Shown: one piece after another, positions 1 through 36,934 of the stretch | How the letters are laid out: each line of letters begins with the position of its first letter | Position numbering within the stretch: the stretch's first letter is position 1 | Assembly: GCA_017510065.1 (NCBI GenBank) | Contig: JAFWOB010000237.1 | Location: 1 to 36,934 of the forward strand | Direction of reading: 5' to 3' | Length of the DNA: 36,934 nucleotides | Source: Parasporobacterium sp. | Lineage (GTDB): Bacteria; Bacillota; Clostridia; Lachnospirales; Lachnospiraceae | Made by a program: the position numbers and the translations under genes | Notes under the pieces: generated by a model | Databases searched by the model: none | The model's input: only the letters and a program-made list of their open reading frames with translations | Told to the model about the DNA's origin: nothing

Positions 1-1938
1 CCGCTGATCTATTATGCCCGCGAGAGCTGGTTCATCAAGATGACAGCGGTCAAGGACGATCTGATCCGCAACAACAATACCGTCAACTGGATCCCGGAAA
101 GCATCGGCAAAGGCCGCTTCGGCGACTGGCTGGAAAATGTCCAGGACTGGGGCATCAGCCGTAACCGTTACTGGGGCACCCCGCTGAATATCTGGGAATG
201 CGAATGCGGTCATCAGCACAGCATCGGCAGCATCGAAGAACTGAAGAGCATGTCACCGAACTGCCCGGAGGATATCGAACTGCACAGGCCTTACATCGAT
301 GACGTGACCATCACCTGCCCGAAATGCGGCAAGCAGATGCACCGGGTACCGGAAGTGATCGACTGCTGGTATGATTCCGGTTCCATGCCGTTTGCACAGT
401 ATCATTATCCGTTTGAAAACCAGGAGCTGTTCGAGGCTCATTTCCCGGCAGACTTTATCTCCGAGGCAGTGGACCAGACCAGAGGATGGTTCTATTCCCT
501 GATGGCTATTTCCACCCTGGTCTTTAATAAAGCACCTTATAAAAATGTTATCGTCATGGGCCACGTCCAGGACAAGGACGGCCAGAAAATGAGCAAGTCC
601 AAAGGCAATGCGGTGGATCCCTTCGATGCGCTGAATCAGTACGGCGCCGACGCCATCCGCTGGTATTTCTATACCAACTCCGCACCGTGGCTGCCCTCCA
701 GATTCCACGGGGACGCAGTGATGGAAGGCCAGAGAAAGTTCATGGGAACCCTTTGGAACACCTACGCTTTCTATGTGCTTTACGCCAACATCGACAGCTT
801 CAATCCGGCCAACTATCAGCTGGAGAAGGATAAACTCACCGTTATGGACCGCTGGATCTTATCCAAGCTGAACACCCTGATCAAGACGGTGGACAACTGC
901 ATGACCAATTACAAGATCCCGGAATCCGGCCGTGCCCTGCAGGAGTTTGTGGACGACCTGAGCAACTGGTATGTCCGCCGCAGCCGTGAACGGTTCTGGG
1001 CGAAGGGAATGGAGCAGGACAAGATCAGTGCTTACATGACGCTGTACACCTGCCTTGTCACCCTGTGCAAAGTCGCCGCTCCGTTTATCCCGTTCATGAC
1101 GGAAGACATTTACCAGAACCTGGTAACAAGGGACTTCCCGCAGGAGCCGGAAAGCATTCACCTGTGCCTGTTCCCGACAGTGGACGAGAGCATGATCGAT
1201 TCCGATCTGGAGGCCAATATGGATCACGTGCTCCAGGTGGTGGTCATGGGCCGTGCCTGCAGAAACGCTTCCGGCATGAAGAACCGCCAGCCGCTGCCCT
1301 GCATGTATATCAAGGCGCCGTGGGAAATGAACGAGTTCTACACCGCTATCGTGGCAGACGAACTGAATGTGAAGAAGGTGGAAATGAAGGACGATGTCCG
1401 GGATTTCTCCTCCTATTCCTTCAAGCCGCAGCTTAAGACCGTGGGTCCGAAATTCGGCAAGCAGGTGGGCGAGATCCGAAATGCCCTGACCAGTCTGGAC
1501 GGCAACGCCGCCATGGATGAGATCAACGAGACCGGCAAGCTCCATCTTGATCTGCCCGGCGGAGCAGTGGACCTGGAAAAGGACGATCTGCTGATCGAAA
1601 CCGCCCAGGTGGAAGGCTTTGAATCTCTCAGCGATTACGGCATCACCGTGGTTCTGGATCTGCACCTGACCAAGGAACTGGTGGACGAAGGCTTCATCCG
1701 CGAGATCGTTTCCAAGATCCAGACCATGCGTAAGGAAGCAGGGTTCGAGGTGATGGATATGATCACCATTTACCTGTCCGGCAACGACACACTGGAAGCA
1801 CTCGTTTCCGAGAAGAAGCAGATGCTCCTGACGGACGTCATGGCAACAGATGTGGTGACCGGCCAGATGGACGGCTATTCCAAGGAATGGGATATCAATG
1901 GCGAGACCGTGACCATCGGTGTAAAGAAGAACCAGTAA
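1..1938 (+). CDS. ileS: Isoleucyl-tRNA synthetase, 3' part (5' end outside window)
   Basis: Class I aminoacyl-tRNA synthetase that charges tRNA-Ile in the cytoplasm. The frame is open from base 1 with no start, so the N-terminal part with the HIGH motif lies outside; 645 residues are visible. The KMSKS motif (GQKMSKSKGN) lies about 200 residues in, preceded by a metal-binding-like segment with CECGH and CPKCGK and by WYDSGSMPF, as in the catalytic core of IleS. The anticodon-binding domain follows (DRWILSKLN, NWYVRRSRERFW). The protein ends in an acidic/mixed C-terminal region without the CxxC zinc finger seen at the end of E. coli-type IleS, which fits the clostridial/eukaryote-like type 2 enzyme. 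Type 2 enzymes are often mupirocin-tolerant (family knowledge, not tested here). No clear rho-independent terminator follows; repeat array 1 begins 36 bases after the stop. Confidence 0.97.
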   Translation, partial: PLIYYARESWFIKMTAVKDDLIRNNNTVNWIPESIGKGRFGDWLENVQDWGISRNRYWGTPLNIWECECGHQHSIGSIEELKSMSPNCPEDIELHRPYIDDVTITCPKCGKQMHRVPEVIDCWYDSGSMPFAQYHYPFENQELFEAHFPADFISEAVDQTRGWFYSLMAISTLVFNKAPYKNVIVMGHVQDKDGQKMSKSKGNAVDPFDALNQYGADAIRWYFYTNSAPWLPSRFHGDAVMEGQRKFMGTLWNTYAFYVLYANIDSFNPANYQLEKDKLTVMDRWILSKLNTLIKTVDNCMTNYKIPESGRALQEFVDDLSNWYVRRSRERFWAKGMEQDKISAYMTLYTCLVTLCKVAAPFIPFMTEDIYQNLVTRDFPQEPESIHLCLFPTVDESMIDSDLEANMDHVLQVVVMGRACRNASGMKNRQPLPCMYIKAPWEMNEFYTAIVADELNVKKVEMKDDVRDFSSYSFKPQLKTVGPKFGKQVGEIRNALTSLDGNAAMDEINETGKLHLDLPGGAVDLEKDDLLIETAQVEGFESLSDYGITVVLDLHLTKELVDEGFIREIVSKIQTMRKEAGFEVMDMITIYLSGNDTLEALVSEKKQMLLTDVMATDVVTGQMDGYSKEWDINGETVTIGVKKNQ

Positions 1939-1973
1939 TCGCATTGTCAGCGTAAGGCCTTTGCATCAGATGC

Positions 1974-2251
1974 GAGGCTGTGCATGATTTTCGCCGGCGC
2001 CCTGCAACGAATGCGGCGCTGTGCATGATTTTTTGTAATATATTCGAGGCTATGCACGATTTTAGTCCCTAAAAGGGGGTTAAAATCATGCATAGCCTCG
2101 ATTTCGTTGCAGCGGATTTCTGAAAAACGTGCACAGCATTGATTCTGTTACATTATTTTTCAAAAAATCATGCATAGCGTTGATTTCAGTGCAGCAGCTG
2201 GGGAGCATGCCCTGGAAAATCATGCATAGCCTCAATTTCAGTGCAGCAGCT
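1974..2251. repeat. Intergenic repeat array 1 (GTGCATGATTTT family)
   Basis: The 324 bases between the ileS stop and base 2262 hold no credible gene but seven copies of a motif close to GAGGCTATGCATGATTTT. Three copies face forward (about 1974, 2013 and 2044). Four are inverted (about 2082, 2124, 2163 and 2215), read as AAAATCATGCATAGCCTC and often followed by GATTTCAGTGCAGCAG. The third and fourth copies form a long hairpin (2044-2064 against 2081-2101) around a GTCCCTAAAAGGGGG loop. Measured on the conserved core, like-oriented copies lie 41 and 31 bases apart (forward) and 41, 41 and 52 bases apart (inverted). Because all forward copies lie left of all inverted ones, the region could also fold as one long stem. 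Function unknown. Confidence 0.85.
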
Positions 2252-2397
2252 GCGAAATCCTTTTGCAAAAAACAAAAAAATATAGCGCCATATGCTCTAT
2301 AACATATATACTAACTATAACAGTCGGGAAATACCGCTATATGACTGGATGTGTTATCGCAGCGACAAGGAACACCACGAGAGAGGAGGCAATCATT

Positions 2398-2892
2398 ATG
2401 TTAAACATTGTGGTAGAACTGGATAGCAGCAATCTGAACCCGGTATTGGAATCTTTTGGACTGGATACGAGCAGTTACGTCATCCCTCGGGAGAGTTCGG
2501 AAGCTGTTATCATGCGGATTTTTGAGGAAATGGCCAGAGACAGGGAACGAAAAAAGGCGGGCGTATCGCTGTCCGCTACCAGATGCGGGGAGACCAGGTT
2601 CTTTCCGGTGGGAGAGATTTATTACATGGAGTCCTTTCGGAATCTGGTCTGCATTTTCAGTGAGAAGGGCTCTTTTGAATTTTACAGCGCCCTGCGCAAA
2701 GTGGAGGAGACCACCAGGCGGCTGGGATTTTTCAGGGTCAACAATTCCTATATCATTTCACTGGCCCATGTGAGGAAGATCCAGAAAGGGTATGTCCAGC
2801 TGGACAACGGCAAGGAGATCAGCATCGGAAGAAAATTCAGACGCAGCTTCCGGGAAGCGGTAAGTCAGAAAGGAACGCTGCGGCTGAATTGA
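2398..2892 (+). CDS. Stand-alone LytTR-family DNA-binding regulator
   Basis: A 164-residue protein. The start chosen is ATG 2398, with AGGAGG at 2384-2389 eight bases upstream; an in-frame extension back to 2263 runs into low-complexity AT-rich sequence and has no ribosome site. Residues from about 60 to the end match the LytTR DNA-binding domain: GEIYYMESFRNLVCIF, then a segment like FFRVNNSYIISLAHV, then the basic IGRKFRRSF end. These are the usual YIES..., F.R.H.S..VN...V and I.VSR...K positions, with NNSYI in place of the common H.S. The first 55 residues show no receiver domain, so it is not a classical response regulator. Such short LytTR proteins often control neighbouring export or surface genes. 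Its target is unknown; it sits between ileS and the ABC importer with a terminator-like hairpin after it. Confidence 0.8.
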   Translation: MLNIVVELDSSNLNPVLESFGLDTSSYVIPRESSEAVIMRIFEEMARDRERKKAGVSLSATRCGETRFFPVGEIYYMESFRNLVCIFSEKGSFEFYSALRKVEETTRRLGFFRVNNSYIISLAHVRKIQKGYVQLDNGKEISIGRKFRRSFREAVSQKGTLRLN

Positions 2893-2922
2893 GGAAAGAA
2901 CGGACCGGAGAAACGGCAGAAT

Positions 2923-2950
2923 GGGCGGAGCAGACGGCTCCGCCCGCTTT
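2923..2950 (+). terminator. Terminator-like hairpin after the LytTR gene
   Basis: GGGCGGAGC (2923-2931), a five-base loop, and GCTCCGCCC (2937-2945) form a perfect nine-pair GC-rich stem followed by a short GCTTT. The T tract is weak, so termination efficiency is uncertain. Confidence 0.55.
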
Positions 2951-2998
2951 ACAGAAGAAAGCAGGTCGCGAAGCATTTGTAGAATTCTTAACATATGG

Positions 2999-3027
2999 TT
3001 GCTATTTACAGGCAATTGTTTTATAAT
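2999..3027 (+). promoter_or_regulatory. SigA-type promoter of the ABC importer operon
   Basis: TTGCTA (2999-3004), a 17-base spacer and a consensus TATAAT (3022-3027) lie about 50 bases ahead of the binding-protein start. Spacing and -10 are ideal, and the -35 matches at TTG--A. Confidence 0.75.
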
Positions 3028-3075
3028 CCGCCCGTCAATTAAATAACATGCTGCAAGCAGAAAGAAGGTTTTACT

Positions 3076-4575
3076 ATGAAACATTTTGTAACTTTTTGGC
3101 TGGTAATTGCAATTGTCACAGCAGCTGCACTCACGGTTTACGGAGGCACAAGCACAGACAATGAAGCTTCTAATTCTGTTGTTGTAGGCATCTCACAGGA
3201 TATCGACAGTCTTGACCCGCACAATGCGGAATATGCAGGAACCCGAGAAGTCTTGTTCAATCTGTTTGAAGGCCTTGTCAAGGCTACTTCAGACGGAAAT
3301 ATCGAACCCGCGGTAGCACAGAGCTATGAAGTTGCGGAAGATGCATCGTCTATATCGTTTACGATAAGAGAAGGCATTACATTCCACGACGGCACACCGG
3401 TCACTGCGGAAGATATTCAGTATTCGCTCGAGCGTTATGCACAGATCCAGGGATCTGAATCCGCCTTTGCGGACTTCAAGGAACTGGAGATCGCAGAAGA
3501 CGGGACGGTCACAGTCATCCTCAATGAGCCCAACACAGAATTCATTTATGAACTGACCTGCGCGATTTTGCCGAAGGCCAATGAAGAGAATGTCAACTCT
3601 TCGCCGATCGGAACAGGTCCCTTTAAATATGTCTCCTTCAAGCCGGGCGAGAGCCTTGTTGTGGAGAAATATGAAAACTACTGGAAAGAGGGATTCCCCT
3701 ATCTTGACCAGGTTACCTTTAAGGTAGAAACGGACGTGGACGCTGCCATCAATCAGCTGAATGCCGGCACGCTGGACATTTACCAGTATCTGACCGCTGA
3801 CCAGGCTGCCACCCTCAATGATCATTTCAACATCCTGGAGGGAAGCGTCAATTATGTACAGGGTATGTTCCTGAACAATGCTGTCAAGCCTTTTGACGAC
3901 GTGCGTGTGCGCCAGGCGGTGTATTATGCGGTGGACAGGGATCTGATCAATGAATTCCTGTTTGCAGGCAAATCCCACATCATCGGCACCAACATGATCC
4001 CGGCTGCAGAGTTTTATTACAATGCAGACACGGAGACCACCTACACCCACGATCCGCAGAAGGCAAAAGAACTGCTGGCAGAAGCAGGCTATCCGGACGG
4101 CTTTGAGTTTACCATCACGGTCCCGAACAACTATGCGCCTCATGAGGGAACCGCACAGATCATCGCGGAATCTCTTGCAGAAGTAGGGATCAAAGCCAAC
4201 ATCAACCTGGTGGAATTCAATACCTGGTATTCCGATGCCTATGTGGACCGCAACTACGAAGCCACGGTTGTGGCGGTAGACGGCAAGCTGGCACCGAACT
4301 CCTGGTTTGCGAAAAACATTTCCACAGCACCGAACAACTTCACCAATTACTCCAACCCGGAATTTGATGAAGTGTTTGAAAAAGCCCTGGCGGAGATCGA
4401 TCTGGATCAGAAGGCAGAGTATTACAAACAGCTGCAGCAGATCTTGGCTGATGACGCCGCTTCCATCTACGTACAGGATCCGGCCAACCTGGTGGCAGTC
4501 AATGCGGATCTGGAAGGCTATGTCTTCTATCCGATCTCTGCACAGGATATGTCGGTCGTCAAATTTATAGACTGA
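3076..4575 (+). CDS. ABC importer substrate-binding protein, family 5 (peptide/nickel type)
   Basis: A 499-residue extracytoplasmic solute-binding protein of the SBP_bac_5 group, which delivers peptides, nickel chelates or similar solutes to a DppBC-type permease. It has an N-terminal hydrophobic export segment (residues 1-22), then the family signature: DIDSLDPHNAEY, LFNLFEGLVK and FTIREGITFHDGTPVTAEDI, with the typical RQAVYYAVDRDLI in the middle and KAKELLAEAGYPDGF further on. ATG 3076 is preceded by GAAGG. Unusually for a Gram-positive binding protein, no cysteine follows the signal segment: the lipobox position reads LTVYGG. It may therefore be secreted or held by an uncleaved segment rather than lipidated. 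It is first in a tight four-gene operon, and the permease starts three bases after its stop. The substrate cannot be read from sequence. Confidence 0.92.
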   Translation: MKHFVTFWLVIAIVTAAALTVYGGTSTDNEASNSVVVGISQDIDSLDPHNAEYAGTREVLFNLFEGLVKATSDGNIEPAVAQSYEVAEDASSISFTIREGITFHDGTPVTAEDIQYSLERYAQIQGSESAFADFKELEIAEDGTVTVILNEPNTEFIYELTCAILPKANEENVNSSPIGTGPFKYVSFKPGESLVVEKYENYWKEGFPYLDQVTFKVETDVDAAINQLNAGTLDIYQYLTADQAATLNDHFNILEGSVNYVQGMFLNNAVKPFDDVRVRQAVYYAVDRDLINEFLFAGKSHIIGTNMIPAAEFYYNADTETTYTHDPQKAKELLAEAGYPDGFEFTITVPNNYAPHEGTAQIIAESLAEVGIKANINLVEFNTWYSDAYVDRNYEATVVAVDGKLAPNSWFAKNISTAPNNFTNYSNPEFDEVFEKALAEIDLDQKAEYYKQLQQILADDAASIYVQDPANLVAVNADLEGYVFYPISAQDMSVVKFID

Positions 4576-4578
4576 TAA

Positions 4579-5520
4579 ATGAGATATATAGGCAAGAAAT
4601 TCTTAACACTGATCATCGCCCTGCTGCTGATCTCCATCGTTGTGTTCCTGGCGTTTTCCATACTTCCGGCGGACGCTTCCATTGCCAAGCTCGGACAGAA
4701 TGCGACGCCGGAGAGGATCGCGGCGCTGCGTGCTGAAATGGGACTGGACCGGCCTGTGCTGGTCCAGTACTGGAGTTGGCTGACAGCGGCGATCAGGGGA
4801 GATTTCGGAACATCGTACCAGTATACCGGCACCAGCGTGGCCTCCCTGGTGGGAGGCCGGCTGGGCACCAGTGCGGTCCTGTCCCTGATCTCTTTTGTTA
4901 TGGTTGTCGTGATCTCGATCCCGGTGGGCATTTTCGGGGCCAAGAGAAGGTCCGTCCCCGGGCGGGCTGCCATGACGACGCTTGTCCATATCACCATGGG
5001 GGTGCCCTCTTTCTTCCTGGGTATACTGATCACCTATCTGTTTTCCCTTGTCCTGAAATGGTTTACCATTGGAAAATATGTACCGCCGGCGGAGGATCTC
5101 TCCGCCAGCATTTCTTATCTTGTATTTCCGGCGATTGCGATCGCCCTGCCGAAGATCGCCATGACGGTCAAGTTCCTGGTCTCTTCCATCCGGGCGGAAT
5201 TGCATAAGGATTATGTCAGGACAGCCTACGCCAAGGGCTGCAGCCGGAACGGCGTGTTTTACGGTCACGTACTGAAAAATTCCCTGGTGCCGGTCATAAC
5301 CTTCCTGGGGATCATCATTGCGGAGATCGTTGCCGGGAGCATCGTGGTGGAAAAAGTATTTTCGGTGCCCGGCATCGGGCTTTTACTGGTAACGGCAATT
5401 TCCAACCGGGATTATCCGGTGGTGGAAGCTGTGGTGCTGCTGATCGCGGTCGTAGTCATCGTGGTCAATTTCCTGGTGGACGTGATCTACCAGATCATTG
5501 ATCCGAGGGTGAAATTGTAA
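4579..5520 (+). CDS. ABC importer permease, DppB/OppB type
   Basis: A 313-residue inner-membrane permease with about six membrane segments. It opens with the DppB-type N-terminus (MRYIGKKFLTLIIALLLISI, then FLAFSILPAD). The binding-protein-dependent transport EAA loop is visible near the C-terminus (DYVRTAYAKGCSRNGVFYGH, then LKNSLVPVITFLG); it docks onto the ATPase. The protein ends with YQIIDPRVKL, typical of the family. The start lies three bases after the binding-protein stop with no clear Shine-Dalgarno, so translation is probably coupled by reinitiation. The stop codon TAA abuts the ATG of the second permease. Confidence 0.93.
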   Translation: MRYIGKKFLTLIIALLLISIVVFLAFSILPADASIAKLGQNATPERIAALRAEMGLDRPVLVQYWSWLTAAIRGDFGTSYQYTGTSVASLVGGRLGTSAVLSLISFVMVVVISIPVGIFGAKRRSVPGRAAMTTLVHITMGVPSFFLGILITYLFSLVLKWFTIGKYVPPAEDLSASISYLVFPAIAIALPKIAMTVKFLVSSIRAELHKDYVRTAYAKGCSRNGVFYGHVLKNSLVPVITFLGIIIAEIVAGSIVVEKVFSVPGIGLLLVTAISNRDYPVVEAVVLLIAVVVIVVNFLVDVIYQIIDPRVKL

Positions 5521-6318
5521 ATGAAAAAAAACAGGAACTACAGTCTGATCATAGGCCTGGTCATTACAGGGATCATGCTGGCGCTGGCGCTGACAGCTCT
5601 TTTCTGGACGCCCTATTCCACGACGGGAATGAGCCTGACCCTTAAGTTCGCGCCTCCTTCCTGGGCGCATCCCTTCGGGTGCGACAATTACGGCCGGGAT
5701 ATCCTGAGCCGTGTCATGCAGGGAATCGGGACCACGTTCCTGGTCGCTGCCAGCACCGTGATCTTCGGCATGATCGTGGGAAGCGTCATCGGCTTTTTCG
5801 CCGGTTACATTGGCGGCTGGTTTGACGAAGTGATCATGAGGATCAACGATGTGCTGAATGCTTTTCCGTCGATCCTGCTGGCGCTGGTATTTGTCAGCTT
5901 CCTGGGATCGGGTCTCATGAACATCATCCTGGCTCTCGGGATCTTGTTTATCCCCAGCTTTGCCAGGATTGCCAGATCGGAAATGCTGCGGCTGAAAGGG
6001 CTGCAGTTCGTACAGAGCGCCAGGTTATCCAAAGCAGGGACCTGCCGGATCATTTTCGCTCATATCATGCCCAACGCCTACATCGGCATCCTGGCATCGG
6101 CGGCGGTGGGCTTCAACAATGCGGTGATTGCGGAAGCGGGACTGAGTTTCCTGGGACTGGGCGTGCAGCCTCCCAATGCTTCTCTGGGCCGGATGATCGA
6201 TGAAGCCGGGAGCTTCCTGATGCAGGCGCCGTGGTACGCTATCTTTCCGGGCGTGACCATTATCATCCTGGTGCTGGGCGTGGCGCTGATCAGCGACGGC
6301 GTCAACCGCATGGATTAA
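5521..6318 (+). CDS. ABC importer permease, DppC/OppC type
   Basis: A 265-residue partner permease. It has the OppC-type N-terminal membrane segment, then HPFGCDNYGRDILSRVMQG, the hallmark (HPFGTDxxGRD) of the DppC/OppC family. The EAA-type loop (RLSKAGTCRIIFAHIMPNAY) and the conserved GLSFLGLGVQPPNASLG follow near the C-terminus. It begins on the base after the upstream permease stop, so the two are translationally coupled. Together with the upstream permease it should form the heteromeric channel; the ATPase gene follows after 29 bases. Confidence 0.93.
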   Translation: MKKNRNYSLIIGLVITGIMLALALTALFWTPYSTTGMSLTLKFAPPSWAHPFGCDNYGRDILSRVMQGIGTTFLVAASTVIFGMIVGSVIGFFAGYIGGWFDEVIMRINDVLNAFPSILLALVFVSFLGSGLMNIILALGILFIPSFARIARSEMLRLKGLQFVQSARLSKAGTCRIIFAHIMPNAYIGILASAAVGFNNAVIAEAGLSFLGLGVQPPNASLGRMIDEAGSFLMQAPWYAIFPGVTIIILVLGVALISDGVNRMD

Positions 6319-6347
6319 GCCGGCGAAGGCCGTGCAAACGATAGATT

Positions 6348-7886
6348 ATGTTATTACAGGTAAATGATCTGAAAGTCGAATACCATACCAAGACCAAGAT
6401 CTCTTATGCGGTGAAAGGGGTCTCCTTCAGCATGGAAAAAGGAGATATCCTGGGCATCGTGGGAGAGTCCGGATCCGGCAAGAGCACCATGGGGCTTGCC
6501 CTGATGATGCAGCTTCCCCAGACAGCGAAATTTACGGGCAGCGTGATCTTCAAGGACAGGGATCTGGTGCCTCTGAACTTTGATGAACTCCGGAAGATCA
6601 AGGGGTGCGAGATCTCTACCGTGTTCCAGGAACCCATGACTTCCCTGAACCCGCTGATCAGGGTGGGAAAGCAGGTGGAAGAGATCCTGAAGATCCATGA
6701 TAAAACGCTGACCAAGGAAGTGCGAAAAGACAAGGTACTTCGAATGTTCCGGAACGTGGAGCTTCAGAATCCGGAAGAGGTATATCATAAATACCCCCAC
6801 GAGCTTTCCGGCGGCATGCAGCAGAGAGTCATGATCGCCATGGCGCTGATGAACCATCCGGATCTTCTGATCGCGGATGAGCCTACGACAGCACTGGATG
6901 CGGACGTCCAGACCCAGATCCTGGAACTGTTAAAGAGCATCAATGAACGGTATGGGACCAGCATTATCCTGATCTCCCATGACCTCAGGGTCATCCGGCA
7001 GCTGTGCCGCAAGACGCTGGTCATGTACCAGGGTCTGGTCGTGGAGCAGGGGGATGTGGAGCAGATCTTCGAACGTCCCGAACATGAGTATACCAAGAGC
7101 CTGATCAGTGCCCTGACCAAGGGCGAGAAGGAGTCTGAAGAGTACGATAATGAAGCGATGCTCCAGGTTCGGGACCTGACGCTGTACTATGACATCAAAC
7201 CGGAAAAACTGGGACAGAAAAAGTTCCGGAAATACATTTGCCGGGATATGAACTTCACGGTCCATGAGGGAGAGATCGTAGGCCTTGTGGGGCCCAGCGG
7301 TTCCGGCAAGAGCTCTGTTTCCCGGGCGATCCTGGGGCTTCATAAGGATTATACGGGAGAGATCCTGCTGAAAGAGCCCAATCCCCAGATGATCTTCCAG
7401 GACAGCGCCTCCTCCCTCAATCCGGGGCGGAAGATCGGCTGGATCTTAGAAGAGCCCCTGAGAAATCTCCGGGACGAAAAGCAGCTCAAAAGAGTCCGCC
7501 AGGTCAGCCGGGTAAAAGAACTGCTGGGCGGGGAAGAACCGCCCTCAGAAGGCGCAAGATTATCCCGTAAGGAACGACGCACCATCGTCAGGGATATCCT
7601 GAAGCATGTGGAACTTCCGGAGGAGTTTTTAGGCCGCTATCCGGACGAGCTGTCCGGCGGGCAGAAGCAGAGAGTGAACATTGCCCTGGCGCTGATCGCG
7701 GGCTCCCGGTTCGTGATTGCCGATGAGCCGGTCTCCGCACTGGACGTGACCATTCAGGGGCAGATCCTGGAGCTTCTGCTGAATCTGCAGAGGGAACTGA
7801 ACCTGTCCATGCTGTTCATTTCCCATGACAAAGCGGTGGTGGACAGAATGTGCGACAAGGTGGTGCAGTTAGAGCCGCTGAAGTAA
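6348..7886 (+). CDS. Fused ABC importer ATPase (DppD-DppF type, two nucleotide-binding domains)
   Basis: A 512-residue cytoplasmic protein holding both ATPase halves of the importer in one chain. Domain 1 (about 1-260) has Walker A GESGSGKST, signature LSGGMQQR, Walker B LLIADEPTTALD and switch histidine in LISHDLRV. Domain 2 (about 266-512) has Walker A GPSGSGKSS, signature LSGGQKQR, Walker B FVIADEPVSALD and FISHDKAV. DppD and DppF are usually separate genes, so this fusion fixes a 1:1 pairing. Domain 2 carries a charged insertion before its signature motif (around KELLGGEEPPSEGARLSRKE). It ends the operon; a hairpin with a T tract about 40 bases later is the probable terminator. Confidence 0.93.
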   Translation: MLLQVNDLKVEYHTKTKISYAVKGVSFSMEKGDILGIVGESGSGKSTMGLALMMQLPQTAKFTGSVIFKDRDLVPLNFDELRKIKGCEISTVFQEPMTSLNPLIRVGKQVEEILKIHDKTLTKEVRKDKVLRMFRNVELQNPEEVYHKYPHELSGGMQQRVMIAMALMNHPDLLIADEPTTALDADVQTQILELLKSINERYGTSIILISHDLRVIRQLCRKTLVMYQGLVVEQGDVEQIFERPEHEYTKSLISALTKGEKESEEYDNEAMLQVRDLTLYYDIKPEKLGQKKFRKYICRDMNFTVHEGEIVGLVGPSGSGKSSVSRAILGLHKDYTGEILLKEPNPQMIFQDSASSLNPGRKIGWILEEPLRNLRDEKQLKRVRQVSRVKELLGGEEPPSEGARLSRKERRTIVRDILKHVELPEEFLGRYPDELSGGQKQRVNIALALIAGSRFVIADEPVSALDVTIQGQILELLLNLQRELNLSMLFISHDKAVVDRMCDKVVQLEPLK

Positions 7887-7910
7887 GAGGCAGATGATCA
7901 AATGAGTGTT

Positions 7911-9296
7911 TCAGATATGTTTCAGGCCGGGAGAGGCAAATCCTTCCCGGCTTCTTTTTTTATAGTAAATAAGTAGCGCCACATCCGTTACGAGCCAGGA
8001 CAGCGGATAGCAGATGCACAGCACCATGAGAGTCGGGGAGATCCGGAACGCGGTAAGGATCCAGATGATCCGCAGCAGACACACGCCGAGAGCCGTGATG
8101 ATCGTTGGCTTTACGGCGTCGCCGATCCCTCGCAGGATCCCGGAAAATGTCTCCACAACGGTCCACAGGACATAAAAAGGCACGAACATCAGCATGATGA
8201 ACCAGGTGGTATCGATGACGCCCTGATCTGTGGTAAAGATATGAAGCAGCGGTTTCGCCAGCAAAAGCAGCAGCCCGCTGATCACGACTGTGCCGCCTAA
8301 GAAGAGCAGAAAACCGGTTTTGGCGCAGGAGCGGATCCGGTCCATTTTGCCGGCGCCGTAATTCTGCGCTACGAAATTCATGATGGCAGTTCCGAAGGCA
8401 GAGGAGACAGCCCAGTAAACTCCGTCCAGTTTTCCCGACATGGACCAGGAGGCCACCACCACGGTGCCGAGAGAATTGACGCCCACCTGCAGGATGATAT
8501 TGGAAACGCCGTACATGGCGGACTGGAGTCCGGAGGGAACGCCGATAGCGAGCATCCGCTTCAGAATGATCATGTTGATCTTCAGGGAAGAAAGATCCAG
8601 CCGGTAGTATTCTTTGGTCCGCAGGAGCTTGATCATCACCAGCAGGAAACTGATCCCCTGAGCGATGGTGGTTGCCCATGCAACGCCGGCCACGCCCCAG
8701 TGGAATACGACCACGAACAGGATGTCCAGGATGATATTGGACAGACAGCTGACCACCAGGTACAGGAAGGGCCGCCGGGAATCCCCGATCGCCCGCAGGA
8801 TTCCGGATCCCATGTTAAAGACCAGGAGGAAAATGCTTCCGGCAAAATAGATCCGCATATAGATTCCGGCCTGCGTAAGGGTTTCTTCCGGCGTCCTAAG
8901 AAGACGCAGCACCGGATCCGCGCAGAATAACATGGCAATCGTCAGGACCGCGCCGATCACCACGCACAGAAGGACAGAGGTCCGGACCGCAATGGTGATC
9001 TTTTCCTGTTCCCGGGAACCGAAATATTGTGCGATCACCACCGCCGCACCGGAGGAGAGCGCCACAAAAAAGCCGATGATGAGCTGTGTCAGCGTGGCAG
9101 GACTGCCGCCTACCGCTGCAAGAGCTTCCGTGCCCACAAAGCGGCTTACGATCACCGCGTCCACAGCATTATAAAGCTGCTGGAACAAGGTTCCGGCAGC
9201 GATCGGCAGAAAATACAGGATCAGTTTTTTCCAGATGCTGCCTTCCGTCAGATCGCTTCCGACAGATCTGGTCTTTCTTGTATGGTCTTTCATCAT
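7911..9296 (-). CDS. MATE-family multidrug/Na+ antiporter
   Basis: A 461-residue membrane protein with about 12 hydrophobic segments in two homologous halves, the MATE fold. Such proteins export cationic drugs or metabolites against Na+ or H+. Family features: LILYFLPIAAGTLFQQLYNA with VDAVIVSRFVGTEALAAVG in the first segments; IDTTWFIMLMFVPFYVLWTV and GILRGIGDAVKPTIITALG in the second half. The start used is the first of two adjacent ATGs (MMKDH), preceded only by a weak AAAAGG. It is convergent with the ABC importer and divergent from the beta-helix protein gene. The last 15 codons include the importer terminator hairpin. Substrate unknown. Confidence 0.93.
   Translation of the reverse strand: MMKDHTRKTRSVGSDLTEGSIWKKLILYFLPIAAGTLFQQLYNAVDAVIVSRFVGTEALAAVGGSPATLTQLIIGFFVALSSGAAVVIAQYFGSREQEKITIAVRTSVLLCVVIGAVLTIAMLFCADPVLRLLRTPEETLTQAGIYMRIYFAGSIFLLVFNMGSGILRAIGDSRRPFLYLVVSCLSNIILDILFVVVFHWGVAGVAWATTIAQGISFLLVMIKLLRTKEYYRLDLSSLKINMIILKRMLAIGVPSGLQSAMYGVSNIILQVGVNSLGTVVVASWSMSGKLDGVYWAVSSAFGTAIMNFVAQNYGAGKMDRIRSCAKTGFLLFLGGTVVISGLLLLLAKPLLHIFTTDQGVIDTTWFIMLMFVPFYVLWTVVETFSGILRGIGDAVKPTIITALGVCLLRIIWILTAFRISPTLMVLCICYPLSWLVTDVALLIYYKKRSREGFASPGLKHI
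7926..7962 (+). terminator. Terminator of the ABC importer operon, inside the MATE gene end
   Basis: GCCGGGA (7926-7932) pairs with TCCCGGC (7945-7951) and is followed on the plus strand by TTCTTTTTTTA. It lies within the last codons of the convergent MATE gene, so the two genes share these bases. Confidence 0.7.
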
Positions 9297-9378
9297 GCGG
9301 CCTTTTTGCCTGAGCAGCCCTTTTGTCTGAGCAGCCTCAGATTGGTGTCATTGCAGGTCATTTCCGTTCAGCATACAG

Positions 9379-9406
9379 ACTTTATCACAAACAGATAAAG
9401 AGTCAA
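9379..9406 (-). promoter_or_regulatory. Candidate promoter for the MATE gene
   Basis: On the minus strand TTGACT (9406-9401), a 16-base spacer and TAAAGT (9384-9379) lie about 80 bases ahead of the start codon. The 210-base divergent gap also holds a short direct repeat containing CTGAGCAG (around 9301-9336); nothing else is evident there. Confidence 0.45.
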
Positions 9407-9506
9407 TGATTATTTTAGCTGTATTTCGCTTGTGTATTTTCCGGAGTTGCATTATTGTGTTATGCAGAAATTATGGATCAAATCTTTTCCCAAGGAGAGA
9501 CTTCAG

Positions 9507-11375
9507 ATGAGAAAACTGACTGTGTTTATTGTTGCTGTGTGTTTCTTGTGTTCCCTTGTGATCGGCGGACAATCCTTCGTATCGGCAGAGGAGTTACAGC
9601 CTGGTGATCCGGGGACGGCCTCACAGAGGCTGACCATTGAGGAAGCAGGAATCTATACACTGACCGGAAGCATGAAAGGGACCGTTTACGTGGATCCCGG
9701 TGCCGGTGATGTCACACTGATCCTGGACAATGCGGATATCCAGTCGGCAAATGAACCGGCTATCATGGCGGTCAGCGGAGATCATCTGACGATCGAACTC
9801 AAGGATCATACCTGCAATACCATTTCAGACTCCCCTGACAATACGCTGGGAGCGGTGATCTATACGAAGGTTGATACCATGCTGGAGGGGTGCGGCTGCC
9901 TGCAGGTCGATGCCAGAAGCCGCTGCGGCATTGTTTCGGACAATGCTTCCCTGACCTTTCAGTGCAGGACGATCCTGATCGTATCAGAATCCAGCGGTAT
10001 CAAAGCGGATGGGGAAAATGCGGGCGCCGTCTGCTTCAGCGGAGGCAATACCTATATCAATGCGCGGCAGGATGAGATGATCGACGCAGCCGATATCCGG
10101 ATGGTGGGAGGAAAGGCTGCATCTACCGATGAGACCCGGATCTGCAATCTCTGCGGATGCTGCGATGAGAAGAACTGCTATGCCGTGACCGTCCCGGTGG
10201 TGATGGATCTCTGCGGCAGCCCTTGTTCCTGCTGCACGCCGACAACAGATCAGCCGGGCGAGATTGCAGCTGGGATCACGACCAACAGCGCGGCAGCTCT
10301 GGAAGCTGACCTGCCTGGTGCAGTTGATATTGTGCTGAACGACGAATCCGGGAATATTCAGATCTCCAAGGCAGGTACTTATGATATTACCGGGAAGAGC
10401 AGCAATGGAAGCATCACCGTTGCGCAGGGGACGAAAGGCGTGGTCCTGATCCTCCGGGACCTGGACCTGACCAATACAGAAGGAGCGGCCCTTAGGATCT
10501 GCAGTGATGCAGAAGTCCGGATCGAGGTAGAGGGCGAAGTGGTCCTGAAAGACGCATGCACCGATACGGGTGATGCTGCCGGAACCAGCGCGGCACTTCT
10601 GGCGGAGGCAGGCACAACGGTCTGTATCACCGGCGATGGTGTATTGGAAGTGATAAGCGATACTTCCGATGGCATACAGATGGGGGAGGATTCCAGCCTG
10701 GTCATTGACGGGGAACTCAAGATCAATATCACGGCTGCAGAGAATGGCATCGGTTCGGAACATGATGTAGCGATCCTTGGCGGTGACCTTACGATCAGCG
10801 CCGGAAACATCGGGGTCCATGCAGATCATATCCTGACAGTGGGGGACGATGAAGAAAAAGACCTGACGGTCAGGATCACGGAAAGCAGAGAAGGACTTGA
10901 TGCGAATGTCGTTAATATTGCAGACGGCTATATCGAGATCACTGCGGAAGAAGATGGCATCGACACAGAAAACCCGGATATAGCGGATGAGGCGGGTACA
11001 GAAACTCCGGATGCTTCTGTGAATATCACCGGCGGGGAGCTTGTGATAGAAGCAGGCGGAAGCGCTGTCGATTCCGACGGGAATATCAACCTGATCGGCG
11101 GCTCAATGTCAATCGACAGCGAAGGCGCGTGCGTCGATTATATAGATGATCTGTATATTTCCGATGACTTTGAACTGGACTGCAAATGCGATAATTCGGA
11201 AGCAGAGGTCTGGGTGGAGCAGACCGTTTGCATAGACACGCCGGCTCCTGACGTCGCAGAGGATGTTGCGGAGAACGGCCAGGCAGAAGGCGTTTCCGAC
11301 TCCGCTTCCGACGATGCTGTTGATGATGGTCTTGAGGATGGCGCGTTCGAAAGTCCGGACATTGAAAATGACTGA
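9507..11375 (+). CDS. Secreted beta-helix protein with two Cthe_2159-like carbohydrate-binding regions
   Basis: A 622-residue exported protein. ATG 9507 follows AAGGAGA and starts a clear signal peptide (MRKLTVFIVAVCFLCSLVIG, cleavage probably after VSA near residue 27). Residues about 37-150 and 295-560 are beta-helix-type repeats. Each half opens with the pattern seen in Cthe_2159-like domains: EEAGIYTLTGSMKGTVYV and LILDNADIQS in the first half, SKAGTYDITGKSSNGSITV and LILRDLDLTNTEGAAL in the second. That family binds acidic plant polysaccharides in the one case studied. Between the halves (about residues 211-246) is an insert with nine cysteines, including CNLCGCC and CGSPCSCC. The C-terminal tail is strongly acidic, with no membrane anchor or sortase motif. 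A strong hairpin terminator follows directly. Function beyond extracellular ligand binding is not supported. Confidence 0.8.
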   Translation: MRKLTVFIVAVCFLCSLVIGGQSFVSAEELQPGDPGTASQRLTIEEAGIYTLTGSMKGTVYVDPGAGDVTLILDNADIQSANEPAIMAVSGDHLTIELKDHTCNTISDSPDNTLGAVIYTKVDTMLEGCGCLQVDARSRCGIVSDNASLTFQCRTILIVSESSGIKADGENAGAVCFSGGNTYINARQDEMIDAADIRMVGGKAASTDETRICNLCGCCDEKNCYAVTVPVVMDLCGSPCSCCTPTTDQPGEIAAGITTNSAAALEADLPGAVDIVLNDESGNIQISKAGTYDITGKSSNGSITVAQGTKGVVLILRDLDLTNTEGAALRICSDAEVRIEVEGEVVLKDACTDTGDAAGTSAALLAEAGTTVCITGDGVLEVISDTSDGIQMGEDSSLVIDGELKINITAAENGIGSEHDVAILGGDLTISAGNIGVHADHILTVGDDEEKDLTVRITESREGLDANVVNIADGYIEITAEEDGIDTENPDIADEAGTETPDASVNITGGELVIEAGGSAVDSDGNINLIGGSMSIDSEGACVDYIDDLYISDDFELDCKCDNSEAEVWVEQTVCIDTPAPDVAEDVAENGQAEGVSDSASDDAVDDGLEDGAFESPDIEND

Positions 11376-11382
11376 CAAAAGC

Positions 11383-11416
11383 AAAAAACGGAATCCCGCT
11401 CGGGATTCCATTTTTT
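11383..11416. terminator. Bidirectional-looking terminator
   Basis: GGAATCCC (11390-11397) and GGGATTCC (11402-11409) form a perfect stem with a four-base loop, flanked by AAAAAA on the left and ATTTTTTAT on the right. It ends transcription of the beta-helix gene. Confidence 0.85.
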
Positions 11417-11429
11417 ATATTGAGTAAGG

Positions 11430-11670
11430 CAACTGCACAAAAACTCCGATTGTGTACGTCAACTGCACAAAAACGCTGATTGTGTACGGCGAACATCAGG
11501 GAAAATACAGCAGAAAAGGCAAAACTACCAATGGGATGAGCCTGAAACTGTTCAAGAGTACCAATATTTTTGGTGGAGCGAAACCATTTTCTGCCTTTTT
11601 AAGGAACAGACCCGTACACAATCGCCAATATTGTGCAGTCGCCGTACACAAACGCGATTTTTGTGCAGCA
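11430..11670. repeat. Intergenic repeat array 2 (30-base units, two direct and two inverted)
   Basis: Two tandem 30-base units (11430-11459 and 11460-11489) start CAACTGCACAAAAAC and end GATTGTGTACG. Two inverted 30-base units (11611-11640 and 11641-11670) start CCGTACACAA and end TTGTGCAG. The spacing within each pair is exactly 30 bases. The 121-base interior holds inner arms GCAGAAAA (11510-11517) and TTTTCTGC (11587-11594), so the whole block can fold as one large stem. The gap between the beta-helix gene and tRNA-Lys (11376-11789) otherwise holds only the two terminators. A possible 134-codon frame across this block is not credible as a gene. Confidence 0.85.
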
Positions 11671-11749
11671 CCTAATTACATCTGCAGCAGCAGGAATCAT
11701 AATTCCCGGAATCCCCTGACAGAAACCAAGCTGAAAAAGTCTGAAACAC

Positions 11750-11773
11750 AAAAACCCCGGCCAATCGGCCGGG
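11750..11773 (-). terminator. Terminator of tRNA-Lys
   Basis: On the minus strand CCCGGCC (11773-11767), a four-base loop and GGCCGGG (11762-11756) are followed by a run of T, 16 bases after the tRNA end. Confidence 0.8.
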
Positions 11774-11789
11774 ATTTGGGTATAAAAAA

Positions 11790-11862
11790 TGCACCCTCAG
11801 GGGCTCGAACCCTGGACACCCTGATTAAGAGTCAGGTGCTCTACCAACTGAGCTAAGGGTGC
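11790..11862 (-). tRNA. tRNA-Lys, anticodon CTT
   Basis: The minus strand gives a 73-base cloverleaf. The acceptor GCACCCT pairs with AGGGTGC plus discriminator A. The D arm contains AGCTCAGTTGGTAGAGC, the anticodon stem CCTGA/TCAGG encloses loop CTCTTAA (anticodon CTT, reading AAG), and the T arm contains GGTTCGAGCC. The CCA end is not encoded. It is a single-gene unit with its own promoter and terminator. Confidence 0.96.
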
Positions 11863-11875
11863 AGACGCAATGCAG

Positions 11876-11904
11876 ATTATAGGGTATCAGTCAGAAAAAA
11901 TCAA
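11876..11904 (-). promoter_or_regulatory. Promoter of tRNA-Lys
   Basis: On the minus strand TTGATT (11904-11899), a 17-base spacer and a consensus TATAAT (11881-11876) end 13 bases before the tRNA. An A/T-rich run just upstream (11905-11930) could act as an UP element. Confidence 0.8.
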
Positions 11905-11946
11905 TCCCTTTTTTAAAAATTTTTTGAATATGCGCTCAAGGCGTGC

Positions 11947-13074
11947 TCAGGCGGGATCGGCAGGCTGTTTGTGGGCGGAGACGATCATGCTCATGATGCC
12001 GAAAACATAGGCGACCGCCAGAGCGATCGACACATAACCATTCCGGTAGGAGAGCATCGTCAGCACTGCAAATGCAATGCTTGCCCCGATCATCATCAGG
12101 ATCAGGTTTTTCTTTGGCTTGTCGCAGTCTTTGGCGTAGCAGCTGATGATGAACAGGAATACAAAATACAGCAGGAAGGAACCGGTGAGCAGGATGTTTT
12201 TGGCCAGCGCATCAACCGCCGGATCCGGCATGAATTCCATGCAGGCGGTGATGTTGCTCAGCGCCAGGAGCAGTACGATGTGAAGGAGCATATACACAGA
12301 GCCTGTTGTGTGCATTTTGCGGTCAATGACATGATCATAGAGGAACCCGTAGCTGAGGAACAGCCCCACCACGATCAGGAAGGCGAACAGAGAATAATAG
12401 ACGGTCTGCAGATTGAAGGCAGCGCCGAAATAGACCGCGATGCTGACGATCATTTCCCCGAAGGTCAGGACGATGTAGAGCATGACCCGTTCGGTCAGAT
12501 GTTCAAAATTCACAGGGATTAAAGCGTCGATGCGCCTGGTAAAGAAGGAACCGAAGAATCCCACGATCAGAGAAACCCAGGACAGCGGGACGTCGGTCAG
12601 GTAATAAACCGGAATCGACACGAAGATCATGGCGGCCTGGATCAACAGCAGGATCATTCGGGCTCTGATATGGGAGATTTCCCAGGGAGCGCTTTTCTGA
12701 CTCTTTCGGAATTTTCGGTAATACTGGAAGGTGAGGTTGAGCAGGATCAAACCCCAGGCGATACAGTAGCGCATATAATACCCGTCCCAGTCGGGACGGG
12801 TACCGGCTGCCATATAGTACAGAAGATACATGTTGATGAACAGGCCGATATAATCTGTCATGCGGCTTTCACCAAACCGGTTGATGAACAGAGTACTCAT
12901 GTACCACACCTGCAGGACAGCGGCGGTACCGATCAGGTAAGTGAGATAGGTTCCTGCGGTAAAGAAGCCGCCGTCCAGCTCGTGAAGCAGTTCGTTGTTC
13001 TGTCCGATCAGATAGACAAAGATCAGATCATAGATCAGCTCGATATATTCAACTTTTTTCTCTTCTGCAAACAT
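11947..13074 (-). CDS. LtrA-family (low temperature requirement A) membrane protein
   Basis: A 375-residue integral membrane protein with roughly ten hydrophobic segments. The N-terminus KKVEYIELIYDLIFVYLI corresponds to the RVEWLELFFDLVFV signature of the LtrA family. ERVMLYIVLTFGEMIVSIAV matches the conserved E-R---ILTLGE-I segment in the middle. LtrA was named from a cold-sensitive Listeria mutant; its molecular activity is unknown. The start lies 17 bases after the stop of the cystatin-like gene with no good ribosome site, so it is probably co-transcribed and perhaps coupled with it. No hairpin terminator is evident before the tRNA promoter downstream. Confidence 0.85.
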   Translation of the reverse strand: MFAEEKKVEYIELIYDLIFVYLIGQNNELLHELDGGFFTAGTYLTYLIGTAAVLQVWYMSTLFINRFGESRMTDYIGLFINMYLLYYMAAGTRPDWDGYYMRYCIAWGLILLNLTFQYYRKFRKSQKSAPWEISHIRARMILLLIQAAMIFVSIPVYYLTDVPLSWVSLIVGFFGSFFTRRIDALIPVNFEHLTERVMLYIVLTFGEMIVSIAVYFGAAFNLQTVYYSLFAFLIVVGLFLSYGFLYDHVIDRKMHTTGSVYMLLHIVLLLALSNITACMEFMPDPAVDALAKNILLTGSFLLYFVFLFIISCYAKDCDKPKKNLILMMIGASIAFAVLTMLSYRNGYVSIALAVAYVFGIMSMIVSAHKQPADPA

Positions 13075-13091
13075 TGTACAGATGCAGGACT

Positions 13092-14144
13092 TTAATTGTT
13101 GATGTATCCTGTCAGGTCAAACAGCTGCGCGTTGGTGATGGAAGCCTCACCCTGGAGATCTTCATAGATATCGATCACATAGAGAGAGGTAACAGGGGTC
13201 TTGGTAACGGTGGTGCCGAAGCAAAGGATCTTGTAGTTGTGACCGGCTACGATCTGGGTTCCTAACAGGGCGATGGGCGAGAAGCCGACGCCAACGTAGT
13301 TCTGGGATGCCTTTTCGTAAGCGCTCTGTGCGGCATCGGGAAGAGTGTTCGGCTCGGTCGGATCTTCGATCTGCCATGCGCCGACGGCTTCGGTATCATC
13401 TACATTCTCTAATGTCTTGATGTCGTCCAGCTCGATCTCTTCGATGCTCAGCAGGGAAGCTTCACCCTTCAGATTCTGATAAACCGCGACGATATACCAT
13501 TTTGAAGGAGCGTTGGGAACAACAGCAGTCCCGTTGCACAGGAATGCGTAATTGGTGCCGGATACCAGCTGTGTCGCCAGTACTGCGCATGGAGTATAGT
13601 CAACGCCGACCAGTCCTTCGATGGCTGCATTAAATGTGTCCATTGCTTCGTTGCTGATAATGCCGGAAAACTCGGAATTGACGGACCAGCCGCCGGCGAT
13701 CTTGACGGACGGAGCAGGGGCTGCGATGCTGTCGCTGCCGGCAGCACTGCCGTCTTCTGTATTGCCCGACAGTTCAGAAAGAATGCTGTTGAGCCCGTTC
13801 AGTGCGTCAGAGAGAGAACCCTGCAGATCTGAGGCGGCATCGGAAGCGGCATCTCCGGCATCAGACAGAGCGTCTTCAGCGTTTTCGATCACTTCAGGCA
13901 TATTTTCTTCTAAATTCTCAGCTGCTTCTGCCAGGATATCCGATACATTGCCTGCCAGTTCAGACAGGGAATTCAGGATATCGCCGGAGGATTCGCCCAG
14001 GCCGCCCAGTACATCCTGCAGCACATTGCCAAGGGAACTTAAGGGATTTGATTCACCTTCTTCGGTTGCAGTACCGGCAAATGCGGTAGCTGACATTGTA
14101 AAGATCAGCGCTGTGCTGATCAGAACAGCGATCATTTTCTTCAT
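13092..14144 (-). CDS. Secreted protein with two cystatin-like repeats
   Basis: A 350-residue protein with a signal peptide (MKKMIAVLISTALIFTMSAT, cleavage near residue 23 after AFA). Residues about 30-145 are a Ser/Ala/Asp/Leu-rich region with heptad-like leucines, probably helical stalk or coiled coil. Two related domains follow: residues about 150-240 (GGW at 151, QLVSGTNY at 192-199) and about 254-345 (GAW at 255, QIVAGHNY at 297-304). Each has an N-terminal glycine, a helix, then QxVxG in the expected hairpin, then beta strands (WYIVAVYQNLKGEAS; LYVIDIYEDLQGEAS). That order matches the cystatin fold and its inhibitory wedge, so a role in protease inhibition or protease protection is possible; this is inference. 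AGGAGG lies just upstream of ATG 14144. No wall anchor is present. Confidence 0.75.
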   Translation of the reverse strand: MKKMIAVLISTALIFTMSATAFAGTATEEGESNPLSSLGNVLQDVLGGLGESSGDILNSLSELAGNVSDILAEAAENLEENMPEVIENAEDALSDAGDAASDAASDLQGSLSDALNGLNSILSELSGNTEDGSAAGSDSIAAPAPSVKIAGGWSVNSEFSGIISNEAMDTFNAAIEGLVGVDYTPCAVLATQLVSGTNYAFLCNGTAVVPNAPSKWYIVAVYQNLKGEASLLSIEEIELDDIKTLENVDDTEAVGAWQIEDPTEPNTLPDAAQSAYEKASQNYVGVGFSPIALLGTQIVAGHNYKILCFGTTVTKTPVTSLYVIDIYEDLQGEASITNAQLFDLTGYINN

Positions 14145-14175
14145 GATAAAATACCTCCTGTATTTTTATGAGGTC

Positions 14176-14204
14176 ATTTTATCTCATGTCGGGGGAAATA
14201 ACAA
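14176..14204 (-). promoter_or_regulatory. Promoter of the cystatin-like gene
   Basis: On the minus strand TTGTTA (14204-14199), a 17-base spacer and TAAAAT (14181-14176) end about 31 bases before the start codon, with AGGAGG in the short leader. Confidence 0.7.
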
Positions 14205-14226
14205 CGAATTCACGAAATCTACAAAT

Positions 14227-14763
14227 TTAGCGGAAGAATGCCCCGCTGAGCAAGGAAGTGATGGTCTGCTCCAGTTCCGTCCGGGAAGCATCCGCAGTCT
14301 CTGCATAGATCCGGGCGATGCCGGCCAGACCGCCGGAGATGAATTCCGCGCCGAATTCCCGGCGGGTAAGAGGAAGGTCCGGCAGAAACATGGGGCAGGA
14401 CATAAAGGACTGGAACAGGCATTCATGCATCAGATAGATCAGATCGTTCCGGACCAGGAGTGAGAGGAATTCCTTCCGGTCCGCAATGTAGCTGCTGTAT
14501 TCCCGGCTCAGTTCCTGCAGGGAAAGGGTTGCTTCCTCGCAGGAGCAGCCCGGCGTGAAACCGTGGTTCTTATCCAGCAGATACAGGACGATATTTTCCC
14601 TGGAGGAAAATAAGGTATAGAAGGTCTGGCGGGAAATGCCGGCCTTCTTGCAGATGGCGCTGACGCTGATGGAAGAATAGGGGACTTCTTTCAGCAGAAG
14701 CACGAAGGCTTCAGCGATCTGCTGCTGGGATGTCAATGCGGTTTTATTGGTTCCGGTATACAA
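14227..14763 (-). CDS. TetR-family transcriptional regulator
   Basis: A 178-residue regulator read from TTG 14763, chosen because AAAGGAG lies six bases upstream. An ATG at 14811 would place the first codons inside the palindrome and promoter described below. The N-terminal helix-turn-helix is clear (IAEAFVLLLKEVPYSSISVS, then AICKKAGISRQTFYTLFSSR), the TetR pattern in which the residues after AGIS read the DNA. The rest is an all-helical ligand/dimer domain with a CSCEE segment and no recognisable effector signature. It is divergent from lon, and a perfect inverted repeat sits between them, so autorepression and control of lon are likely but unproven. Confidence 0.88.
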   Translation of the reverse strand: MYTGTNKTALTSQQQIAEAFVLLLKEVPYSSISVSAICKKAGISRQTFYTLFSSRENIVLYLLDKNHGFTPGCSCEEATLSLQELSREYSSYIADRKEFLSLLVRNDLIYLMHECLFQSFMSCPMFLPDLPLTRREFGAEFISGGLAGIARIYAETADASRTELEQTITSLLSGAFFR

Positions 14764-14797
14764 GATCTGCTCCTTTGGCAATGGCTTTTTACAATGG

Positions 14798-14826
14798 TTG
14801 ACAAGTGTCAAACATAATGGTATTAT
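14798..14826 (+). promoter_or_regulatory. lon promoter overlapped by a TetR-type palindrome
   Basis: TTGACA (14798-14803), a 17-base spacer and TATTAT (14821-14826) form a near-ideal promoter for lon. The -35 box is the left arm of the perfect palindrome TTGACA-AG-TGTCAA (14798-14811), a typical TetR-family operator shape. A bound repressor would cover the -35. Confidence 0.78.
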
Positions 14827-14897
14827 GATACAGACTCAAGAGAAATGTCAAGAGTTTTCAGATTTCACCCGGAAGGGTAATTTTTTTCAATATATAG

Positions 14898-14924
14898 TTA
14901 TCACTCGTTACCAAAGAGTGCTAA
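14898..14924 (+). promoter_or_regulatory. CIRCE element (HrcA operator) in the lon leader
   Basis: TTATCACTC (14898-14906), nine bases, and GAGTGCTAA (14916-14924) differ from the CIRCE consensus TTAGCACTC-N9-GAGTGCTAA at one base. The element lies downstream of the promoter and ends 14 bases before the lon start, immediately ahead of the ribosome site. HrcA is the known ligand of CIRCE in Firmicutes. Confidence 0.85.
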
Positions 14925-14938
14925 CAGAAGGAGGGCAA

Positions 14939-17356
14939 ATGATTACCGTACCCGTATATAATAAACTGATCGTCCCCCATGCGGAAATTTATTTCCGCAG
15001 CGAAGATTTCAAGGAACTGGCCGGGAAGGGCCATGCATTAAATGAAAAGGTAGTGATCCTGGCTGCCCGCGAAAAGCAGGCTCGGAAGGATTATACGGAA
15101 GACAGCTTCTATCCCATCGGCGTGATGGGCGTGATCTCGGAGATCAATCCTCAGGGATTTGTCAAGATCCGGACCATGAACCGTGTCAATGTGGATATGG
15201 TAGGCATTAATCCTGACGGGACCATCACCCTGACGATTTCCAGAAGGCCCGAAGAGCAGGACCTGGATGAAACGGAAGCCTATCAGAAGCTCCAGGCGCT
15301 GAAGGCGGAAGTGCTGCGGATCTCCGAAGGATATCAGTGGAGCGAATTTATCAAAAACTTTGTGGAACATTTAACTTCCATCGGATCCCTGGCAGCAGGA
15401 TTGTCGCCGTGGCTGACCATTTCCAATGAGGAACGCTACCAGATCCTGGCGCAGGACAGCGTGGCGGAGAGGACCAGGATGATCGAACAGGTCCTGTACG
15501 AATTCCTGGAGGTCGCCAAGGTGACAGGGGAAGCCACGGCTTCCCAACAGAAGGAATACCAGGATCAGTACCGGGAATCCGCCATCAAAAAACAGATGGA
15601 ATTCCTGCAGAAGGAACTGGATCAGATGCATCCCGAGAATATCACGGATATTCAGCGGTTTGAGGAAAAGATCCGGGAATCGGGCATGAACGAATCCGCC
15701 CGGAAGGAAGCGGAAAAGGTCCTGAACCGCCTGAAACAGGAGGGCCGCCAGAGCGCGGAGACCGGGCTTTTATACGATTATCTGGACTTTGTCACAGGCC
15801 TTTCCTGGAAGAAAGAGGAAATGAAGCTCATCGACCTGGAAGAAGCCAGGAAGATCCTGGACGAGGATCACACAGGTTTGAAAAAGGTCAAGGAGAGGAT
15901 CATCCAGCAGATCGCAGTCATGAACCTGAAGAAACAGCAGCAGGGCTCTATCCTGTTGTTCGTAGGCGCGCCGGGAACCGGCAAGACCAGTATCGGCCGG
16001 AGCATTGCCAGGGCGCTGGGCCGCAAATACTCCCGGGTCAGCCTGGGCGGCGTCCGGGATGAAGCAGACATCAGGGGCCACAGAAGGACCTACATCGGCG
16101 CGATGCCCGGACGGATCATGGACGGCATTTCCAAGAGCGGCGTCTCCAATCCGGTCATGGTGCTGGACGAGATCGACAAGCTGTACGCCTCCTATAACGG
16201 CGATCCTGCCAGCGCGCTTCTGGAGGTGCTGGACCCCGAGCAGAACAATACCTTCACGGACCACTATATGAATGTGCCTTATGATCTGTCAGACGTGATG
16301 TTTATCTGCACCGCCAATACCACGGACACGATCCCGGCGCCTTTGCTGGACCGTATGGAGGTCATCTCCTTCAGCGGTTATACGCCGTTGGAGAAAGCGC
16401 AGATCGCCCGGGAACACCTGATCCCGAAGTCCATGGAAGCCATGGGCATTGAGAAAGGGCAGCTGAAGATCACGGACGAAGCACTTTCCATCATTATCGA
16501 AGATTACACCGTGGAGGCGGGCGTGAGGATGCTGCGCAAGCGGATCGATACCTTATGCCGCAGCGCGGCGGTGAAGATCGCGGAAGAAGAAGGAAATGAA
16601 GCGGCTTTGACCGCATCTGATGCTGCTGACAGCGCGGAAACCAGGGCGGCCTTGGAAACTCCGGCGGAATCCGCAGCGGAAACTTCCCGGAAGAAACCAT
16701 CCCGCAGGAAAAAAGTCCTGGTGAAAGTCACGCCGAAGAATATCCGGGAGATCCTGGATACCAGACCGATGCGTCATGAGAAGATCCTGGAGAATCCGAA
16801 GCCGGGCGTAGTCACCGGCATGGCCTGGACCCAGGTAGGCGGCAAGATCCTGTACATCGAGACGCTGTTTACGAAAGGAAGCGGCAAGATCATTATTACC
16901 GGACAGCTGGGCGACGTGATGAAAGAATCCGCCCAGATCGCCGTCAGCCTGGTAAAAGCGCTGTACCCGGACAAGGCAGAGCTGTTTGAGCAGAATGACC
17001 TTCATATCCATGTGCCGGAAGGCGCAGTTCCGAAGGATGGCCCGTCGGCCGGCATTACCCTGACAACCGCCATTGCTTCCTTGGTAACCGGCATTCCGGT
17101 ACCGGCGGATATCGCCATGACCGGTGAAGTATCTCTGCGCGGCGCGGTCACCGCTATCGGCGGCCTTCCGGAAAAACTGATGGCAGCGGAACGGGCCGGC
17201 GTGACAAGAGCCTTTATCCCGGCCGAGAACATGGAGGATCTGAAGGATGTAGCCCAGGAAGTAAGGGACAAACTGCAGATCAGTCCGGTTAGCGAGATCA
17301 CGGAAGTGCTGAAAAGCGCCGGGATCATGAAGAAAGGCGGCCGGAAGAAAGCATGA
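14939..17356 (+). CDS. lon: ATP-dependent protease Lon
   Basis: An 805-residue cytoplasmic AAA+ serine protease that degrades damaged and regulatory proteins. ATG 14939 (MITVPVYNKLIVPHAEIYF) follows AAGGAGGG; the longer open frame upstream crosses the promoter and CIRCE and is rejected. An N-terminal LON substrate domain occupies about residues 1-190, then coiled coil (QKEYQDQYRESAIKKQMEFL). The AAA+ module has Walker A GAPGTGKT at 343-350 and Walker B VMVLDEID at 406-413. The C-terminal protease has the Ser-Lys dyad S703 (PKDGPSAG) and K746 (GGLPEK). Between the AAA+ lid and the protease is an unusual Ala/Glu-rich then basic linker (EETSRKKPSRRKK-like end, about residues 545-600) not typical of E. 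coli Lon. A CIRCE element and a TetR-type palindrome suggest stress control. Confidence 0.95.
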   Translation: MITVPVYNKLIVPHAEIYFRSEDFKELAGKGHALNEKVVILAAREKQARKDYTEDSFYPIGVMGVISEINPQGFVKIRTMNRVNVDMVGINPDGTITLTISRRPEEQDLDETEAYQKLQALKAEVLRISEGYQWSEFIKNFVEHLTSIGSLAAGLSPWLTISNEERYQILAQDSVAERTRMIEQVLYEFLEVAKVTGEATASQQKEYQDQYRESAIKKQMEFLQKELDQMHPENITDIQRFEEKIRESGMNESARKEAEKVLNRLKQEGRQSAETGLLYDYLDFVTGLSWKKEEMKLIDLEEARKILDEDHTGLKKVKERIIQQIAVMNLKKQQQGSILLFVGAPGTGKTSIGRSIARALGRKYSRVSLGGVRDEADIRGHRRTYIGAMPGRIMDGISKSGVSNPVMVLDEIDKLYASYNGDPASALLEVLDPEQNNTFTDHYMNVPYDLSDVMFICTANTTDTIPAPLLDRMEVISFSGYTPLEKAQIAREHLIPKSMEAMGIEKGQLKITDEALSIIIEDYTVEAGVRMLRKRIDTLCRSAAVKIAEEEGNEAALTASDAADSAETRAALETPAESAAETSRKKPSRRKKVLVKVTPKNIREILDTRPMRHEKILENPKPGVVTGMAWTQVGGKILYIETLFTKGSGKIIITGQLGDVMKESAQIAVSLVKALYPDKAELFEQNDLHIHVPEGAVPKDGPSAGITLTTAIASLVTGIPVPADIAMTGEVSLRGAVTAIGGLPEKLMAAERAGVTRAFIPAENMEDLKDVAQEVRDKLQISPVSEITEVLKSAGIMKKGGRKKA

Positions 17357-17387
17357 TACCGGCGTTGGCAGAATATTTTCAACTAGA

Positions 17388-17403
17388 CCGGCCGCCAGGC
17401 CGG
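17388..17403 (+). terminator. GC hairpin after lon
   Basis: CCGGCC-GCCA-GGCCGG is a perfect six-pair stem with a four-base loop, 32 bases after the stop. No T run follows, so termination is uncertain. Confidence 0.4.
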
Positions 17404-17433
17404 ATAACGTTCCGCGATTTTGATGATCCTTAT

Positions 17434-17648
17434 AAACAAGAATAGTGCTTTATCCTTTTTTCGGAAAAATCCACAAAACAAGAATAGAGCACTATTCTTA
17501 TTTCATGAAAACGCTCAAAAAAAGAATAGTTATCACGGAAATAATCCGGAAGACTATTCGTAAATCAGTGAAATGAATCAAAAAAGGATATTGCACTATT
17601 CTTGTTTTGCCAAAAAATATAAATCGCGAAAGAAAACTATTCTTGTTT
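17434..17648. repeat. Intergenic repeat array 3 (AAACAAGAATAG / CTATTCTTGTTT)
   Basis: The gap between convergent lon and the dehydrogenase (17357-17712) is filled with short inverted repeats. Forward cores (AGAATAG) start at 17439, 17481 and 17523, with a diverged one (AGGATA) at 17585. Inverted cores (TATTC) start at 17493, 17555, 17597 and 17638, with a diverged one at 17451. Forward spacings are 42, 42 and 62; inverted spacings are 42, 62, 42 and 41. Several pairs make local hairpins, for example 17476-17503. The outer copies can also pair across the array. No gene is evident. Confidence 0.82.
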
Positions 17649-17662
17649 GACCAAAATTTCCG

Positions 17663-17714
17663 GATCGCGGAAAAAGATCGCAAAAATGTTCGCGGAAAAA
17701 GATCGCGGAAGATC
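17663..17714. repeat. Four tandem 12-13-base repeats (GATCGCGGAAAAA)
   Basis: Units start at 17663, 17676, 17688 and 17701 and read GATCGCGGAAAAA, GATCGCAAAAAT, GTTCGCGGAAAAA and GATCGCGGAAGATC. An inverted relative, TTCCGCGATTTTGAT, lies on the far side of array 3 at 17410-17424. The last unit overlaps the stop codon of the dehydrogenase gene. Confidence 0.75.
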
Positions 17715-18693
17715 AGATCCCGTTCTGGATGTTCAGCGGTCGTTCGCCGTTCATCACCCGCAGGATGTTGTCACGGCCGCTTGTCAGCATTCTTATGAAA
17801 GAGGAATCGGAAAAGCCGGCGCTGTGCGGAGTCAGGATCATATGGTCCGAGATCTCCGGAGGCAGATTCAGCAGAGGATGATCGGGGCCCGGGTATTCCG
17901 GCCAGACGGTATCCAGGGCGCAGCGTTCGATCCATCCTTCCTTCAGGGCCTGCGCCAGAGCGGCAGAGTCCACCAGTTCTCCCCTGGAGCAGTTCACCAG
18001 GATCGCATCCCGGCGCATCAGCTTCAGGGTTTTTTCATTGATCATATTGACGGTGGCAGGAGAGGCCGGGACATGAAGGGAAATGATATCGCACTGCTGT
18101 AGGAGTTCCTCCAAAGGAAGGTACTGTACCCGGTACTGCTCCTCGATTTTCTGAGAATATCTGGTCCGGGAATAGTAATTGATCCTGCAGCCGAAGGGCT
18201 GCAGATAGAATGCCAGGGTCCTTCCGATATCTCCGAACCCGACCAGCCCCACATGGCAGTCACTCAGCTGACGGGTCCTGTGGCGGGTAAATTCGGCCCT
18301 TGCTTCCATGGCGTTTGCCTTTCTGTATTCCCGGTCCAGAAACGGGATCTCCCTAAGGCAGCTCAGGATCATAGCCAGGGTATGTTCCGCTACACAGAAT
18401 CGGTTCGAGGATCTGGTATTGCAGACAAAGATCCCTTTTTCAGCAGCCGCTGCCAGGTCGATCTTATCATATCCCACACCCTGTGTCTGGATCAGCTTCA
18501 GCCGGTCAGAGGCGCGGATCAGATCCGCGCCGATCGGATCCAGGGAAGAGATCCACAGAACATCAGCGCCTTTTATATTGGACAGGAATTCCTGTTCTGT
18601 CGGATCGATATATATGACGTCCAGATCGGAAGGGGGAAGAACGCCGTATCGTTCAAAACGGGATCTCGGAAGGGAGGATACGATGCGTGCCAT
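17713..18693 (-). CDS. D-isomer-specific 2-hydroxyacid dehydrogenase
   Basis: A 326-residue NAD(P)-dependent oxidoreductase that interconverts a 2-hydroxyacid and a 2-ketoacid. The Rossmann motif is visible (HVGLVGFGDIGRTLAFYLQP), followed by the family signature ILVNCSRGELVDSAALAQAL with the catalytic arginine. The Glu position appears in ALDTVWPEYPGPDHPLL and the catalytic histidine in MILTPHSAGFSD. The N-terminal substrate domain (VLPPSDLDVIYIDPTEQEFL) is of the phosphoglycerate/lactate dehydrogenase-like group, but nothing fixes the substrate. ATG 18693 is preceded by AAGGAG. It is a single-gene unit, convergent with lon across array 3; its stop codon lies in the last 13-base repeat. Confidence 0.9.
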   Translation of the reverse strand: MARIVSSLPRSRFERYGVLPPSDLDVIYIDPTEQEFLSNIKGADVLWISSLDPIGADLIRASDRLKLIQTQGVGYDKIDLAAAAEKGIFVCNTRSSNRFCVAEHTLAMILSCLREIPFLDREYRKANAMEARAEFTRHRTRQLSDCHVGLVGFGDIGRTLAFYLQPFGCRINYYSRTRYSQKIEEQYRVQYLPLEELLQQCDIISLHVPASPATVNMINEKTLKLMRRDAILVNCSRGELVDSAALAQALKEGWIERCALDTVWPEYPGPDHPLLNLPPEISDHMILTPHSAGFSDSSFIRMLTSGRDNILRVMNGERPLNIQNGI

Positions 18694-18917
18694 GGGGATT
18701 CAGCTCCTTATCTTTATGAAACATCTCTGGGAAGCAGATTTATACTAACACAGAAAAGGGCCTTCCGTAAACACGGGGAAGAGGGGTTGGTTGGCATATT
18801 ACTGACAGAACCCTTCCTGAAACAGGATATTTTGTATAAAAATACTCATAGATTATAGGCAGATTGTATACTATAATTTATATGCAAAAATTCGGTATAT
18901 ACAGAAAGTGTAATACG

Positions 18918-20762
18918 ATGAGTATTTTTGATGTTATATCCTTGTTCGGCGGACTGGCCATGTTCCTTTACGGAATGCGGCTCATGGGAAATGGCCTGAA
19001 GGAAGGTTCTTCCGGAACCCTGAAGATGGCTATGGAAAAGGTTACGAACAATCCGGTCAAAGCCTTTTTCCTGGGTCTTCTGATCACGGCCGTGATCCAG
19101 TCATCCACGGCAACCATTGTTATCACTTCCGGTCTGGTAGCGGCAGGCGTGATCTCGCTGCATCAGTCCCTGGGCATCATTGTAGGCGCCAACGTCGGTA
19201 CCACAGTGACCGGCCAGATCATTCGCCTCCTTGATGTGGATTCCTCCGGAACTTCATTTCTGAGGATCTTCCAACCGTCGACTCTTGCTCCGCTGGCCCT
19301 GATCGCAGGCATTGTCCTGATCATGGGGTTCAGCAAATCCAAACGATCCAATAATATAGGAAATATTTTCATCGGATTCGGAATCCTGTTCTCAGGTCTT
19401 CTGAACATGACAAGCGCTGTCAGCGTACTGTCGGAAAACGGGATGCTGGATTCGATCTTTTCCAGTATCGGCGACCGGATGTGGCTCGGCTTTCTGGCCG
19501 GTGCCAGCGTGTCCTTTATCCTGCAGAGTTCTTCCGCGTCAGTCGGTATCCTGCAGGCGTTCTCCATGGCCAGCGTAATCCCATTCAAGACCGTTTACAT
19601 CATGCTGGTAGGTATCTACCTGGGAGACTGCCTGACAACGGCCATTGTCTGCTACATCGGTGCCAAGGCCAACCAAAAGCGGGTCGGCCTGATCAACGTG
19701 TTATTCAACCTTGGGAAAATGCTTCTCGTGCTGGTGGTCGTCAACATATTGCATATTACAGGTGTGCTGGGCGGCCTGTGGGACAATGCCATGACCCCCG
19801 GCTCCATCGCCAATGCCAATACGGTCTTCAATCTGGCCTGCGCAGTGATCCTGCTTCCCTTTATGGGAGCATTTGAGAAACTGGGCAAAAAGATCATCCG
19901 GGACGACAAGAGCAGGAAGAGCCTGTATGAGGAGAAGCTCCAGGCCCTTAACCCGGTGTTCTTCGCTACGCCGGCGATCGCATTTAACAGCTGCTATGAA
20001 GTCCTGAAGACCATGCTGCAGCTGTCCACCAGAAGTATCAACGTGGCAGTCGCCAATCTGCGGAACTTCAGCCGCGCGGAATTCAATGAGCTGCTGGATC
20101 GGGAAGATGATATCGATATGCTGACCGACAATGTGGGAAATTATCTGGTGGAACTGTCGCCGAACATTGTAGAGGAAAACCATATCCGGATCCTGAACCA
20201 GTACAATCGGCTGGTCAATGAGTTTGAGCGTCTGGGTGACCACGGCGTCAATATCGCGGAAGTAGCGGCCCAGCTGCATGAGAGCCGGATGAGTTTTTCC
20301 GAAATGGCCCTGCAGGAGATCGAAACCGCAAAGGATCTGCTGGATACGATCCTGGATTATACCTGGCGCGCGTTTGAAAAGAGGGATCCGGAAGCAGCCT
20401 GGCATATCGAGCCGCTGGAAGATGTTATGGACGATGTGATCAATACGCTCCATGACAATCATCTGGCGCGGCTGCGGGCAGGAGAATGCACGATCAACGC
20501 CGGCACGGCTTTCCTGGATGTCCTGACCAACATGGAAAGGATCTCCGATATCTGCTCCAACATCGGTATTTCCGTCGTGGCCAGGGTAAAGCCGGAAGTG
20601 GCGTCTCTCGCCCATACCTATGTAACGAGTCTGCATGAAGGAAATGACAATCATTTCAGGGAAGAATACAACAGAGTCCACGAGCAGTATTTTGACCGGC
20701 TGAAATCCATCGGATGGCCGGAACTGCCATCGGAGGACGAAACTGAGGTGACATTGTCCTAA
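18918..20762 (+). CDS. Na+/phosphate cotransporter with C-terminal PhoU-like domain
   Basis: A 614-residue protein of the NptA/PNaS family. The start chosen is ATG 18918 (MSIFDVISLFGGLAMFLYGM), where family members usually begin; an earlier in-frame start at 18864 adds residues unlike the family, and no start has a good ribosome site. The membrane part (about 1-330) holds the two inverted QSS repeats that define the phosphate/Na+ site: AVIQSSTATIVITSGLVAAG and FILQSSSASVGILQAF, plus IVGANVGTTVTGQII. Residues about 345-605 are helical with PhoU-like spacing (LVNEFERLGDHGVNIAEVA; LDVLTNMERISDICSNIG), probably regulating transport or binding metal. A TATAAT at 18872-18877 may be its -10, but no clear -35 is seen. 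Confidence 0.92.
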   Translation: MSIFDVISLFGGLAMFLYGMRLMGNGLKEGSSGTLKMAMEKVTNNPVKAFFLGLLITAVIQSSTATIVITSGLVAAGVISLHQSLGIIVGANVGTTVTGQIIRLLDVDSSGTSFLRIFQPSTLAPLALIAGIVLIMGFSKSKRSNNIGNIFIGFGILFSGLLNMTSAVSVLSENGMLDSIFSSIGDRMWLGFLAGASVSFILQSSSASVGILQAFSMASVIPFKTVYIMLVGIYLGDCLTTAIVCYIGAKANQKRVGLINVLFNLGKMLLVLVVVNILHITGVLGGLWDNAMTPGSIANANTVFNLACAVILLPFMGAFEKLGKKIIRDDKSRKSLYEEKLQALNPVFFATPAIAFNSCYEVLKTMLQLSTRSINVAVANLRNFSRAEFNELLDREDDIDMLTDNVGNYLVELSPNIVEENHIRILNQYNRLVNEFERLGDHGVNIAEVAAQLHESRMSFSEMALQEIETAKDLLDTILDYTWRAFEKRDPEAAWHIEPLEDVMDDVINTLHDNHLARLRAGECTINAGTAFLDVLTNMERISDICSNIGISVVARVKPEVASLAHTYVTSLHEGNDNHFREEYNRVHEQYFDRLKSIGWPELPSEDETEVTLS

Positions 20763-20777
20763 AGACCGGGATAAAAA

Positions 20778-20866
20778 TGCATACTTCATGTGTAAAGTGC
20801 ATAAAGATTACAAATATCTTTGACAAATATGCAAAAATGACGTATAAATGTGCATAAGCATGAAGC
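20778..20866 (+). promoter_or_regulatory. argC promoter with candidate ArgR boxes
   Basis: TTGACA (20820-20825), a 17-base spacer and TATAAA (20843-20848) form a strong promoter about 100 bases ahead of argC. Four ATGCAT/GTGCAT-like words (near 20778, 20798, 20829 and 20850) occur as two pairs about 20 bases apart, one pair upstream of and one overlapping the promoter. CATGTGTAAAGTGCATAA resembles the Bacillus ARG box. Arginine repression is expected for this operon; these sites are inferred. Confidence 0.6.
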
Positions 20867-20868
20867 CG

Positions 20869-20892
20869 GGAGTTGTATTTCGATACAGCTCC
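20869..20892 (+). promoter_or_regulatory. UUCG-loop hairpin in the arg leader
   Basis: GGAGTTGTAT (20869-20878), loop TTCG, and ATACAGCTCC (20883-20892) pair over ten positions with one G-U. It is followed by TGTCTGTTTAG, too poor in T for a confident terminator. It may stabilise the mRNA 5' end or act as an attenuator. Confidence 0.5.
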
Positions 20893-20948
20893 TGTCTGTT
20901 TAGATTAGAACACTGCAACCGACGCAGGGAAAAGACAAAGGAGGAGGC

Positions 20949-21893
20949 ATGAAAAAAATCTTTATTGACGGAAGCGCCGGCACGACAGGACTTCGCATCA
21001 GGGAACGACTTGCTGCAAGACGGGACATCGAATTGGTGATACTTCCTGAGGAACTTCGTAAGGAAGCACAGGCCAGAAAAGACGCGATCAATGGTTCAGA
21101 TATCGTGTTTCTGTGCCTTCCGGATGACGCGGCCAGGGAATCCGCCGGGATGGTGGAAAACGAAGAGACTGTGATCATCGACACCTCTACGGCCCATCGG
21201 ACGGCAAGCGGCTGGGTGTATGGCTTCCCCGAGATCGGAGGCCGCCGGGAGAAGATCCGGACAGCAAGAAAGATCGCCAACCCCGGATGTCACGCCAGCG
21301 GATTCATTTCCCTGACGGCGCCTCTTACGGAGGCAGGTGTCCTGAAGCCTTCCAGTCATGTGTCCTGCTTTTCCCTCACCGGTTATTCCGGCGGCGGCAA
21401 GAAAATGATCGCCGACTATGAGGCGCAGGATCAGACGCCGGAGCATAAAAAGCTCCTTTCGGGACCTCGCATGTACGGCCTTTCCCAGAATCATAAGCAT
21501 CTTCCGGAAATGGCGAAGATCTGCGGCCTGATCTATGAACCGGTCTTCTGCCCGGTGGTGGGAGATTTTTACGCTGGTATGGAAGTGGTGGTGCAGCTGC
21601 CCGCGGAAGACTGCTACGCGGGAGTGAAAGAGATCGCTAAGATCTACAGTGAATATTATGCAGCGGAAAAAGGCGGGCTGGTGCATTTTGCCGGCGGCGC
21701 CGATGAGGAAGGATTTTTGTCGGCAGCAGCATTTGCCGGACGGGACGACATGCAGGTCAGCGTCTGGGGCAATGACGACAGGATCTTACTGGTCAGCCGG
21801 TTTGACAACCTGGGCAAGGGAGCATCCGGCGCGGCGATCCAGAACATGAACCTGGTCATGGGGATCGATGAGACAACAGGGCTTGTCTTTTGA
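20949..21893 (+). CDS. argC: N-acetyl-gamma-glutamyl-phosphate reductase, type 2
   Basis: A 314-residue NADPH-dependent enzyme of step 3 in arginine synthesis, reducing N-acetylglutamyl phosphate to the semialdehyde. The length and the N-terminal IFIDGSAGTTGLRIRERL match the short type 2 ArgC. The catalytic cysteine is C114 in IANPGCHASGF, and the sugar/phosphate-binding FSLTGYSGGGKKMI follows. ATG 20949 has GGAGGAGG just upstream. It is first in the argCJBDF cluster, behind a strong promoter with ArgR-like sites. Confidence 0.96.
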   Translation: MKKIFIDGSAGTTGLRIRERLAARRDIELVILPEELRKEAQARKDAINGSDIVFLCLPDDAARESAGMVENEETVIIDTSTAHRTASGWVYGFPEIGGRREKIRTARKIANPGCHASGFISLTAPLTEAGVLKPSSHVSCFSLTGYSGGGKKMIADYEAQDQTPEHKKLLSGPRMYGLSQNHKHLPEMAKICGLIYEPVFCPVVGDFYAGMEVVVQLPAEDCYAGVKEIAKIYSEYYAAEKGGLVHFAGGADEEGFLSAAAFAGRDDMQVSVWGNDDRILLVSRFDNLGKGASGAAIQNMNLVMGIDETTGLVF

Positions 21894-21944
21894 GAGACAG
21901 AGCATTTGATATATTTGACAGGAAATTGCATTACGGAGGATAAC

Positions 21945-23159
21945 ATGAAATTTATTGAAGGCGGCGTATGTGCAGCGAAAGGATTTACGGCAGGCGGCGT
22001 ACACTGCGGCATTCGCAAGAACAAAGACAAGAAGGACCTCTCCCTGATCCTGAGCGAGGTTCCCGCATCCTGTGCGGCGGTGTATACCACGAACCTGGTG
22101 CAGGGAGCTCCGATCCTGGTGGACAAGCGCCATCTTTCGGACGGGATCGCCCAGGCCATCATCTGCAACAGTGGCAATGCCAATACCTGCAACGCAGACG
22201 GCATTCAGGTGGCAGAGAAGATGAGCCAGCTTACAGCGCAGCAGCTGAAGATCAGGACAGAGGATGTGGTGGTTGCCTCCACCGGCGTGATCGGACAGCC
22301 TCTGGATATCACTCCGATCGCGGAAGGAATGCCATCTCTTGCAGCGGCGCTTTCCAAAGACGGCTATAAAGATGCCACGGAAGGTATCATGACCACAGAC
22401 ACCGTGCCCAAGATCGTGGCGGTGGAATGCGAGATCGGCGGCAAGACCTGCCGCATCGGCGGCATCGCTAAGGGAAGCGGCATGATCCACCCCAACATGG
22501 CCACCATGCTGGTCTTTATCACTTCCGACGTGGCGATCGCTCCGGAAATGCTGCAAAAAGCCCTGTCGGGAGACATCCAGAGCACCTTCAACATGCTCAG
22601 CATCGACGGGGACACCTCCACCAATGACACCGTGGTGGTGATGGCCAACGGTCTTGCAGGAAATGCCGTGATCACCGAAGAAGGGGAAGACTTCACCGCC
22701 TTCATGCAGGCGCTGAATACAGTCAATGTGGCTCTGTGCCGGATGATCGCCGGAGACGGGGAAGGCGCTACCAAACTGCTGGAATGCAAGCTGGACGGCG
22801 CGGCGGACCTGAAAAATGCCCGGATCGCAGCCAAGAGCGTGATCTGTTCCAGCCTCCTGAAAGCGGCCATGTTCGGCGCGGACGCCAACTGGGGCCGTGT
22901 CATGTGCGCCATCGGATACAGCGGCGCGGATGTTGACATCACAAAGATCGATGTGGCGTTCCGCAGCAAAGCCGGGACGATCGTAGTCTGCCAGCAGGGA
23001 GCCGGCGTGCCGTTCTCGGAAGAGAAAGCCAAGGAGATCCTGCTGGAAAATGAGATCGAGATCCTGGTGAGCTGCCACGCGGGCGACGCCTGCGCCACCG
23101 CCTGGGGATGTGATCTGACTTATGATTATGTGAAGATCAACGGGGATTACCGGACCTGA
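21945..23159 (+). CDS. argJ: Glutamate N-acetyltransferase (bifunctional or ornithine acetyltransferase)
   Basis: A 404-residue enzyme that moves the acetyl group from N-acetylornithine back to glutamate, making the pathway cyclic; some ArgJ also use acetyl-CoA. ATG 21945 is preceded by ACGGAGGA. The self-cleavage/catalytic threonine is T187 in MIHPNMATMLVF, preceded by IGGIAKGSG, and the protein should mature into alpha and beta chains at this point. Other family signatures are ICNSGNANTCNADG and the C-terminal LTYDYVKINGDYRT. It lies 51 bases after argC, and no argA is needed beside a bifunctional ArgJ. Confidence 0.96.
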   Translation: MKFIEGGVCAAKGFTAGGVHCGIRKNKDKKDLSLILSEVPASCAAVYTTNLVQGAPILVDKRHLSDGIAQAIICNSGNANTCNADGIQVAEKMSQLTAQQLKIRTEDVVVASTGVIGQPLDITPIAEGMPSLAAALSKDGYKDATEGIMTTDTVPKIVAVECEIGGKTCRIGGIAKGSGMIHPNMATMLVFITSDVAIAPEMLQKALSGDIQSTFNMLSIDGDTSTNDTVVVMANGLAGNAVITEEGEDFTAFMQALNTVNVALCRMIAGDGEGATKLLECKLDGAADLKNARIAAKSVICSSLLKAAMFGADANWGRVMCAIGYSGADVDITKIDVAFRSKAGTIVVCQQGAGVPFSEEKAKEILLENEIEILVSCHAGDACATAWGCDLTYDYVKINGDYRT

Positions 23160-23194
23160 TCGGGGAAGGGAACCTATCGGTTTTACGAAATAAA

Positions 23195-23236
23195 GCCGGT
23201 CGGCGGATGCATTTGCCGGTCGGCAGCTTTCATTTT
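23195..23236 (+). terminator. Hairpin between argJ and argB
   Basis: The ten-base word GCCGGTCGGC occurs at 23195-23204 and 23215-23224. Because it is nearly self-complementary, the two copies pair over ten positions (two G-U) around a ten-base loop. AGCTTTCATTTTTT follows, so it could be a partial terminator or an mRNA processing site within the operon. Confidence 0.5.
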
Positions 23237-23259
23237 TTAGAGATACGGAGCAATTTATC

Positions 23260-24120
23260 ATGCAGACAGAATTTTCCAATGCGGAGCGGGCCCAGGTACT
23301 TGTCCAGGCTCTGCCGAATATCAAAAAATACGTGGGCAAGATCGTCGTGGTCAAATACGGCGGCAACGCCATGATCAATGAAGAACTCAAGCAGCAGGTC
23401 ATGGAGGACATCGTGCTCCTGAACCTGATCGGCGTGAAGATCGTGCTGGTGCACGGCGGCGGGCCCGAGATCTCCGAAATGATGGATAAGCTTGGCAAGA
23501 AAACCGAGTTTGTGAACGGCCTCCGGGTAACGGACGCGGAAACGGCGGAGATCGCCCAGATGGTCCTGTCCGGCAAGGTCAACAAATCCCTGGTGAACCT
23601 GCTTCTCAAGAAAGGCGGCAACGCCATCGGCCTGTCCGGCGTGGACGGCCGGTTCATCGAAGCGGAAATGAAGGACGAGCGCCTGGGATACGTAGGCCGG
23701 ATCACCAATATCAACGTTGACCCGGTGATTGGACTCTTTGAAGGCGGCTACATCCCGGTGGTGGCGACTGTCGGCTGCGATCGCAGCGGCAATGTCTATA
23801 ACATCAACGGTGATACGGCAGCGGCTTATCTGGCCGGTGCTCTCGGCGCAGAACGCCTGATCATGATGACCGATGTGGACGGGATCTTAAGGGACAAGGA
23901 CGATCCGACCACCCTGATCTCGCATGTCACCATCGAAGAAGCAAAGGAACTGTTTGCCCAGGGCATCATCGCCGGCGGCATGATCCCCAAGGTGGAATGC
24001 TGCATCGAGGCGATCAGCCGCGGCGTGAAAAACGTAGTTATCATGGACGGCCGTGTTCCCCATGCGATCCTGATGGAGCTGCTGACAGACGAAGGCGCCG
24101 GCACCATGATCGGTGAGTAA
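23260..24120 (+). CDS. argB: Acetylglutamate kinase
   Basis: A 286-residue amino-acid kinase that phosphorylates N-acetylglutamate, step 2 of arginine synthesis. The nucleotide/phosphate loop VVVKYGGNAM is near the N-terminus, then IVLVHGGGPEISEMM and the acetylglutamate-binding FVNGLRVTDAETAEI. The C-terminal part has NVYNINGDTAAAYLAGALGA, MTDVDGILRDKDDP and IAGGMIPKVECC. The N-terminal extension before KYGG (about 25 residues, AQVLVQALPNIKKYVGK) resembles arginine-sensitive hexameric forms, so feedback inhibition is likely. ATG 23260 has no strong ribosome site (GAGATACGGAGC lies upstream). Array 4 begins 95 bases after the stop. Confidence 0.96.
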   Translation: MQTEFSNAERAQVLVQALPNIKKYVGKIVVVKYGGNAMINEELKQQVMEDIVLLNLIGVKIVLVHGGGPEISEMMDKLGKKTEFVNGLRVTDAETAEIAQMVLSGKVNKSLVNLLLKKGGNAIGLSGVDGRFIEAEMKDERLGYVGRITNINVDPVIGLFEGGYIPVVATVGCDRSGNVYNINGDTAAAYLAGALGAERLIMMTDVDGILRDKDDPTTLISHVTIEEAKELFAQGIIAGGMIPKVECCIEAISRGVKNVVIMDGRVPHAILMELLTDEGAGTMIGE

Positions 24121-24215
24121 GGCCGGGCGGTTTGTGAAGCCGGCGGCGCTGCAGCTTTGCATCTTCCGGTATAAGCTGATAGAAATTGGTAGTTTTTAAC
24201 AGCAGGTCCCAAAAT

Positions 24216-24497
24216 GATACGAAGAGTAAGAAAAATGTATTTTTCGTATCGTTGCTTGCTACGAAGAGAAGTAAAAATATTATTTCGTATCTTTAGCTGC
24301 TACGAAGAGAGAAAAAAACAGTATTTCGTATCATTTATAAGATACGAATAGAATAAAAAACTATATTTCGTATCATTGACTGCTACGAAGAAAGAAAAAA
24401 TATTTATTTCGTATCAATTACATGATACGAAATGAAACAAATCATTCTATTTCGATCAAAACGTGATACGAAAAGAGCAAATTACTCTATTTCGATC
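24216..24497. repeat. Intergenic repeat array 4: seven hairpin units, period about 41.5
   Basis: The 420-base argB-argD gap holds seven tandem units. Each starts GATACGAA or GCTACGAA and ends TTCGTATC (TTCGATC in the last two), with an A-rich interior of about 18 bases. The TACGAA cores start at 24218, 24260, 24301, 24343, 24384, 24426 and 24467, so spacings are 42, 41, 42, 41, 42 and 41. Each unit can form a seven- or eight-pair hairpin, and linkers between units are about 7-11 bases. Interiors and linkers vary while the arms are kept, as expected for selection on the inverted pair. The rest of the gap (24121-24215 and 24498-24540) shows only the argD ribosome site. Confidence 0.92.
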
Positions 24498-24540
24498 ATT
24501 CTGAAAGATACAACAAGCGGACATAATAAAAGGAGCAGTT

Positions 24541-25725
24541 ATGAGCATTATCGAGAAAGACCAGCAGTATGTGGCAGGAACGTATAAGAGATTTCCGGTG
24601 GAGATCGTCTCCGGCAAAGGGTCGGTGGTGAAAGATCCCGAAGGAAAAGAGTACATCGACATGGGAAGCGGCATCGGCGTGACGTCCTTCGGCATTGCGG
24701 ACGAGCAGTGGCAGCAGGCGGTGACGGAGCAGATCGGCAAGGTCCAGCATATGTCCAACCTGTATTATACAGAGCCCTGCGCCAAACTGGCGGAAATGCT
24801 GTGCGAAAAGACCGGCATGAAGAAGGTGTTTTTCTCCAATTCCGGAGCCGAAGCCAATGAATGCGCGATCAAGGTTGCCAGAAAATACGCGGCGGATAAA
24901 TGGGCTGAGAAGCACCCGGATGAAAAGGACAGCGCTCCTTATACTATCGTGACATTGAAAAACAGTTTCCACGGCAGGACTCTGACGACCCTGGCGGCTA
25001 CCGGGCAGGATCATTTCCATGAGCTGTTTCAGCCCCTGACCCCCGGGTTCATGCATGTGGAAGCCAACAATATCAAGGAACTGACGGATCTTGCGCAGAA
25101 AGTGAAGATCGCAGGCGTGATGATCGAGTGCGTCCAGGGAGAAGGCGGCGTCCTTCCGCTGGACAAAGACTACATTCAGGCAGTCCGGGATTTTACGCAG
25201 GAAAATGATATCGTCATGATCGTGGACGAGGTACAGACCGGCAACGGCCGCACCGGAGAATTCTATGCCTATATGAACTTCGGCATTGTACCGGACGTGG
25301 TATCCACTGCCAAAGGACTGGCCGGCGGACTTCCGCTGGGGGCAACGCTGATGAGCGAGAAAGTGCAGAACGTGCTGGGATTTGGCGACCATGGTTCCAC
25401 CTTCGGCGGCAACCCGGTCAGCTGCGCGGCTGCCTGCAGCATTGTTTCCAGGATCGACCGGAAACTGCTTGACGAGGTAAAGGAAAAGAGCCGTTATATT
25501 TTCAACGCATTTGAAGGCGCGCCGGGCGTGGAGTCGGTTGCGGGACTGGGCCTGATGATCGGTATCAAGACCGTTAAACCTGCCGCGGAAGTGGTGGCAG
25601 AGTGCATGAAGAACGGCGTTCTGTGCCTGACCGCCAAGGACAAGGTACGTCTCCTGCCGGCGCTGAACATCCCGATGGAGGTGCTGGAAAAAGCAGTCGC
25701 CGTGATCAAAGACGCCTGCCGGTAA
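24541..25725 (+). CDS. argD: Acetylornithine aminotransferase
   Basis: A 394-residue PLP-dependent class III aminotransferase, step 4 of arginine synthesis (N-acetylglutamate semialdehyde to N-acetylornithine). ATG 24541 follows AAAGGAGCAGTT. Features: MGSGIGVTSFG, VFFSNSGAEANECAIKVAR for phosphate binding, FHGRTLTTLAATGQ, MIVDEVQTGNGRTGEFYAY with the PLP aspartate, and the Schiff-base lysine K258 in STAKGLAGGLPLGA. HGSTFGGNPVSCAAA completes the active site. It is separated from argB by repeat array 4, so its expression relative to argCJB may differ. Confidence 0.95.
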   Translation: MSIIEKDQQYVAGTYKRFPVEIVSGKGSVVKDPEGKEYIDMGSGIGVTSFGIADEQWQQAVTEQIGKVQHMSNLYYTEPCAKLAEMLCEKTGMKKVFFSNSGAEANECAIKVARKYAADKWAEKHPDEKDSAPYTIVTLKNSFHGRTLTTLAATGQDHFHELFQPLTPGFMHVEANNIKELTDLAQKVKIAGVMIECVQGEGGVLPLDKDYIQAVRDFTQENDIVMIVDEVQTGNGRTGEFYAYMNFGIVPDVVSTAKGLAGGLPLGATLMSEKVQNVLGFGDHGSTFGGNPVSCAAACSIVSRIDRKLLDEVKEKSRYIFNAFEGAPGVESVAGLGLMIGIKTVKPAAEVVAECMKNGVLCLTAKDKVRLLPALNIPMEVLEKAVAVIKDACR

Positions 25726-25765
25726 TAAAACAGTTCGGAAACCATTGTAAAGTTAGGAGAAAGCT

Positions 25766-26752
25766 ATGGATTTAAAGGGAAAAGATTTTTTGAAGCTGCT
25801 GGATCTGACGCCGGAAGAGATCACCGGTCTTCTGGACCTGGCCGCGGATCTGAAGGCGAAGAAAAAAGCGGGGATCCCGCATAAACTCTGTGAAGGGAAA
25901 AATGTGGCGCTGATCTTTGAAAAGACCAGTACCAGGACCAGATGCTCCTTTGAAGTCGCGGCAGCGGACCTGGGCATGCATTCCACCTATCTGGATCCGA
26001 CCGGATCGCAGATCGGCAAGAAGGAGAGCATCGCGGATACCGCACAGGTGCTGGGTCGCATGTATGACGGCATCGAGTACAGGGGCTTCGGGCAGGAGAT
26101 CGTGGAAACCCTGGCAAAATACGCCGATGTTCCCGTCTGGAACGGCCTGACCAATGAATTTCATCCCACCCAGATCCTGGCGGATTTCCTGACCATCCGG
26201 GAACATTTCGGGGAACTGAAGGGAAAGAAGCTGGTCTACATGGGCGACGCCCGCTACAACATGGGCAATTCCCTGATGGTGGGATGCGCCAAGATGGGCA
26301 TGCATTTTGTAGCCTGCGCTCCGGAAAAATATTTCCCGTCCAAAGAACTGGTCAGCACCTGCCTTGACATTGCAGCCGAGACCGGCGCCACATTGGAGTT
26401 CATCACAGATCCGATGAAAGCCACGAAAGACGCCGACGTGATCTACACTGACGTCTGGGTTTCCATGGGAGAGCCGGATGAAGTCTGGAAGGAGAGGATT
26501 AATGACCTGCTGCCGTACCAGGTAAATGAAGCTCTGATGGAAAATGCAGGGCCTCAGTGCCGCTTCATGCACTGCCTGCCGGCATTCCATGACCTGGAGA
26601 CCGTGATCGGCCGCCAGATCCATGAAAAATACGGCCTGACCTGCATGGAAGTGACAGACGGTGTGTTCACCAGCTCCCAGTCCATCGTATTTGATGAGGC
26701 GGAGAACCGGATGCACACCATCAAAGCCGTGATGGCGGCAACGCTGGCATAA
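25766..26752 (+). CDS. argF: Ornithine carbamoyltransferase
   Basis: A 328-residue enzyme that joins carbamoyl phosphate and ornithine to give citrulline. The carbamoyl-phosphate loop STRTR is at 55-59 ([12 protein letters not shown]), [10 protein letters not shown] in the middle, and the ornithine-binding HCLPAFHD at 269-276. [11 protein letters not shown] and [10 protein letters not shown] are further family signatures. ATG 25766 follows TTAGGAGAAAGC, 40 bases after argD. An anabolic role is supported by position in the arg cluster; no arcA or arcC is nearby. A strong terminator follows. argG and argH are not in the window. Confidence 0.96.
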
Positions 26753-26776
26753 GCAGAGAACAGCTCCAGTCTGATA

Positions 26777-26826
26777 AAAGGTATGAAAGATCCTGCCCTG
26801 CGGGGAAGATCCTTCGTACCTTTTTT
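26777..26826 (+). terminator. Terminator of the arg cluster
   Basis: A long stem starting AAAGGTATGAAAGATC (26777-26792) pairs with GATCCTTCGTACCTTT, with two G-U positions, and is followed by a T run ending at 26826. Confidence 0.9.
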
Positions 26827-26979
26827 GCTGTTCCGGCGCCGGATTCCGGCAGGATTTCTTCTTTAAAAAATAACAGTCACTTTGGCTGCAAGAAGGCCCC
26901 TCCTGTAACATTCACAGAAAAATCAACAAACATTCATAGGTTTTTTATAAAAAAGTGATAACAAATAATTAAAAAAGTG

Positions 26980-27008
26980 TTGTAACTGTTTTTTTGCAGC
27001 GCTATAAT
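26980..27008 (+). promoter_or_regulatory. Promoter of the large adhesin gene
   Basis: TTGTAA (26980-26985), a 17-base spacer and a consensus TATAAT (27003-27008) lie 41 bases ahead of the GTG start, with AAAGGAGG at 27035-27042. The stretch 26827-26979 shows nothing else clear. Confidence 0.75.
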
Positions 27009-27048
27009 AAATTGACAAATTTTCGAAAGAAGGAAAGGAGGCAGAGAC

Positions 27049-30000
27049 GTGCGTAAACTGAAGCAGCTGATCAGCATATTGCTTGTTATCCAGATGCTTT
27101 TGTTGTCATGCATTGTTTCTTTGCCAGCCTATGCCGAAGCTCCGGAAGAAGATTATTACACGGAAACGGAAAATGATTATTTCGAGGAAGAAGAGTGGTC
27201 TGCTCCGGAAGAGGCATGGGAACCTGAAATAGAGGAATACACCGAGGAAGAGACCTGGGAGCCTGTAGAGCAGGAGCCTGTCTGGGAGGAAACTGTGTAC
27301 GTTCCGGAGGAGCCGGCATATATTGAAGAAGAGACAGCCGCCGAAATGACACAGGACGAGTATACCGGTTCGGATACGCAGGACGAGGAGGTTGTCGCAC
27401 CGGCAGCAGAAGCCGAGATCCCGGAAGCAGTGCCGGAGACAGAGGCGCAGGAGGAGACGACTCCGGAGGCGGCTGAAGCCGAGGCTCCCGCGGAAGAAAC
27501 CACGGAAGCACCCGCACCGGAAGTGCCGACTACACAGGAAACCACTGTTCAGGAGACGACCCAGGAGCAGACTACCGAAGAGCAGACCCAGGCCGAGACT
27601 GAGCCGGAACTTCATTGGCAGGTCCTGACAGTAACCCCGGAAAAAGAGATCACAGATGACATTTATCATCCCAGTGCCCTGTGGCAATGGGTGGGACGAT
27701 GCTGGGACCGCCTCTTCCATCGTCAGATCAAGGCGGAAGAAAAGCCCGCCGAAACCAAGGTGGAGATCTCCGGTATGCTGCCGGAAGGAGTTTACGCCAC
27801 CGTAAAAGTGATTGAGCTTTCAGAGGAGGGCACCCATAAAGATATGGGACTTTATGCCTACGTGGTAAAGCTCTTTGACGCGTATGGCAAGGACTATGTG
27901 CCCGCTGATGACAACAAGGTCATCATTACGGTGCGTTCGGATAAGATCACAAAGGCGCAGAAGGAGAAAAAGACCGTCTGGGCCTATACCTATATAGACA
28001 ATGTATACGAAGGACAGTGGGAGTACAATGCTGCCACCGAATGGGACAACATCTGGTTTGAAACGAAGACGCTGCCGCTGTACCTGTTCGTAACCACGTA
28101 TGACGAGGCCTTTGTCGAGGAAGAGACAACAGCCGCGCAGGCAACAGTTGCTGAAGAAGAGACGACAATCGCAGAAGCCACAACTGCTGACGAAGAGACA
28201 ACAACCGTCGAAGAAGAAACCACTGAGGCAGATCCCGAGGCGCCTGCGCCAATCGAAGACCTGACCCTCTATGCCGGCGACAATATCTATCTGACCGGCA
28301 GTATGCCCGCAGACGGAATCGTGGAAGCCACACCGGTGGACGTTCAGATTGAAGGACAGGTGGTGTTGGCGGCTTACGATATCGTGATCTATGAGGATGA
28401 ACAGCGAAAGGCAGAAGGCATCCCATGGCAGCCGGAAGAAAACACCGTACAAGTGCATATCGTTGACCCGGAACTGAGCCGGATCAACAATGAAGAATTA
28501 ACCATATACGGTCTGGAGGACGAAAGCTCAGAGGCGCAGCTGTCCGAAACCGCCCAGATCGAGGAAAATGAAGTGGTCGTCGACGCCGGAAAATCTTCCA
28601 TCGTCGTGATCGCACAGCAGCTCCTGGAAAAAGAGATCACCATCGACGGTGTATCCTACAAGGTTACCGTAGCGTATGATACGACTGCGGGAATCCCTGA
28701 CGGCGCCGAACTGTCCGTCACGGACGTGTCGGAAGACAGCGAAGCGTACTATCTGGAGCAGGCAGCCGACATTCTCGGCTGGCGGGAGCAGGACAGCGTA
28801 TTTTACGCGAAAGTCCTGGACATCCGCATTTTATATGAAGGCGAAGAGATCCAGCCCCTAACTCCGGTTACGGTGTCCGTGGAACTGCAGGATATCGAAG
28901 AAACCGAAGTCACCGCTTCCGAAGCGATCCAGGCGCTGGAAGTCGTTCATTTCCATGAAGAAGAAGACCGTACGGAAGTGCTGGCCCCGGAAAGCACGGC
29001 TTTTGCCAAGGACGCTGCCTGCGACGTGTCATTTGAAACGGATGGCTTTTCCACCTTTGTGATCGCGGGCGTTTTCCGCAGCCTTCAGTCCTGGACGACA
29101 GACGTTGCTGACGTTTGTATCCAGAGTCTCGATAAAACCCTTACTTTGAATATGGAAGCCGCCGCGGCAGATGAAACGGTTCTGGTCAAAGGCCAGGAAC
29201 TGCTGGAGGCTTATACGATAAATGATCCGGAGGGCTTACAGCCAATCATCGGATCTGTCCGCGCCAATGTGACCCTAGATGAAGAGCTGACGCTGGAGGA
29301 ACTGGAACACATCGATGTATACAGTATCCGGGACGGCGCGCTTCAGGAAATGATCAGTGACACACTGGAACCCGGCGCTCAGACCTCTGTCTCCCTGAAT
29401 GAGACGGAAGGATTTGCCCTGGTGAAAGATACCGGCCTCCGGGAAATGACGCTTGTTTCTGAACCGGAGATCGGTCAGAGCATCGTGTTGGAAGGCATGA
29501 TGCCGCTGGAGGCTGCGTTGCAGGCAGCAGCTGTGGAAGAACTTCCGCAGGTGCAGGAGGCAGAAGAGGAGCCGGCGGATACTGATGAAACGCTCCTGTG
29601 TGCATACGATATTTCTATCATCAATAGTGGCGAAAAATTCCAGCCAAAAGAGGGTGAGCCTATCCGGGTGGAAATCACCAATGACGCCATTGGTCAGGCA
29701 ATCGAGGCTGGCCGGAGACTGCATGTGTGGCACATTACGGATGACGGTGAGCGGGAAGAGATCACGGAGTTTGCTGTTGAGGGAAGCACGGTGAGATTTG
29801 AGGCGGAAGGATTTTCTGCCTATGCGATCGTGCAGGGACCGGCAGCAATCTCTCTTGGTTGGCATAGAGTCAATAGTGTTGAAGAATTTGAAAGCAAAAT
29901 GAGCACAGGATTGTATGTTGGACATTCGGATGGCTTCTACTTTACGAATACTATGTACAATGTTAATAGTTCCCGTACCGGTATTAAAAAGACGCAGCCT

Positions 30001-33000
30001 GCAGAGCCGTCTCCAGGTGCGAATGCGGCTCCGTATTATTTTGAAAAAGACGAAAATGGCAAATATTATGCTTATTGTTTTGATCCATCAAATATAAAAA
30101 AATATGTAAAACAGTTAGACAACAGCCTTTCCCTTGTAAGTGATAAATCCCAAGCCAGTGCATTTACGATAGAAAAAGTCTCTACTACTGATTATAAATG
30201 GACAGTCTTAGGAACTGGTTATTATTGGAACCAACAGGGAAACGCAAGCGGCAAAGGTTTTGCTGCATGGTATGAAAACAACGATGGCAGCAAACTCCAG
30301 TTCTGGTACCAGGATACTATTTCATCGGATCCTTATGACCTGGATGGCAAGACCTATGGCCTTATGAATTGGAATAATGCTGCTACAGGTCGTGCCATGA
30401 TGGCAAGCTCTGTTAAAGATGAACAGGATAACACAGTAAATCCAGGCGCCTTGGAAGCAAAATCTCTGGTTGTTATGAACACGGCCGGTTATACCAGCCA
30501 ATTGTTTGTTTCCAATGACAGTGATATCTCTTTGTGGACATTTGAGTGGAAAACAGGAGACAAGTATCTTATCAAAACATCGGCAGGAGCTAATTTATAT
30601 TATCTGTGTATTAATGAAAGCGGTCTCTCTTTGGTACAAGACGAAGAAGAAGCCAGCATGATCCAGGTTATACCAGGAACCGGGACACACACTGGACAGA
30701 TCTGCCTGAAATCCGGAAACAATACCCTGACCTATAGTGGTAAAGTAGCACAGGGCTTCTCAGTAGGTGGAACAGTTGGCAGTGAATGGTTGTATCTCGT
30801 AGACTTGTCAGAACTTACTGCGGACTATTTCCGCGTATACAGTGCCAGCAAGGTTAGTATTTCCGATACGACAAAAGTGAAGAACGGCTCTAAAATTATC
30901 CTTTATACTCGTGTCTGGAACGACACTGATAAGTGTTATGATTTCTATGCTGTGGACTCTGACGGCAGCCTTGTCCAGGTCTATGAGAGCGGCGACTCCA
31001 TCGAGTGGGTTGGAGAACAGCTGAACAGTATGCTGTGGAATTTTGTGGAATATTATGAGGAAGATACAGGAGAACCGAACGGTTATTATGAACTCTATAA
31101 CCAATATTCACAAAAATTCATTGCACCACAGACTACCGGTGACCAGATTCTGCAGAATGACACCATCGGCATCAATATGAGTGGTCGGCAGGAAGGTTAT
31201 TACTATAGTCCAATCGTAGCATGGGACGATGGTAGTTATAGTTACGCAGGTCTGAAAGTATTCCTGACTGAAGATGAAGGGAAGATCATTTCCTGCCCGT
31301 TCTCAGAGAGGGAGGACTTCTATTTTGCCATTGTACAGGATCTTCCGATTGATGATGAGTTAACGACAGTACCGACGGTTGATCACGAACAGTACGGTAT
31401 CACCATGAAAATGGTAAATCTTGATTCGATGAACCAAATGGATAGCTTCCTCGGAAGCACTGCCGGCGGTATGGGTACTGCTTTACAGCAGAATCTGCTT
31501 TCGACGAATCTGGTAAATGGATACCCAACTGCTAGGAAGAACAACAACCGCTCTTTGGCAGAATTGTATGCAGGCGAGACGACTGTAAACCATCTCTTCA
31601 TCGCAAGTACTTATAGCGGAACAGGTTACTATGAGTATGACAGCTCGCAGAACTATGCAACCCTGGTGGATGAAAATGGAAATATTGGCAATACTTTCAC
31701 AGTATATAAGGAACTTGGCACTCATGACGCTAGTAGCAGGGAGACACTAAAACATGGTCAGTTCTTCCCGTACAACAATATTGAGGCTGGTCTTTTCTCA
31801 ACGCTCAACCCGAAAAACATTTACACTGTCACTGGTGCTAATAACCACATTGAGTTTCCGGAAACTGACCCTCGGAAATATGAGAATCTTTATCTGATTG
31901 ATCATCCGGATTACCAATTCGCCATGGAGCTGGAAGCATCCTTCACACAGACACCGAGTGGTCTGGACAACTGGGGTCATGATATCATCTACGAATTCAC
32001 CGGTGATGACGATTTCTGGCTTTATGTGGACGGTGAGCTCGTAATTGATCTTGGTGGTAAGCATAGTGCCGTGCCAGGAAGTGTCAATTTTGCTACCGGT
32101 GAGGTAAATGTTAATGGGACTCACACGACATTGCGGGATGTTTTCATAAGAAATTATGAGGGGCGCGGTAATACACATGATCAGGCATTAGCATATGTCA
32201 ACAAACTGTTTACGCAGAAAGGTAATAATTGGGTTTTCAAAGACAATACCAAGCACACCATGAAGATTTTCTATATGGAGCGTGGTGCCGGTGCATCGAA
32301 TCTTCATATGCGCTTTAACCTGGCATCTGTCAAGCCTGGTGCAGTGGAGTTGAGTAAGACCATCTCTATGCAGGATCAGTCTGAAACTGATCTGACAGAT
32401 TCCATTTTTGCGGAATTTCCCTATCAGATTTATTATCGGGTTGCCCCGATTAATATTGTAAACTTGAGCGATGGTGGAACATATGAATGGTCTTCAACAA
32501 ATACTAACATCGCAACAGTTGATTCAAACGGTATAGCTACAGCATGGGCTGATGGTGAAACGACGATCACCGCAACCGCTGGTGAGACAGAAAAAACATA
32601 TGACGTTGAAGTTCGTATTGTTGATGGCATAAAGTATATCATTGCCAAGAGTGGTGAAGAATACATAGACCTGACAGAAAATCAGTTGGTTGATAACAGT
32701 TTGGCGAAGTATAAGAATACGACAACCAATGTGACATTCCATGAAAGCCTGACCGTTAATTCAAATAAAACCTATCTTAATGTCTTTATGTTGAAACCGG
32801 GCCAGACCGCTGTGATCAGTCTGCCGGAGGAAGCAGTTGACTACAGAATCGTGGAATGCGCGGTAAGTACAAACGTGTATAGTGCTGTCAGAATGAACAA
32901 TGTTTCTATTGATGGCATTGAAACAGGAGTTCAAAATAGAAAGGATTATGGCATTGGCCACGATACCGCTGCCAATCGTCCAACTGTAAAATATGATAAC

Positions 33001-34842
33001 GAGGTCAGAAAGCTTCAGTCCCTGAACGTCACAAAAACGCTGTATATGGAAGACGGTGTGACAGAACTTACCAAAGATAGTGAGGATGAGGAACTTCGGG
33101 ATGAAACTACATTCGATTTCCGCCTGTATTTGGCTACAGAATTTGCTTCCGTTGTTGAGTTGAATAATTCCCCCGCCAAAATGCAGCAATATCGTGTGAA
33201 GAATACTGCTGGTGAGTACTGCATATGGAATGGAACGTCTTTCGTCACTATTGGATCCGGAAAAACCAGTTTCTCCAGCCTGACTGACGAAGAAAAGACA
33301 GCGGCTACTTTCCACACCTCGATTTACGGAAAGATTTCATTTATACCTGCAGGATATACTGTAGAAATTCCCTATTTGCTTCCTGGAACGCAATATCGTG
33401 TGGAAGAACGCACAAAAGAGATCCCGGACGGATACTCCCGAGTAGGATATTATGGGGATGGTATTCAAGATGGCTCCGGAATACGCGGTACAGTAAACCC
33501 TGAACGTGATTCGGAAATTGACATTCGCAATATTCGCGGCTTTGGTTTGCGTGTCAACAAGATTTGGACAGATGCAGATTACATGGAATCGCGTGACAAT
33601 ACATATTTTGCAATCTATGCCAAGGTTGGGACAACAGAGATATTTGTTCCAGGGTCTCTCCGTGAGATGCCTATGGGTTTGGAGACACTGTACTGGTATT
33701 ATCCGAATCTGCCCGTCGATGAAACTGTCATCGGGGCAGATAAAATCGCAGATTATCACATCTACGAGGTGCAAATTACAGGAGCAACGCCCGTTGTTAA
33801 TGCCGACCATGTTGTTGAAAATGAAGGTGCATTGACAATCGGTAAAATTGAAAATAATGGCGAACTCCAGCTTAAGGGCCGTCTGATAGGCGATGGCGAA
33901 GATACTTACTACACCTATACTGTGTTATATGAAGAGAGCATTGCCAAGTATGCTCACCTCCGCATCAATGATGTTACGAACTATCGTGCGGGCATCGTCT
34001 TAAAAAAGACGAAATGGAACGTTACGGAACCACTTGCCGGTGCAGAGTTTGAATTGAAAGAAACTGTAAGCGGAACTATGATCGGTACTTTCACCTCCGA
34101 TGATGACGGCCTGATTACGGTTGCCTACCTGAGGGATGATGTGGAGTATACCCTGACAGAAACGAAGACACCGGAGAAGTGGCAGGGTATGCAAACAGCA
34201 GTGTGTTTTACAATGAATCCGAACAACGGAGTGACAGTCACAGCCGGCGATACAGATTACTATGACTTGAAGCAAGCTGAGGGTACGACGATGGCCACTC
34301 TGACCATCAAGAACCGTCCCTTCACACTGACAGCTGTGAAGGAGGGCGAGAACATGGACTATACCACGACTTCTCCGCTCCAAGGTGTGCATTTCGAGCT
34401 TCATAAGTGGAAAACTGTAGATGGCACAAGTGGCTTTGATGTAAGACCCGAGAGTGGCTTTGAGGACCTCGTAACCGATGAAAATGGTGTTATTCCCGGC
34501 ATCAATGAAGATCTTAAACCCGGCAAATATCAGTTGAGGGAGAAGGCTACACCTTCAGGCTTCTATCAATTGAGCGATTACATTGAATTTACTATTAGCG
34601 ATACAGGCGTGATTACGATAGAGAGCCATCCGGAAGTTACATTAACTGAGACTACGGATGAATACAGCGGCTCCGTGGATTACACAATGACAATCGTTAA
34701 CAAAAGGATGATCCCTTCCCCGACAGGCCTCAACCTTCGGTTTACACCATATCTGGTGATGCTTGGTTTGGGATTGATCCTGAGTCTTGGTGCAGCATTT
34801 GGAATACACTGGAGAAGGAAAAGAAGGGACGAGGAACAATAA
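27049..34842 (+). CDS. Giant cell-surface adhesin / pilus tip-like protein (fibro-slime, Big2 and SpaA domains)
   Basis: A 2597-residue wall-exposed protein starting at GTG 27049. A signal peptide (MRKLKQLISILLVIQMLLLS, cleavage after AYA near 29) is followed by a Glu/Thr/Pro-rich stalk (about 30-190). Repeated MP...AYD...P-type domains follow (about 240-950), split by a second Thr/Glu linker (about 350-400). A region of unknown fold (about 930-1440) leads into a PA14-like fibro-slime domain (DDDFWLYVDGELVIDLGG, about 1650-1670). Then come a Big2 domain (YEWSSTNTNIATVDSNGIA, about 1811) and Cna-B/SpaA domains (about 2314-2420 LAGAEFELKE; 2425-2548 LQGVHFELHKW). The C-terminus is SPTG (2557-2560), a hydrophobic helix and RRKRRDEEQ, a sortase-type anchor with an atypical motif. 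The architecture fits the tip adhesin of a sortase-assembled pilus; the ligand is unknown. Base composition changes inside the gene near 29870. Confidence 0.9.
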   Translation: MRKLKQLISILLVIQMLLLSCIVSLPAYAEAPEEDYYTETENDYFEEEEWSAPEEAWEPEIEEYTEEETWEPVEQEPVWEETVYVPEEPAYIEEETAAEMTQDEYTGSDTQDEEVVAPAAEAEIPEAVPETEAQEETTPEAAEAEAPAEETTEAPAPEVPTTQETTVQETTQEQTTEEQTQAETEPELHWQVLTVTPEKEITDDIYHPSALWQWVGRCWDRLFHRQIKAEEKPAETKVEISGMLPEGVYATVKVIELSEEGTHKDMGLYAYVVKLFDAYGKDYVPADDNKVIITVRSDKITKAQKEKKTVWAYTYIDNVYEGQWEYNAATEWDNIWFETKTLPLYLFVTTYDEAFVEEETTAAQATVAEEETTIAEATTADEETTTVEEETTEADPEAPAPIEDLTLYAGDNIYLTGSMPADGIVEATPVDVQIEGQVVLAAYDIVIYEDEQRKAEGIPWQPEENTVQVHIVDPELSRINNEELTIYGLEDESSEAQLSETAQIEENEVVVDAGKSSIVVIAQQLLEKEITIDGVSYKVTVAYDTTAGIPDGAELSVTDVSEDSEAYYLEQAADILGWREQDSVFYAKVLDIRILYEGEEIQPLTPVTVSVELQDIEETEVTASEAIQALEVVHFHEEEDRTEVLAPESTAFAKDAACDVSFETDGFSTFVIAGVFRSLQSWTTDVADVCIQSLDKTLTLNMEAAAADETVLVKGQELLEAYTINDPEGLQPIIGSVRANVTLDEELTLEELEHIDVYSIRDGALQEMISDTLEPGAQTSVSLNETEGFALVKDTGLREMTLVSEPEIGQSIVLEGMMPLEAALQAAAVEELPQVQEAEEEPADTDETLLCAYDISIINSGEKFQPKEGEPIRVEITNDAIGQAIEAGRRLHVWHITDDGEREEITEFAVEGSTVRFEAEGFSAYAIVQGPAAISLGWHRVNSVEEFESKMSTGLYVGHSDGFYFTNTMYNVNSSRTGIKKTQPAEPSPGANAAPYYFEKDENGKYYAYCFDPSNIKKYVKQLDNSLSLVSDKSQASAFTIEKVSTTDYKWTVLGTGYYWNQQGNASGKGFAAWYENNDGSKLQFWYQDTISSDPYDLDGKTYGLMNWNNAATGRAMMASSVKDEQDNTVNPGALEAKSLVVMNTAGYTSQLFVSNDSDISLWTFEWKTGDKYLIKTSAGANLYYLCINESGLSLVQDEEEASMIQVIPGTGTHTGQICLKSGNNTLTYSGKVAQGFSVGGTVGSEWLYLVDLSELTADYFRVYSASKVSISDTTKVKNGSKIILYTRVWNDTDKCYDFYAVDSDGSLVQVYESGDSIEWVGEQLNSMLWNFVEYYEEDTGEPNGYYELYNQYSQKFIAPQTTGDQILQNDTIGINMSGRQEGYYYSPIVAWDDGSYSYAGLKVFLTEDEGKIISCPFSEREDFYFAIVQDLPIDDELTTVPTVDHEQYGITMKMVNLDSMNQMDSFLGSTAGGMGTALQQNLLSTNLVNGYPTARKNNNRSLAELYAGETTVNHLFIASTYSGTGYYEYDSSQNYATLVDENGNIGNTFTVYKELGTHDASSRETLKHGQFFPYNNIEAGLFSTLNPKNIYTVTGANNHIEFPETDPRKYENLYLIDHPDYQFAMELEASFTQTPSGLDNWGHDIIYEFTGDDDFWLYVDGELVIDLGGKHSAVPGSVNFATGEVNVNGTHTTLRDVFIRNYEGRGNTHDQALAYVNKLFTQKGNNWVFKDNTKHTMKIFYMERGAGASNLHMRFNLASVKPGAVELSKTISMQDQSETDLTDSIFAEFPYQIYYRVAPINIVNLSDGGTYEWSSTNTNIATVDSNGIATAWADGETTITATAGETEKTYDVEVRIVDGIKYIIAKSGEEYIDLTENQLVDNSLAKYKNTTTNVTFHESLTVNSNKTYLNVFMLKPGQTAVISLPEEAVDYRIVECAVSTNVYSAVRMNNVSIDGIETGVQNRKDYGIGHDTAANRPTVKYDNEVRKLQSLNVTKTLYMEDGVTELTKDSEDEELRDETTFDFRLYLATEFASVVELNNSPAKMQQYRVKNTAGEYCIWNGTSFVTIGSGKTSFSSLTDEEKTAATFHTSIYGKISFIPAGYTVEIPYLLPGTQYRVEERTKEIPDGYSRVGYYGDGIQDGSGIRGTVNPERDSEIDIRNIRGFGLRVNKIWTDADYMESRDNTYFAIYAKVGTTEIFVPGSLREMPMGLETLYWYYPNLPVDETVIGADKIADYHIYEVQITGATPVVNADHVVENEGALTIGKIENNGELQLKGRLIGDGEDTYYTYTVLYEESIAKYAHLRINDVTNYRAGIVLKKTKWNVTEPLAGAEFELKETVSGTMIGTFTSDDDGLITVAYLRDDVEYTLTETKTPEKWQGMQTAVCFTMNPNNGVTVTAGDTDYYDLKQAEGTTMATLTIKNRPFTLTAVKEGENMDYTTTSPLQGVHFELHKWKTVDGTSGFDVRPESGFEDLVTDENGVIPGINEDLKPGKYQLREKATPSGFYQLSDYIEFTISDTGVITIESHPEVTLTETTDEYSGSVDYTMTIVNKRMIPSPTGLNLRFTPYLVMLGLGLILSLGAAFGIHWRRKRRDEEQ

Positions 34843-34884
34843 ATAAAATAATAATAGTTTCTTGATTTTTTGTTGATGAAATGT

Positions 34885-34899
34885 CCTGTATTATACAGG
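34885..34899. promoter_or_regulatory. Small palindrome after the adhesin gene
   Basis: CCTGTA-TTA-TACAGG is a perfect inverted repeat 42 bases after the adhesin stop. It has no T tract, so it is more like an operator or weak hairpin than a terminator. The stretch 34900-35046 shows nothing else I can name. Confidence 0.4.
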
Positions 34900-35046
34900 C
34901 GTAAGACACAAATTGAATCCAAGGCAGAGGCAGACAGTATAATTAACCAAAGACCAAAGTCGGGTCAGGGGACAATAAAAAAGATAAAGCTGATTCTCGG
35001 ATCTGAAACAAGTGGTTGCAAAACAAGAAAAATGATTGGCATTTTC

Positions 35047-35100
35047 TTGACATTGTATACAAATAACTGGTAATATCAAAATTCCAAAAAGTTTGATATT
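35047..35100 (+). promoter_or_regulatory. Pilin promoter with two overlapping palindromes
   Basis: TTGACA (35047-35052), an 18-base spacer and TAATAT (35071-35076) form a strong promoter. The spacer holds the palindrome TTGTATACAA (35053-35062). A second perfect inverted repeat, AATATCAAA (35072-35080) and TTTGATATT (35092-35100), straddles the expected transcription start. Both are placed like regulator sites. The pilin ribosome site (AAAGGAG) follows near 35118-35124. Confidence 0.7.
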
Positions 35101-35131
35101 TCCTTAATGCTAGTTTGAAAGGAGTAACAAA

Positions 35132-36568
35132 ATGAAGACATTAAAAAGAGTTGGAGCAATCATCCTGGCGCTCGTAATGGTACTTGGAATGAGCACAATC
35201 GCATTTGCGGCAGTTGACCTTAGTAATGGCGAAGTTGGTGGTTACACGGTCGCTGATACGCCGAATTTGAACGACAAGGTTGTCAACATTAAAAAGGAGA
35301 TCACTGTTTACAACCCGGATGAAGCATTGGTTTATGGTCCTGCGATTACATACAATTATGCAATTGCAGGTGCAACTGAAGAAGAGCTGGTGAACATTAC
35401 CGACTCCACTTCTCCCGCAAACAATACAGAGCCGGACCATTATTCAGGTCTTGCTGTTACAACCAAAGCTCTCAGTGGTGTGACCACTGGCCTTGTGGCA
35501 ACCGGCGCGGGATCTGGAACTGGAATTCCAAAAATCGTTTGGACGAATGCTGATATCCTGGATGCTTCTGCTAACGGTACAGCAAACTATAAGAATCTGA
35601 CTATTGATTTTTCTTCAGTTGTGTTCAGTCAGCCGGGAGTATATCGATATAAGATTACAGAAACAGCTGAAAACTACATTACTTCAGGTGTGCTGGATGG
35701 AAATGGTGAAACCGCAAATGTCCGTTATTTGGATGTATATGTCATGAGAAGTGACAGTTATACTGATGGTACTACTGCAGCACAGTGGAGAATTTACGGT
35801 TATGTCTGTGTTGAGAATGGAACAAGTGATATTGATCCAAGTACTACAAAGACCAACGGATTTGTCGATTCTAATTCTTCTGAAGCTGATGAATACCGCA
35901 CCTATAACCTGACAATTGGAAAGACCCTTACTGGCGATGCTACGATGAACAACCACAAGTTCCCGTTCGATGCAACTTGGACAGCTGGTGATGCAACCGG
36001 AACCTTCCAGTTCATCGTTGAGGAAACTGGTACAGTTTCTGTTACAAAGGGTGCTCAGACTGAAACTACTACAGTAAATGGTACGACTGTTGTTGCTGAT
36101 ACTCTGTACAAAGTTGGTGGTGCTGATGCTGTGGGAACAACTAATAAGGATGGCACGCCTTTGATTGCGAACGAGGGAACTATCAAGTACATCGGTATTC
36201 CGAACGGAACCAAGGTTACTGTAACTGAAACCAATGATGTTGCTGGTACGACCTATTCTACAACCGGAACCGAAAAGATTGGATCGGAAACAGGTTCTGA
36301 TATCGTCTGGACCGGTGGTACTTCTGCCAAATCTAATGACGGAAAGATCGCAACCATGGCACCGAATGCAACAACCATTTACGCACAGAGCTCTGCTCCG
36401 ACTGCAGACAATAACGTTGCCATTCAGGTTATCAACGCTTTGAGCCTTATCTCTCCGACCGGCGTTGTCATGAGATTTGCACCGTACGCTCTGATCCTTG
36501 TAGCAGGCCTTGTACTTCTGGGAGTTGCTCTGAAGCGCAGAACCAAAAAGGATGACGACGAAAAATAA
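35132..36568 (+). CDS. Major pilin-like surface protein (Spy0128/FctA-type isopeptide domains)
   Basis: A 478-residue wall protein. Signal peptide [20 protein letters not shown] with cleavage after IAFA near 26. Residues about 30-240 resemble the FctA/Spy0128 pilin domain: [24 protein letters not shown], and [20 protein letters not shown], the usual end pattern of these isopeptide-bonded domains. Residues about 255-400 form a second immunoglobulin-like domain starting [20 protein letters not shown] and ending [14 protein letters not shown]. The anchor is SPTG at 441-444, then a membrane helix and [11 protein letters not shown], strongly alike in layout to the adhesin anchor (SPTG-x3-RF-x-PY). 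It probably forms the pilus shaft; a cognate sortase is expected nearby but is not in the window. It has its own strong promoter and a terminator downstream. Confidence 0.88.
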
Positions 36569-36631
36569 AGCCCTCTGATGCTCCTGATGCATGACTGAGG
36601 CAATAGACTACAGGCTTAAATGCTAAAAACC

Positions 36632-36704
36632 TCACGGTATCTCATATAGTATCGGAGATGTCGAAAAATGAATATTTGTACTAGCTATGGATATGAGACC
36701 GTGA
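36632..36704. other. Imperfect long inverted repeat downstream of the pilin
   Basis: TCACGGTATCTCATAT (36632-36647) pairs with ATATGAGACCGTGA (36691-36704) with a two-base bulge, around a 43-base interior. It lies in the 174 bases between the pilin stop and its terminator, so it would be part of the pilin mRNA 3' end. No known RNA family is recognised. Confidence 0.5.
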
Positions 36705-36742
36705 ATCTCTTTGATTAGGTTTTCATTTTAAACTAGCAACTT

Positions 36743-36768
36743 AAAAAGACTGCTTCGGCAGTCTTTTT
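36743..36768 (+). terminator. Terminator of the pilin gene
   Basis: AAAAAGACTGC (36743-36753), loop TTCG and GCAGTCTTTTT (36758-36768) form a perfect eleven-pair stem ending in T, a textbook rho-independent terminator. Confidence 0.93.
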
Positions 36769-36828
36769 GAGTTTCCTTACAGAATCGCAAAAGCGTTTCA
36801 GGTAAATAACTCGCCCGCGCATTTAAGG

Positions 36829-36848
36829 TGCCGCCCATCAGGGCGGCA
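36829..36848. other. Perfect hairpin downstream of the transposase fragment
   Basis: TGCCGCCC-ATCA-GGGCGGCA is a perfect eight-pair stem five bases past the transposase stop. It may be a terminator or part of the element end. A possible element end, GTAAATAACTCGCC at 36802, recalls IS66-type ends beginning GTAA, but this is weak. Confidence 0.5.
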
Positions 36849-36852
36849 TCGA

Positions 36853-36934
36853 TCAGCTTTTCTGGTTTTGTTTTCTGCACTCTGGGGGAAGTGATCCTGA
36901 CCATGGCATCAGTTCTTCCAGGACATCTTCCGGA
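36853..36934 (-). CDS. IS66-family-like transposase, C-terminal tail (rest outside window)
   Basis: The minus strand reads 26 residues to a TGA stop: PEDVLEELMPWSG, then SLPPECRKQNQKS. The pattern E-D-x-x-x-L-M-P-W with a following S-L-P--CRK resembles the extreme C-terminus of IS66-type transposases. Only the tail is present; whether the element is intact cannot be judged. It points toward the pilin locus, with a hairpin just past the stop. Confidence 0.55.
   Translation of the reverse strand, partial: PEDVLEELMPWSGSLPPECRKQNQKS

Follow-up and report, generated by a model that had tools for sequence, protein, structure and literature searches.

Four gaps between genes in a 36,934-nucleotide stretch of a Parasporobacterium genome (contig JAFWOB010000237.1; hereafter, the window) hold arrays in which a short motif recurs in both orientations, raising the question of what kind of element would carry a different motif in each gap under one shared spacing. 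We lean toward the view that the arrays belong, as non-autonomous elements, to a probably mobile system of two parts, the other part being a nuclease resembling DUF559/EDxHD proteins. More broadly, families of phased palindromes that often lie beside nuclease-like genes suggest an undescribed kind of mobile DNA.

The arrays of the preliminary description proved real in all four gaps (Table 1), and their starts, placed there about 35 to 95 bases past plus-strand stop codons, were measured at close to those distances. The z scores compare internal 7-mer matches in a gap with those in 12 dinucleotide-preserving shuffles of the same gap. Array 2 was missed by the gap scan because a 134-amino-acid open reading frame (11452 to 11856) covers it, and it is supported by its unit pattern, whose matches within the window all fall inside the array. 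Separate 13-mer direct repeats lie 3' of array 3, up to position 17714.

Table 1. Arrays in the window, with spacings as recounted between like-oriented copies
Array	Positions	Strand	Plus-strand stop (distance to array, bases)	Support	Motif and layout	Spacings (bp)	Setting
Array 1 (family 1)	1974..2251	+	1938 (36)	z 21.1 vs shuffles	GSTATGCATGATTTT; three + copies at left and - copies at right flank a central inverted repeat near 2069-2082	41, 31 (+); 82, 52 (-)	Between ileS and LytTR-domain gene
Array 2 (family 2)	11430..11670	+	11375 (55)	4 unit matches vs 0.01 expected	Two + units (TGCACAAAAAYNNNNRTTGTGTACG) and two - units, ~120 bp between	30 and 30	3' of intrinsic-terminator-like hairpin, ahead of tRNA on - strand
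Array 3 (family 3)	17434..17648	+	17356 (78)	z 15.5 vs shuffles	Palindromes AAGAATAG..CTATTCTT	42, 42 (+); 62, 42, 41 (-)	Convergent genes either side (Lon-like; 2-hydroxyacid dehydrogenase)
Array 4 (family 4)	24216..24497	+	24120 (96)	z 21.6 vs shuffles	GATACGAA / TTCGTATC half-sites	42, 41, 42, 41, 42, 41	argB-like and argD-like genes either side, apparent arginine operon

The motifs had first been taken to be private to their loci, which is wrong. Family 1 occurs at about 36 places in its own genome (E <= 1.1e-18), family 2 at about 21, family 3 at 9, and family 4 at 10, and the same genome holds many other families. When gaps from a 437-kb sample were scanned against shuffled controls, arrays with many different motifs appeared in 23 of the 116 gaps of at least 150 bp, and 13 of these 23 arrays sit between convergent genes.

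The spacing rule stands, and it reaches beyond the window. Across 24 array clusters, the main lags (28, 30, 41 six times, 42 seven times, 50, 51, 51, 52, 52, 53, 62, 95, and 125) lie near multiples of 10.4 to 10.5 bp, with R = 0.86 at 10.45 bp, a value matched by none of 20,000 uniform draws. Removal of lags 39 to 44 and 80 to 86, which drops the common 41/42 and 83 lags, left 25 strong lags, for which R was 0.61 (0 of 20,000 draws); this reduced set reaches R = 0.63 at 10.75, so that it fixes the period only loosely. Family 2, at 30 bp, and the TTTTCTAA family, at 50 and 72 bp, fit the rule more poorly. In one family tested, 22 of 25 center-to-center palindrome distances fell between 40 and 42 bp (mean, 41.5), and C/T counts at paired arm positions were 12/8/5/4 over 29 units, with 13 of 29 mismatched (Fisher p = 1). 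Arms that vary independently favor double-stranded protein sites over hairpins. Together with the phased lags, they make sites held on one helical face, where a protein would bind, the better of the readings offered initially.

The same observations weigh on the idea that the arrays are structured RNA elements, such as terminators, stabilizers of mRNA 3' ends, or regulatory RNAs. Arrays come after stop codons and are rich in inverted repeats, but whole helical turns are meaningless in RNA, and the independent variation of arms, in the one family tested, led us to reject hairpin or RNA structure. A known RNA family was likewise rejected, as only tRNAs scored above the Rfam 15 gathering score in the window and seven array loci. 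We regard a structured-RNA explanation as highly improbable.

A single ortholog comparison led to a likely partner, an unnamed protein, about 335 residues long, whose C-terminal domain resembles DUF559/EDxHD nucleases of the PD-(D/E)XK fold. Its assignment as a nuclease rests on weak sequence matches. The best match to Pfam DUF559 was 3.6e-4, with the first member below the cut-off, and the best profile match to a solved structure, 3r3p (the mobile intron protein I-Bth0305I), had E values of 0.014 and 0.011; this match spans the E-x-D...D core, and in these searches the N-terminal 230 residues show no relationship. NCBIfam gave no match, and no relative was found in viral contigs and phages. 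The family has four copies in the genome under study, and its 37 matches are spread over 11 of 14 genomes of the genus. Across homologs, E187, D232, and E243 are kept in 30 of 30, H250 and D259 in 29 of 29, and D245 in 27 of 30, and N-terminal residues 21 to 80 are among the most variable.

A diverse, patchy, multiparalog nuclease that keeps its active-site residues could also be an anti-DNA defense or toxin-like enzyme, with host arrays that hold it, titrate it, or mark self. A weak match to the PADLOC "HEase" model (E = 0.015) points in that direction, but no PADLOC model rose above noise, and the spread of arrays would be left unexplained. We consider this role quite unlikely.

Arrays are much more frequent next to nuclease genes of this family than next to control genes. 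At z >= 8, 17 of 30 nuclease loci had an array no more than 800 bp away, versus 49 of 392 control genes. With G000 and G012, the two closest genomes, left out, the counts were 13 of 24 versus 15 of 190 (Fisher p = 1.9e-7), and 11 of those 24 nuclease loci had no array at z >= 8. Arrays lie 5' of many nuclease genes and, at some loci, only 3'. All four paralogs of the genome under study adjoin repeats. The C128 nuclease has family 1 arrays on both sides, and the C95 nuclease is flanked by arrays whose motif is dispersed in this genome in few copies; at both loci, the flanking arrays are copies in the same orientation. The C36 nuclease has an array on one side, and the C142 nuclease is preceded 5' by degenerate family-2-like copies, with one unit a single mismatch from family 2.

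Only for families 1 and 2 has the dispersed motif been shown to be that of a neighboring nuclease gene in the same genome (at C128 and C142, respectively). Families 3 and 4, along with five other tested families, had no matching nuclease among 31 distinct nuclease loci. Family-2-like units also occur in other species, beside nucleases of 46 to 57% identity whose genomic locations are unrelated. Across all pairs of nucleases with less than 80% identity, the relation of motif sharing to protein similarity was not significant (permutation p = 0.078).

Alignment of orthologous gaps, suggested at the outset as a way to learn what is conserved, gave a divided answer. Among 22 locus pairs of G000 and G012 (about 96 kb summed), most of the arrays compared keep their place, array 2 also being present at the matching gap of G012, but two gaps differ in content, and the orthologous gaps of sister species can carry a different family. 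At the gap orthologous to array 4, G001 has a different array, whose motif is also that of the C127 nuclease of G001, and G008 has no room for an array. Units amounting to 61 bp were gained or lost inside a region otherwise 99.4% identical. No clean empty site was seen among the 22 pairs, and no direct repeat of length at least 3, as expected of target duplication, bordered any of 14 parsed family 1 copies (20 tried), whose ends were set ad hoc.

Arrays conserved in place, phased sites, unit-wise gain and loss, and the position of arrays 5' of many nuclease genes would all suit a domesticated, nuclease-derived DNA-binding protein, with arrays acting as operators or chromosome-organizing sites kept for function rather than movement. 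Against this, catalytic-type residues are retained in every homolog compared, a genome carries many unrelated motifs and families are swapped in orthologous gaps, some arrays are exclusively 3' of the nuclease gene, and over half of the sampled arrays are flanked by convergent genes, a setting in which no operator is expected. We judge such a function unlikely as the main explanation.

Arrays that are intergenic, palindromic, dispersed, and enriched at 3' ends also recall ordinary MITEs or REPINs that depend for movement on an insertion sequence or a RAYT (Y1) transposase. A transposase survey confined to Y1 genes found one RAYT-like protein of 266 amino acids and two IS200-type proteins in the genome under study. 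However, five scored flanks of these three genes held no array (best z = 2.6, 0.2, 0.8, 4.2, and 2.4; one flank was absent), and the RAYT model scored 43.8 bits, short of its cut-off of 80. RAYT/REPIN movement by Y1 was rejected on the array-free flanks of the RAYT-like gene. With neither target duplication in the parsed family 1 copies, given their ad hoc ends, nor hairpin-like covariation in the one family tested, we consider ordinary MITEs or REPINs very unlikely.

The initial impression that no named element class fits was borne out in Rfam, in comparisons of the partner protein with Pfam, NCBIfam, PADLOC, and PHROGs, and in a literature represented mostly by abstracts. BIMEs, BOX, STAR, and similar bacterial repeats are modular intergenic mosaics, as a rule with one family per species, and we know of no nuclease partner or helical phasing for them; the arrays described here are likewise intergenic and built of repeated modules but have many families, nuclease neighbors, and phasing. 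Foldback-type or Tn7-type ends contain several transposase binding sites in opposite orientation, whereas here sites occupy the element from end to end, with no such transposase found beside arrays. To our knowledge, bacterial systems in which an enzyme is paired with dispersed palindromes depend on single-stranded DNA and Y1 transposases.

The closest parallel is REPIN/RAYT of Pseudomonas, where, in the available portions of the published account, a different palindrome cluster lies beside each gene for a trans-acting enzyme, with several flavors per genome (PMC3116915). Both systems have short palindromes dispersed between genes in multiple copies. In place of a Y1 transposase, however, the gene here appears to encode a DUF559/EDxHD-like nuclease; in place of a doublet that folds as a single strand, there are many helix-phased half-sites; and the Y1 genes of the genome under study lack arrays. 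I-Bth0305I, the EDxHD homing endonuclease of 3r3p, dimerizes on a target almost 60 bp long (PMC3943268), and long sites are a shared trait, 3r3p being the best, if weak (E about 0.01), PDB profile match. Unlike the system proposed here, I-Bth0305I is a single intron-encoded enzyme, with no dispersed arrays described in the portions of that account available (PMC3943268).

Our best reading, which we hold with slightly more belief than doubt, is a nuclease with dispersed cognate arrays that would work like RAYT/REPIN with unrelated parts. Each nuclease lineage would be paired with a palindromic motif of its own, strung as multiple copies in arrays that would place half-sites on the same helical face (31, 41/42, 52, and 62 bp). 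The variable N-terminal region may read the motif, as an oligomer aligned along the array; the nuclease would cut at or near arrays, and repair would copy the array, or array plus gene, to new places. Gene-free arrays would be carried in trans, as RAYTs carry REPINs.

More tentatively, and with clear doubt, the nuclease may represent a new class of selfish element for which arrays are dispersed homing platforms, motif and reader diverging together. The protein would coat a phased array and cut a gene-free one, where repair templated by an array-gene-array copy would install the gene. Same-orientation flanking arrays, as at C128 and C95, are what this homing arrangement predicts. Divergence of motif with reader would lead a single genome to accumulate many families blind to each other, which would replace one another within shared gaps.

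If the two-part system holds, a nuclease of another fold is apparently paired with double-stranded, helix-phased arrays, and the pairing would explain the intergenic arrays that fill a good share of the larger gaps in these genomes. One genus would offer dozens of nuclease-motif pairs, which could serve as a natural code for site choice by a DNA-binding region.

Farther afield, one distant relative of the nuclease turned up among plasmid records. It shows 29.5% identity and is encoded in a Collinsella aerofaciens record of 900 kb, where a single inverted-repeat pair of 42 nt lies on the 3' side of the gene. This relative has no multiunit array, a 50-kb portion of the record was free of strong arrays, and the 42-nt stretch had no second copy in the searched collection. 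A replication attempt in two distant genomes, G461 and G656, showed no clear enrichment (together, 2 of 7 nuclease loci versus 8 of 90 controls) and produced one good case (L226). In G461, a distant genome of the class, a 41-bp array accompanies a nuclease copy and is found a second time elsewhere.

Recounting the sequence of the window confirmed its four intergenic arrays, which exceed dinucleotide shuffles of their own gaps in three cases; array 2 is overlain by a spurious ORF and was therefore scored by its unit pattern (table). The spacings first described stood for arrays 2 and 4, while those of arrays 1 and 3 had to be corrected to the tabulated values. The idea that each motif is private to its locus was rejected. 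Array searches of the window's own genome (G000, a 3.47-Mb draft in 242 contigs, with the window at C231:1-36934) placed the motifs of arrays 1 to 4, here families 1 to 4, at about 36 (E <= 1.1e-18), 21, 9 and 10 places, counted by hand from match lists with adjoining matches merged; two family 1 places lie at contig ends (C219 and C220) and could be a single one.

Array, nuclease and accompanying features, with locations
Feature	Location	Spacings (bp) or description	Score
Array 1	window 1974-2251	41, 31 / 82, 52	z = 21.1
Array 2	window 11430-11670	30, 30	4 unit-pattern matches vs 0.01 expected
Array 3	window 17434-17648	42, 42 / 62, 42, 41	z = 15.5
Array 4	window 24216-24497	42, 41, 42, 41, 42, 41	z = 21.6
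Direct 13-mers (TCGCGGAAAAAGATCGC-like)	window 17649-17714	after array 3, reaching the end of the convergent gene	
2,597-aa protein	window 27049-34842	SpaA, Big_2 and PA14 domains	
Nuclease	G000 C128	family 1 arrays on both sides, same orientation	
Nuclease	G000 C95	two 88%-identical arrays on both sides, same orientation; motif at three other places	
Nuclease	G000 C36	array 3' of gene	
Nuclease	G000 C142	degenerate copies 5', one within 1 mismatch of the family 2 unit	0.00 expected
Distant nuclease relative, Collinsella aerofaciens	L217:3449-3697	42-nt inverted-repeat pair 3'	
RAYT-like Y1 protein, 266 aa	L098:1123-1923 (G000 C199)		43.8 bits vs cut-off 80
Near-identical stretch, ~1.8 kb	L157:6193-8240 (G012 C105); L060 (G000 C78)	99.4-100% identical	

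Scanning intergenic regions against shuffled controls revealed more arrays than these four. In the window plus 20 more 20-kb stretches (436,934 bases), 23 of the 116 scored gaps of at least 150 bp had z >= 6 (the excess of internal 7-mer matches over shuffled sequence), at least 15 inverted matches and known genes on both sides; the matches were not each inspected by eye, and a few of the 23 may be chance. Convergent genes flank 13 of the 23, compared with 51 of all 330 neighbouring gene pairs and 22 of the 102 gaps that are at least 150 bp long. Array 4, inside an apparent arg operon (Pfam matches), is an exception in kind. The 13-mers following array 3 share no motif with it, and the 2,597-aa protein encoded in the window is likely a surface protein.

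The probable enzyme partner of the arrays is a nuclease-like gene. A 1,384-bp gap in G000 encodes a 335-residue protein with four paralogs in that genome, 35 to 43% identical to it where compared. A profile of the four own nucleases gave 37 matches in 11 of 14 genus genomes; searching with one protein gave no match in 294 further genomes of the order, and a profile built from 28 sequences recovered two others in 390 genomes of the class. Among the 30 of 37 nuclease loci fetched, 17 genes had an array at z >= 8 within 800 bp, compared with 49 of 392 control ORFs that were 250 aa or longer (22 versus 82 at z >= 5, and 16 versus 39 at z >= 10). Leaving out G000 and its relative G012, the counts were 13 of 24 nucleases and 15 of 190 controls (Fisher p = 1.9e-7), so the association persists in genomes that have few arrays, with 11 of the 24 copies lacking an array at z >= 8. 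Of the four nuclease copies in G461, which belongs to a different family of the class, one is followed 3' by an array of 41-bp units, and a related array (77 to 84% identity) lies on another contig; when G461 was pooled with G656, a second distant genome, arrays at z >= 8 accompanied 2 of the 7 nuclease loci and 8 of the 90 controls.

Three of the four G000 proteins matched Pfam DUF559 (best E = 3.6e-4), with the one scanned in detail below the cut-off, and one matched MTES_1575. PADLOC returned a weak "HEase" match, NCBIfam no match and PHROGs noise only, and the best PDB profile match was 3r3p, I-Bth0305I (E about 0.01). E187, D232 and E243 are conserved in 30 of 30 homologs, H250 and D259 in 29 of 29 and D245 in 27 of 30; entropy is 2.6 to 2.75 over residues 21 to 80 versus 1.3 around the catalytic core. 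We infer from these matches and residues that the protein is probably a working nuclease whose variable part would read the DNA.

Some observations favour a pairing of individual nucleases with individual motifs, and others speak against it. Units like those of family 2 (1 to 3 mismatches) lie beside nucleases of G000, G003 and G010 that are 46 to 57% identical to one another and sit at unrelated places with no flanking genes in common. Beside a nuclease on C127 of G001 lies the motif that also makes up the array in the G001 gap matching array 4. Over all nuclease pairs, motif sharing against protein similarity gave a permutation p of 0.078. Scored whole, the 5' flank of the C142 gene is weaker than the others, with z of 4.4 and 3.3 for families 2 and 1, respectively. 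Families 3 and 4 and five others had no matching nuclease locus among those examined; because the G000 assembly is 90% complete, it is possible that genes are missing from it.

The 74 arrays from ten genomes form 26 sequence clusters, 24 of them with a main lag (repeat spacing) backed by at least five 7-mer matches. The main lags cluster at multiples of about 10.5 bp (phasing concentration R = 0.86 at 10.45, a value matched in none of 20,000 uniform draws), much of the signal coming from the shared 41/42 lag. With lags 39-44 and 80-86 removed, the 25 strong lags left gave R = 0.61 (0 of 20,000 draws) and a broad optimum (0.62 at 10.5, 0.63 at 10.75, 0.58 at 11.0). In a normalized histogram, multiples of 10.4 captured 70% of lag weight at a tolerance of about 1 bp, where about 20% was expected, and the corresponding figures were 6% for a period of 11 and 12% for 9.5. 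The proposed spacing near 10.4-bp multiples thus survives across clusters, but the period is loosely fixed without the 41/42 lag, and two families depart from the rule: family 2, at 30 bp, and the TTTTCTAA family, at 50/72 bp, which fits only if given a free offset in half-site geometry. Arrays of the TTTTCTAA..TTAGAAAA family (L127, L128, L144, L145, L152) span about 215 bp, with lags of 50, 72 and 122 and overall mirror symmetry.

In the four arrays of the AGAAC family, 22 of 25 centre-to-centre spacings are 40 to 42 bp (mean 41.5), the others being two of 84 and one of 44.5. The palindrome arms vary independently (counts of 12, 8, 5 and 4 among 29 units; Fisher p = 1), and 13 of the 29 units are unable to pair at the tested arm position, which favours recognition as double strand. 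Together with the lag phasing, this arm independence favours the earlier suggestion that the arrays would be protein-binding sites.

By analogy, the whole array-nuclease system would work in the manner of RAYT/REPIN, in which dispersed palindromes accompany a Y1 transposase; in the Pseudomonas case, every RAYT gene is accompanied by its own distinct REPIN cluster (PMC3116915). The arrays and nuclease differ from that system in the membership features tested, and the literature searched yielded no description of such an array-nuclease system. G000 does encode a RAYT-like Y1 protein, with no arrays in its flanks.

Orthologous gaps retain arrays in part. Family 2 is kept in the array 2 gap of G012, and most arrays compared between G000 and G012 are in the same place (22 overlapping locus pairs totalling about 96 kb, a share biased because the pairs came from loci chosen for their arrays), but other gaps hold other families. 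The array 1 gap has a family 3 array in G012 (ileS end 93% identical; match to array 3 E = 9.9e-20), a third kind with lag 53 in G008 and no array in G001. G001 also has a different array in the array 2 gap (z 15.5) and yet another in the array 4 gap (z 17.9), which in G008 is too small for an array; the array 3 neighbourhood is rearranged in both genomes. Two G000-G012 gaps differ in kind, that of array 1 and one with a 263-bp family 1 array in G012 versus 1,384 bp in G000.

Contigs C80, C126 and C177 of G012 match one nuclease neighbourhood of G000 (C128, C186) and encode differing nucleases there, at 56% and 84% identity to that of G000; they may represent paralogous regions or a mixed assembly. 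Most other aligned loci of the two genomes are near 92% identity, compared with the near-identical stretch of about 1.8 kb, for which recent transfer, strong conservation and assembly cross-contamination are alternatives. Within a 99.4%-identical region, the arrays of G000 and G012 differ by one 61-bp unit, and an 88-bp difference lies outside the array.
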